Assembly (NCBI GenBank): GCA_963920705.1
Contig: OY987239.1
Coordinates: 11,229,004 to 11,293,003, forward strand
DNA length: 64,000 nt
Direction of reading: 5' to 3'
Origin: Odiellus spinosus
Taxonomy: Eukaryota; Arthropoda; Arachnida; Opiliones; Phalangiidae
Each line of letters starts with the position of its first letter. Position 1 is the first letter of the stretch. Both the position numbers and the translations under genes were made by a program. This document shows, in pieces, positions 1-64,000 of this stretch. Under the pieces are notes generated by a model. It had not been told where the DNA came from, did no database searches, and saw only the letters and a program-made list of their open reading frames with translations.

Positions 1-298
1 TTTTCGGTTAAATTGTAACTAAAACAATGAAATTTCTATATTCGTATAATTGTTAAATGGTTTACCCGAAGATAAGCCTTCGCCGCTTTATCTACCTACA
101 AATTACTCGTTTTCAAACGTATAACGATGGATAATTCGCGTTTCCAGAGTCTAAAATATAAGAAAAAATTTCAAATTGACTTTTAATTCGAAGAATATAA
201 ATAAAACGACGAAACTAAGATTTTAAATCATCTTTTTATTCGTTATTTTTCACGTAAAATAAATTTTGAATGTTTTTTATCCGAACGTATAACGCATT
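1..298 (-). mobile_element. F3 element (Tc1/mariner-type miniature), partial
   Basis: Cut by the window start and broken off near CGTATAACGCAT. Matches the middle of the complete F3 copy at 1998. Confidence 0.85.
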
Positions 299-645
299 AC
301 GTGAGTGGAATATAATTACAATCATTTATAATTAACGAGAAAAACACCAGTAATTAAAATGATTAAATTATAACCGGGAAAAAAACGAAATTTTGTTGAT
401 TCCAAGAAATAAATCCACGCATTAGGAAGGAATAAAAAAACCAAAAAATTAATGGTGTCCCATACGCGTGAGAAACTCAACGCAATAAGGATGAAATCAT
501 GGAAAGAAATACTGGAAAAAACCTCTTGAAGTTAGTTTTCTTCGAGATTAAGATCTCTTTCTCGGGAAAAGAAAATAAAAGGTGATATAGATTACGGGGC
601 AAGAAGATAAGCTACGTCCACATAATCCATTTAAGAAATCCTGGT
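299..645. other. No feature seen
   Basis: AT-rich sequence between F3 and F9 with no open frame or repeat that I recognise. Confidence 0.6.
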
Positions 646-1472
646 GGAAAAACTAAAGCCAGTAAAAACAGAAGTAGATGAAACCCTCCTTTGAAGTCTA
701 CTACTCTAATGTTCGATATAGCGCTCCTCTCTGTATGGGTAAAATTCACAATTTTACGAGATCGGAGGGGTCCTACTTCATACCCCCCTGTCTACGGAAA
801 ATTGAAAATTCTCTCTCTCCACAAACGACGACGTTTTTTGACGAACTCCGAGGCTGCTAGAGATATTCGCTCGACGAACTCCAGCTCCGAAAATATCTAC
901 CGTTAGGAGGCGTACGAATCGCGCTTTTTTTAAACTAACCCATACAGAGAGGGGTAGACAAGACCAGGGAGTAATAGACTTCAAAGGAGGGTTTCATCGG
1001 CTTCTGGTAAAAATGAACAATATTCAAAACTAGAATCATTGAAATTAAAATACTAATAGTTAAAGGTTCGACTCTTTTTGTCGTTAATTATTACGCGATT
1101 ACTCCCACTCCAATTTCTATCGTTTGAATTTTAATTAATAGCGACGCTAATGAAGTAATTAACGAATATTTAGACAAGATGACGTACTAGTTGAAGTATT
1201 TTATAATTAGAAGAAAGCGTAATTACGGTAGTTTACGGGGAAAGGTCAAAGATGTATATCGAAAATCGTGATTTCCTGAAATTGCGTCAAGGTTAAGATC
1301 GTGGCAACGGAAAAATGTAATAATTAAGCCGGTTTTCGGTTTATTGACGTAATCTCGCGTGTATTTCCTCCCAATCTAAAGCTTTATAGATGTTTGCCGA
1401 ATAAAAATTGAAATTAAAATATTTAGAGACGAATTTCAGCGCCATCTAGGTAGTACTTTTTTCACTAAATAC
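646..1472 (+). mobile_element. F9 repeat, interrupted by M1 copy 1
   Basis: AAAAACTAAAGCCAGTAAAAA, then M1 (669-1006), then the F9 body ending CGCCATCTAGGTAGTA. Confidence 0.75.
669..1006 (+). mobile_element. M1 miniature element, copy 1 (family description)
   Basis: M1 is about 338 bp, non-coding, with inverted ends CAGAAGCCGATGAAACCCTC and inner repeated blocks around CCTCTCTGTATGGGT on both arms. I call + the orientation whose left arm reads CTACTACTCTAATG. This copy has the left-end variant CAGAAGTAGATG and a 7-bp target duplication GTAAAAA. It sits inside an F9 repeat; the F9 copy at 52846 shows the uninterrupted site. Confidence 0.95.
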
Positions 1473-1997
1473 AAAAAAGTGTGAACGCGGCTTTATTTCT
1501 CTCGTCATTTTTCAGTCGTACGGTGCACTAACACCTCTGCTGCTCTACTCATCCTTTCACCCTTTGGGGAGTTTTCTTTATTATAACTAGTCCGTAACCA
1601 AAAAGGGATTTTCCGAGGGAGAGGAGGGAAAGAGTCAGTCCCATCATACACCTTTAATTTGCTTAGTCGAAGGGTTTCCTCTCTCTAATGAAATCTTCCC
1701 CTTCAAAGCGTTTCTCTTCCAACTGAGAGAGCAATGTTTTTGTTCCTTCATCCCCATCCTCTTCCATTTTCACCCGAATTGTCTCTCGAGCTTCCAAGTT
1801 AACTTGTCTCAATTTTTTTATAAGAGGAGGACGTCGCTTTCCGCTCTAATCACCTATATTCTAATTGAATTTTTATTTCCATTTTTCTCGTTTTATGATT
1901 TTTATTGGCCAAACGTTTCCTTTATCTGATTTCTTTATTTTAACCTTTTGACCCCCCCATCCATAAAGGGAAAAATTATTTTAAAATTAAAATTATA
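1473..1997. other. No feature seen
   Basis: Pyrimidine-rich plus-strand sequence with no coding potential seen. Confidence 0.6.
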
Positions 1998-2551
1998 GAG
2001 CTCGGAATCGGATCGATCCATTATCTTCCGTTATTCGTATATTTTCAGATATTTTATTTTCGGATAAATTGTAACTAAAACATTGAAATTTCTATATTCG
2101 TATAATTGTTATAAGGTTTACCCGAAGATAAGCCTTCGCCGCTTTATCTACCTACAAATTACTCGTTTTCAACACGTATAACGATGGATAATTCGCGTTT
2201 CCAGAATAAAATATAAGAAAAATATAAGAAAATATTTCAAATTGACTTTTAATTCGAAGAATATAAATAAAACGACGAAACTAAGATTTTAAATCATCTT
2301 TTTATTCGTTATTTTTCACGGAAAATAAATTTTGAATGTTTTTTTATCCGAACGTATAACGCATCGGATAATATTCTAAGATAAGTTGCCATTTTTGTTG
2401 GATAATAAAAACGGATATGGATTAGGTTTTTGTTACTTTATCTTGGAATAAGTTAACTCGAATGAAGTCTATGTTTTAATCAAACAGATAATATACATCA
2501 GAATTTAGTAGATTTTATCCAATTAATAAAAATTATACGAATTCCGAGCTC
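1998..2551 (-). mobile_element. F3 element, complete copy
   Basis: About 554 bp with termini GAGCTCGGAAT...ATTCCGAGCTC flanked by TA on both sides, as expected of Tc1/mariner-type target duplication. AT-rich, non-coding. The + orientation of the family starts GAGCTCGGAATTCGTATAAT and ends GATCCGATTCCGAGCTC. Confidence 0.88.
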
Positions 2552-2553
2552 TA

Positions 2554-3422
2554 ATTATAATTCCGTAACATCATGATTTCTGAATTAACCTCTAATTTCC
2601 CCCTTAAAAGATGACGCTGTGAAGAGACTTCAAGATCGATAATAATTATCGATTGTAACGATATTTAAAAAGGTACGATATATTTTCAATAAAAAAGAAA
2701 TTCAAAAATATTTAAATATTATCTATAGTTTTAAATAAGTAAGATTAAATTTAATCTTAATTTAATAAACAAGATTTTATATTTCATTCAAGATGGCGAA
2801 ACGTGTCTTGCGAGGTAGAAAATATTTTTCAAAATCAATAAATAGATTACGCGGGAAATAAATAATAAATTTAAGGGTTTAAGTGTGCGTTTAATTCATA
2901 ATTAATGGTATTTTTAATAACTTGTTACGGAAAAAAGTAATACTTGCAAAAATAAACTGTTTTCACTAATTAAAAGGTAAATTAAATGGTTAAACTCTTT
3001 AAATGAAATTGTTACCGAAAGTCTATGACCTTATTCAACAAAAGTAAACATCGGTTGAAGTCGGTACTGTAAATAGTGAAATTGAAAGCGCCACACTGTG
3101 GAGAAATTTATTCCGAGATTGGGAGGGAGACAACATAGCCAAGCGTGGCCCGCCTAATTCCGTACTCTCTCCAGACTCAAAATATCCAGGAAGAGTCCAA
3201 ATAACTCAATCCAGACAGGGGTGATGACTTTTTTGTCTATTTTTAATTGATGGACTATATGACGTCTGCTTTAAACTTTTGATAGAACTACAATTGACGT
3301 TTCATGCCGGTCATCATGTTAGGACATTACAAGAGCTATGTCCTTATGTCTATGACCGTAAAATGCTAGTTTTTTTGGAGATTGTTGAAGAGTTAAGTCT
3401 AATAATATAAGAGATATAGCTG
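2554..3422. other. No feature seen
   Basis: AT-rich, no exon-like segment or repeat family recognised. Confidence 0.6.
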
Positions 3423-3444
3423 CCCTAATTAAAATATATTTTAT

Positions 3445-3782
3445 CAGAAGCCGATGAAACCCTCCTTTGAAGTCTACTACTCTAATGTTCGATATAGCGC
3501 TCCTCTCTGTATGGGTAAAATTCCCAATTTTACGAGATCGGAGGGGTCCTACTTCATACCCCCCTGTCTACGGAAAATTGGAAATTCTCTCTCTCCACAA
3601 ACGACGACGTTTTTTTGACGAACTCCGAGGCTGCTAGAGATATTCGCTGGACGAACTCCCGCTCCGAAAATATCTACCGTTAGGAGGCGTACGAATCGCG
3701 CTTTTTGAAACTAACCCATACAGAGAGGGGTAGACAAGACCAGGGAGTAATAAACTTCAAAGGAGGGTTTCATCGGCTTCTG
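3445..3782 (+). mobile_element. M1 copy 2, with 22-bp flanking direct repeat
   Basis: Both ends are complete, but instead of 7 bp the flanks share 22 bp (3423-3444 and 3783-3804, beginning CCCTAATTAAAAT and ending ATTTTAT). Confidence 0.95.
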
Positions 3783-3804
3783 CCCTAATTAAAATATATT
3801 TTAT

Positions 3805-4702
3805 CTAATCCCTGGTTGCTTTGCACCTTTAACTTTCGACCCAAAAACATCATATATTTACACTTTCTGACTTGCGAATGATGGTTTTGAGCTTGGCGTA
3901 GTCATGGTAACTATTTCATCTGTATCTCTCTCTCTATCTAGACGTTTTTCATTTCGTTTGCTTGGATTTCTTTTTCCATTTAGGAATGGAGGCCTAGTTT
4001 TTTTATATATTTTTAGATTGTACATTTGCATATGAAGGATATATAAAGACTGGAAAAAAATAAACGTGGACAATTCTGGGTTGGCTCTGAATTTCTGATG
4101 GGAAAAGTTTTCGTTTTGAGTTTTTTTTTTCGGGAATTATCAGAAGCCGATGAAACCCTCCTTTGAAGTCTATTACTCCCTGGTCTTGTCTACATCTCTC
4201 TGTATGGGTTAGTTTCAAAAAGCGCGATTCGTACGCCTCCTAACGGTAGATATTTTCGGAGCGGGAGTTCGTCCACCGAATATCTCTAGCAGCCTCGGAG
4301 TTCGTCAAAAAAACGTCGTCGTTTGTGGAGAGAGAGAATTTCCAATTTTCCGTAGACAGGGGGAGATGAAGTAGGACCCCTCCGATCTCGTAAAATTGTG
4401 AATTTTACCCATACAGAGAGGAGCGCTATATCGAACATTAGAGTAGTAGACTTCAAAGGAGGGTTTCATCGGCTTCTGGAATTATGTATACAAACATAAT
4501 TAGAATTTGAGATGGGGTCGCTTCGGACGTTGGGCAATTTATATTTTTTATCAAGTGACGACATTTCAATATAAATTGTTAATTTATTGGACCCTGATTA
4601 TCCAGTGGTCCTATATTACTTCAATATTTTAAAACACCCCCTATATTTTCCTATATTTCCTTTAAAGTCCTATAAAGTGATACGAGTTTATTCTCCGATA
4701 AT
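3805..4702. other. Only M1 copy 3
   Basis: Outside M1 (4141-4478) nothing is recognised. Confidence 0.6.
4141..4478 (-). mobile_element. M1 copy 3
   Basis: Complete ends; target duplication GAATTAT. Confidence 0.95.
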
Positions 4703-5043
4703 AAACATTTGAAACCTTTCGAGTTTCTTCCCCGATTTTAACCCTTAAATTGAGATCTCGAAGCTATAATTATTTAGTCGCTGTTCCTTTCAATTTAGAT
4801 GAAAAAATAGAATTATTATATTTCATTCTACACGGATTTCGAGAAACAAGATATTTGTTATCTTTAATTGTCATTATCCGTTCGAATAAACGCGTAATTT
4901 GTTTATTAATTAAAATTATATTTCCGGGTCTAATTCGTATCCAGCATTTGATACGCGTCTATATAATTTGTGGTTTTATATTAATTATATTAATTTATCC
5001 GAGATTAAGTTATCAATGGATATCCTTATCCGATTGCGAGCTC
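4703..5043 (+). mobile_element. F4 repeat (F3-related end)
   Basis: Begins AACATTTGAAACCTTTCGAG and ends CGATTGCGAGCTC. A second copy lies at 40653. Its right end resembles F3 termini, but the body is different. A stop-free reading frame inside looks incidental. Confidence 0.7.
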
Positions 5044-5427
5044 TAGCGTTAAAAATCGATGGAAAAAAAACAGTATTTGATTGGGTTTCATTCTCCCTTT
5101 AACAATTAATGTCTTTAGCTGTAGAGGAAGGCGACACCACGCGAGCATCTTTAATCTTCGAGAAATAGGAGGATAAAAGGCGGGATAATCCAGCTTCAAG
5201 GCCGTTTCTAATTTAATTCGTTATACTGAATAGGATTAGTTCAAATCAACTTCAGTGTACATCTTAAGTTAATAGAACTAGAAGTAAATTTCAACGCTCT
5301 TAGGTAAGTGAAGTTCTCAAATAAATAATTACAATTAAATCAGATTCGTTACCCAGAGTATTATTACGTTAATTAGATCAGGAGCTCCTTAATGAATTGT
5401 TTCGTCAATGAAGTGTTTTGGTTTTAA

Positions 5428-5764
5428 CAGAAGCCGATGAAACCCTCCTTTGAAGTCTATTACTCCCGGGTCTTGTCTACCCCTCTCTGTATGGGTTATT
5501 CTCAAAAGGCGCGATTCGTACGCCTCCTAACGGTAGATATTTTCGGAGCGGGAGTTCGTCGAGCGAATATCTCTAGCAGCCTCGGAGTTCGTCAAAAAAA
5601 CGTCGTCGTTTGTGGAGAGAGAGAATTTCCAATTTTCCGTAGACAGGGGGGATGAAGTAGGACCCCTTCTAACTCGTAAAATTGTGAATTTTACCCATAC
5701 AGAGAGGAGCGATATATGGAACATTGGAGTAGTAGACTTCAAAGGAGGGTTTCATCGGCTTCTG
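5428..5764 (-). mobile_element. M1 copy 4
   Basis: Complete ends; duplication GTTTTAA. Carries the variant block CTTCTAACTCG together with ATTCTCAAAAGGCGCG. Confidence 0.95.
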
Positions 5765-6071
5765 GTTTTAATAAACTTCAAGAATATAGGGATTAAGAAA
5801 CTTTGCTCTAGCTAGATGTGGTATTTTTTAATTAACTTCTGATACAATAATTACTTCGATAATTATTATTGACTAAGATCAAATTAAAGCAAGCTTAACG
5901 CTCGCTGCCAAATTGGAATGAAATTAAATAAAGGTACAACCATCGTCTTCGTTTGAAGGTACTAATTAAAGGGAGTGTGAATTGAAAAAAATCAATTTTT
6001 TTCTAATTCAAGGTGAATAATATTTTTTTGTTGGTTGAAAATATAGTTTGCAACCAAAACAAATAATAAAT

Positions 6072-6350
6072 CAATGGGTTTCTTGGGTTCAATGGGTCAT
6101 TTTAAGACGAAAGTGTTCTATGACATTTTGTCGTACGGGGCACCGTTTAAGAGTTACGAAATGAATCATGTATGGATGACCCTTTAACGCAAATTAATAA
6201 ACGTATAAGTTTAATTAACTAGCTATTTTTTTTAATTATAAGCGTATTTTATCATTGAGTATGCGTTAAGGGGTCATCCGTACATGATTCATTTCGTAAC
6301 TCTTAAACTAAAAACCCTTAGAAACCACTGTACCTCGGTCCTACCACCAT
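6072..6350. repeat. F10 foldback repeat
   Basis: Left arm GAAATGAATCATGTATGGAT recurs inverted (ATCCGTACATGATTCATTTC) after about 130 bases. Confidence 0.75.
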
Positions 6351-6794
6351 TTTCAACCAATCGTGTAACGCCCTGCCTTTTTGTTCATCAAATCAGCGGT
6401 GAACATTTTTCAATATATCTTTTTAAAACTAAGAAAATTGTTTACAGCCTCACTTGAACCAAGAGTGATATAATTATAATCATAACCCTTTGATAAATCA
6501 ATTAGAAATTAGCTAACGACAAAAGCAATTAAAAAGATGATTGCATAAGAATTTTTTTTACCAATAGAAGACTTAATTAAGGTATTAATGATTACATTGT
6601 AAGTCTAAAAAAACGACTCGTAATCCAAATATATTTAGATTATTATGGCTTAACCAATCATAATTAATCTAGATTAATTAAATAAGGGGATTACTTCTTC
6701 AACCTCTCGACTTATTGGAATGGATTTGTTACTATATTACTATAATATTCAAACACTAAAAATTATCATTTAATCGAGCTTGAATTACGAGTAC

Positions 6795-7132
6795 CAGAAG
6801 TAGATGAAACCCTTCTTTGAAGTCTACTACTCTAATGTTCCATATAGCGCTCCTCTCTGTATGGGTAAAATTCACAATTTTACGAGATCGGAGGGGTCCT
6901 ACTTCATACCCCCTTGTCTACGGAAAATTGGAAATTCTCTCTCTCCACAAACGACGACGTTTTTTTGACGAACTCCGAGGCTGCTAGAGATATTCGGTGG
7001 ACGAACTCCCGCTCCGAAAATATCTACCGTTAGGAGGCGTACGAATCGCGCTTTTTGAAACTAACCCATACAGAGAGGGGTAGACAAGACCCGGGAGTAA
7101 TAGACTTCAAAGGAGGGTTTCATCGGCTTCTG
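6795..7132 (+). mobile_element. M1 copy 5
   Basis: Complete; duplication CGAGTAC; left-end variant CAGAAGTAGATG. Confidence 0.95.
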
Positions 7133-7239
7133 CGAGTACATATTGAAATACCTTCATCGAAAACAAGCGCTTCTTAAAAACACCTGTAACCTATCATATG
7201 CTGTAATATTATCAGGAGATCAGCCTCAGGAGTGTTAAT

Positions 7240-7930
7240 CATAAGCTGCGTTCATATTAGACATTGGAATAGATTTAACGGTCACGCGTTCACGCATTAT
7301 CTTTATAAATCGATTTGTCGTAGCTTCATCTATCGGTTTTTTGAATTCAAATCGGTAGAAAACTGGTTCCCGAAGCAGTTTCGAGAAATCGATTCAAATC
7401 GATTTGATAAAAGACTATTTCCCGTTCACACGATTTCTGGGTAACGATTTGAAAGGGTTTAAATCGATTTCAATGTCTAGTATGAACGCAGCTAGTATGA
7501 AACTGGTTCCCGAAGCAGTTTCGAGAAATCGAATCAAATCGATTTGATAAAAGACTATTTCCCGTTCACACGATTCCTGGGTAACGATTTGAAAGGGTTT
7601 AAATCGATTCCAATGTCTAGTATGAACGTAGCTAGTATGAAACTGGTTCCCGAAGCAGTTTCGAGAAATCGAATCAAATCAATTCGTGAAGAAAGCACCT
7701 AACGTTTCGCTGGAGTCTTGTGAAAAGGAAACCGTCTTTTATCAAATCGATTTGATTCATTTTCTCGAAACTGCTTCGGGAACCAGTTTCATACTGATTC
7801 GGTTTCAACAATCGATTTATAAAGATAATGCGCGAACACGTGAGGCTTCAATCGATTCCTGGCGATTTAAATATCGATTTGATTTTACCGGTTCCAAATC
7901 GATTAAGAAATGCTAGTGTGATCGTAGCTA
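7240..7930. repeat. F8 repeat cluster with 24-bp palindrome
   Basis: Diverged repeats of about 140 bases rich in AAATCGATTTGAT and ended by TAGTATGAACGCAGCTAG. Each holds GAAACTGG/TTCCCGAAG/CAGTTTC, an imperfect 24-base palindrome: copies at about 7359, 7499 and 7639, and an inverted one at 7767. Confidence 0.8.
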
Positions 7931-8040
7931 TTGACGAGGCCCGAATCGAATGAAGTTGCGAATCTACTCTAAGCTAAAATCAACTCCTGATATTACAAAT
8001 GGCCTCAAAAACAAAATATAACGTCAAGTTATGATAGAGG

Positions 8041-8105
8041 TATAAAGCTGTTCATTTAATATACGGATCTAAATAACTTTAACGTAGATCATTCCACGAT
8101 CTTGC
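8041..8105 (+). promoter_or_regulatory. Candidate TATA core promoter of transporter copy A
   Basis: TATAAAG begins at 8041, 65 bases before the start codon. About 110 bases around it (7979-8090) are nearly identical to the stretch upstream of copy B (14353-14463), including the TATA box. A transcription start near 8070 would give a 5' leader of about 35 bases. Conservation may also simply reflect recent duplication. Confidence 0.45.
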
Positions 8106-11100
8106 ATGATACCAAGCATGATGATACCGAAAAGGTTTATTTTAACATTCATGTTAAGCATAGGTACGGCAATATTATTTACCCTAAGAAACAGCCTTAA
8201 CTTGGCCATCGTTGCAATGGTCATATATCGAAACCCTAAACTAAATAATAGTGTAGGAACCCAGTGCTTCTACGAGGACAACGCTACAGGTGAAAGCACC
8301 GAAGATATATTAATGGAACAGGTATGCTTCATAAACGTTTTTTGACCATTGTCGACTAGGTTTCGACATCATTTACACCCTGATCAATGTGGGGGGACGT
8401 CAATCACCCCTTACTTGTTTTAGGCCGCGTAGATATTTTTCTCTACCTCAAAAAGCAGTGACGTCGTAAGGAATATTTAACAAATGGACAATAATTCGGG
8501 GTCCTTCAAGGGTCTTTTTCGGGGTCACTCAAGCTTGATCTCGGGGCCCTTGTTATTAACTTGATTTCGGGGCTATTTTGGGGGCCCTAAAGCTTGATTT
8601 TGCTTAATTTCGGGGTCTTTCCTACTTGATTTCGGGCCCGTTCTAACTTGATCCCACAACTGGTTGTTTGTTTCTTGAAAATTATTATTATAATTGATAT
8701 CTTTATAACAGGGCGGTTCATTTGACTGGGACGAGTACGTTCAAGGTAAAAATAATTTAAATAGTCAAGAATAAATTTGATTTTCAAGGGTCCTTTTAAA
8801 AGTAGGTATTATATAATTTTAGGCATGGTCCTTGGGTCATTTTACTACGGTTACGTTATAGACAGTTTTGTGGGAGGTTACTTGGCTGATCGTTTTGGTG
8901 GCAAACGCGTCTACGGTATAGGAGTTTTCGTTACAACCATTCTCCATATTTTAGGACCGGCTGTAGCCAACGTTGGCTATCAGTATTTTATGGCCCTAAG
9001 AGTAATTATGGGTTTGGCCGAAGTAAGTGTAACCAGAAGCCGATGAAACCCTCCTTTGAAGTCTATTACTCCCTGGTCTTGTCTACCCCTCTCTGTATGG
9101 GTTAGTTTCAAAAAGCGCGATTCGTACGCCTCCTAACGGTAGATATTTTCGGAGCGGGAGTTCGTCCACCGAATATCTCTAGCAGCCTGGGAGTTCGTCA
9201 AAAAAACGTCGTCGTTTGTGGAGAGAGAGAATTTCCAATTTTCCGTAGACAGGATGGATGAAGTAGGACCCCTTCTAACTCGTAAAATTGGGAATTTTAC
9301 CCATACAGAGAGGAGCGCTATATGGAACATTAGAGTAGTAGACTTCAAAGGAGGGTTTCATCGGCTTCTGGTGTAACCCTACACGCGAGATTATAAGCCC
9401 GATTCAAAGAGTGTGTTTATATTTTTTCAGGGCGTAATCCAACCATCCCAAATTACACTCGCAACCAAGTGGTTCACCACAACCGAAAGAGCTTTACTGT
9501 ACTCTTTCATTGTTACGGGTGGTCGCGTAGGAAACCTGGTGGCTACACCCCTAACAGCCGCTTTATGCGAGTCACCAGGCGGTTGGGAATCATCTTTCTA
9601 TTTTTTTGGTACGTTAATTTACTCTTTGTCTAGTTAAACATTATTTTATAATATCCGTACGTGCCTACGTCCGTAACCTTTTCCAGAATGTCCCTGGTTT
9701 TTGCTAGTATAAAATAAACCAGAAGCCGATGAAACCCTCCTTTGAAGTCTATTACTCCCTGGTCTTGTCTACCCCTCTCTGTATGGGATAGTTTCAAAAA
9801 GCGCGATTCGTACGCCTCCTAACGGTAGTTATTTTCGGAGCGGGAGTTCGTCCAGCGAATATCTCTAGCAGCCTCGGAGTTCGTCAAAAAAACGTCGTCG
9901 TATGTGGAGAGAGAGAATTTCCAATTTTCCGTAGACAGAAGGGGTCCTACTTCATCCCCCCTAACTCGTAAAATTGGGAATTTTACCCATACAGAGAGGA
10001 GCGCTATATGGATAGAGTAGTAGACTTCAAAGGAGGGTTTCATCGGCTTCTGAATAAACCCATAACAGCGCAATTATTCCTAAGATTATATCACTTTTGT
10101 TTCCATAGTGTTATTCCAGCTGTTTTTATATTTTTCACAACTTGTATCCGCATTTTTCGTAATATTAGAAAATTTTCTAAAATTATTCATTCTATTTTTT
10201 TCACACAATTTTGATTGTATTTTAACAATCTCTAGAAGATTCATCAAAATATAGCCAAGGAAACGTAATTATTTCGGTCAATACGTATTCTATGCGCAAA
10301 TTTCGATTTACGAAATTTTGTGAAGCTATTTCTTAATCATTTGCTCTTATACTATATAATCTCCTCTACAATATTCAAATTAGAATCCTTACATTTACCA
10401 AAACGAGTTAAATATTGAAACAATCACCCTAAAAAAAAACAACCAAATAATAACGGAAATTCAAAGCTCACTTACTGGGACATCGCGAACGATGGGGTTG
10501 ATGAAACCAAGAAGGATCAGATAAGGAGAGGAAATGTGGGGACGGCGCGGTTCCTACTGCGTCGGCCTAAACTCCCACTCTGGGAGATCGGGGGTAGAGA
10601 CGTTTCGTGGTAAAATGTTGTCACGTGGGTAAAACGAATCCTTTATGAGACGCGCTAGCTAGCGACCACGTGACAACAGTTTACCTCGAGAATTTCCTAT
10701 CCCCCCTTTCCACCCGAGTGGGAGGTTGGCTCTTCTCTCTCTAACTCAACGCAGCCCCACATTTCCTCTCCTTATCTGATCCTTCTTGATGAAACTCCGA
10801 TCCAAAAGCGAGGAGTAGTCAGTAGAGTCGAATAAGCCAGGGCCGAGGCTTAGCGCGAACTCCAAATTCAAACTCCAAATTCCGGTTGTTAGGCGACTTC
10901 AAATACACTTACGGCTGGTTTATCACGGGCCGTAGATTTGCATCGTAAGATCACTAGCCTAGGCTTCAAAAAAATGGCTACGTTGCCTACAAGTAGCGTT
11001 TTACTAACAATGATGCGCGCGCAGTAGTGAGTAGTCAGCAACAAATTATCAAGGCGGAGAACAGGGCTGGAAATAAACAAAAACCAGTTGATGGTAAATT

Positions 11101-13002
11101 GTATAAATAAGAAATAAATGTTTCTGGAAACTTGTAGAAAATTTTAAATTAGAAAATTGCCCGCTAGCGACGTTTTGTGATTTAAATAAATACGATAAAT
11201 TAAAAATATGATATCATCGTAATATCATTAAGCCTTGGTAATAAAATGTAGGCTTTAATTGACTGTTTTTTTTCAAAATCTTGGATTCCTTGTAAGAGGT
11301 CCACGGGTTAATAAACAGCACAGCCTTCGTAATTATCTCGTGTTTAATTATAGGTGGCCTGGGTGTTGTGTTTTCAATCTGTTGGTTTTGGATAACGGTT
11401 GAAAATCCATCGGATCATTCAACAATATCCCAGAAAGAGCTTTTGTATTTAACTGAGAGTCAAGGGGATTATAAGAACGTAAAGGTAGGATTATCCAAGC
11501 TTTTCAAATAATCCGCGTTTATATTTAAACAAGATTAGTAAAGATAAAGGTGCCAAGCCACGTGAATACTTGGAATCCGGGGTCTTTGAAACTGGTACCC
11601 TAAGCAATATCGATAAATACGATTGCAGTGTAATATTCATAATCGACGCAGCTGGGCTAATATTCGTGTAATTTTCATTTTAGGGGATTTATTTGTGTGT
11701 TTTTGTAGATACAAATTCCATGGAAAGAGCTTTTATTATCGCGTCATACGTGGATTTTTATAATTGCTGGTTTCATTGACTGTTGGTCTTACGACCTGAT
11801 GTTAATCAATGCGCCCATATTTTTGAACAAAATTTTAAAATTCGATATGGAATCGGTAATTATTATTATTAATTGAATATTATTAATTTATAATTACGAA
11901 ATGTTTAATTTAATTTACAGAACGCCTTGATTAATTCTCTCCCCTACTTGTTAAATATGGTCATGATACTATTATCAGGTTACCTCTCGAAAGTAATTAT
12001 CTCTAAAGAATGGCTATCAGTAACTCACACCAGAAAACTATGGTTCTTCATGGGCCATATATCTTCGTCCCTCATGTTGCTGGGTGTGACTTTCGTGGGT
12101 TGCGACCGAGTACCCGTTTTGTTACTGCTTTTCGGTGGACAAGCGATTGGTAGTGTCACAAATGCAGGGCTTAAAGTCGCCATCATGGACGTAGCTCCTA
12201 GTTACGCCGGTAAGCCCATGCCACAATTTAAAGTTACAGCATAGAATTTTTATAGAATTTTTCTAGAATTTTCCCGAACTTTCCCGAATCTTTCCCGAAC
12301 TTTCCCGAATCTTTCCCGAACTTTCCCGAACTTTCCCGAACTTTCCCGAACTTTCCCGAACTTTCCCGAACTTTCCCGAATCTTTCCCGAATCTTTCCCG
12401 AACTTTCCCGAATCTTTCCCGAACTTTCCCGAATCTTTCCCGAACTTTCCCGAATCTTTCCCGAACTTTCCCGAATCTTTCCCGAACTTTCCCGAATCTT
12501 TCCCGAACTTTCCCGAATCTTTCCCGAACTTTCCCGAATCTTTCCCGAACTTTCCCGAAACTTTCCCGAATCTTTCCCGAACTTTCCCGAATGTTCTAAA
12601 ATGTTCTAAAGTGTTTTAGAATGTTTTAGAATGTTCTACAATGTTGAACTAATTGATTATTTATCCGTGCAGGTACAATTACAAGTCTTTATAACGGATT
12701 CGCGAACTTTAGTGGTTTCTTAGGTCCGATGATGATTGGATCATTAACAAATAATAACGTGAGTAACGTAAAGAGAGGCTGTCACAAATATAGCATCCGG
12801 TGATTCCGAATTTCTTATTATTTAGCAAACCTTGGAGCAATGGTACAAAGCTTTCTACATCACTATAGCCATCAGTATATTCTGTGTCCTTTTATTTGTG
12901 TTATTTGGGACAGCGAAGCTTCAACCGTGGGGCAAGGCTAAAGAACTTCAAGAGAATAATCCCAAGACGAACAATGGCGACGTAACGATTACAAAATTTT
13001 AG
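8106..13002 (+). CDS. SLC17-type major facilitator transporter, copy A
   Basis: Nine exons: 8106-8321, 8712-8745, 8823-9022, 9431-9608, 11354-11484, 11709-11855, 11921-12209, 12673-12758 and 12826-13002 (stop TAG). All introns are GT-AG and phases agree throughout, giving 485 residues, the usual SLC17 length. SLC17 proteins are 12-helix organic-anion/phosphate/sialic-acid/glutamate symporters. Seen here: a first helix near residues 10-38 ending LRNSLNLAIVAMV; a luminal loop, then FDWDEYVQG leading into LGSFYYGY; the loop motif DRFGGK; RVIMGLAEG at the exon 3/4 junction; WFTTTER; and GGWESSFYFFG. The cytosolic segment ENPSDHSTIS is followed by IQIPWKELL (exon 6), and the last helix ends FGTAKLQPWGKAKE. 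The first ATG is chosen because the copy B ATG aligns with it. AATAAA lies at 13033-13038. Introns 3 and 4 carry M1 elements, intron 4 also carries M3, and intron 7 a minisatellite. Substrate cannot be told from sequence. The family call is firm and the exon borders are likely. Confidence 0.9.
8420..8645. repeat. Degenerate GATTTCGGGG-type minisatellite in intron 1 of copy A
   Basis: Irregular repeats of the form CTTGATTTCGGGGYC run through the middle of intron 1. Nothing like it is in intron 1 of copy B, which instead carries an F3 element. Confidence 0.6.
9034..9370 (-). mobile_element. M1 copy 6, in intron 3 of transporter A
   Basis: Duplication GTGTAAC. Lies 11 bases inside the 5' splice site. 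The same site and orientation are occupied in transporter B (16412), yet this copy carries the CTTCTAACTCG block and the other CTCCGATCTCG. Confidence 0.95.
9720..10052 (-). mobile_element. M1 copy 7, in intron 4 of transporter A
   Basis: Duplication AATAAAC. Slightly short (333 bp). Absent from intron 4 of transporter B. Confidence 0.95.
10508..10788 (+). mobile_element. M3 foldback miniature element, in intron 4 of transporter A
   Basis: 281 bp, ends CAAGAAGGATCAGATAAGGA, duplication ATGAAAC. Long GC-rich arms (GGAAATGTGGGG repeated inverted at the far end). Absent from transporter B. Confidence 0.92.
12262..12592. repeat. CTTTCCCGAA(T) minisatellite in intron 7 of copy A
   Basis: About thirty units of CTTTCCCGAA alternating between 10- and 11-base forms (with or without a T). 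It sits in intron 7, which is 463 bases here but only 60 bases in copy B, so the array expanded or was inserted after the gene duplication or was lost from copy B. Confidence 0.9.
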
Positions 13003-13049
13003 AAATTCGATTTTTATCACTTGTAATTCAACAATAAAATGGTGGTAGC

Positions 13050-13186
13050 TACAGTGGGTTCTATGGGTCATTTTAAGACGAAAATGTTCTATGACGTTTT
13101 GTCGTACGGGGCGCCGTTTAAGAATTACGAAATGAATCATGTATGGATGACCCCTTAACGTACATTAATAAACGTATACTCAATGC
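13050..13186. repeat. F10 left arm, cut by M1 copy 8
   Basis: Matches the left arm at 6072; the right arm is missing beyond the M1 insertion. It overlaps the likely 3' untranslated region of transporter A. Confidence 0.7.
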
Positions 13187-13514
13187 CAGAAGCCGATGAA
13201 ACCCTCCTTTGAAGTCTACTACTCTAATGTTCGATATAACGCTCCTCTCTGTATGGGTAAAATTCCCAATTTTTCGAGATCGGAGGGGTCCTACTTCATA
13301 CCCCCGTCTACGGAAAATTGGAAATTCTCTCTCTCCACAAACGACGACGTTTTTTTGACGAACTCCGAGGCTGCTAGAGATATTCGACGAACTCCCGCTC
13401 CGAAAATATCTACCGTTAGGAGGCGTACGAATCGCGCTTTTTGAAACTAACCCATACAGAGAGGGGTAGACAAGACCAGGGAGTAATAGACTTCAAAGGA
13501 GGGTTTCATCGGCT
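13187..13514 (+). mobile_element. M1 copy 8, right end lost
   Basis: Inserted in an F10 foldback repeat just downstream of transporter A. The right terminus stops at CATCGGCT, so no target duplication is visible. Confidence 0.9.
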
Positions 13515-13827
13515 AAAATTAATTTTTTCCAATACATATATTACCTTATTAATAGGGTTTTTTACGTGTTTTTATTGTAAACTAAATGTATATTTAACCA
13601 ATCAAAATAAAATCATATAGGCCTAATTCACCTTGAATTTGGCGTACATATTGAAATATATTTCATGGCGATTAAATAGAGGTACTGTACAGTTACAGGT
13701 ACATTTTCATATCTGTAAACAGCTGTAAACAACCCTGTAATATAGGTGAAACTCTAATATTACCATGAGTTCAACCACGTGAGTGCTTAAGGGGAAGTGA
13801 AAGGTTTTGTGTTTTGAGAAAAAATAC

Positions 13828-14250
13828 TACCTAGATGGCGTTGAAATTCGTCTCTAAATATTTTAATTTCAATTTTTATTCGGCAAACATCTATAAAGCT
13901 TTAGATTGGGAGGAAATACACTCGAGATTACGTCAATAAACCGAAAAACGGCTTAATTATTTCATTTTTCCGTTGCCCCGATCTCAATTTCCCGAAATCG
14001 CGATTTTCGATAGGTAGCGACATCTATGACCTTTCCTCGTAAACTACCGTAATTACGCTTTCTTCTAATGATAAAATACTTCAACTAGTACGTCATCTTG
14101 TCTAAATATTCGTTAATTACTTCATTAGCGTCGCTATTAATTAAAATTCAAACGATAGAAATCGGAAAAGCCGGGAGTAATCGCGTAACAACGAATAAAA
14201 GAGTCGAACCATTAACTATTAGTATTTAAATTTACGTTTTGAATTTCGGT
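13828..14250 (-). mobile_element. F9 repeat, upstream of transporter B
   Basis: Starts TACTACCTAGATGGCGTTGA; the same body on the minus strand. Confidence 0.75.
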
Positions 14251-14412
14251 TCAATAATAATTAATTGAATAGTTGAATTATTCTAATTTAGATTAGTGTT
14301 TAACGTTTATTTTATACAATATTTTAGTATCCGAGTCAAACAACCACAATATCAACTCCTGATACTACAAATGGCCTCAAAAACAAAATATAACGTCAAG
14401 TTATGATAGAGG

Positions 14413-14511
14413 TATAAAGCTGTTCATTTAATACACGGATCTAAACAACTTTAACGTAGATGTTACTTCAAATGCTGCAAATTCTAGTATACTGTCATAC
14501 CACGATCTTGT
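14413..14511 (+). promoter_or_regulatory. Candidate TATA core promoter of transporter copy B
   Basis: TATAAAG begins at 14413 in a block shared with copy A. Between the shared block and the start codon copy B has about 35 extra bases (about 14462-14496), so its predicted leader is longer, near 70 bases. Confidence 0.42.
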
Positions 14512-17500
14512 ATGGTACCAAGCATCATGATACCGAAAAGGTTTATTTTAACATTTATGTTAAGCATAGGTACGGCAATATTATATGCCCTAAGAAACAG
14601 TCTTAACATGGCCATCGTTGCAATGGTCATATATCGAAACCCTAAAGTAAATAATAGTGGAGGAACGCAGTGCGTCTACGAGGAGGTCAATGAAGGTACA
14701 AGTGTCGAAGAGATATTGGAGGAACAGGTATGCTTTATTTGGAGCTTTTTTAAGGCCAAGGCTGCGTTCATTAACTCTTAGTAAAGTTTCCTAATTAAAG
14801 CTCGGAATTCGTATAATTTTTATTAATTGGATAAAATCTACTAAATTCTGATGTATATTATCCGTTTGACTTCATTGGAGTTAACTTATTCCAAGATAAA
14901 GTAACAAAAACCTAATCCATATCCGTTTTTATTATCCAACAAAAATGGCAACTTATCTTAGAATATTATCCGATGCGTTATACGTTCGGATAAAAAAACA
15001 TTCAAAATTTATTTTCCGTGAAAAATAACGAATAAAAAGATGATTTAAAATCTTAGTTTCGTCGTTTTATTTATATTCTTCGAATTAAAAGTCAATTTGA
15101 AATTTTTTCTTATATTTTAGACTCTGGAAACGCGAATTATCCATCGTTATACGTTTGAAAACGAGTAATTTGTAGATAGATAAAGCGGCGAAGGCTTATC
15201 TTCGGGTAAACCTTTTAATAATTATACGAATATAGAAATTTCATTGTTTTAGTTACGAACAATTTTTCCTTGAATAAAATATCTGAAAATATATGAATAA
15301 TTGAAGATAATGGATCGATCCGATTCCGAGCTCTAATTTTTACAGCCTAATCATATCAGCTGTTGTTTGTTTGATGAAAATTATGTTTTTAGTCATAATT
15401 GTAATCTTTAAAACAGGGCGGTTCATTTGACTGGGACGAGAATGTTCAAGGTAAAAATAATTTAAAGGAAGATTATTAGGTGAAAATTTCCTACCCATTT
15501 TATTTTTTTATCTGATTCCTTGCAATTAAATATATCCTGCTGAATTTTTTCACATTTTTTAAAAAATTATTTCGTTGAGAATTAATTATTTAAAACTTAA
15601 TTAGTCTTAGCTATGTGTTTGAATTTTTCACTGTTGCCAAAGGACCAATCAGAGCTAAGAGCCAATGACGGGAGACTCTATCGAAGTTAGATCGTAGAAC
15701 TCCTAGCGACATCTAGGTGATAATATAAAGATCTTGGTTTAAATTGAAGATTTGAAATAGAATAGTTTACTAATTTTCTCCAAAAGAAGCGGCAGCTACG
15801 TTTTAAAAACTATAAGCTTCGCTAGTAACGAGCTTTGGATGATAATGATGCCTACAATCTTTTATAAACCTAATTTTCATAAAAATCAAATCCAAAATTT
15901 AAACTACGTTATCACCTAGATGTCGCTAGGGTTTCTACTTTTTATCTTAGTAAGTCGGGGGATGAGTCCTTGGTTCTGATTGGCTCCTTGGCAATAGTAG
16001 AAAAATTCAAATGCATGTTTAGGATATAAAACTTTAAAAAAATATTTTCTAATAGTATTTGTACTTCAAAAATTATGAAACAATTCAGGGGAGCATATTT
16101 TTACATAAGGAATCAGAAAAAAAAAATACTTCATTTCAGCTAATAGTATCCCTTTAAATAGTCAAGGGTCCTTTTAAAAGTAGGTATTCTATAATTTTAG
16201 GCATGGTTCTTGGATCATTTTACTACGGTTACGTTATAGCCAATTTTGTGGGAGGTTACTTGGCCGAGCGGTTTGGTGGGAAAATCGTCTACGGTTCGGG
16301 AGTTTTCATCACAACCGCTCTCAATGTTTTAGGACCGGTTGTAGCCAACGTTGGCTATCAGTACTTTTTCGCGCTAAGAGTAATTATGGGTTTGGCCGAA
16401 GTAAGTGTAACCAGAAGCCGATGAAACCCTCCTTTGAAGTCTATTACTCCCTGGTCTTGTCTACCCCTCTCTGTATGGGTTAGTTTCAAAAAGCGCGATT
16501 CGTACGCCTCCTAACGGTAGATATTTTCGGAGCGGGAGTTCGTCCAGCGAATATCTCTAGCAGCCTCGGAGTTCGTCAAAAAAACGTCGTCTTTTGTGGA
16601 GAGAGAGAATTTCCAATTTTCCGTAGACAGGGGGGTATGAAGTAGGACCCCTCCGATCTCGTAAAAATGGGAATTTTACCCATACAGAGAGGAGCGCTAT
16701 ATGGAACATTAGAGTAGTAGACTTCAAAGGAGGGTTTCATCGGCTTCTGGTGTAACCCTACGCGCGAGATTATAAGCCCGATTCAAAGAGTGTGTTTGTA
16801 TTTTTTCAGGGCGTAACCCAACCATCTCAGATTACACTCGTTACCAAGTGGTTCACCACAACCGAAAGAGCTTTTCTGTACTCCTTCATGGTTATGGGTG
16901 GTCGCCTAGGAAACATGGTGGCTGCACCAATAACAGCCGCTTTATGCGAGTCACCAGGCGGTTGGGAATCATCATTCTATTTTTTTGGTGCGTTAATTGG
17001 TGTAATTGTAATAAAAATAGACCCCTAATATAAGGCATACAAGATTTACATTAACCCGTATAACATAAGAGGCGATTCTACCTTTTAGGTGGCCTTGGTG
17101 TAATGTTTTCAATCTGTTGGTTTTGGATAACGGTTGAAAATCCATCGGATCATTCAACGATATCCCAGAAAGAGCTTTTGTATTTAACTGAGAGTCAAGG
17201 GGATTATAAGAACGTAAAGGTAGGATTATCCAAGCTTTTCGCATAATCCGCGTTTATATTTAAATAAAAGATTAGTAAAGATAAAGGTGCCAAGCCACGT
17301 GAATACTTGGAATCCGGGGTCTTTGAAACTGGTACCCGAAGCAGTCTCGATAAATACGATTGCAGTGTAACATCAGAAGCCGATGAAACCCTCCTTTGAA
17401 GTCTACTACTCTAATGTTCGATATAGCGCCCCTCTCTGTATGGGTAAAATTCACAATTTTACGAGATCGGAGGGGTCCTACTTCATACCCCCCTGTCTAC

Positions 17501-19164
17501 GGAAAATTGGAAATTCTCTCTCTCCACAAACGACGACGTTTTTTTGACGAATTCCGAGGCTGCTAGAGATATTCGCTCGACGAACTCCCGCTCCGAAAAT
17601 ATCTACCGTTAGGAGGCGTACGAATAGCGCTTTTTGAAACTAACCCATACAGAGAGGGGTAGACAAGACCAGGGAGTAATAGACTTCAAAGGAGGGTTTC
17701 ATCGGCTTCTGGTAACATTCATAATCGACGCAGCTAGGCTAATATTCGTGTAATTTTCATTTTAGGGTTTTTATTTGTGTGTTTTTGTAGATACAAATTC
17801 CATGGAAAGATCTTTTATTATCGCGTCACACGTGGATTCTTATAATATCTGGTTTCGCAGACAGTTGGACTTACGAACTGATGTTAATCAATGCGCCCAT
17901 ATTTTTGAACAAGATTTTAAAATTCGATATGGAATCGGTAATTATTATTATTAATTTAATATTATTAATTTATAATTAATGTTTAATTTAATTTACAGAA
18001 TGCCTTGATCAATTCTCTCCCTTACTTGTTAATCATGGTCATGATACTATTATCAGGTTACCTCTCGAAAGTAATTATCTCTAAAGAATGGCTATCAGTA
18101 ACTCACACCAGGAAATTATGGTACTTCATGGGCCATATCTCTTCGTCCATCACGTTGCTGGGTTTGACTTTCGTGGGTTGCGACCGAGTATCTGTTTTGT
18201 TACTGTTGTTCGGTGGATTAGCGATTGATAGTGTCACGAATGTTGGGGCTAAAGTCGCCATCATGGACGTAGCTCCTAGTTACGCCGGTAAGTCAGAATT
18301 TTTACGTGTTTTAAAAAGCAGCTTTGAACTATTTGAATATTTATCAGGTACAATTACAAGTTTTAATAATGGACTAGCGAACTTCAGTGGGTTCTTAGGT
18401 CCAATGATGATTGGATCATTAACAAATAATAATGTGAGTAACCATTTTTCTAGTAGTGTGGATATTATCAGAGGTATATAATAACCCCCTTCGGGGGGAA
18501 GTATGAAAGTCTATACTACCAATGCTAAAAATCACGAACAACGAGAGCCCGCTGCTGACTATCTAGGCCACTAGCTCGCGCTGGACTTCTCAATGTCGCT
18601 ACTCTATAGTAAATTGTCTTTGTATAAACAAGACGGCTCGATTTGTGTTTAGAACTTCCTGTCTCGGGAGTCAGGCTGTCTGTTAAAATGGAGTCGAAGG
18701 TTGACTTCGGCTCGCGAGTTCCGGAAGCGCGCGTAGGGAAAATTTAGTCAGGTTCAAAATGGTGTAACTATTTTTTGGGAGTAAAGCGGTGTGTCGATCC
18801 GCCGCGATTTACGCCGGGCACTCGTTGTTCGTCGATTTAGCCTACCTTTCATACTTCACCCCGAAGGGGTTATTATATACCTCTGATATTATACAGCATA
18901 GAGACAGCCCTACCAAGAAGGCATTTCATTTAAAAGTTGGTGTTAAAATTATTGGTGTAAATCTGAATTTCTTATACTTTTTAGCAAACATTGGAACAAT
19001 GGTACAAAGCTTTCTACATCACCATAGCAATCAATATCTTCAGCGTCCTTTTATTTGTGTTATTTGGGACAGCGAAGCTTCAACCATGGGGCAAAGCGAA
19101 AGAACTTCAAGAAGAGAATATTCCCAAGACGAACAACAGCGACGTTACTATTACAAAACTTTAG
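14512..19164 (+). CDS. SLC17-type major facilitator transporter, copy B
   Basis: Tandem duplicate of the gene at 8106. Exons: 14512-14727, 15417-15450, 16201-16400, 16810-16987, 17089-17219, 17791-17937, 17999-18287, 18348-18433 and 18985-19164 (TAG), giving 486 residues. Every exon has the same length and phase as in copy A except the last, which is three bases longer. Divergence is uneven: exon 5 differs by one residue in 44, exon 6 by 7 of 49, and exon 1 most strongly in the loop after residue 50. The family motifs (FDWDENVQG, LGSFYYGY, ERFGGK, RVIMGLAEG, WFTTTER, KLQPWGKAKE) are all kept, so both copies look functional, perhaps with different substrates or sites of expression. Intron 4 uses the less common donor GTGCGT. 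Insertions: F3 in intron 1, a TTAA element in intron 2, M1 in introns 3 and 5, M2 in intron 8. Intron 7 is 60 bases and stop-free in frame, so retention would add 20 residues. Confidence 0.9.
14797..15333 (+). mobile_element. F3 element in intron 1 of transporter B
   Basis: Near complete; left terminus reads AAAGCTCGG. Absent from intron 1 of transporter A. Confidence 0.88.
15466..16153 (+). mobile_element. F7 foldback element at TTAA, intron 2 of transporter B
   Basis: 688 bp between duplicated TTAA. Ends AGGAAGATTATTAG / CTAATAGTATCCCT. Long imperfect arms include CGACATCTAGGTGATAA and its inverse, and AACCAATCAGAGC-like blocks. Intron 2 of transporter A has the single TTAA (8757-8760), so the element arrived after duplication. 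No other copy in the window. Confidence 0.9.
16412..16749 (-). mobile_element. M1 copy 9, in intron 3 of transporter B
   Basis: Duplication GTGTAAC at the position equivalent to copy 6. Confidence 0.95.
17374..17711 (+). mobile_element. M1 copy 10, in intron 5 of transporter B
   Basis: Duplication GTAACAT. Transporter A has the empty site (near 11629, a single GTAATAT), which defines the element ends exactly. Confidence 0.97.
18469..18885 (-). mobile_element. M2 miniature element, in intron 8 of transporter B
   Basis: 417 bp with ends CAGAGGTATATAATAACCCC; 7-bp duplication ATATTAT. The subterminal regions form second inverted blocks around ACGAACAACGAG. Opposite in orientation to the other two M2 copies. 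Non-coding. Confidence 0.93.
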
Positions 19165-19204
19165 AAATTTGTTAACTAAGAGTAACAAGTTAATAGACTA
19201 GTAA

Positions 19205-19800
19205 TTTTTAATTTCAAAAGTTTTGAAAATGGGTGATTATAAAATATGTATTTTTACTGTCTCGGTAATTAGGGTCCTATCTTCTCCGTGTCTTTTCCTA
19301 GAGTGTTGAAGCTGTGTTCCCCGAATAGCCCCATTCTTAATCTACAAAATGAGCCCTTCCATCTTTAAATAGACCCGACCAAAGTTAAGTTATACATTTT
19401 TAAATGAAAGTGTTCACAAATAGAAGCGTTCAGATTTAGGAGTAAATGGGGATTATAAAATATGTATTTTTACTGTCGGGGTAATTAGGGTCGTATCTTC
19501 TCCGTGTCTTTTCCTAGAGTGTTGAAGCTGTGTTCCCCGAATAGACCCATTCTTAATCTACAAAATAAACTCTTCCATCTTTAAATAGACCCAACCAAAG
19601 TAAAGTTATACATTTTTAAATGAAAGTGTTCACAAATAGAAGCGTGCGTTCAGATTTAGAAGGAAAATGGGTGATTATAAAATATGTATTTTTACCATCG
19701 CTGTAATTTTGTTTCTATGACATATGTATATATATTTTGAATCGTTTTTTAACGATCAACCCGAAAATATCACTCAATTTCAGTTTAAAGTTCATGAAAA
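19205..19800 (+). mobile_element. F6 composite element with 221-bp internal repeats
   Basis: Two internal repeats (AGGGTCGTATCTTCTC...GCGTTCAGATTTAGAAGG) followed by the common tail CATATGTATATATATTTTGA and a small hairpin ATCGTTTTTTAACGAT. Lies just after transporter B. Confidence 0.8.
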
Positions 19801-20802
19801 CCTGTCAGAGCCTTATTTTAACCTTTGATAAAATAATGACAATATTATTTAAACTAAATTATTAGCTTTGATGTTATTGCATTGATTACTCGAGAGAAAC
19901 TCAGTAACATATTTTGGATAATCTTACAAAGGTTATGACGTCATATGAACTGTAAAAGGCTATTAGAACGAACGTATAGTGTTGACGTTAGCAAGATTAT
20001 TAAACTTTTTTTCGGCTATAAATGGAAGGCCTCTAGGGGTCAATTGGACGTACCAACGAGATTCTAGCGTGATAACCGAGAGAGAAAGTTTTCAATAATA
20101 GATCCAAGTGGGTCGACAAACTCGCCCATAAGGGCTGAACCCAAATTTCTAACATAAATATATTATATCAGAAGCCAATGAAACCCTCCTTTGAAGTCTA
20201 CTACTCCAATGTTCCATATAGCGCTCCTCTCTGTATGGGTAAAATTCACAATTTTCCGAGATCGGAGGGGTCCTACTTCATACCCCCCTGTCTACGGAAA
20301 ATTGGAAATTCTCTCTCTCCACAAACGACGACGTTTTTTTGACGAACTCCGAGGCTGCTAGAGATATTCGCTCGACGAACTCCCGCTCCGAAAATATCTA
20401 CCGTTAGGAGGCGTACGAATCGCGCTTTTTGAGAATAACCCATACAGAGAGGGGTAGACAAGACCCGGGAGTAATAGACTTCAAAGGAGGGTTTCATCGG
20501 CTTCTGATTATATGATCTTGATTATATGAAAAAAAACCTAAGCGGTCCTAATAAGTGTTTGGAATCGGATCGAACCATTATCTTCTGTTTTTCTTATTTT
20601 TTCAGATATTTTATTTTAATTTGTAAATTCAATAAATATTAAAATGAGTGGGACTGGCTGAGCATCGACTTTATGGTATCAAATCGGGGGTTAGTGGGTT
20701 ACGCCTGACATTTCTTTTGAGCGTCTAGGTCACACTATTAAAACAAGTTGATGAAAAGATATAATCTCTACACCTCACCCGGTTGTAAACGCCTATATGT
20801 AA
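19801..20802. other. Mostly unassigned; possible TATA box at 20017
   Basis: TATAAA at 20017-20022 precedes CAATTGGACG; no open frame follows, so a role as promoter of the downstream IR gene is only a guess. M1 copy 11 occupies 20169-20506. Confidence 0.25.
20169..20506 (+). mobile_element. M1 copy 11
   Basis: Duplication ATTATAT. Mosaic of the two subfamily blocks: GAGAATAACC as in the CTTCTAACTCG copies, but the other arm has the CTCCGATCTCG-type sequence. Confidence 0.95.
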
Positions 20803-21430
20803 ATGGGGTTCTCAAGGTTCCCAAGTATTCAAATTCCCAATACAGGCTCCAAGTTTCCATGTTTCCAAGTTTCCAAGGTTTCCAATGATCCCAAGTTACC
20901 AGGTTCCTATAGTTTCCAAAGTTCCCTAAGGTTCCCAAGTATCCAAGTTTCCAAATGCCCAAGTTTCAAAATTTCCAAGTTCCCAAGTTTCCAAATTTCC
21001 AAGTTCCAAAGTTTCCAAATTCCCAGGTTTCCAAATTTCCAAGATTCCAAATTCCCAGGTTTCCAAATTCCCAGGTTTCCAAGTTCCAAAGTTTCCAAAT
21101 TCCCAAGTTTCCAAGTTCCCAAGTTTCCCAGGTTCCCAAGCTCCAAAGTTTCCAAATTCCCAGGTTTCCTAGTTCAAAAGTTTCCCAAGTTCCAAAGTTT
21201 CCAAATTCCCAGGTTTCCCAAGTTCCAAAGTTTCCAAATTCCCAGGTTTCCAAATTTCCAAGTTTCCAAGTTCCCAAGTTTCCCAGGTTCCCAAGCTCCA
21301 AAGTTTCCAAATTCCCAGGTTTCCTAGTTCAAAAGTTTCCCAAGTTCCAAAGTTTCCAAATTCCCAGGTTTCCAAATTTCCAAGTTTCCAAGTTCCCAAG
21401 TTTACAAATTTCCAAGTATCCAAGTTTCAT
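20803..21430. repeat. CCAAGTTTCCAAATTCCCAG minisatellite
   Basis: Degenerate short units (TTCCAAGTTCCCAAG and relatives) over 600 bases. Open frames on both strands are a by-product of the biased sequence. A block of about 130 bases is itself duplicated (about 21128-21240 against 21290-21370). Confidence 0.9.
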
Positions 21431-21838
21431 TATAAAAAAGTGGCGTCCTCATTGTGTATAAAGATTAACACACATTCCCTTTGTCACATTCGCTTATTGA
21501 AGTCTTTACCAACTACAACAGGCAACGCCGCAACGAATTCAATACCTACACCCCACCCTAGAGGGAAAGTGTAGCTAAAAAAATGACTTTCTGAACCGAA
21601 GCAAAGAATATAAGTGCGTCTCATCTTCCAGGCACCACGAATTGTAAAAGAAAAAAGAAAAAAAAGGCAGCCAAATGTGACCATCTTTTCGTGTCTTTGC
21701 CGATGAAACCCCATATACGCCTCTCGGGTTACCACTACAAAAAAAGGGACCAAACATATTTTTTGGGACTCTCTGATCTCGCACGCTTCGGGGAATAACC
21801 ATCCTCAATCTCGGTGTACACGTAAAGTATTCTAATAT
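21431..21838. other. No feature seen
   Basis: Short minus-strand open frames here show no recognisable domain. Confidence 0.5.
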
Positions 21839-22154
21839 CAAGAATTCATTCAGGTTCCATAAGAATATGGGAGGGCCGCGATTCAATAACCATCCTCCCA
21901 AACTTTGTAGCGAAAGTTCGTCCGCTTCGAATCGATTTTTCAAGTAAATCGCTCCTGACATCTATTATTAACCCGCGCCACTAACGACCTTGACATAATA
22001 TTTTGGGTAATAAAAATGGAGCCGACCGAAAAAAGATCTAAGCGTACAAATGTTGCGAAAATTGCGGACGAACTTTTGTTACAAAGTTTGGGAGGATGGT
22101 ACCAGAGGCTAAAGCTACGCTCCCATATTCTTATGGAACCTGAATGGATTCTTG
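21839..22154 (+). mobile_element. M4 foldback miniature element
   Basis: 316 bp, ends CAAGAATTCATTCAGGTTCC, duplication CTAATAT. Inner arms repeat ACCATCCTCCCAAACTTTGT in inverted order. Confidence 0.92.
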
Positions 22155-22169
22155 CTAATATTAAATATC

Positions 22170-22413
22170 TTGTTACTGTTCATCCTTATAGGCTTAGCGG
22201 GATTCATTTAAATCAGCTGAATTGTCTCCGTGTAAGGTCAAGCGACCAACGAGACAAGGCGAGATCTCCACGAGACTTACAATCGCGTTCGATTGGTCGC
22301 TAGACCTTATAACACGTTAGGAAATCAGCTGATCTCCATGAATCCTGCTAAGCCTATTTTCCGGATAAGTTTTAAATTTGTTTTTAGTATAATTTTTATT
22401 CCATTCTCCCTTT
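22170..22413 (+). mobile_element. F5 element, internal and right-end fragment
   Basis: Contains the internal inverted pair TAGGCTTAGCGGGATTC / GAATCCTGCTAAGCCTA and ends CCATTCTCCCT. Confidence 0.7.
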
Positions 22414-22609
22414 ACATCAAAACAAATTTATATTCAGTTAATTTAAATTTAAATTAAGTACTTTGAATATAAATTCTGTTGGGTAATGACGCTAATACAT
22501 CTTTAGATGTCAAATAAATGTTTATAATTTTAAATCTAATGAAGCCATAAAATTAGCGACGTCTCTGAGAGACGCAACCAATAAATATATTATTTAAATT
22601 TATTTTTAA

Positions 22610-23043
22610 AGGGAGGATGCAACCTAACAACAAGTGATTTTTTATCGATTCCTTATTGTTTAAAAAGGCCTAATCCACTATTTAAAAAATTTACAAACAA
22701 ATATTAAACTAGAAATAAATTTAAAACTTACCCTGAAAATAGGCTTAGTGGGATTCATGGAGGTCCTGTTTTCCTCGCGTGTAAGGTCTTGCGACCAATC
22801 GCGCGCGACGTAAGTCTCGTGGAGATCTCGCGTGAACGACGGGCCTTCGCTCATTGGTCGCTAGACCTGACACGGACGCGATTCAGGATCTCCATGAATC
22901 CCGCTAAGCCTATTTTCGGGGTAAGTTTTAAATTTATTTCTAGTTTAATATTTGTATTGTAAACTTTTTATCGGTGGATTAGGCCTATTTAAACGATAAG
23001 GAATCGATAAAAAAATCACTTGTAATTAGGTGGCATTCTCCCT
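22610..23043 (+). mobile_element. F5 miniature element, TTAA target, complete
   Basis: 434 bp flanked by TTAA (22606-22609 and 23044-23047). Ends AGGGAGGATGCAACC / GGTGGCATTCTCCCT. Nested inverted pairs give a multi-stem palindrome centred near CGTGGAGATCTCGCGTG. TTAA targets are typical of piggyBac or Kolobok relatives. Confidence 0.9.
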
Positions 23044-23299
23044 TTAACGATATTTTCCAAAAACCTACTTAAGAAAATTGACTTTAACTAAGTGTTTATA
23101 ATTAAGTATCTATATTTAAGAAATTTTGATTATAAAAACAATATATATGATAATTAATTGGCAATTATGGAAGCCATTTAAAGTTGTACAAGCTTAAAAA
23201 TTTGTATTTTCATTCGATGCCATGAAATATTGATTAAGCAATATTTGCTTTATAAAGAAACGCACGCTTTTTATTTTTTATTTGACGTAAAACTTTAAC

Positions 23300-26200
23300 A
23301 TGAAAGAAGATATAATACGCGTTGGATACCTTCCTGTTAGTATTAATTAATAATAATTAAAAATATAGATAATTAATTACCGTTTTGAATAGAGCTCGGA
23401 ATTCGTATAATATTTATTAATTGGATAAAATCTACTAAATTCTGATGTTTGATTAAAAATAGACTTCATTCGAGTTAACTTATTCCAAGATAAAGTAAAA
23501 CAACCTAATCCATATCCGTTTTTATTATCCAACAAAAATGGCAACTTATCTTAGAATATTATCCGATGCGTTATACGTTCGGATAAAAAAATATTCAAAA
23601 TTTATTTTCCGTGAAAAATAACGAATAAAAAGATGATTTAAAATCTTAGTTTCGTCGTTTTATTTATATTCTTCGAATTAAAAGTCAATTTTGAAATTTT
23701 TTCTTATATTTTAGACTCTGGAAACGCGAATTATCCATCGTTATACGTTTGAAAACGAGTAATTTGTAGATAGATAAAGCGGCGAAGGCTTATCTTCGGG
23801 TAAACCTTTTAACAATTATACGAATATAGAAATTTCATTGTTTTAGTTACAATTTATCCGAAAATTAAATATCTGAAAATATACGAATAACGGAAGATAA
23901 TGGATCGATCAGATTCCGAGCTCTAGTAATTAATTAAGACATAATTGTATATTTAAGATGATAATTACAAGCGTTTTTTCTGTTTTATATTTATTTTTAG
24001 GGTATCCCATGGTTTTTCGTTAACCAAGGTAAAGAAATTGGAGCCCTGGCAGAATTGCTCCATGAATCGGCTAGAGCAATGAATTTCACGTGAGTTAAGT
24101 ATTTTAATTATGTATTTTTACAATCGCGATAATTTTGTTCTTTGACAAATGTATATATATTTTGAATCTATGGATTTTCTTGAAAATCTAAATTAATGTT
24201 CGTGTATGTCTAGTTATAAACTGGTTCCTACACCCGATGGAAAAATCGGCAACAAAGAAAAGGATGGAAACTTCTCGGGATTAATTGGATTATTGCAAAG
24301 GAAAGTTAGTTAAACCAGAAGCCGATGAAACCCTCCTTTGAAGTGTACTACTCTAATGTTCAATATAGCGCGCCTCTCTGTATTGGTAAAATTCACATTT
24401 TTACGAGATCGGAGGGGTCCTACTTCATACCCCCCTGTCTACGGAAAATTGGAAATTCTCTCTCTCCACAAACGACGACGTTTTTTTGACGAACTCCAAG
24501 GGTTGCTAGAGATATTCGGTGGACGAACTCCCGCTCCGAAAATATCTACCGTTAGGAGGCGTACGAATCGCGCTTTTTGAAACTAACCCATACAGAGAGG
24601 GGTAGACAAGACCCGGGAGTAATAGACTTCAAAGGAGGGTTTCATCGGCTTCTGGTTAAACCTTGCTTTGAAAGTCAGTAAAATTCTAAAAAAAAATTAT
24701 TTTTTCTCTCAAAATTATTCTTGGTAAAATATCATTGGAAAAGGAAGCAGACTTAACTTTACCAGGAATATCACCTACAGAAGAAAGACTGGATGTGGCC
24801 GATTTTTCAGTACCATATTTTTACACTGAAATTTCGTTATTATCTGGGAGAAACACGGAAATTCCTGAAAATTTCTTTGGATACGTGCAAACCTTCAATC
24901 AAGAAGTAACTTTAAAATCCAATTAACATTTAGCAGAAGCCGATGAAACCCTCCTTTGAAGTCTACTACTCCAATGTTCGATATAGCGCTCCTCTCTGTA
25001 TGGGTATAATTCCCAATTTTACGAGTTAGAAGGGGTCCTACTTCATCCCCCCTGTCTACGGAAAATTTGAAATTCTCTCTCTCCACAAACGACGACGTTT
25101 TTTTGACGAACTCCGAGGCTGCTAGAGATATTCGGTGGACGAACTCCCGCTCCGAAAACATCTACCGTTAGGAGGCGTACGAATCGCGCCTTTTGAGAAT
25201 AACCCATACAGAGAGGGGTAGACAAGACCCGGGAGTAATAGACTTCAAAGGAGGGTTTCATCGGCTTCTGAATTTAGGGAAAGAAAATTAGCCTTAATGA
25301 ATAATCCAAACTCAATTAAAATAGGTTTGGATTGCAATTGGACTGTCAATTTTAACTCTAACCACAATGTCAGTAATCGTCGATAAAGTACTATACAGGG
25401 TTCCTGGTAACTTCATGAATCAAGGTGAAGATAAACCCATTGGATGGTGGACTTATCTTTTGAATTACATCGCCGCTTTCTTCAACGAAGGTAATTATAA
25501 AGCATAATATTATCACCGTAATCAATCTCTTCGTGTGAAGTAGAAGCCTACTTGTTTAAATTATACTACAAGGGAATGAGAAGAATAAGGACCCCTGCAA
25601 CAGGCATTGTGGATTGGATTAGGGATTAAATGACTTCATATTGTATTTATTTCAGCAACCCCGCGAGATCCGAAAAGGAACACCAATAGGTTCTTGTTGA
25701 TACTATGGTGCATATCGGTGATCACCTTGATAAACTCATTCACTGGACATTTCAAGAGCAGATTGACCATTCGACCAGAAGCCAAACAAATCGAAAATCT
25801 ATATGACTTAGCCCAGAAGAGTGGGATTCGTATCATGACTTGGAAAGGAACAATTTTGGAAACTTTAGTAAAGGTAATTTTGATTTATCTATAATATTTT
25901 TGGCCGAAGACGCAAGGTGGCGCCTGGTACGTTGATGGTCAAAGGTTAAGTATACTTTTAGCAGAGGTATATAATAACCCCCTTCGGGGGGAAGTATGAA
26001 AGGTAGGCAAAATCGACGAACAACGAGTGCCCGGCGTAAATCGCGGCGGATCGACACACCGCTTTACTCCCAAAAAATAGTTACACCATTTTGAACCTGA
26101 CTAAATTTTCCCTACGCGCGCTTCCGGAACTCGCGAGCCGAAGTCAACCTTCGACTCCATTTTAACAGACCGCCTGACTCCCGAGACAGGAAGTTCCAAA

Positions 26201-27443
26201 CACAAATCGAGCCGTCTTGTTTATACAAAGACCATTTACTAGAGTAGCGACATTGAGAAGTCCAGCGCGAGCTAGTGTCCTAGATAGTCAGCAGCGGGCT
26301 CTCGTTGTTCGTGATTTTTAGCATTGGTAGTATAGGGGCTTTCATACTTCCCCCGAAGGGGGTTATTATATACCTCTGCTTTTAGTTAGACACTAATAAC
26401 CATTTGTCCATCTTACTCCTGACAGACATCGGAATCTAAAAGTGTGAGAAAGATTTACGAGACAATCCTGAAAACGAACGGTCTCCTCACTTCGCGGGAA
26501 ATATACACGAGACCGACATGGGACCAAGTAATCGCTGGAAAAACGGTCTTGTTAACTGAACGCACCAGTCTCAATTACTATATGGGATTAATGTGTCAAG
26601 CAAATTACGGTAGAGTTCACGTTTCTAGCGAAGCCATCATGCTCATTCCATCCCAATTCGCCTTGAGAAAAGGACTTTCGGAAGAATTTCGTAATGACTT
26701 CAATGAAAGGTAATATGCGAGTATTTAAAGGGAGGATGCAACCTAACAACAAGTGATTTTTTATCGATTCCTTATTGTTTAAATAGGCCTAATCCACTAC
26801 TGAAAATATTTACAAACAAATATTAAACTAGAAATAAATTTAAAACTTACCCTGAAAATAGGCTTAGTGGGATTCATGGAGCTCCTGATTTCCTCGCGTG
26901 TAAGGTCTAGCGACCAATCGCGCGCTACGTCAGTCTCGTGGAGATCTCGCGTGAACGACGGGCCTTCGCTCATTGGTCGCTAGACCTGACACGGACGCGA
27001 TTCAGGATCTCCACGAATCCCGCTAAGCCTATTTTCAGGGTAAGTTTTAAATTTATTTCTAGTTTAATATTTGAATTGTAAACTTTTTATCGATGGATTA
27101 GGCCTATTTAAACGATAAGGAATCGATAAAAAATCACTTGTAATTAGGTTGCATTCTCCCTTTAATAATGTTTTACTACAAATATTTACGTATCTGTAGA
27201 TTATATCGATATTACGAGTCTGGAATTTTTACTAAATGGATCGAAAACATGTATTTGGACTATGGCCGATGTTTTCACAATAACGATGATGGACTCGAAG
27301 AAAAAACACTGGATTTCAAAGATATGAGAGCCATTTTTATTCTATGGCTAATTCCGCTGTTTTTGTCAGCCATAGTTTTTATTTTTGAGGTTTTATCCTT
27401 CAAACGACGTTCCCAGAAACGAAAACGTATTCTCGGATTCTAA
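23300..27443 (+). CDS. Ionotropic glutamate-receptor-like (IR) ligand-gated channel subunit
   Basis: Eight exons: 23300-23335, 24001-24089, 24214-24304, 24744-24905, 25325-25490, 25656-25873, 26426-26709 and 27200-27443 (TAA). Phases agree and give 429 residues. Order of domains: S1 (residues about 6-125, starting IIRVGYLP, then GALAELLHESARAMNFTY and GLIGLLQRK); TM1 (127-146); pore loop (about 166-182, WWTYLLNYIAAFFNE); TM2 (194-213, ending SFTGHF); S2; TM3 (about 395-414); and a basic tail. The S1 motif TEERLDVADFS keeps the arginine (residue 87, five before the Asp) that binds the ligand carboxylate in glutamate receptors, but the Glu normally after it is Leu. IRs act at the plasma membrane of sensory neurons in heteromers with co-receptors. 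There is no amino-terminal domain and no signal peptide; an in-frame stop at 23288-23290 precedes the ATG, so a signal-peptide exon further upstream is possible. The exon 4 acceptor (24743) has a poor pyrimidine tract. I cannot assign it to a named IR class. Confidence 0.85.
23392..23923 (+). mobile_element. F3 element in intron 1 of the IR gene
   Basis: Complete ends flanked by TA. It accounts for most of the 665-base intron. Confidence 0.9.
24112..24171 (+). repeat. F6 tail fragment in intron 2 of the IR gene
   Basis: ATGTATTTTTACAATCGCG followed by ATGTATATATATTTTGAATC matches the junction of internal repeat and tail in the larger F6 copies. Confidence 0.6.
24316..24654 (+). mobile_element. 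M1 copy 12, in intron 3 of the IR gene
   Basis: Duplication GTTAAAC. Begins 11 bases after the GTTAGT donor. Confidence 0.95.
24934..25270 (+). mobile_element. M1 copy 13, in intron 4 of the IR gene
   Basis: Flanks CATTTAG and AATTTAG match at six of seven bases. CTTCTAACTCG subfamily. Confidence 0.93.
25962..26378 (+). mobile_element. M2 copy, in intron 6 of the IR gene
   Basis: Same ends, 417 bp, duplication CTTTTAG. Confidence 0.93.
26729..27161 (+). mobile_element. F5 element in intron 7 of the IR gene
   Basis: 433 bp, TTAA on both sides, right end GGTTGCATTCTCCCT. Ends about 40 bases before the last exon. Confidence 0.92.
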
Positions 27444-27715
27444 TCTTCGAAATTAATTTGTCATTTTTATTTAAATAACTGGATACGAGCGTGAAAACAA
27501 AGGCCCAAGGTCTAGTACTTAGGCAAGGAGAACTGGCTTCTAACAATTAATTTGCGTCCCTTCACGTGTTTGACTCGAATCGGATAAAGAGCCTTTTTAA
27601 GGGTGTGAAGCAACCTCTTTTTTGTATATTATTAAGCTTTATCTCACAATGAAAGTCACTTTGCATCTACGAATTTTATAATTTTAAAACGCGATAAATA
27701 TAAAGTTAATTCTAG

Positions 27716-28052
27716 CAGAAGCCGATGAAACCCTCCTTTGAAGTCTATTACTCCCGGGTCTTGTCTACCCCTCTCTGTATGGGTTATTCTCAAAAGGCGC
27801 GATCCGTACGCCTCCTAACGGTAGATGTTTTCGGAGCGGGAGTTCGTCGAGCGAATATCTCTAGCAGCCTTGGCGTTCGTCCAAAAAACGTCGTCGTTTG
27901 TGGAGATAGAGAATGTCCAATTTTCCGTAGACAGGGGGGATGAAGTAGGACCCCTTCTAACTCGTAAAATTGTGAATTTTACCCATACAGAGAGGAGCGC
28001 GATATGGAACATTAGAGTAGTAGACTTCAAAGGAGGGTTTCATCGGCTTCTG
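27716..28052 (-). mobile_element. M1 copy 14
   Basis: Duplication ATTCTAG. Downstream of the IR gene. CTTCTAACTCG subfamily. Confidence 0.95.
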
Positions 28053-28449
28053 ATTCTAGATAATAGAAATAGTGTACACTTAGTACAAAATTGAATAGCC
28101 CCTCTAGACCCCGATACATTTTTGACAGTTTTGTATATTAGCCAACATCTTTCTTATAAAAAATGAGTATGATTTAATTTGGCGGACTGACTTCTTAATA
28201 TTCCAAAATCATTCGCGCCGAGATGTAAATTTCGAAGAAAATTTATTCATCGACGTAAACTGAAACTTTTTCCCTAGAGCACGTACTGTTACGACTTAAA
28301 TTTCAATGGAGGAAAAAATGAAACTCTAGCTAACTCGTTATTAACAATTAACCAAACAAATTGGTTAATTAACTTAATTTTCAAATATCACTATAAATAA
28401 TTATCAACAGAAATTAACCATCTTAAGGGGACGATGTAATAGGTATTGT

Positions 28450-28786
28450 CAGAAGCCGATGAAACCCTCCTTTGAAATCTACTACTCTAATGTTCCATAT
28501 AGCGCTCCTCTCTGTATGGGTAAAATTCACAATTTTACGAGATCGGAGGGGTCCTACTTCATACCCCCTGTCTACGGAAAATTGGAAATTCTCTCTCTCC
28601 ACGAACGACGACGTTTTTTTGACGAACTCCGAGGCTGCTAGAGATATTCGCTGGACGAACTCCCGCTCCGAAAATATCTACCGTTAGGAGGCGTACGAAT
28701 CGCGCTTTTTGAAACTAACCCATACAGAGAGGGGTAGACAAGACCCGGGAGTAATAGACTTCAAAGGAGGGTTTCATCGGCTTCTG
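28450..28786 (+). mobile_element. M1 copy 15
   Basis: Complete ends; flanks GTATTGT and GTATAGC agree at five of seven bases, so the duplication is eroded. Confidence 0.93.
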
Positions 28787-30052
28787 GTATAGCGTTTTGT
28801 GAACAAAATACTAGATGGGGTTGAAATTGTAGAACTTATACTAAATTCAGGCTCTACTCTGTATTGAAAAAAAACCCCAAGGTTTCATAATATTTTGATT
28901 AGGGTTAAAGTGTTTTTTATATATATCTCGAACAGTATCGAAGTCATATTACTGCACGTTAAGTTCATTAAATATTAATTCTTGTAGCCTCCAATTCGTA
29001 TAAGAACTGAACTGAATTTAACCCAAATATCAACGACTAGTAATAATTCTAAACCCATACTAGACAAAGTATTCTATGAACCATTGGTAGAATTATGTAC
29101 CAAGGCAAAATAAAAAAGTTCAAATAGGAAACTCACCATTTAGATAATCTCCTCCTTAGCACTATGATAGACCAATCATGTCACCTTATTCTAGAAAAAA
29201 ATAAAAACAATATTAACACACTACCGTAACTAGTACAATGAATATTACATTAAAACTACTCAAACTAAAACAATTAAATTTCTATATTCGTATAATTGAT
29301 AAATGGTTTACCCGAAGATAAGCCTTCGCCGCTTTATCTACCTACAAATTACTCGTTTTCAAACGTATAACGATGGATAATTCGCGTTTCCAGAGTCTAA
29401 AATATAAGAAAATATTTCAAATTAACTTTTAATTCGAAGAATATAAATAAAACGACGAAACTAAGATTTTAAATCATCTTTTTATTCGTTATTTTTCACG
29501 GAAAATAAATTTTGAATGTTTTTTTATCCGAACGTATAACGCATCGGATAATATTCTAAATAAATTGCCGTTTTTGTTGGATAATAAAAACGGATATGGA
29601 TTAGGTTGTTTTACTTTATCTTGGAATAAGTTAACTCGAATGAAGTCTATTTTTAATCAAACAGATAATATACATCAGTAGATTTTATCCAATTAATAAA
29701 AATTATAAGAATTCCGAGCTTTAATTAGGAAAATAAAATATCTGAATAACAGAAGATAATTGTTATCCGATTCCGAGTATACTATTTTTAATTTCTCTCC
29801 GGAACCTATTATTTATTGCTATCAGGTCTTCCAACTTCCGTCCACATCCGGGATACGCTTCCCGAATATGTTTCTTAAAGGGAAACTTCAGCTAATAATT
29901 TTCAAACAATTATTATAACAAAATTTTAATTTTTTAATTAATTTCTAAAGTTTGGTTAATTAAATATAAATTAATTAATATTATTTCAGCCTTCAACAGC
30001 GCTTATAATGTGTTAACATTAAGAGTATAAGCCGACGATTGATGCCTAAGAC
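28787..30052. other. Repeats only
   Basis: F3 copy at 29262 and a small F3 end fragment; otherwise AT-rich with nothing recognised. Confidence 0.6.
29262..29721 (-). mobile_element. F3 element, end-truncated
   Basis: Lacks the terminal part next to GATCGATCC. A second short F3 end fragment lies directly beside it (about 29728-29778). Confidence 0.82.
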
Positions 30053-30471
30053 CAGAGGTATATAATAACCCCCTTCGGGGGGAAGTATGAAAGGTAGGCA
30101 AAATCGACGAACAACGAGTGCCCGGCGTAAATCGCGGCGGATCGACACACCGCTTTACTCCCAAAAAATAGTTACACCATTTTGAACCTCACTAAATTTT
30201 CCCTACGCGCGCTTCCGGAACTCGCGAGATGAAGTCAACCTTCGACTCCATTTTAACAGACAGCCTGACTCCCGAGACAGGAAGTTCTAAACACAAATCG
30301 AGCCGTCTTGTTTATACAAAGACCATTTACTAGAGTAGCGACATTGAGAAGTCCAGCGCGAGCTAGTGGCCTAGATAGTCAGCAGCGGGCTCTCGTTGTT
30401 CGTGATTTTTAGCATTGGTAGTATAGGGGCTTTCATACTTCCCCCCCGAAGGGGATTATTATATACCTCTG
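30053..30471 (+). mobile_element. M2 copy, intergenic
   Basis: 419 bp; flanks CTAAGAC and CTAAGAG (six of seven). Confidence 0.92.
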
Positions 30472-31929
30472 CTAAGAGCTTGGGTACAAACGTCGCCCTA
30501 TGATTGGATAGAATTTATATTTAATTTAATTTAATTATCGAATATATTTTAAGGCATGGTGATTACTAAAATAAATTCAAATAACTCTAAGTTTCCCTTT
30601 AATTCATCTATATCCGCCCCCACCAGCGAAAATTTCAATTACGTTCATCTTCTAAGTCGTTTCCGATGAGGAACTATACACGATGTAATCGGAACTGCGC
30701 CGTTAAAGCATGCCTTGACCCGGAAGTAAGTTTCATTCGACTAAATTCAACCAATACATTTATTGCGGGGGAAACGAATTGAAAAGAAAGCTAGCTAGAT
30801 ATCGTCGTTGTTTCGTACAAATTAAAGGAAACGTTAATATAGAAAAAGAATTTCTGGTCAGTCCTACTAAATCTGAACGCTTCTATTTGTGAACACTTTC
30901 ATTTAAAAATGTATAACTTAACTTTGGTTGGGTCTATCTAAAGATGGAAGAGCTCATTTTGTAGATTAAGAATGGGCCTATTCGAGGAACGCGACTTCAA
31001 CACTCTAGGAAAAGATACGGAGAAGATACGACCCTAATTACCTCGACAGTAAAAATACATATTTTATAATCTCCATTTTTCTCCTAAATCTGAACGCACG
31101 CTTCTATTTGTGAACACTTTCATTTAAAAATTAATAACTTAACTTTGGTTGGGTCTATTTAAAGATGGAAGAGCTCATTTTGTAGATTAAGGAAGGGTCT
31201 ATTCGAGGAACGCGACTTCAACACTCTAGGAAAAGATCCGGAGAAGATACGACCACAATTAGCCAACCGCGATAATTAGCCTAATTAGATCGTTTTTACG
31301 GTCATGGGAAATAAGGTTTTACGAGCTTCAGAAAAATCGTAGGCTTACGGGCTTGATTTCATCGTAAAGTTTGAGTTTCCCGCTACAAAATAAACTTCTA
31401 AAACCCAGAATTTGGCCACAAACTCTTTTCGAAAACGTAATTTCAAAATATGTCTAAGAAATTCTAATTCTGAACGCAAATTAAGTAGGATGATAACCAC
31501 ACTTTAAAACATATAAATTACGATAAAATTCGCGTTCATTCATTCACGGTTCCTTTATCAGATATAGGTCGTCTTTCTGCCTACTCATTCTCTAATAAGA
31601 AGGACGCAAAAAGTGCCGAAGGAGATTACAATTCCGTCCATCCATAGCTTTTTCCTAAGTTACAAGCCAATTTATTTCACTGAGCTTACCAGCATGCTAT
31701 CCGTACGACTGACAACCTGACAAATATACTCATCTTCTATTATAGAACATAAAAGCTTTAGTTCGTCTTTGTGTTAAGCAGTAGCGACACAGAGTAAAAA
31801 ATAAAAAAATTAATTGAACTTACAGCCCAGGAAAAATACGAAAAAAAAAAAAAAAAATTTAAACCTTTGTTAGAATTTAATTTTCTAAAAATCTAAAATA
31901 TGAAAAAAACTTCACTTCAAAAATTCATT
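30472..31929. other. Unassigned sequence around an F6 fragment
   Basis: Apart from F6 (30865-31262), no gene or repeat is recognised, including a 17-A run at about 31842-31858. Confidence 0.55.
30865..31262 (-). mobile_element. F6 internal repeats, inverted
   Basis: Nearly two 221-bp units on the minus strand, without a recognisable tail. Confidence 0.8.
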
Positions 31930-31955
31930 AAAGGGAGAATGCAACCTTACAATAA

Positions 31956-32510
31956 GTGTATGTATTTTTACTGCCGAGGTAATTAGGGTCGTATCTTCTC
32001 CGCGTCTTTTCCTAGAGTGTTGAAGCTGTGTTCCCCGAATAGCCCCATTCTTAATCTACAAAATGAGCTCTTCCATCTTTAAATAGACCCAACCAAAGTT
32101 AAGTTATATATTTTTAAATGAAAGTGTTCACAAATAGAAGCGTACGTTCAGATTTAGAAGGAAAATGGTGGATTATAAAATATGTATTTTTACTGTCGCT
32201 GTAATTAGGGTCGTATCTTCTCCGTGTCTTTTCCTAGAGTGTTGAAGCTGTGTTCCGCGAATAGTCCCATTCTTAATCTACAAAATGAGCTCTTCCATCT
32301 TTAAATAGACCCAACCAAAGTTAAGTTATACATTTTTAAATGAAAGTGTTCACAAATAGAAGCGTGCGTTCAGATTTAGAAGGAAAATGGAGATTATAAA
32401 ATATGTATTTTTACCATCGCTGTAATTTTGTTTCTATGACATATGTATATATATTTTGAATCGTTTTTTAACGATCAACCCGAAAATATGACTCAATTTC
32501 CATTTGGAAT
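31956..32510 (+). mobile_element. F6 element, two units plus tail
   Basis: Joined directly to a 30-base left-end fragment of F5 (31930-31958), then two internal units and the full tail with hairpin. Confidence 0.82.
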
Positions 32511-32949
32511 TCATCATAGATCTGTGTTAATATTATTTTTAGATATAGAATATTTCGGTAGAATAAAACATGCAAGTATAATTAAAATTTGTTTAATACT
32601 TTGTAAGGAACATCATTAACTTCTTTGCTTATCTTAATAGCTTCTTAATTTCAAATTAAATGAGCTTAATGATTTTATTTCCCCGGTCTGAAACCATCAA
32701 GGGGTTTAGAAAGAATTCAGCAACGAAGAAACCAAGGCCTAAGTCGAATTTAATCTATATTTTTTTTTTGGTTTTTTGTTTCACCAAGGGAACCCATAAA
32801 AGAAAATCAGTACGCGTGCTTGATTTTTAAATATGCAGCCGCCAAGGAATAGTTTTAAAAAAAGCTTGAAAGGTTATTTAATTCCCTGAGAAAGTTTTTT
32901 GCCTTACAAAAAAAAAATTTCGCTCTCTCAAGGGTGCAAAAGCTATTAC

Positions 32950-33288
32950 CAGAAGCCGATGAAACCCTCCTTTGAAGTCTATTACTCCCTGGTCTTGTCT
33001 ACCCCTCTCTGTATGGGTTAGTTTCAAAAAGCGCGATTCGTACGCCTCCTAACGGTAGATATTTTCGGAGCGGGAGTTCGTCGAGCGAATATCTCTAGCA
33101 GCCTCGGAGTTCGTCAAAAAAACGTCGTCGTTTGTGGAGAGAGAGAATTTCCAATTTTCCGTAGACAGGGGGAGATGAAGTAGGACCCCTCCGATCTCGT
33201 AAAATTGGGAATTTTACCCCATACAGAGAGGAGCGCTATATCGAGCATTAGAGTAGTAGACTTCAAAGGAGGGTTTCATCGGCTTCTG
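32950..33288 (-). mobile_element. M1 copy 16
   Basis: Duplication CTATTAC. Confidence 0.95.
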
Positions 33289-33410
33289 CTATTACTTCAT
33301 TGGAGCCCAGCTCGATGAGACCAAAAATGGACCAAACTGTACCATTGTTAGAGGCAAAAGTATGTAAATTTCTCAACGATAATTACCAGAAACCAATCAC
33401 GTGAGAAGTA

Positions 33411-33914
33411 GAGCTCATATTTTTATTAATTGGATAAAATCTACTAAATTCTGATGTATATTATCCGTTTGATTAAAAATAGACTTCATTCCAAGATAAG
33501 ATAATATCCGTTTTTATTATCCAACAAAAATGGCCTTATCTTAGAATATTATCCGATGCGTTATACGTTCGGATAAAAAACATTCAAAATTTATTTTCCG
33601 TGAAAAATAACGAATAAAAAGATGATTTAAAATCTTAGTTTCGTCGTTTTATTTATATTCTTCGAATTAAAAGTCAAATTTGAAATTTTTTCTTATATTT
33701 TAGACTCTGGAAACGCGAATTTATCCATCGTTATACGTTTGAAAACGAGTAATTTGTAGGTAGATAAAGCGGCGAAGGCTTATCTTCGGGTAAACCTTTT
33801 TAACAATTATACGAATATAGAAATTTCATTGTTTTAGTTACAATTTATCCGAAAATAAAATATCTGAAAATATACGAATAACGGAAGATAATGGATCGAT
33901 CCTATTCCGAGCTC
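33411..33914 (+). mobile_element. F3 element with small internal deletions
   Basis: Both GAGCTC termini and flanking TA are present. Confidence 0.85.
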
Positions 33915-33959
33915 TAGAGTAGCCGGTTTAATCAGGTTTAATCAAGGTTTAATCACAAT

Positions 33960-34096
33960 TGAGGTTTATATATAGATGATCAATTTTAAATTGATTTCTA
34001 GTTTAATATTTGTTTGTAATTAATTTTACTGTTAATTAGGTTTGTTTAATCGATAAAAAATTAATTGTTGTTAGATTGCATTCTCCGTTAAACCAA
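33960..34096 (+). mobile_element. F5-related right-end fragment
   Basis: TTTCTAGTTTAATATTTG through GATTGCATTCTCC, matching the right third of F5. Confidence 0.6.
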
Positions 34097-34431
34097 AGAG
34101 CTAGTAGTTACAACCTTTTGTTGTCGAATAACAGATAAGAAATGAAAAAAAGCCAAAGAAAACTCGAAAATCGCTAAGATTCCTACGAAATCTCCTATTA
34201 ATGCTTCCGCCTGAAAGGTGACATTTCTCATCACACGCGATATCGCCTTACATTCGGTTTTCCGTTTCATTAACGCCGAGTAGATTTAGTCTCTTTCCTA
34301 GAAGCCTAAACATGTTCTTAGAACTCTCTCAAGCTCTCAAGGAGTCAGCAAATCTAACAAAATACCAACGGAGGACATAGGATTAAAGGGAAGCTTGGAG
34401 ATAATTTCATACGAAAGATAGTTGACTTAAT

Positions 34432-35365
34432 CTATATTAAGTACTTTTACGAAAAAGACGGCGCGAAATCGACCATCAATCAAGTAAATAGGCTCTATAA
34501 TAGCGAAATCACGTGACCATAATGATGACGTAGATTGAGGGGAATTTTAATTTTAAAAATTTCGAAAATGGGCGATTATAAAATATGTATTTTTTCCGTC
34601 GAGGTAATTAGGGTCGTATCTTCTCGGTGTCTTTTCCTAGAGTGTTGAAGGTGTGTTCCGCGAATAGCCCCATTCTTAATCTACAAAATGAGCTCTTCCA
34701 TCTTTTAATAGACCCAACCAAAGTTAAGTTATACATTTTTAAATGAAATTGTTCACAAATAGAAGCGTGCGTTCAGATTTAGAAGGAAAATGGAGATTAT
34801 AAAATATGTATTTTTACAGTCGCGGTAATTAGGGTCGTATCTTCTCTGGGTGTTTTCCTAGAGTGTTGAAGCTGTGTTCCCCGAATAGCCCCATTCTTAA
34901 TCTACAAAATGAGCTCTTCCATCTTTAAATAGACCCAACCAAAGTTAAGTTATACATTTTTAAATGAAAGTGTTCACAAATAGAAGCGTGCGTTCAGATT
35001 TAGAAGGAAAATGGGGATTATTAAATATGTATTTTTACTGCCGAGGTAATTAGGGTCGTATCTTCTCGGTGTCTTTTCCTAGAGTGTTGAAGCTGCGTTC
35101 CCCGAATAGCCCCATTCTTAATCTACAAAATGAGCTCTTCCATCTTTAAATAGACCCAACCAAAGTTAAGTTATACATTTTTAAATGAAAGTGTTCACAA
35201 ATAGAAACGTGCGTTCAGATTTAGAAGGAAAATGGAGATTATAAAAAATGTATTTTTACAGTCGCTGTAATTTTAATCTATGACATATGTATATATATTT
35301 CGAATCGTTTTTTAACGAACAACCCGAAAATATCACTCAATTTCAATTTGGAGTTCATGAAGACC
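34432..35365 (+). mobile_element. F6 element, longest copy: head, three units, tail
   Basis: A head shared with the copy at 47806 (ACGAAATCACGTGACCATAA) precedes internal units starting near 34579, 34800, 35021 and 35242, a constant 221-base spacing; the last start runs straight into the tail. Confidence 0.87.
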
Positions 35366-35999
35366 GGTTACAGCCTCCCTTTAAATGTCTTAATTAAAAT
35401 TAGAAGGAGAGTCAATAAAAATTAATTTCATCTTCATTCTTCAATGATTGAAGAATTTGAAGAAGAAGCTCTATAATAAATCTGAATCTATAGAGGAGAG
35501 AAAAAATAAGGTTGACTCGATATCCACTAGGTGGCGTTTCGTTTCTACTCGTTTATAGTAACAAACCTCTCGTTATAGAAAACTGAAAAGGGTCTCTCTT
35601 CCAAGCTGCAGTTCGAGAGATCTCTACAAAATAGGGAGCTCCTCTCAGAGAAGGTCCGACGAACGTCGAAAATACTTGAAATATATCTCCCAACATTCAC
35701 TCCTAAAGTCTGTGTGTCTTAACTGTCATCCAAAACCAAAAAAAAAAGAAAAAAAAAAAACTCTAACTTTAAATAAAATCATCAAATATCAAACGTAAAC
35801 TCCATATCGAGAAAAAAACATCAAAAACTATGCTTGAACTAAAAAGCAAAGAGTTTTTACTCAACAAGTGCCGCAAGTTTGATTTCAAGAGATGTGAAAA
35901 AAACTAACTAAAAGCCCAATTTATCGCGTAACTTTAAAACCCATCAATTTATAAGGAAATTTTTAAAATATTTAAAACTTAAAATAACTGGTGCTCAGT
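35366..35999. other. No feature seen upstream of the GPCR repeat
   Basis: No TATA box or open frame that I can support. Confidence 0.5.
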
Positions 36000-36760
36000 A
36001 TTTAACGGTAATTACAGGTAATTGGGTAATCTATTGAAGTAATTTTAATGGTAACAAAATACGGTATTTCAAATTCGGTAAATGAAAATTATTTATCTAA
36101 TATTGAAACTTAAAATTTGTTTAATTGTGAGGCTTAATGGTAATTTGCCGTATAATTACCGGTTAATTACTGGTAATCGGGTAATCTATCGCGGTCATTT
36201 ATAACGGTAAAAATACGGTACTTCAAATTTAGTAATTAAATTTGAAATTAAAACAATATTTAATTTATTGTGACGCAAATTACCGGTTAATTACTGGTAA
36301 TCGGGTAATCTATCGCGGTCATTTATAACGGTAAAAATACGGTACTTCAAATTTAGTAATTAAATTTGAAACTTGAAATTAAAACAATATTTAATTTATT
36401 GCGACGCTTAATGGTAATTTGCAAATTACCGGTTAATTACTGGTAATTGGGTAATCTATTGCGGTCATTTATAAATGTAAAAAATACTGTATTTAAAATT
36501 ACGGTTAAATTATAGGTAATTAATAAAATATGGCCGTTAATTATAAAAATAATATTTTAAAAATTACCGGCTAATTACCGGTAATTAGTAATATAAAGCG
36601 ATCACTTGTAAGTGTACAAATATAGGGTAATTACTGGTAATTAGTATTATGATTCGGTCATTCATAACTTAAAAATATACGTTAATTAAAAAGCGGTTAA
36701 TTACGTTTTAATTACCGGTAATTGTGAAAATATACGGTAAATATTGGAAACTAAATTACC
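36000..36760. repeat. AT-rich tandem repeat with TTACCGGTAATTA motifs, upstream of the GPCR
   Basis: Units of about 120-150 bases, clearest at 36130-36440, contain GGTTAATTACTGGTAATCGG and ATAACGGTAAAAATACGGTA. Ends about 100 bases before the GPCR start codon, so the promoter must lie within or beside it. Confidence 0.75.
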
Positions 36761-36857
36761 CACATCTCTTAAATATATTCGATTGGTTTTTGGTCTAAAA
36801 TCAAAGTGAAACACGAAATAAATGTGATTTGAAAACTCTTCACCAAGTTCAACAATC

Positions 36858-39800
36858 ATGGATGAGTTTTACGATAACGAGACTAACACCGTAAACCATA
36901 CGGTAATGGTACTATTTGGCCCTGAATACCATCGACAAGTACGTGTTTATATGTTGGCTTCTATGATTACCGTTTCGTGTTTCGGTAATCTAGCCGTTTG
37001 TTGCCATATAAGACGGTCAGGAACCAGGAGGACAAGAGTTCAGGTAATTAAACTTTAATTATATAGGGATTATGGGTGGATAAATATTTTTTTAAAGTCA
37101 ATTTGAACGTACGGTTCCAAAGTGTCAAGTGTGAACGTAGCTTAAGTCTAAAATATCTTAATTTGTGTTTTTCATTTCTACCACTTTAAATGTCCTGTTT
37201 GTTATAAATAATAAATGAATAAATTATAACCAGAAGCCGATGAAACCCTCCTTTGAAGTCTATTACTCCCTGGTCTTGTCTACCCCTCTCTGTATGGGTT
37301 AGTTTCAAAAAGCGCGATTCGTACGCCTCCTAACGGTAGATATTTTCGGAGCGGGAGTTCGTCCACCGAATATCTCTAGCAACCTCGGAGTTCGTTAAAA
37401 AAACGTCGTCGTTTGTGGAGAGAGAGAATTTCCAATTTTCCGTAGACAGGGGGGTATGAAGTAGGACCCCTCCGATCTCGTAAAATTGTGAATTTTACCC
37501 ATACAGAGAGGAGCGCTATATCGAACATTAGAGTAGTAGACTTCAAAGGAGGGTTTCATCCACTTCTGTTATTACAAATGATAAAAATGTGCCGTTATTT
37601 AAATTTTGACTTCTGTCTAATGTTATATTATAATGATAATTAGAGGATTCTAATTAGAGCTTGCTAATTACACGAAACAATGGCTTAAAGATATAATGAA
37701 GAAGATTAAATATTCATAAATAAGCTCGTAATCGGATCGATCCATTATCTTCCGTTATTCGTATATTTTCAGATATTTTATTTTCGGATTAAATGTTTGT
37801 AACTAAAACAATTAATTAATTAAGAAAAATTAAACGAATTCGGAGCTTTAATTTTTCATTATCCCTTTAAATGGTTTTGACGATAATAATAGAGTTTTCA
37901 GGGAACCCACGTTCGCAGCGGGGGCTACTTATCTCGGTATAATTACCCAGATAAATTATAACGCCGGAATGAGAGGCAAAATGTCGAAAGCATTTTAATA
38001 ATCGTATATAGGCATATATCGAGATGATAATTATGTTTTCCGGTCCAGCCCCAACCTAACTCCTCCTTTTCAACTACCACATTTGCAATATTAAAGATTA
38101 TATTGTATAATAATAAATTTAATTAGTAAAGTTAGTTATTACAGAAAGTAATTTTCCCTACAGCTCGAAATTCGTATAATTTTTATTAATTGGATAAAAT
38201 CTATTAAATTTTGATGTTATATTATCCGTTTGATTAAAAATAGACTTTCATTCGAGTTAACTTATTCCAAGATAAAGTAAAAAAAAAACCTAATCCATAT
38301 CCGTTTTAATTATCCAACAAAAATGGCAACTTATCTTAGAATATTATAGACGTTATACGTTCGGATAAAAAAAATTCAAAATTTATTTTCGTGAAAAATA
38401 ACGAATAAAAAGATGATTTAAAATCTTAGTTTCGTCGTTTTATTTATATTCTTCGAATTAAAAGTCAATTTTGAAATTTTTTTCTTATATTTTATTCTGG
38501 AAACGCGAATTATCCATCGTTATCAATAGATTTTGAATAAATTAATTTATTATAATTAAAGCTAAGGAATCAGACAAATTATCGTTTAATTTTAATAATC
38601 CATCATTTAAAAAAATTTAAAACTTACCTAGGAAATAGGCTTAGCTGAATTCATGGAGATTCTGATATTCTACGTATTAAAGGGTCATCAACCAATGAGC
38701 AAAGACTCGTCGTTAAGGCTGACCCTATCATGAATCCAGCTAAGCCTATTTGACGGTAATTTGTTTGTAAATCTTTTTACCGGTAGATTATGTTTAATTA
38801 ATTAATTATCTATTAGTAGCTTCAGAAGCCGATGAAACCCTCCTTTGAAGTCTACTACTCTAATGTTCCATATAGCGCTCCTCTCTGTATGGGTAAAATT
38901 CCCAATTTTACGAGATCGGAGGGGTCCTACTTCATACCCCCCTGTCTACGGAAAATTGTAAATTCTCTCTCTCCACAAACGACGACGTTTTTTTGACGAA
39001 CTCCGAGGGTTGCTAGAGATATTCGCTGGACGAACTCCCGCTCCGAAAATATCTACCGTTAGGAGGCGTACGAATCGCGCTTTTTGAAACTAACCCATAC
39101 AGAGAGGGGTAGACAAGACCAAGGAGTAATAGACTTCAAAGGAGGGTTTCATCGGCTTCTGGTAGCTTCAATATCATCGTTATAATAATTGTTTTTCAAA
39201 ATATCATTTCAGATTTTATTTTTCAATTTGGCTTTCGCTGACCTGCTCGTAACGTTTTTCGCTATGGTTAGTCAGTTAGTTTGGGAAACGATGGATTTAG
39301 CTTGGGTTGCTGGTGACGTCGCTTGCAAGTTATTTAAAGTCTTTCAAACCTTCACCATGGTCTCATCCAACTATATTTTATTGGCTATTGCGTTGGACCG
39401 ATTCTACGCTATCATTTATCCACTTGGACGTAGACCTCGTATCAGGAGACTTCTCATATTCGCCTGGCTTTGCTCAACAGTTCCGTCTTTACCCAATGCT
39501 TACATATTTCAGGTAAAAAACAGTTCTTTGCGCTTCAAAAGTTACATTCACACTAGCATTTCGAAATCGATTTGAAACGGTAAAATCAAAACGATAATTA
39601 AATCGCGAGGAATCGTTTTAAATCTTTATAAATCGATTTATCGTAGCTTCATTTATCGGTTGTTGAAATTATTGAATCGGTACGAAACTGGTTCCCGAAG
39701 CAGTTTCAGAATCAAATCGCTAACGAAACGTTTTGAAATTGTTTAAATCGATTCAAAGGCCTAGTATGAACGCGGCTAAAGTCGTCAGATTAAAACCCTA

Positions 39801-42680
39801 ACTTTAAATCATAATTTCGGATTAATTAAGCGGATTTAAAAATATTTAAATATATAGGAAGGGACCTTTTTATTTCTAAATTACTGTTTTATCAGAAGCC
39901 GATGAAACCCTCCTTTGAAGTCTATTACTCCCGGGTCTTGTCTACCCCTCTCTGTATGGGTTAGTTTCAAAAAAGCGCGATTCGTACGCCTCCTAACGGT
40001 AGATATTTTCGGAGCGGGAGTTCGTCCACCGAATATCTCTAGCTGCCTCGGAGTTCGTCAGAAAAACGTCGTAGTTTGTGGAGAGAGAGAATTTCCAATT
40101 TTCCGTAGACAGGGGGGGAAGAAGTAGGACCCCTCCGATCTCGTAAAATTGTGAATTTTACCCATACAGAGAGGAGCGCTATATCGTATATTAGAGTAGT
40201 AGACTTCAAAAGGAGGGTTTCATCGGCTTCTGGATTTAACAATAGATTTTTTTCGTTTAGACTCTATTGAAACCCATTTCCTCCAAGATTAGCCTGTCTT
40301 AATCAAGATCGGCTTAGATCTTGATTAACCCGGAGCCGCTGAATCATTACAGATTATCGAGCGACAATAAACAGTTAAAAAAAAAGTCAAAAGCCACGCA
40401 GTTAAGATAGAGTAAAAAAATATATATTTATGTAAAAAAATTTGCGTATACCCTTAGAACAAAGGCAAATTTCCATTGAAAAACTAGTCACGCAAAGGGG
40501 AAAATAAGCCCCATTATAAACTGCAACTTAGTATATAGGTTATATATATTTTTTTTTCCCAAAACTTTTAATCTTATCCTTTTTTATTTAAGAAAGTATC
40601 TTCAGGCGTACACTTAATATCTTCCTAGACGTTATATAAAGGTCAAACCTCATAAAAACATTTGAAACCTTTCGAGTTTCTTCCCCGATTTTAACCCAAA
40701 ATTGAGATCTCGAAGCTAGAATTATTTAGTCGCTGTTCCTTTCAATTTAGATGAAAAAATATAATTATTATATTTCATTCTACACGGATTTCGAGAAACA
40801 AGATATTTTTTATATTTAATTGACATTATCCCTTTGAATAAACGCGTAATTTGTTTAATTTGTTTATTAATTAAAATTTTATCTCCGGGTCTAATTCGTA
40901 TCCAGCATTTAATACGCGTCTATATAATTTATGGTTTTATATTAATTATATTAATTTATCCGAGATTAATAATATCTGAAAATAAGCTTAGTTATTAATG
41001 GATATCCGAAGTTATTCTTTATCCGATTATGAGCTCTACTTCCCCTTTAAAAATGTGTATTTATCCGCTGAGTACTTTTTACTAGGTTTGAACAAAACTT
41101 AGAAAAGAATATAATAAAAAAAAAGGTAAAAAAAATGCGGTAATAGTCTTCTAGTGTGGATAATGGTGGCCCTATTTCCGAAAAGAGCCCTTAGCGAATA
41201 AAACTTGGGTCTTTAGTAGTGAGAAGGAAGTGCTCCTCTCTCCCCACCCTCTCGCTTTGAGGCTTTCAGGGAATCCTTCCTTTTTAAAGCTTATAAAAGT
41301 TATCAGATTTTTACGATCAGTCGATATAGAATAACTTTCTTTACGCATGAACGATGATTTACAAAGTTACGAGAAACAATGGGAGTGCACTTAGAGTATA
41401 TATTTTTACTTAATCAGGTAAGATAAAGACAGCTCGGAATTCGTATAATTTTTATTAATTGGATAAAATCTACTTAATTCTGATGTTATATTATCCGTTT
41501 GATTAAAAATAGACTTCATTCGAGTTAACTTATTCCAAGATAAAGTAAAAAACAACCTAATCCATATCCGTTTTTATTATCCAACAAAAATGGCAACTTA
41601 TCTTAGAATATTATCCGATGCGTTATACGTTCGGATAAAAAACATTCAAAATTGATTTTCCGTGAAAAATAACGAATAAAAAGATGATTTAAAATCTTAG
41701 TTTCGTCGTTTTATTTATATTCTTCGAATTAAAAGTTAATTTGTATTTTTTTCTTATATTTTAGACTCTGGAAACGCGAATTATCCATCGTTATACGTTT
41801 GAAAACGAGTAATTTGTAGATAGATAAAAGCGGCGAAGGCTTATCTTCGGGTAAACCTTTTAACAATTATACGAATATAGAAATTTCATTGTTTTAGTTA
41901 CAATGAATTCCTTGTATTTATTTTTCCCCCGTTTTTTCTTTCGTTCAATTTCTTTCGTTTCCTTGTTTTGAAACAAAAATGAAACCATTGCGTATGATTT
42001 AAAGTGAGACTGAAGAGGATGAGTTACAATGATTACATCAAACCTAAATTTTAGAGTGGAGAAAGGTAAAGGGTTTAAAAGACTCTAGTGCGAACGCGCC
42101 TAAAGTCTGTAATGTGAACAAGGCCTCGTGGACAAAATTATTTTCCTATTCAGCTCGCCTTCAAACATATACATATGATAGAAAAAAGACGTCTATTAAA
42201 TGGGTAGATATAAAGTTTACCTCTTATAAACTTCTAAACAATAGGATAGCCTCCAATGAATTGAGATACAAACAGTATAACCAAGAATTCATTCAGGTTC
42301 CATAAGAATATGGGAGGGCCGCGATTCAATAACCATCCTCCCAAACTTTGTAGCAAAAGTTCGTCCGCTTCGAATCGATTTTTCAAGTAAATCGCTCCTG
42401 ACATCTATTATTAACCCGCGCCACTAACGACCTTGACGTAATATTTTGGGTAATAAAAATCGAGCCGACCGAAAAAACATCTAAGCGTACAAATGTTGCG
42501 AAAATTGCGGACGAACTTTTGTTACAAAGTTTGGGAGGATGGTACCAGAGGCTAAAGCTATGCTCCCATATTCTTATGGAACCTGAATGGATTCTTGGTA
42601 TAACTCCATTCGTGGCCCACAAAACTGGTCAAGACGGTATATGGGGAAAGTTTCGGATGGACGTGATGTTTCCCAGACTC

Positions 42681-42715
<35 letters not shown>

Positions 42716-44038
42716 AACGAGAGACAGCAGGGATGGACTTGATGCTAAAAATAAAACGTTCTTGTGTTGTTTAGAAGTTTTAGGGTTTTTTTTTCTGATG
42801 GCTTTTAGTAGTAGAACTATAATAAACCCTTTGAGATTTTTTTTTATATAAATCGATTTATTGTACCTTCATCTATTGGTTGAAACTGGTTCCCGAAGCA
42901 GTTTCGTGAAATCGAATCAAATCGATTTGATAAAAAGACTATTTCCTGTTCATACGATTAAAGTGAAACCTTTTGAAACGGTATAAATCGATTCCAAGGG
43001 CCTAATATGAACGCGGCTTATCGGTACGAAACTGGTTCCCGAAGCAGTTTCGTGAAATCGAATCAAATCGATTTGATGAAAAAACGGTTTCCTGTTCATA
43101 CGATTAAAGTGAAACCTTTTGAAACGGTATAAATCGATTCCAAGGGCCTAATATGAACGCGGCTTATGGGTTATTGAAACCAAATCGGTACGAAACTGGT
43201 TCCCGAAGCAGTTTCGAGAAATTTGATAAAATCGATTCGATGAAAAGACGGTTTCCGTTCACACGACTATAGAGAAACGATTTGAAACTGTATAAATCGA
43301 TTCCAAGGCCTAGTTTATAGTGCGAACGTAACTTTAGCCAAGGCCCGAATGGAGTCAGGTTGCGTTCAGACTTAAAAAATTAACCAATCTCGCAAAACTT
43401 CTCATTCTTAACAGGTGATCACCGTCCCATCAGGGGAAACATTTTGCGTGGCTAAATTCTACACATCATCTCTAACAATATCATGGAGGCAAGGTTACAT
43501 GGCTTTCATCTTCTTATCCGTCTTCGTCTTTCCCATCATCATGTTGGTTTGTCTTTACGCTCGTATTCTCGTCCTTCTATGGTCAAGAACGTCTGGAAAT
43601 CGTCGTGAAAGCGTCATCGTCACGCGAGAGAAACCATCCTGCATTTGCTTCGGTCATTGCAGGGGTTACACCCAAAAAAAAACTCTGACGATGAGTGGTT
43701 CCTTAGACGGCCAATCATCGGTCGGTTTCATGCCCAGGGCAAAGATAAAGACGCTCAAAATGACCTTGGTCGTCGTGATAGCATTTTTGGCCACGTGTCT
43801 GCCTTATTTGGTTCAAGAAATGATACTAGCGTTCGGTGACCCGTCAGTTCTCAATCAAAACGTCGTAGCATTGTCTGGTATCATATCAGCGTCGAACAGT
43901 TGTTTAAATCCGTATATTTACATCGTTTTTAATTGGGGGAACGGTGTAGAATGGTTGGAGAGTTTTAAAACGTGTTGGAATACAGTATCTCGAAAGACGA
44001 ATCGAGAATTTCATACGTCAACTATCAGCGACGTTTAA
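36858..44038 (+). CDS. Class A neuropeptide GPCR (vasopressin / CCAP / AKH-corazonin superfamily)
   Basis: Three exons, 36858-37043, 39213-39512 and 43415-44038 (TAA), with phase 0 introns, give 369 residues. The extracellular start has N-glycosylation sequons at N7 and N13. TM1 is about 29-50 (N44). TM2 follows LAFAD (D72). TM3 starts at C100 and ends LDRF (124-126), TM4 has W147, and C173 in the second loop pairs with C100. TM5 is about 189-211 (P202), TM6 about 275-299 (P292) and TM7 about 311-334 with NPYIY at 327-331. The stretch RAKIKTLKMT before TM6 and WVAGDVACK before TM3 are typical of receptors for vasopressin/oxytocin-like, CCAP, NPS and AKH/corazonin peptides, which signal through G proteins. 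Oddities are DRF in place of DRY and CLPY in place of CWxPY. The introns (2.2 and 3.9 kb) hold M1, F3, F4, F8 and M4 copies, and an M1 lies in the 3' untranslated region. A candidate AATAAA is at 44660. The ligand is unknown. Confidence 0.9.
37231..37568 (-). mobile_element. M1 copy 17, in intron 1 of the GPCR gene
   Basis: Flanks TTATAAC and TTATTAC (six of seven). Right-end variant CATCCACTTCTG. Confidence 0.93.
37722..37848 (-). mobile_element. F3 element, large internal deletion, GPCR intron 1
   Basis: Only about 80 bases of one end and 40 of the other remain. Confidence 0.75.
38162..38523 (+). mobile_element. F3 element, 3'-truncated, GPCR intron 1
   Basis: Similarity ends at ATCCATCGTTAT. 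Confidence 0.83.
38610..38785 (+). mobile_element. F5-related internal fragment, GPCR intron 1
   Basis: Inverted pair AATAGGCTTAGCTG / CAGCTAAGCCTATT around a diverged centre. Confidence 0.6.
38823..39161 (+). mobile_element. M1 copy 18, in intron 1 of the GPCR gene
   Basis: Duplication GTAGCTT. Ends about 50 bases before the exon 2 acceptor, so it lies close to or over the branch-point region. Confidence 0.95.
39537..39778. repeat. F8 repeat, GPCR intron 2
   Basis: Between inverted TTCACACTAG and CTAGTATGAACGCGGCTAA; palindrome at 39684-39707. Confidence 0.75.
39893..40232 (-). mobile_element. M1 copy 19, in intron 2 of the GPCR gene
   Basis: Complete ends; flanks GTTTTAT and GATTTAA agree at five of seven bases. 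Confidence 0.93.
40653..41036 (+). mobile_element. F4 repeat, GPCR intron 2
   Basis: Same start and body as the copy at 4703; the last third has a small insertion (around AATATCTGAAAATAAG). Confidence 0.7.
41431..41904 (+). mobile_element. F3 element, 3'-truncated, GPCR intron 2
   Basis: Similarity ends at TTTTAGTTACAAT. Confidence 0.83.
42282..42597 (+). mobile_element. M4 copy, in intron 2 of the GPCR gene
   Basis: 316 bp, same ends, duplication GTATAAC; very similar to the 21839 copy. Confidence 0.92.
42684..42712. repeat. Poly(A) run in GPCR intron 2
   Basis: About 28 A's follow ~85 bases of unrecognised sequence next to an M4 copy; it could be the end of a retroposed fragment. Confidence 0.5.
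42845..43335. repeat. F8 repeat, three units, GPCR intron 2
   Basis: Units separated by CTAATATGAACGCGGCTTAT; palindromes at 42882, 43028 and 43192. Ends about 80 bases before GPCR exon 3. Confidence 0.8.
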
Positions 44039-44060
44039 GACATTTTAAAATGAGTTCAAC

Positions 44061-44399
44061 CAGAAGCCGATGAAACCCTCCTTTGAAGTCTATTACTCCC
44101 TGGTCTTGTTTACCCCTCTCTGTATGGGTTAGTTTTAAAAAGCGCGATTCGTACGCCTCCTAACGGTAGATATTTTCGGAGCGGGAGTTCGTCCACCGAA
44201 TATCTCTAGCAACCCTCGGAGTTCGTCAAAAAAACGTCGTCGTTTGTGGAGAGAGAGAATTTCCAATTTTCCGTAGACAGGGGGGTATGAAGTAGGACCC
44301 CTCCGATCTCGGAAAATTGTGAATTTTACCCATACAGAGAGGAGCGCTATATCGAAAATTAGAGTAGTAGACTTCAAAGGAGGGTTTCATCTACTTCTG
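44061..44399 (-). mobile_element. M1 copy 20, in the GPCR 3' untranslated region
   Basis: Starts 22 bases after the GPCR stop codon. No clear target duplication. Right-end variant CATCTACTTCTG. Confidence 0.93.
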
Positions 44400-44723
44400 G
44401 AGAAAGTCATAGACTTGAGTTTTTTAATTTAGTTCTTGTAAATACAGACATAAGTTTATTTGGTCTAGATTTCATTTTAGTATTGACCTTGTCCTAATGA
44501 AATAGAGGTTGTGATTTTAGGCTCAATTGGGAAAATTGCTTTTCCAGTAATTACTTCAATATAAAGAGAGGTTCCAATCTTATAGATAAATATTGGAGAT
44601 AAGTATAGTATTTGGTATATAGTGTATTAATTAATTAAAGTAATTAAAATGATTTCAATAATAAAAAACTGAATAATTTTGTCGTCTCCATGCATCCAAC
44701 TAAGGGGTCTTTCTTGGACAGTT

Positions 44724-45178
44724 CAACCAACGCTTTGAACCCCACCCCCGTCGAAAACCATCAAATTTTGTTTTTAGGGTTTTTTGGGCCACAGAAGACG
44801 ATTCAGAAAGCCGTTTTTGAGATACAGCATTGGTCATTTTAAAGAAAATGACCACCACCCCTAAAAGACTTTTAAATTTATCTCAGCCGCTATTTGTCGT
44901 AAATGATCGTGTAAGAGCTTATTTTAAAGACTTTTTAGAGCCAAAGATGAATATTACGTCTAATTATTCATCCGAATAATATTTAAAACATTATCAGTTT
45001 TCAAAATCTTTGACCTTTCACTAAAATTTAAGGTCAAAAATTTGGTCAATTTCGAAATCCTCGCCCCCTAATAAATATGAATTTAAAAGTGTTTTAGGGG
45101 TGGTGACCAATGATGTATCTCAAAAATGGCTTGCCCGATCGCTGTAAAACTTTCGAAATCGTCTTCGATGGCCCAAAA
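44724..45178. repeat. Large imperfect inverted repeat
   Basis: TGACCACCACCCCTAAAA near 44869 faces TTTTAGGGGTGGTGACCA near 45090, and TTTTTGGGCC with GACGATT faces AATCGTC with GGCCCAAAAA further out. A third partial arm, AAAAAACCCTAGAAACAAA, is at 45675. Confidence 0.7.
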
Positions 45179-45411
45179 AAACGGTATATACCCATTGAAT
45201 AGAATCCTATTGGACCGAATTCCCATTGGTCCGAAATAAAAAATAAATAGTCCCAATCAACCGAATCTTGGCCGACCGAGCCCAATGCACCGAATTCCCA
45301 TTGAACCGAAATCCCGCTGAACCGAATCCCGCTGAACCGAATCCCCCATAGACCGAATTTCCCATTGGGCCGAAACCAAAAAGGGCGTCCCGATGAATTT
45401 AAGCCGATAAT

Positions 45412-45462
45412 GGTTAGGTTAGGTTAGGTTAGGTTAGGTTAGGTTAGGTTAGGTTAGGTTAG
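45412..45462 (+). repeat. Interstitial telomeric TTAGG array 1
   Basis: Ten perfect GGTTA units. TTAGG is the ancestral arthropod telomere repeat. Confidence 0.95.
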
Positions 45463-45475
45463 AATGTGTTAATGG

Positions 45476-45850
45476 ACTTCTGATTGTGAACGTCGGTCGA
45501 ATGGGATTGACGGTCGAATGGGATTCGGTCGAATGGGATTGACGGTCGAATGGGATTCGGTCGAATGGGATTCTGGTTTACGAAAACGTATCGGTTGAAT
45601 GGGATTGTGGATCGAATGGGATTCTGCCCAATGGGATTCTGTCCAATGGAATTCTGTCCAATGGTCGAGAAGCCAAAAAAACCCTAGAAACAAAATATGA
45701 TGGTTTTCAACATTTCGGCTTAGGTTCATTTGCTCGACTTCCAATTGATCGACAAGGAGTCCGTTTGATCGACTACCGTTTGATCGACTCCCATTTGATC
45801 GACTCCCATTTGATCGACAAGCCATTCCAATTGATCGACAGCCCAGTTTT
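45476..45850. repeat. GGTCGAATGGGATT / GATCGACTCCCATTT repeats
   Basis: Short alternating repeats based on (T)GGTCGAATGGGATT and TTTGATCGACTCCCA between the two TTAGG arrays. Related CCGAATCCCGCTGAA repeats lie just before array 1 (about 45200-45360). Confidence 0.8.
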
Positions 45851-45979
45851 TTAGCGAGTAACGAGTATAGGTCAAAGTTTTTTGCAAGAAACTATTAAAG
45901 GTTAAATTATGGTATATAAATAAGAACTAATTCAAATAATAATTATTCCGTGAAAATGGGGTCAGAGTACTCGTTTGTC

Positions 45980-46035
45980 GGTTAGGTTAGGTTAGGTTAG
46001 GTTAGGTTAGGTTAGGTTTGGGTTAGGTTAGGTTG
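45980..46035 (+). repeat. Interstitial telomeric TTAGG array 2
   Basis: About eight units, one imperfect (TTTGGG), then two or three more, in the same direction as array 1. Confidence 0.95.
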
Positions 46036-46124
46036 GTTAATCTATTTATAATCGTTATTACGAAGTTGACCAATTGGGAAACGATCAAATGCACCCTTTG
46101 TTGTCGGTAATTTGGGATTAGGCA

Positions 46125-46280
46125 TCAATCATTTGATCCCTTTGTCGATCGTTTGGGAGTCGATCAAGTGGACCTCTTGTCGATCATTTGGGAGTCGATC
46201 AATTGTGAGTCGATCATTTGGGTGTCGATCAAGTGGACCTCTTGTCGATCATTTGGGAGTCGATCAAGTGGACCCAAATC
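46125..46280. repeat. GTCGATCATTTGGGA repeats
   Basis: Inverse of the GATCGACTCCCATTT units at 45750-45835, so the two blocks form an inverted pair around array 2. Confidence 0.75.
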
Positions 46281-46329
46281 CAACATTTCAATATTTTTGG
46301 TTGATCTGTTCGTAATTTTTACTACTTTG

Positions 46330-46392
46330 TGGATTAGGCCTATTTAGGAGTCGATAAAAAATGAGTTGTTGTTAGGTTGCATTCTCCCTAAC
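46330..46392 (+). mobile_element. F5-related right-end fragment
   Basis: GGATTAGGCCTATTTAGG through GGTTGCATTCTCCCT. Confidence 0.6.
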
Positions 46393-46796
46393 CTCAAAGG
46401 GATTTAAAACAAAATTATTTTTTTCAATTGGTATACTTGAAGGATTCCGTGAAACGACAACACGCACTGTTGAACAATTCCTGATTTAATCAGGAGGGGA
46501 AAAAAAAAATCAATTTTGGTATAGTATTCTACTAAGCCTTAAGAAAGGTTTAAGGTGGTTCCAGATGGCGCTGTCAACGCAACAAAAAAAAATAAGGTAA
46601 TATTCCAAAAAAATACGATATATTGACATTTATATTGAATTTATCCATCTCTCTAGAGTTGAATCTTCTTCGTGGGTGTTACGAGACGCGTGCAAAATAT
46701 TAAAATATAAGAAAAAAAAGGCTATAAGTTCAATATACGTTTAGAAAATAACAAAAATTTCGAACGCTTTCACAAGAAATTAAAATCATTTTTGTT

Positions 46797-47099
46797 TTTC
46801 CGTTATTCGTATATTTTCAGATATTTTATTTTCGGATAAATTGTAACTAAAACAATGAAATTTCTATATTCGTATAATTGTTAAAAGGTTTACCCCGAAG
46901 ATAAGCCTTCGCCGATTTATCTATCTACAAATTACTCGTTTTCAAACGTATAACGATGGATAATTCGCGTTTCCAGAGTCTAAAATATAAGAAAAAATTT
47001 CAAAATTGACTTTTAATTCGAAGAATATAAATAAAACGACGAAACTAAGATTTTAAATCATCTTTTTATTCGTTATTTTTCACGAAAATAAATTTTGAA
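46797..47099 (-). mobile_element. F3 element, truncated at both ends
   Basis: Internal part only, CGTTATTCGTATATT to CACGAAAATAAATTTTGAA. Confidence 0.8.
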
Positions 47100-47438
47100 G
47101 CCTAAAAATTTGAGTAACTAAATTTTGAAATTTCATTAAAAAATCGTGGGGTCGGGGTTTTAATTGGGTTTTCGCGGTAGACGGGTTTAAAAAAAGAAGA
47201 TTATACTGAGAGATTAAATAGGATTTTTTCATCTTGGGGTTTATCTGTCTTTTCTTAATGAAGAGTGGTATTACCTAGCCAGAATTCTGAGGTTTGTCGC
47301 CTCAGCTCCAATTCTTTTACATGTAAATTGACCCTGGCATCATTCTTATAATCTAATTTATCTTCTATGGGGTTAGTTATTTTACAGGGGTTTTTCATTA
47401 CTTCAAATTTCGTACACTCTCGTAAATTTCAATCTTAA

Positions 47439-47650
47439 CAGAAGTAGATGAAACCCTCCTTTGAAGTCTACTACTCTAATGTTCGATATAGCGCTCCTCT
47501 CTGTATGGGTAAAATTCCCAATTTTCCGAGATCGGAGGGGTCCTACTTCATACCCCCCTGTCTACGGAAAATTGGAAATTCTCTCTCTCCACAAACGACG
47601 ACGTTTTTTTGACGAAATCCAAGGCTGCTAGAGATATTCGCTCGACGAAA
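47439..47650 (+). mobile_element. M1 copy 21, truncated
   Basis: Left end variant CAGAAGTAGATG is present; similarity stops about 212 bases in, at CTCGACGAAATC. Confidence 0.9.
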
Positions 47651-47805
47651 TCAAAGATTTATTAACAATTATATTGGATTTGGTTTCTCATGAAAAAACA
47701 TAAAAAAATCCACATATTTCTTTGGGTTAAAGTGTCCTTAGAAAATGAACAAAATGAAAACGTTCAAAATATAAAAATAATTTGTTTTCTAATATATGAC
47801 GTCGT

Positions 47806-48545
47806 TTATTTATGGTAAGTACTTTTACTAGAAAGACAGCGCGAAAGGGACATCATCACTGGTGTCAGAATTACGCCCTAGAATCATCTGTAGGCTCTAC
47901 AATAACGAAATCACGTGACCATAATGATGACGTAGATTGAGGGGAATTTTAGTTTCAAAAGTTTTGAAAATGGGTGATTATAAAATATGTATTTTTACTG
48001 TCGAGGTAATTAGGGTCGTATCTTCTCCGTGTCTTTTCCTAGAGTGTTGAAGCTGTGTTTAACGAATAGCCCCATTCTTAATCTACAAAATGAGCTCTTC
48101 CATCTTTAAATCGACCCAACCAAAGTTAAGTTATACATTTTTAAATGAAAGTGTTCACAAATAGAAGCGTGCGTTCAGATTTAGAAGGAAAATGGGGATT
48201 ATAAAATATGTATTTTTACTGTCGCTCTAATTAGGGTCGTATCTTCTCCGTGTCTTTTCCTAGAGTGTTGAAGCTGTGTTCCCCGAATAGCCCCATTCTT
48301 AATCTACAAAATGAGCTCTTCCATCTTTAAATCGACCCAACCAAAGTTAAGTTATACATTTTTAAATGAAAGTGTTCACAAATAGAAACGTGCGTTCACA
48401 TTTAAAAATTTCGAAACTGGGCGATTATAAAATATGTATTTTTTACTGTTATGGTAATTTTGTTCTATGACATATGTATATATATTTTGAATCGTTTTTT
48501 AACGATCAACCCGAAAATATGACTCAATTTTCATTTGTAGTTGAT
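47806..48545 (+). mobile_element. F6 element: head, two units, tail
   Basis: Same head, 221-base spacing (47981 to 48202) and tail. Confidence 0.87.
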
Positions 48546-48857
48546 GAAAAGTTTAATAAATGTAAATGAGATACTTCGAAATATATAAATTCCTGGCACT
48601 AACCCTAAATTATCATAATAAATGCAAAAATTAATTTAAATTCCATATATTCTACAATAAAAACCGAAAATTCGTAACAAATCTTTTAAAATCTGTTTAT
48701 TCAAAGATTTTTATTAGATTTTGTATTTATCACCAAGCCACAAACGCGACAAAAAATACAAATCCAAACGCATGGGGGGAAATACAAAAACATATTACAA
48801 TTTTATTTTGTGTAAAACCCCTTTGGAATTTTCTACTAGGTTACTATTCGATATAAC

Positions 48858-49138
48858 CAAGGAGGATTAGACAAGGAGAGGAAATGTGGGGCTGCGTTGA
48901 GTTAGAGAGAGAAGAGCCAACCTCCCACTCGGGTGGAAAGGGGGGATAGGAAATTCTCGAGGTAAACTGTTGTCACGTGGTCGCTAGCTAGCGCGTCTCA
49001 TAAAGGATTCGTTTTACCCACGCGACAACATTTTACCACGAAACGTCTCTACCCCCGTTCTCCCAGAGTGGGAGTTTAGGCCGACGCAGTAGGAACCGCG
49101 CCGTCCCCACATTTCTTCTCCTTGTCTAATCCTCCTTG
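48858..49138 (-). mobile_element. M3 copy, intergenic
   Basis: 281 bp, ends CAAGGAGGATTAGACAAGGA, duplication ATATAAC; inverted relative to the 10508 copy. Confidence 0.92.
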
Positions 49139-49404
49139 ATATAACAAAACTCTTTCTATTGTGAAAACGAAAGAAGACGAATAATAAAAAGCAAAAAAGA
49201 GGTTCTGCCCCCTTACAAGACCTCAAAACATTCCAAGGGATAGAAGATAAAAATAAGGCTGACAATTTACAGATCTACAATTGAAAAAGAAGCCGATCCA
49301 TACACAAAAGAAGATCGTCAGCGCAAAAAAGGAGCAATTAGGATTTTTTAACAACCAATACAAATGACACCACCTTACACTATTAATTGAGAATAACCCA
49401 AGTA

Positions 49405-49788
49405 GAGCTCGGAATTCGTATAATTTATATTAATTGAATAAAATCTACTAAATTCTGATGTTTGATTAAAAATATACTTCATTCGAGTTAATTTATTCCA
49501 AGATAAAGTAAAAAAAACCTAATCCATATCCGTTTTTATTATCCAACAAAAATGGCAACTTATCTTAGAATATTATCCGATGCGTTATACGTTCGGATAA
49601 AAAACATTCAAAATTAATTTTCCGTGAAAAATAACGAATAAAAAGATGATTTAAAATCTTAGTTTCGTCGTTTTATTTATATTCTTCGAATTAAAAGTCA
49701 ATTTTGAAATATTTTTCTTATATTTTAGACTCTGGAAACGCGAATTATCCATCGTTATACGTTTGAAAACGAGTAATTTGTAGGTAGA
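49405..49788 (+). mobile_element. F3 element, 3'-truncated
   Basis: TA-flanked left terminus; similarity stops at TTTGTAGGTAGA. Confidence 0.83.
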
Positions 49789-50545
49789 GAGAGGGCGTCA
49801 AATAATATCTTACAAGGAAACCATAAAAAAAGGTAATAGCTAGTTAATAGTACTTTAGGGAAAATTACGAGGGTAACTTTTGAATGATAGATGGATGAAG
49901 ATAGGAAAGAGAGATGCGAATGAAGTAGCAGGTGGATTGAGTTCTGTTGTATTCCGAAAAGCCCAACCATGGAGAGATGAATCTGGGTTTACAGGGAAAA
50001 ATAACGTAACTTGAAATTATGTCTTTTTCTAATTTTGTTGAATATTTTGTTCCGTTTCGACATGGAATTAAATTTGGCAATTTATTGACGATGTTATCGC
50101 GACATTTTTAAAAACAAATCATGAAAGTAATTAAGAATAATTCAAAAAAATCATTAGGATTAAATTATAATTGATTAAATGATATCACGAAATCATTAGC
50201 AAACTTAGAAAATAGTTAAGATGACATCACGCTATTATTAAGTAAAAATCACTAAAGTTTTTTCAGATTCAAATTCCCTGACTTTTGCAGGTTTCCTCTG
50301 ACCTTTTCCAACGATTTTCCCTGACCGTTTCAGCTAATACTAACCAATTTTTAACCTTTTATTTTTTATATTACTTAAAAATAAATATTTTCAATAACAT
50401 GGAAATCCTGGCTTCTTGAAAGATTTTTAAATTTCCTGACTTTTTAAAATATCTTAAAATTCCCTGTTTTCCCTGATATGTGGCAACCCTGTCGAGAGGT
50501 AAATATGAAAACTCTAGACTAAAAAATCCAAATCAAATTCAAATC

Positions 50546-52336
50546 ATCTGTCCGACTCGGTCATCTGTCCGACTCGGTCATCTGTCCGACTCGGACATCT
50601 GTCCGATTCGGTCATCTGTCCGACTCGGTCATCTGTCCGACTCGGTCATCTGTCCGACTCGGTCATCTGTCCGACTCGGTCATCTGTCCGACTCGGTCAT
50701 CTGTCCGACTCGGACATCTGTCCGACTCGGTCATCTGTCCGACTCGGTCATCTGTCCGACTCGGTCATCTGTCCGACTCGGACAGATATCTGTCCGACTC
50801 GGTCATCTGTCCGACTCGGTCATCTGTCCGACTCGGTCATCTGTCCGACTCGGACATCTGTCCGACTCGGTCATCTGTCCGACTCGGTCATCTGTCCGAC
50901 TCGGACAGATATCTGTCCGACTCGGACAGATATCTGTCCGACTCGGTCATCTGTCCGACTCGGACATCTGTCCGACTCGGTCATCTGTCCGACTCGGTCA
51001 TCTGTCCGACTCGGACATCTGTCCGACTCGGTCATCTGTCCGACTCGGACATCTGTCCGACTCGGACATCTGTCCGACTCGGACATCTGATCGACTCGGT
51101 CATCTGTCCGACTCGGTCATCTGTCCGACTCGGTCATCTGTCGGACTCGGTCATCTGTCCGACTCGGACATCTGTCCGACTCGGTCATCTGTCCGACTCG
51201 GTCATCTGTCCGACTCGGTCATCTGTCCGACTCGGACAGATATCTGTCCGACTCGGTCATCTGTCCGACTCGGACATCTGTCCGACTCGGTCATCTGTCC
51301 GACTCGGTCATCTGTCCGACTCGGACATCTGTCCGATTCGGTCATCTGTCCGACTCGGTCATCTGTCCGACTCGGTCATCTGTCCGACTCGGTCATCTGT
51401 CCGACTCGGTCATCTGTCCGACTCGGTCATCTGTCCGACTCGGACATCTGTCCGACTCGGTCATCTGTCCGACTCGGTCATCTGTCCGACTCGGTCATCT
51501 GTCCGACTCGGTCATCTGTCCGACTCGGACATCTGTCCGACTCGGTCATCTGTCCGACTCGGTCATCTGTCCGACTCGGTCATCTGTCCGACTCGGACAG
51601 ATATCTGTCCGACTCGGTCATCTGTCCGACTCGGTCATCTGTCCGACTCGGTCATCTGTCCGACTCGGACATCTGTCCGACTCGGTCATCTGTCCGACTC
51701 GGTCATCTGTCCGACTCGGACAGATATCTGTCCGACTCGGACAGATATCTGTCCGACTCGGTCATCTGTCCGACTCGGACATCTGTCCGACTCGGTCATC
51801 TGTCCGACTCGGTCATCTGTCCGACTCGGACATCTGTCCGACTCGGTCATCTGTCCGACTCGGACATCTGTCCGACTCGGACATCTGTCCGACTCGGACA
51901 TCTGATCGACTCGGTCATCTGTCCGACTCGGTCATCTGTCCGACTCGGTCATCTGTCGGACTCGGTCATCTGTCCGACTCGGACATCTGTCCGACTCGGT
52001 CATCTGTCCGACTCGGTCATCTGTCCGACTCGGTCATCTGTCCGACTCGGACAGATATCTGTCCGACTCGGTCATCTGTCCGACTCGGACATCTGTCCGA
52101 CTCGGTCATCTGTCCGACTCGGTCATCTGTCCGACTCGGACATCTGTCCGACTCGGTCATCTGTCCGACTCGGTCATCTGTCCGACTCGGACATCTGTCC
52201 GACTCGGACATCTGTCCGACTCGGACATCTGTCCGACTCGGACATCTGTCCGACTCGGTCATCTGTCCGACTCGGTCATCTGTCCGACTCGGTCAGATCT
52301 GTCCGACTCGGTCATCTGTCCGACTCGGTCATCTTT
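50546..52336. repeat. 17-bp palindromic satellite with 815-bp higher-order repeat
   Basis: About a hundred units of CATCTGTCCGACTCGGW, the last base T or A, with occasional 23-base units containing CAGATATCTG. Units with A form CTGTCCGA-C-TCGGACAG, an 8-base-arm palindrome. Rare variants CTGATCGACT (51088 and 51903) and CTGTCGGACT recur exactly 815 bases apart. Because 17 is not a multiple of three, all frames show the same 17-residue cycle; the 627-residue open frame (50480-52363) is therefore an artefact of the array. Confidence 0.95.
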
Positions 52337-53665
52337 CACAAACACTTTGCCAGTCAAAATTAAGGGGTATTCGCGTTTTTCTAGAAACCATACGCGACTA
52401 CATGATTTTCGAATGTAATCGCTAGACTTTTGGTGTAGCTAAAAATGACCTATTCTTCGAAAAGCCTTAAAATTAAAGATACAACAATTCACCTCCCAAT
52501 GGTGGCGAAAAGTAAAAACGCGCGTTCAAAATTGAGTCGACCAAGAAGGCAATTTCAAACAGATGCTGTTGATCTTTTTCTGGCAAGCAAAGAAGAGATC
52601 AAAATATTTTCGGACCAATGATTCTCCCACACGGCTGGGAAGAATCTTTTTTTGATGAAATATTAAAGTAACTCGGAAAAAATCCAGATTTACACAACAG
52701 ATTTCAGGACGAATAAAAATTCCAGACAATTTCAGGACCTTTGTAATAAATCTGATATGTTGCAAAAAACTTTGAAAAATATAATTTAGGGCGAAGTCAG
52801 GTGTTAATTCAGAAATCTTTCTGTTTTTGCGAACTTGTTACGGAATGAAAAACTAAAGCCAGTAAAAATAAACGGTCAGCACAATTCAAAAGTAGGATAA
52901 TTAATCTAATTAATAGCGACGCTAATGAAGTAATTAACGAATATTTAGACAAGATGACGTACTAGTTGAAGTATTTTATAATTAAAAGAAAGCGTAATTA
53001 CGGTAGTTTACGGGGAAAGGTCAAAGATGTATATCGAAAATCGCGATTTCCTGAAATCGAGGTCAAGGTTGAGATTGGGGCAACGGAAAAATTAAATAAT
53101 TAAGCCGGTTTTCGGTTTATTGACGTAATCTCGCGTGTATTTCCTCCCAATCTAAAGCTTTATAGATGTTTGCCGAATAAAAATTGAAATTAAAATATTT
53201 AGAGACGAATTTCAACGCCATCTAGGTAGTATTTTTTTTTTTTTTCATTATCTCTAACGAAAATAGTATATTTCATTCTCCCTTCATTACATTACTGGCT
53301 AAAAGGGATCACCGTTGGCGCCCTTTTATTTCCCTCATTCGTGTACTAACGAAGATCATTTTGATTGGACCTTTCAGAAATATCAACGGTACCTGTAAAG
53401 CAAACTCATCCCTCCACGAAATATTTTCTATTTTTAGTCCATCTTTCCTTTTTTTTCCTGAATAGATGTTTGTTAGGTTTAGTTATAAGTCTGCAATCAG
53501 TTTTCGGAAGGAAAAATTAAGGTTGGTATTAGGGTATTCGATGTTTGTTCAAAGGGACACGAAAAACCTGTACACTATTTTATAAGTAAAAAATATCGAA
53601 ACAAAATAATTTTGGTCATAATTCTTCATCTCGTTGGTGTTCAAAAGGTGTCAGGTTAATTTTAC
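52337..53665. other. F9 copy, otherwise unassigned
   Basis: Nothing recognised outside F9 (52846-53236). Confidence 0.55.
52846..53236 (+). mobile_element. F9 repeat without M1
   Basis: Shows the uninterrupted junction AGCCAGTAAAAATAAACGG that matches the M1 copy 1 insertion site. Confidence 0.75.
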
Positions 53666-54735
53666 GCTAAGCCTAATTCGGGCCTATTTTCAAATATAGG
53701 AAGATTTAGTCATTTTGACGAACTACCCTTAGTCACGTGAGCTTAACGAGTTATCAAAAGGTAACTTAGACCAGTTAATCACTAGATATTTAGTTATAAA
53801 CAAACAATAACTATAATAAAATGAGTAACCGAGTACTCTAGCTAAGCCTAATTCGGGCCTATTTTCAAATATAGGAAGATTTAGTCATTTTGATGAACAA
53901 CCCTTAGTCACGTGAGCTTAACGAGTTATCAAAAGGTAACTTAGACCAGTTAATCACTAGATATTTATTTATAAATAAACAATAACTATAATAAAATGAG
54001 TAACCGAGTACTCTAGCTAAGCCTAATTCGGGCCTATTTTCAAATATAGGAAGATTTAGTCATTTTGATGAACTACCCTTAGTCACGTGAGCTTAACGAG
54101 TTATCAAAAGGTAACTTAGACCAGTTAATCACTAGATATTTAGTTATAAATTAACACTAAATATAATAAAACGAATTACCGAGTACTCTAGCTAAGCCTA
54201 ATTCGGGCCTATTTTCAAATATAGGAAGATTTAGTCATTTTGATGAACAACCCTTAGTCACGTGAGCTTAACGAGTTATCAAAAGGTAACTTAGACCAGT
54301 TAATCACTAGATATTTATTTATAAATTAACAATAACTGTAATAAAATGAGTAACCGAGTACTCTAGCTAAGCCTAATTCGGGCCTATTTTCAAATACAGG
54401 AAGATTTAGTCATTTTGACGAACAACCCTTAGTCACGTGAGCTTAACGAGTTATCAAAAGGTCACTTAGACCAGTTAATCACTAGATATTTAGTTATAAA
54501 TAAACAATAACTATAATAAAATGAGTAACCGAGTACTCTAGCTAAGCCTAATTCTGGCCTATTTTCAAATATAGGAAGATTTAGTCATTTTGATGAACAA
54601 CCCTTAGTCACGTGAGCTTAACGAGTTATCAAAAGGTCACTTAGACCAGTTAATCACTAGATATTTAGTTATAAATAAACAATAACTATAATAAAATGAG
54701 TAACCGAGTACTCTAGCTAAGCCTAATTCGGGCCT
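53666..54735. repeat. 175-bp satellite, six units
   Basis: GCTAAGCCTAATTCGGGCC starts at 53666, 53841, 54016, 54191, 54366, 54541 and 54716, an invariant 175-base period. Each unit holds AGTCACGTGAGC. The last unit is cut after about 20 bases. Confidence 0.96.
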
Positions 54736-55546
54736 ACTTCGTTTTTTAAAAGAAAACTATGTAAAAAGCGTCCGCTTTTTATCAGGCATCAATCCCAGAT
54801 GTGTATAAAAATCTAAAAATATATTTTCACAGCCTTAAATCCAATAAAAATGTAATTTCCGTTTCAATAATCCTTTAAAAGGAACGTGGAGGGATGGTCT
54901 ACCCACGTTCCTAATTCCTTCGCCCATCTATTGTGGTGGAAAGACGAAAACTTAAAGATAAAATAAAAGAGGCTACACTAGGGGTCGCTCTCGCCGGATC
55001 TAGACGAAGGTTCGAGGGAGCAGTTTCGGAGAAAATTCTGATAGAAACTGCGGCTTCCAGTTCTCCGAGCCAGAGTCCAACGATCCAATCCCCCATGATG
55101 CTAAGGCAACAGCCAGAGGCTAAGAGATGAAGACTACCGTACAGTGAAGGACATTTTAGTCCGAACTAGAGAAGGGACAGAGATAAGAGGAGGCAGATTC
55201 GGACCAACCAGGGGGAAAGGAAAAATAACTTCTTCAATGCCACCGTGACAAGAGTCGGGTTGCCAAGCTCTAGGGACAAGACACAAACTACAAGATCTTC
55301 AACTCATGGTGGAAATAATACGACTTTTTTCAACTTTATATTCTCGGTTTCGAAGAACATATTATTACACGAAAAAAAGTTAACCATCTTCGATTACACA
55401 ACTTTGAAAAAGGGAAAAAAAAAAAAAAAAAAAAAAAAAAAACGTAGATGTCAATCGTCGAAAATAGTAAGTAATTTCTTAAAGGTCATGTTACTATTTT
55501 GATTGGATTATAATGATTAATAATACCCTTTAATCAGGTTTAAATA
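54736..55546. other. Gene-free stretch with GC-richer block and poly(A)
   Basis: Between a 175-bp satellite and an F3 element. 54880-55310 is richer in G+C than its surroundings, begins with a hairpin (GGAACGTGG...CCACGTTCC), has a 65-codon open frame (54933-55130) that I do not recognise, and is followed by about 25 A's at 55418. It could be a retroposed sequence; there is no clear target duplication. Confidence 0.4.
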
Positions 55547-56086
55547 GAGATCGGAATTCGTATAATTTTTATTAATTGGATAAAATCTACTAAATTCTGA
55601 TGTATATTATCAGTTTTATTAAAAATAGACTTCATTCGAGTTAATTTATTTCAAGATAAATAAAAAAAAACGTAATCCATATCCGTTTCTATTATCCAAC
55701 AAAATTTCCCTTATCTTAGAATATTATCCGATGCGTTATACGTTCGGATAAAAAACATTCAAAATTTATTTTCCGTGAAAAATAACGAATAAAAAGATGA
55801 TTTAAAATCATAGTTTCGTCGTTTTATTTATATTCTTCGAATTAAAAGTTAATTTGAAATTTTTTTTCTTATATTTTAGACTCTGGAAACGCGAATTATC
55901 CATCGTTATACGTTTGAAAACGAGTAATTTGTAGGTAGATAAAGCGGCGAAGGCTTATCTTCTGGTAAACCATTTAACAATTATACGAATATAGAAATTT
56001 CATTGTTTTAGTTACAATTTATCCGAAAATAAAATATCTGAAAATATACGAATAACGGAAGATAATGGGTATATGATTCCGAGCTC
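55547..56086 (+). mobile_element. F3 element, near complete
   Basis: Left terminus slightly altered (GAGATCGGAATTCG); right terminus GAGCTC followed by TA. Confidence 0.87.
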
Positions 56087-56277
56087 TAGATAAATCAATG
56101 AAGGCATCACTTTAAATATATATAATTTTATGAAACCTTAATAATATAAAAATTTAAACCACTAAGGTGATTAAGACTTTCCATTGGGAGATAATAAAAT
56201 TTAAAATTCAAAGGATAAGGCACACTTTCTACTCGAGCTTTGGGTTTCTACGGTTTCCTTTAAATTGAAATATATTA

Positions 56278-56570
56278 CTAGCTCCAACGGATTGTCCAGC
56301 ATCGATGGTTAAAGTTTGGACAGTCGTAGTTGGGTCTGGGATTTTCCATACCATGTTTTGGTCACTCGATTAAAAATTGCCAAAGTTGGTAACGCTCTCC
56401 GCGAGCATCGAGCTAGAGCATTACCAGCTTGGTAACGTCTAATCGACTGATTAAGCTTAATTAGGATTTTAGTTTCGTGACCAAAAAAATGGTATGGAAA
56501 ATCCCAGACCCAAACTACGAGTGTCCAGGCTTTAACCATCGATGCTGGACAATCCGTTGGAGCTAGGGAA
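56278..56570. mobile_element. Single-copy foldback element
   Basis: Perfect-looking arms of about 80 bases: CTAGCTCCAACGGATTGTCC at the left, GGACAATCCGTTGGAGCTAG at the right, with GGGATTTTCCATACCAT and its inverse further in. The minus-strand open frame across it follows from the palindrome and resembles no protein I know. Confidence 0.75.
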
Positions 56571-56817
56571 AAGTGCCCATGGACAATTTTGCTCAAATTT
56601 AAAGGAACTCCGTAAAAAGCCAAAACGTTTGCCATGTCCTTTTTCTTCATTATTCAAATTATGTAACCTTTTCCGACCTTATTCTCTGAGATAAACGACA
56701 AGGCTTAAAAAAAATATAACTTTAAACGTCGTTATCATAACCTCCACCTGTCAAATTAACATATTTTAATTAGGGTCTCAAAGCATAAAAAATAAATTGC
56801 GAAATAAAAAGCTTTAA

Positions 56818-57253
56818 AGGGAGGATGCAACCTAACAACAAGTGATTTTTTTATCGATTCCTTATTGTTTAAATAGGCCTAATCCACTACTTAAAAAATT
56901 TACAAACAAATATTAAACTAGAAATAAATTTAAAACTTACCCTGAAAATAGGCTTAGCGGGATTCATGGAGGTCCTGATTTCCTCGCGTGTCAGGTCTAG
57001 CGACCAATCGCGCGCGACGTCAGTCTCGTGGAGATCTCGCGTGAACGACGGGCCTTCGCTCATTGGTCGCTAGACCTGACACGGACGCGATTCAGGATCT
57101 CCACGAATCCCGCTAAGCCTATTTTCAGGGTAAGTTTTAAATTTATTTCTAGTTTAATATTTGTATTGCAAACTTTTTATCGGTGGATTAGGCCTATTTA
57201 AACGATAAGGAATCGATAAAAAAAATCACTTGTAATTAGGTTGCATTCTCCCT
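56818..57253 (+). mobile_element. F5 element, complete
   Basis: 436 bp, TTAA on both sides. Confidence 0.92.
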
Positions 57254-57257
57254 TTAA

Positions 57258-57693
57258 ACCCAGAAAAGTTCAAGAATCAAGTAGTGGTCAGAAGGGGAAA
57301 TAAAAATTGTATCAGGAATAGAGAATTTACTGGATGGGCTAAATCTAAAGGCATTATAGCCACGGGAGCAAAGGTCAAATTTCCCGTACACTATAGGGAA
57401 AGAAACAGTCCTGAGGAAGAGACCTTAATGACCCCTGACACTCGGCTGACCCCAGGAGCCAATTTCATCGTACCGCTCGGTTGAACGGCCCGCGTTGAAA
57501 TTAGCCAAGGGTGAAGGAGCCAACGAGATTCCATGCCTTACAGACATTTAACTTTACGCTATCTTTCCCCACCTTCCTTATAAAGATACGTTCAAACTAT
57601 ACGATTTTCAATAAAACTTTGGCGTTAAGCCTAAGGAATCTATATGCTGGGGAAAATTCCCAAAATACGATGTTTACTCGAGTTTCCTAACAC
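57258..57693 (+). other. Unrecognised open frame between F5 and M1
   Basis: A frame without stops runs from about 57260 to the stop at 57484 and includes GWAKSKGIIATGAKVKFP and LTPGANFIVPLG. Composition is more coding-like than nearby DNA, but it starts at the edge of an F5 element, has no ATG in a good place and no splice partner I can find. It may be an exon fragment or part of an unknown repeat. Confidence 0.3.
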
Positions 57694-58017
57694 CAGAAGC
57701 CGATGAAACCCTCCTTTGAAGTCTATTACTAACCCTCTCTGTATGGGTTATTCTCAAAAGGCGCGATTCGTACGCCTCCTAACGGTAGATGTTTTCGGAG
57801 CGGGAGTTCGTCCAGCGAATATCTCTAGCAGCCTCGGAGTTCGTCCAAAATACGTCGTCGTTTGTGGAGAGAGAGAATTTCCAATTTTCCGTAGACAGGG
57901 GGGTATGAAGTAGGACCCCTTCTAACTCGTAAAATTGGGAATTTTACCCATACAGAGAGGAGCGCTATATGGAACATTAGTGTAGTAGACTTCAAAGGAG
58001 GGTTTCATCGGCTTCTG
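57694..58017 (-). mobile_element. M1 copy 22
   Basis: Complete ends with a short internal deletion (324 bp). Flanks CTAACAC and CTGCTAC match poorly. CTTCTAACTCG subfamily. Confidence 0.93.
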
Positions 58018-58110
58018 CTGCTACGTAATATAATTATTATTAAACAGCTTTAACTATTTAAATATTTAAAGAATTGTTTAATTAAAACTCTAAAAGTAAA
58101 TTAAAGAATT

Positions 58111-58571
58111 AATAGAATTTTTTATTAATTGGATAAATCTACTAAATTCTAATTATCTGTTTGATTAAAAATAGACTATCCGTTTTTATCCAAAATGGCA
58201 ACTTATCTTAGAATATTATCCGATGCGTTATACGTTCGGATAAAAAACATTCAAAATTTATTTTCCGTTAAAAATAACGAATAAAAAGATGATTTAAAAT
58301 CTTAGTTTCGTCGTTTTATTTATATTCTTCGAATTAAAAGTTAATTTTGAAATATTTTTCTTATATTTTAGACTCTGGAAACGCGAATTATCCATCGTTA
58401 TACGTGTTGAAAACGAATAATTTGTAGATAGATAAAGCGGCGAAGGCTTATCTTCGGGGTAAACCTTTTAACAATTATACGAATATACAAATTTCATTGT
58501 TTTAGTTACAATTTATCCGAAAATAAAATATCTGAAAATATACGGAAGATAATGGATCGATCCGAGCCCTA
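58111..58571 (+). mobile_element. F3 element, eroded
   Basis: Left terminus lost and several small deletions; right end reads GATCGATCCGAGCCCT. Confidence 0.8.
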
Positions 58572-58916
58572 ATTTTAGTTTGAACGACCCTTTTTTTTTC
58601 CCACTTTCTTTCGGAACTATTCCAACTAGATTTTCTTTTCTCTTCTTTGAATCTTTGGTTCATCTTTGCCTAGTCTTCTTGTATATTATAAGAACAGGAA
58701 GCTAACCACCATTTACAGAGACTTATCTTTTCATCCGGCTAACAAAATTCGCTGACATTTAAAAAAAGGTATCTGATAATGACGGACTAGAAAGTTCCTT
58801 TCATTGAAGAAAAGCTACCTACATTTTTATATTAAGGATTAAAAATTTGCTTTTTAATTAAAAGCAAGGTAATCTTTTTTAAACTTAGTTTGCAGGGAAT
58901 TTAGAAAATATATTAT

Positions 58917-59254
58917 CAGAAGCCGATGAAACCCTCCTTTGAAGTCTATTACTCCCTGGTCTTGTCTACCCCTCTCTGTATGGGTTAGTTTCAAAAAAGC
59001 GCGATTCGTACGCCTCCTAACGGTAGATATTTTCGGAGCGGGAGTTCGTCCAGCGAATATCTCTAGCAGCCTCAGAGTTCGTCAAAAAAACGTCGTCGTT
59101 TGTGGAGAGAGAGAATTTCCAATTTTCCGTAGACAGGGGGTATGAAGTAGGACCCCTCCGATCTCGTAAAATTGGGAATTTTACCCATACAGAGAGGAGC
59201 GCTATATGGAACATTGGAGTAGTAGACTTCAAAGGAGGGTTTCATCGGCTTCTG
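58917..59254 (-). mobile_element. M1 copy 23
   Basis: Duplication ATATTAT. Confidence 0.95.
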
Positions 59255-59619
59255 ATATTATTGAAATTCTTTATACATCGAATTCTTTTATTATTTAACA
59301 AATTTTGCATTCTTAAAATTAATTATAGCTTTTCAAACCTCAATAGAATAATTAAATTTGCTTTCATTCTTGTACTTTCAAAAGAAATAGATAATTATAT
59401 TCTCTCCAAGAGATAATTAGTTTAAATTGCGTGGGATTTAGTACAGCTAGCCTATGAAAAATTAAATTATAAAATAATCTTTAATAGATCGTAAATTTAA
59501 ATGAATTTTACGATCAAAATGGGTGGAAATTATTGAAAGTTTTTCGCAGAATTTATTAATTTTGAAAGGTGGGATTAGCGCGTTCGAGCCAGTATTTTGA
59601 CGATTTCCTTTGAAATGAG

Positions 59620-60255
59620 GACTTACTCTGATATTTTGGGTTCATTTTCAAATTCCCTGACTTTTCCCTGATATTTTGGGTCAATTTGAAAAATCTCTGA
59701 CCTTTCCCTGACTATTTTTTGCCAATTTCCAAATTCTCTGACTTCTCCCTAACCTTCTGGGGAAAGTTTCAAATTCCCCGACTTTTCCCTGACCTTTTTT
59801 GGCGAATTTCCAAATTCCCTGACCTTTTGGACCAATTTTCAAATTACCTGACTTTTCCCGGACCTTTTAGGCCAATTTCCAAATTCCTTGACTTTTCCCG
59901 GACATTTTGGGCCAATTTCCAAATTCCCTGACTTTTCTATGACATTTTGAGCCAATTTCCAAATTCCCTGACCTTTCCCGGATATTTTGGACCAATTTCC
60001 AAACCCCTGACTTTTCCCTGATCTTTTGAGCGAATTTCCAAATTCCCTGACCTTTCCATTAACTTTTGGACCAATTTCCAAATTCCCTGACTTTTCCCTG
60101 ACCTTTTTTGGCGAATTTCCAAATTCCCTGACCTTGTGGGCCAATTTTCAAATTCCCTGACTTTTCTCTGACCTTTTGGACCAATTTCCAAACCCTCTGC
60201 CCTTTCCCTAACCCTTTGGGCCAATTCTCTGACATTTTGAGCCAATTTCTAGGTC
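59620..60255. repeat. CCAATTTCCAAATTCCCTGACTTTTCC-type minisatellite
   Basis: Units of about 40 bases alternating CCAATTTCCAAATTCCCTGA and CTTTTCCCTGACCTTTTGG, degenerate. Short related stretches occur at 50270-50480. Open frames on both strands are incidental. Confidence 0.9.
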
Positions 60256-61714
60256 GTGTACGAACCCTGAATCTTTAAATTCAAATATTTTGGACTTTTA
60301 ACACGTAAAACATTGACATTTAAAATATTTGAGGTCACGCCTTTTGTTAGTGAAGAGTGGTGTATCAAAAACCTAGCTGATATGTAAATGACGGGTCCAC
60401 CAGTTTCAATAAAAGTCGTTATATATGTATACGATTTAGAGGTTTTATAGAGATATTCCCAGAGCCTTTGAAAGAGAATTCTCTCCCTCTCCCTATTCCT
60501 ATGAGAGTCGTAATGGCGAAAACCCCCTTGTATTGATCAAAACAAACCCTATATCCTTGGCATGGCTGGTTCATTTTCGACGATAAACTCGTTACCAAGA
60601 GCTCCGGAAAACCGATATTTCAAGTTTTGTTTTATTGGTTAATAATACAATTAACCGCTGATCTTCATAGCGTCTTGATTGGTAGCGATTTATATTGGGG
60701 GCACGATAATTACTCAACGTATGAACTCGTTTTAGTAGCCTAAGCTGTTAAAGTGAGGTTGTCATGAATTCTAGTAGGAAATGGACAAAATCTAGTAGGG
60801 ATACGAAATTCTTATAATTTTTATTAATTGGATAAAATCTACTAAATTTTGATGTATATTATCAGTTTGATTAAAACATGGACTTCATTCGAGTTAACTT
60901 ATTCCAAGATAAAGTAAAAAACAACCTAATCCATATCCGTTTTTATTATCCAACAAAAATGGCAACTTAGAATATTATCCGATGCGTTATACGTTCGGAT
61001 AAAAAAACATTCAAAATTTATTTTCCGTGAAAAATAACGAATAAAAAGATGATTTAAAATCTTAGTTTCGTCGTTTTATTTATATTCTTCGAATTAAAAG
61101 TCAATTTTGAAATTTTTTTCTTATATTTTAGACTCTGGAAACGCGAATTATTCATCGTTATACGTTTGAAAACGAGTAATTTGTAGGTAGATAAAGCGGC
61201 GAAGGCTTATCTTCGGGTAAACCATTTAACAATTATACGAATATAGAAATTTCATTGTTTTAGTTACAATTTATCCGAAAATAAAATATCTGAAAATATA
61301 CGAATAACGGAAGATAATGGATCGATCCGATTCCGAGTTCTATCTATGATATCAAATAGGGCGTGTACTACTTTTGAACACTCGCTGCCAGTGTTACTAG
61401 TCTATTATAGTTATATAGATAAATATTTCTTTAGCAAAAATTGCAATAAAGTAAAAACGACAATGCACCTCAGATCATAAAATGTCACCGGGAAACAATT
61501 TAGGAAATGTAAAGAAAAAAATATGAGCTGCAGAATGAAAAAGATTCATCTCTTAGAAGAAAGTCAAATATAATAATATACTTTCGATCCGAACAAAGTT
61601 ATTGGACAAGACAAATATTGTATTTTCACAAAGTAACACGTTCCCCTTTGTAGAAGTCATGTATGAAAAGATGAATCTCGAAAATGGAATCTGAGTCTCT
61701 GACACGGAATATGT
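60256..61714. other. F3 copy, otherwise unassigned
   Basis: No gene seen outside F3 (60796-61340). Confidence 0.55.
60796..61340 (+). mobile_element. F3 element, near complete
   Basis: Left end diverged (GGGATACGAAATTCTTAT); right end GATTCCGAGTTC then TA. Confidence 0.84.
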
Positions 61715-63665
61715 TTTCTTTCTAATGGTGCAATCGGTTTATGTCTAGGAGGTCGTGGAGAAAAGTTACGGTCATTTTAAGATAGGGGTCATTTTTGGAA
61801 ATTTTGCTCGATTTATATCGAGTGGCGAAACATCTTTAACGAGTGGCGAAACAGAATTTTATGATCTTCAAATAATCTAAGGAATGTCTACTTTCTAATG
61901 GTGCAATCGGTTTATGCCTAGGAGGTCGTGGAGAAAAGTTACGGCCATTTTAAGATAGGGGTCATTTTTGGGTTTTTGCTCGATTTATATCGAGTGGTGA
62001 AACACCTTTAACGAGTGGCGAAACAGAATTTTATGATCTTCAAATAATCTAGGGAATGTCTACTTTCTAATGGTGCAATCGGTTTATGCCTAGGAGGTCG
62101 TGGAAAAAAGTTACGGCCATTTGAATTTTAATCTAGGGCTCATTTTTGGACTTTTGCTCGATTTTGATCGAGTGGCGAAACAACTTTTATGAGTGGCGAA
62201 GCAATATTTTATGATCTTAAAATAATATACGGAATGTCTACTTTCTAATGGTGCAATCGGTTTATGTCTAGGAGGTCGTGGAGAAACGTTACGGTCATTT
62301 TAAGATAGGGGTCATTTTTGGAAATTTTGCTATATTTATATCGAGTGGCGAAACACCTTTAACGAGTGGCGAAACAGAATTTTATGATCTTCAAATAATC
62401 TATGGAATGTCTACTTTCTAATGGTGCAATCGGTTTATGTCTAGAAGGTCGTGGAGAAAAGTTACGGCTATTTTAAGATAGGGGTCATTTTTGGAAATTT
62501 TGCTCGATTTTTATCGAGTGGCGAAACATCTTTAACGAGTGGCGAAACAGAATTTTATGATCTTCAAATAACCTAGGGAATGTCTACTTTCTAATGATGC
62601 AATCGGTTTATGTCTAGGAGGTCGTGGAGAAACGTTACGGCCATTTTAAGACAGGGGTCATTTTTGGAAATTTTGCTCGATTTTTATCGAGTGGCGAAAC
62701 ACCTTTAACGAGTGGCGAAACAGAATTTTATGATCTTAAAATAATCTAGGGAATGTCTACTTTCTAATGGTGCAATCGGTTTATGCCTAGGAGGTCGTGG
62801 AGAAAAGTTACGGTAATTTTAAGATAGGGGTCATTTTTGGAAATTTTGCTCGATTTATATCGAGTGGCGAAACACCTTTAACGAGTGGCGAAACAGAATT
62901 TTATGATCTTAAAATAATCTAGGGAATGTCTACTTTCTAATGGTGCAATCGGTTTATGCCTACGAGGTCGTGGAGAAAAGTTACGGCCATTTTAAGATAG
63001 GGGTCATTTTTGGAAATTTTGCTCGATTTTTATCGAGTGGCGAAACATCTTTAACGAGTGGCGAAACAGAATTTTATGATCTTCAAATAATCTAAGGAAT
63101 GTCTTCTTTCTAATGGTGCAATCGGTTTATGTCTAGGTGGTCGTAAAGAAAATTTACGGCCATTTTAAGACAGGGGTCATTTTTGGAAATTTTGCTCGAT
63201 TTTTATCGAGTGGCGAAACACCTTTTTCGAGTTGAGAAACAGAATTTTATGATCTTCAAATAATCTAAGGAATGTCTACTTTCTAATGGTGCAATTGGTT
63301 TATGCCTAGGAGGTCATAGAGAAAAGTTGCGGCCATTTTAAGATAGGGGTCATTTTTGGAAATTTTGCTCGATTTATATCGAGTGGCGAAACACCTTTTT
63401 CGAGTGGCGAAACAGAATTTTATGATCTTCAAATAATCTAGGGAATGTCTACTTTCTAATGGTGCAATTGGTTTATGCCTAGGAGGTCGTGGAAAAAAGT
63501 TACGGTCATTTTAAGATAGGGGTCATTTTTGGAAATTTTGCTCGATTTATATCGAGTGGCGAAACAGAATTTTATGATCTTCAAATAATCTACGGAATGT
63601 CTACTTTCTAATGGTGCAATCGGTTTATGCCTAGGAGGTCAAGGAGAAAAATTTCGACCATTTGA
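61715..63665. repeat. 173-bp satellite, about eleven units
   Basis: TCTAATGGTGCAATCGG recurs at 61721, 61894, 62066, 62244, 62417, 62590, 62763, 62936, 63109, 63282, 63455 and 63607; most gaps are 173. Each unit ends with two copies of CGAGTGGCGAAACA; the unit starting at 63455 has lost one. A hairpin CTCGAT-(4)-ATCGAG is kept while its loop varies. Confidence 0.96.
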
Positions 63666-64000
63666 AACTCAAAAATTAGCAAAGTTACACATATTAGCAG
63701 CAGATTTATAAACTTTTTTTTTGCGGGTGTCATTGACAAAGTTGCGACAAATTTGCCTCCCAAAAATATGGAATTATAAGTCATTTAATATCGAAAAATC
63801 AAGGGTCTAGTAGTACTCAGCTTTGAGCCTTAAGCCTTGGCGCGTTTGTTCCGGAATTTGATCGAATGTCACGTGTCTAATACAGGAAGCTAGTCCCATC
63901 AATTTTTCGCATTTCCTACTCGCTTACATTTTCACGAAATTCCTTTTCAAGAAAACCCAAAATGTAATTTCTCTACTAGTAGAAATGACAACGTCAAAAA
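63666..64000. other. No feature seen
   Basis: Sequence after the 173-bp satellite carries no recognisable gene or repeat. Confidence 0.55.

What the first reader, a model, noticed from the sequence alone, without database searches (positions are those of the whole stretch)
669..59254. Four miniature families share 7-bp target duplications with a palindromic NTNNNAN site
M1, M2, M3 and M4 differ in internal sequence but all begin CAGAAG, CAGAGG or CAAGRA and all duplicate 7 bp. In 19 independent sites with exact duplications (13 M1, 2 each of M2, M3, M4) position 2 is T in 16 and position 6 is A in 18. Known hAT elements make 8-bp duplications with an nTnnnnAn preference and CAG-type ends. This looks like the same geometry one base shorter, suggesting one transposase lineage, hAT-like or P-like, with a 7-bp stagger that mobilises all four. 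No transposase is in the window.
Basis: partly seen in the sequence, partly recalled or inferred. Interest (0 to 1): 0.75.

Follow-up and report, generated by a model that had tools for sequence, protein, structure and literature searches.

The report
P-element MITEs with 7-bp target duplications
Four tiny, very abundant jumping-DNA families in this genome all copy 7 bases of their target on insertion; at least one of them is a shrunken form of a P-type transposon from the same genome, and the 7-base palindromic target is already known from the fruit-fly P relatives 1360 and Galileo.

Summary
Adding loci from elsewhere in the same 443-Mb genome, 33 of 46 two-ended copies have an exact 7-bp duplication and none has an exact 8-bp one. 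The bias is not base composition. An empty paralogous site confirms insertion plus duplication.

M4 is a deletion derivative of a P-superfamily element. A 4,320-bp copy carries M4's ends (96% and 95% identical), P-transposase sequence and a perfect 7-bp duplication. A relative carries a THAP domain and a 786-aa ORF with P RNase H and GTP-binding domains. Three further coding P elements here also make 7-bp duplications.

No coding partner of M1, M2 or M3 was found at 71 P loci, so their assignment rests on shared duplication, target palindrome and end anatomy. Their different ends argue for several related P transposases, not one. 7-bp duplications at GTnnnAC-type targets are published for 1360 and Galileo, so this is a new member of a known kind, though unusually abundant (about 23,000 copies).

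The parts
669..1006 (-). M1 copy, TSD GTAAAAA
3445..3782 (-). M1 full-length, no matching TSD
4141..4478 (+). M1 reference copy, TSD GAATTAT; 14-bp subterminal inverted repeat at offsets 56/59
5428..5764 (+). M1, TSD GTTTTAA
6795..7132 (-). M1, TSD CGAGTAC
9034..9370 (+). M1, TSD GTGTAAC; flanks duplicated at 16412 (not independent)
9720..10052 (+). M1, TSD AATAAAC
10508..10788 (-). M4, TSD ATGAAAC
11577..11696 (+). Empty paralogous site of the M1 insertion at 17374 (94% over 120 bp of joined flanks)
13187..13514 (-). M1, nearly complete (match lacks the 4 terminal bases)
16412..16749 (+). M1, TSD GTGTAAC, shares flanks with the 9034 insertion
17374..17711 (-). M1, TSD GTAACAT, empty site at 11577-11696
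18469..18885 (-). M2, TSD ATATTAT
20169..20506 (-). M1, TSD ATTATAT
21839..22154 (+). M3, TSD CTAATAT; 21-bp subterminal inverted repeat at 51/55
24316..24654 (-). M1, TSD GTTAAAC
24934..25270 (-). M1, TSD with 1 mismatch
25962..26378 (+). M2, TSD CTTTTAG; 12-bp subterminal inverted repeat at 55/67
27716..28052 (+). M1, TSD ATTCTAG
28450..28786 (-). M1, no exact TSD
30053..30471 (+). M2, TSD with 1 mismatch (CTAAGAC/CTAAGAG)
32950..33288 (+). M1, TSD CTATTAC
37231..37568 (+). M1, TSD with 1 mismatch
38823..39161 (-). M1, TSD GTAGCTT
39893..40232 (+). M1, no exact TSD
42282..42597 (+). M3, TSD GTATAAC
44061..44399 (+). M1, no exact TSD
47439..47652 (-). M1, truncated
48858..49138 (+). M4, TSD ATATAAC; the copy whose ends were matched to the P elements L043 and L045/L046
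57694..58017 (+). M1, no exact TSD
58917..59254 (+). M1, TSD ATATTAT

Best explanation
M1-M4 are non-autonomous miniature elements (MITEs) of P-superfamily transposons, moved in trans by P transposases encoded elsewhere in the same genome. The transposase binds the 31-38-bp terminal repeats and probably the subterminal repeats, cuts the element out and joins it to target DNA with a 7-bp stagger at a palindromic TnA[GTAnTAC]TnA-type site; gap repair leaves the 7-bp duplication. Shown: duplication length and target motif for all four; empty sites for two M1 copies; that M4's ends are those of P elements, one of them with a 7-bp duplication; that three other coding P elements here have 7-bp duplications. 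Inferred: that M1, M2 and M3 are also P-driven, and that each family has its own cognate P transposase rather than one shared enzyme.
For: Duplication and target: 33 of 46 two-ended copies have an exact 7-bp duplication, 0 an exact 8-bp one, and M1 alone and M2-M4 alone show similar palindromes. M4 partner: L045/L046 (G000:C2:23518804-23523123, 4,320 bp) matches M4 positions 1-99 at 96% and 153-281 at 95%, and matches the transposase part of L043 at 93% over 1,245 bp; its flanks are ATAGATC on both sides and the 8th base differs. L043 matches M4 positions 7-131 and 154-270 (85% and 88%) on either side of a THAP-domain frame and a 786-aa ORF with PF21787 and PF21788. Other coding P elements with inverted ends and 7-bp duplications: L042 (GTAGAAT), L047 (CCCTGCT), L051 (GTTTATA). 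A scan with duplications of 6, 8 and 9 bp gave no pair over the threshold in those three loci. L041, L051, L042 and L043 proteins match the solved Drosophila P transposase 6p5a (E 8e-88, 1e-19, 2e-12, 1e-7). The four MITEs share one layout: a 31-38-bp terminal repeat, then a subterminal inverted repeat of 9-21 bp at offsets 51-67. The L042 family has short copies of its own: 121 terminal words, with at least twelve pairs 366-380 bp apart among the 100 listed.
Against: No coding partner for M1, M2 or M3 at 71 P-domain loci taken from the 150 scored hits (386 candidates); 59 of the 71 were checked only in a 1.3-kb stretch where left ends were expected. The four P elements' own duplications show T2 in 3 of 4 but A6 in only 1 of 4. 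T2/A6 bias is weaker outside the window (9 and 7 of 13). L042, L047 and L051 have no subterminal inverted repeat of 9 bp or more, and M4's 9-bp one is only just above the 95% point of the shuffles. hAT domains are also abundant in this genome (150 scored hits) and no hAT locus was fetched to look at its ends. The L043 left end is scrambled and gives no duplication; the long frames are in L043, the intact duplication is on L045/L046.
Confidence: 0.88

Rival explanations
1. M4 is a P MITE, but M1, M2 or M3 belong to other superfamilies that happen to make 7-bp duplications, for example an odd hAT branch or Dada.
For: No coding partner found for M1-M3 at 71 P loci; hAT transposase domains are abundant here and their ends were not examined. 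Dada makes 6-7-bp duplications (PMC3706591, passages).
Against: The extended target palindrome is similar in M1 and in M2-M4. The hAT element hobo has 8 bp in 1,196 of 1,198 insertions (PMC3276498, passages). The Dada families in the passages seen insert into small RNA genes, and the U6/U1 types lack terminal inverted repeats, whereas M1-M4 have 31-38-bp repeats and Rfam at its gathering thresholds finds no RNA gene in the window.
Confidence: 0.1
2. One single P transposase mobilises all four families.
For: Same duplication length, similar target palindrome, similar end layout; all begin CAG or CAA.
Against: Beyond the first bases the terminal repeats differ. M4's ends match its own P element closely, and no M1-M3 ends were found on that element. 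Three further P elements have yet other ends, and for two of them terminal words occur in short-spaced pairs of their own.
Confidence: 0.07
3. hAT-like transposase with a stagger shortened by one base.
Against: M4's relative L043 has P, not hAT, domains. 7-bp duplications at GTnnnAC-type targets are published for the P relatives 1360 and Galileo.
Confidence: 0.04
4. The T/A bias is only AT-rich composition and the duplications are chance.
For: The window is 64% A+T.
Against: Slid-frame control 20.8 on average, maximum 27, against 50 of 64 observed; empty sites exist.
Confidence: 0.01

Closest known systems
1360 (Hoppel), P superfamily, Drosophila
   Same: 7-bp duplication as modal length (274 of 279 sites) and palindromic target GTTNAAC (PMC3276498, passages); outer motif ANAGT/ACTNT (PMC4168063, passages), which shares the A directly outside the duplication that is favoured here.
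   Different: Here the third base outside position 1 is mostly T, where that motif has A. Sequence relation to 1360 transposase was not tested: no 1360 sequence was at hand.
Galileo, P superfamily, Drosophila
   Same: 7-bp duplications, consensus GTATTAC / GTANTAC, 15-bp palindromic target motif (PMC4168063, passages).
   Different: Galileo has very long, internally repetitive terminal repeats; here they are 30-38 bp. Three Galileo copies in that paper have 8 bp; none of 46 copies here.
P-MITEs of Anopheles gambiae
   Same: Short elements sharing ends and duplication length with coding P elements of the same genome; master terminal repeats 27-31 bp (PMC1562414, passages).
   Different: 8-bp duplications there, 7-bp here; 44-571 copies per family there, about 2,300-13,000 here.
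Drosophila melanogaster P element
   Same: THAP, RNase H and GTP-binding domains; 31-bp terminal repeats plus 11-bp internal inverted repeats (PMC7776569, passages); sequence match to 6p5a.
   Different: 8-bp duplication, target GTCCGGAC.
hAT elements such as hobo
   Same: Palindromic target with T at position 2 and A at the mirror position (NTNNNNAN).
   Different: 8-bp duplication; different transposase superfamily.

Membership tests
P superfamily (M4) | Ends shared with a coding element carrying THAP, RNase H-like and GTP-binding domains | tested here: met
   the domain-bearing copy L043 and the best end-matching copy L045/L046 are relatives, not one copy
P superfamily (M4) | 7- or 8-bp duplication on the transposase-bearing element itself | tested here: met
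   ATAGATC, 7 bp, on L045/L046; range 7-8 bp for P stated in PMC5199201 (passages)
P superfamily (M1, M2, M3) | Ends shared with a coding P element | tested here: inconclusive
   Not found at 71 P loci, 59 of them sampled only at the expected left end
P superfamily (M1, M2, M3) | 7- or 8-bp duplication at a GT..AC-type palindrome | tested here: met
   (20 M1, 4 M2, 4 M3 independent exact sites)
P superfamily (M1-M4) | Terminal repeats of about 30 bp plus subterminal inverted repeats | tested here: met
   M4's second repeat is borderline, and it is absent from the coding elements L042, L047 and L051
1360/Galileo branch of P | 7-bp duplication | tested here: met
1360/Galileo branch of P | Transposase groups with 1360/Galileo | not tested
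   No 1360 or Galileo transposase sequence was available from a tool
hAT | 8-bp duplication | tested here: not met
   0 of 46 two-ended copies
hAT | hAT transposase in the partner | tested here: not met
   For M4: only P-type domains; untested for M1-M3
Dada | Insertion into small RNA genes | tested here: not met
   No Rfam match at gathering threshold in the window; insertion sites outside the window not tested

The most novel reading that the evidence does not exclude
A 7-bp stagger, not the textbook 8, is the general state of the P superfamily outside the Drosophila P / Anopheles P / THAP9 group: in this genome P elements from families as distant as L042 and L051 all make 7 bp. Stagger length would then be a deep, lineage-level property of the transposase, and this genome, with many long P reading frames and about 23,000 tagged insertions, would show which feature of the enzyme sets it.
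Probability: 0.35. Interest if true: 0.5.

Novelty: new member of a known kind. Interest (0 to 1): 0.36.

Why it matters
It replaces a guess (hAT-like or P-like) by a tested assignment for one family and a strong inference for three. It shows the 7-bp, GTnnnAC-type mode of the Drosophila elements 1360 and Galileo as the mode of very abundant MITEs and of four P elements in another genome, and gives a defined P-element/MITE pair (M4) to study. The contrast of 7-bp and 8-bp P transposases makes it testable what sets the stagger.

Tried and rejected
A search for coding partners of M1, M2 and M3 failed. 71 P-domain loci were checked: ten of 6.6-7 kb (L040-L044, L047-L051), L039 (5 kb), L045/L046 (two pieces), and 59 left-end stretches of 1.3 kb (L052-L110). 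L083 looked M1-like at its supposed left end, but L111 showed no matching right end; taken as chance.

Two M3 ends about 5 kb apart on contig C1 looked like a coding M3 element; the fetched stretch held two separate M3 copies and no match to the P proteins.

Ends could not be resolved for L039, L040, L041, L044, L048, L049 and L050. L041, the closest of the four tested to the Drosophila P element, would have been a useful 8-bp test; nothing reliable was found.

The L043 left end is rearranged and the element holds a nested repeat, so it gives no duplication.

Paper searches: one search found nothing; some searches gave listings, from which I opened passages of six papers. Further Galileo papers in the listings were not opened. 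I make no claim that these MITE families or 7-bp P elements outside Drosophila are unpublished.

Full report
What is in the window. A search for elements that start with CA, have matching inverted ends and are flanked by equal 7-mers returns 20 elements: 14 M1 (333-339 bp), 2 M2 (417 bp), 2 M3 (316 bp) and 2 M4 (281 bp). Including copies without an exact duplication the window holds 21 two-ended M1 copies, two incomplete M1 copies and 3 M2. The M1 copies at 9034 and 16412 lie in duplicated DNA, so 19 sites are independent.

Beyond the window. Pooling the window with the fetched loci gives 46 two-ended copies: 33 with an exact 7-bp duplication, 5 with one mismatch, 8 with two to six mismatches, none with an exact 8-bp duplication. 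The 32 independent exact sites (20 M1, 4 each of M2, M3, M4) have T2 in 25 and A6 in 25; by family T2/A6 is 14/16 of 20, 4/3 of 4, 4/4 of 4 and 3/2 of 4. The preference is real but weaker outside the window: 9 and 7 of 13. The summed score is 50 of 64; the same frame slid over the flanks gives 20.8 on average, at most 27. Counted on both strands, the palindrome reads roughly T-n-A | G-T-A-n-T-A-C | T-n-A; the outer T is 27 of 40 in M1 alone and 16 of 24 in M2-M4 alone, the A directly outside 18 of 40 and 13 of 24. These are small samples.

Insertion is real. The joined flanks of the M1 copy at 17374 match an unoccupied copy of the same repeat at 11577-11696 at 94% over 120 bp, with the 7-mer present once. 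A second M1 (in L007) sits in a repeat with four unoccupied copies in the window at 80-83%.

Copy number. Terminal words occur 26,149 times for M1, 4,678 for M2, 5,768 for M3 and 9,330 for M4, allowing two mismatches; reversed-word controls gave 0, 2, 0 and 4. At two ends a copy this is about 13,000, 2,300, 2,900 and 4,700 copies; relatives within two mismatches are included. Mean pairwise identity is 96% among 32 M1, 97% among 5 M2, 98% for 2 M3 and 97% among 3 M4.

Which transposase. The genome has many P-type transposase domains: 150 scored PF21787 matches of 386 candidates, several in long open frames. hAT domains are also present (150 scored of 220 candidates), so abundance alone does not decide. 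At one P locus, L043, M4 positions 7-131 and 154-270 lie in the proper orientation on the two sides of the gene (85% and 88%). The locus has a frame with a THAP domain (PF05485) and a 786-aa frame with the TNP-like RNase H N-terminal and GTP-binding domains. Its left end is rearranged and gives no duplication. A relative 1.3 Mb away (L045/L046) matches M4 positions 1-99 at 96% and 153-281 at 95%, and L043's transposase part at 93% over 1,245 bp; it is 4,320 bp long and flanked by ATAGATC on both sides, with the eighth base not matching. Its frames look short (longest 232 aa in the L046 piece; the middle was not fetched). M4 is therefore a deletion derivative of a P element that makes 7-bp duplications; the best coding frames and the intact duplication are on two related copies.

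Other P elements of this genome. Three more coding P elements have clear inverted ends and equal flanks: L042, 5,318 bp, GTAGAAT; L047, 5,343 bp, CCCTGCT; L051, 4,581 bp, GTTTATA; in each the match stops at 7. Scans for 6-, 8- and 9-bp duplications gave no pair over the threshold in those three loci. So 4 of 4 resolved P elements have 7 bp; the ends of seven other P loci could not be resolved. The four duplications have T2 in 3 but A6 in only 1. L042 and L043 proteins are about 39% identical; L043 and the L047 gene (seen as L035) 57%. The L051 gene (seen as L024) has none of L042, L043 or L035 among its six best relatives, and it matches the Drosophila P transposase better (E 1e-19) than L042 (2e-12) or L043 (1e-7). 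The L042 family has 121 terminal words within three mismatches, at least twelve pairs of them 366-380 bp apart among the 100 listed, and the L047 family 71, with pairs such as 642-903 bp apart: they too appear to have short copies; those copies were not fetched.

M1, M2 and M3. No coding partner was found at 71 P loci. 59 of the 71 were sampled only in the 1.3 kb where left ends of resolved elements lie, so a partner with an unusual left part would be missed, and the remaining scored hits were not sampled there. No hAT locus was fetched. The case for P rests on the shared 7-bp duplication, the similar extended palindrome and a shared layout: a terminal repeat of 31-38 bp followed by a second inverted repeat at offsets 56/59 (M1, 14 bp), 55/67 (M2, 12 bp), 51/55 (M3, 21 bp) and 65/65 (M4, 9 bp). 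The 95% point of shuffled controls is 9 bp for M1-M3 and 8 bp for M4, so M4's repeat is borderline. The coding elements L042, L047 and L051 lack a second repeat of 9 bp or more.

Mechanism. Shown: insertion with 7-bp duplication at a preferred palindrome, and derivation of M4 from a P element. From established knowledge: P transposase binds terminal and internal sites, excises the element and joins its ends to staggered target positions; the stagger sets the duplication (PMC7776569, passages). Inferred: M1-M3 are moved likewise, each by a P transposase recognising its own ends, since the terminal repeats differ between families. A single enzyme for all four is not excluded, but its only support here is the shared duplication, target and end layout.

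Comparison with what is known. In Drosophila melanogaster the modal duplication is 7 bp for 1360 and 8 bp for P and hobo; the motifs are GTTNAAC, GTCCGGAC and GTNCGNAC (PMC3276498, passages). Galileo makes 7-bp duplications with consensus GTATTAC inside a 15-bp palindrome (PMC4168063, passages). A survey of insect MITEs gives 7-8 bp for P (PMC5199201, passages). P-MITEs with coding masters are known from Anopheles, with 8 bp (PMC1562414, passages). What this adds is the families themselves, their abundance and the 7-bp duplications of four P elements in one genome. The host was not identified.

Noticed in passing
window 50544-52334: Tandem array of about 103 copies of a 17-bp unit (TCATCTGTCCGACTCGG).
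   Followed up: no
window 61711-63566 and 53666-54736: Satellite-like arrays with 173-bp (10.7 copies) and 175-bp (6.1 copies) units.
   Followed up: no
window 19225-19708, 31959-32427, 34564-35272, 47966-48449: Four dispersed short tandem arrays of a 216-222-bp unit. Sequence at the edge of these arrays (around 19672, 32392, 35237 and 48423) matches the joined flanks of an M1 insertion in L007 and serves as empty sites.
   Followed up: partly
L043:805-1304: A roughly 500-bp repeat with long inverted arms is nested in the P element; one arm (about L043:1100-1304) matches some 40 listed places in the genome, mostly at 97-99%.
   Followed up: no
G000:C1 about 3.1-10 Mb: No exact M2 terminal word is listed between 3.13 and 10.06 Mb of contig C1, a stretch with many P transposase hits; possibly a transposase-rich, MITE-poor region. 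M3 and M4 words do occur there.
   Followed up: no
L041 (G000:C16:6739400-6746400): A 929-aa open frame very similar to Drosophila P transposase (E 8e-88) without reliable inverted ends; possibly a domesticated THAP9-like gene or a canonical P element.
   Followed up: partly
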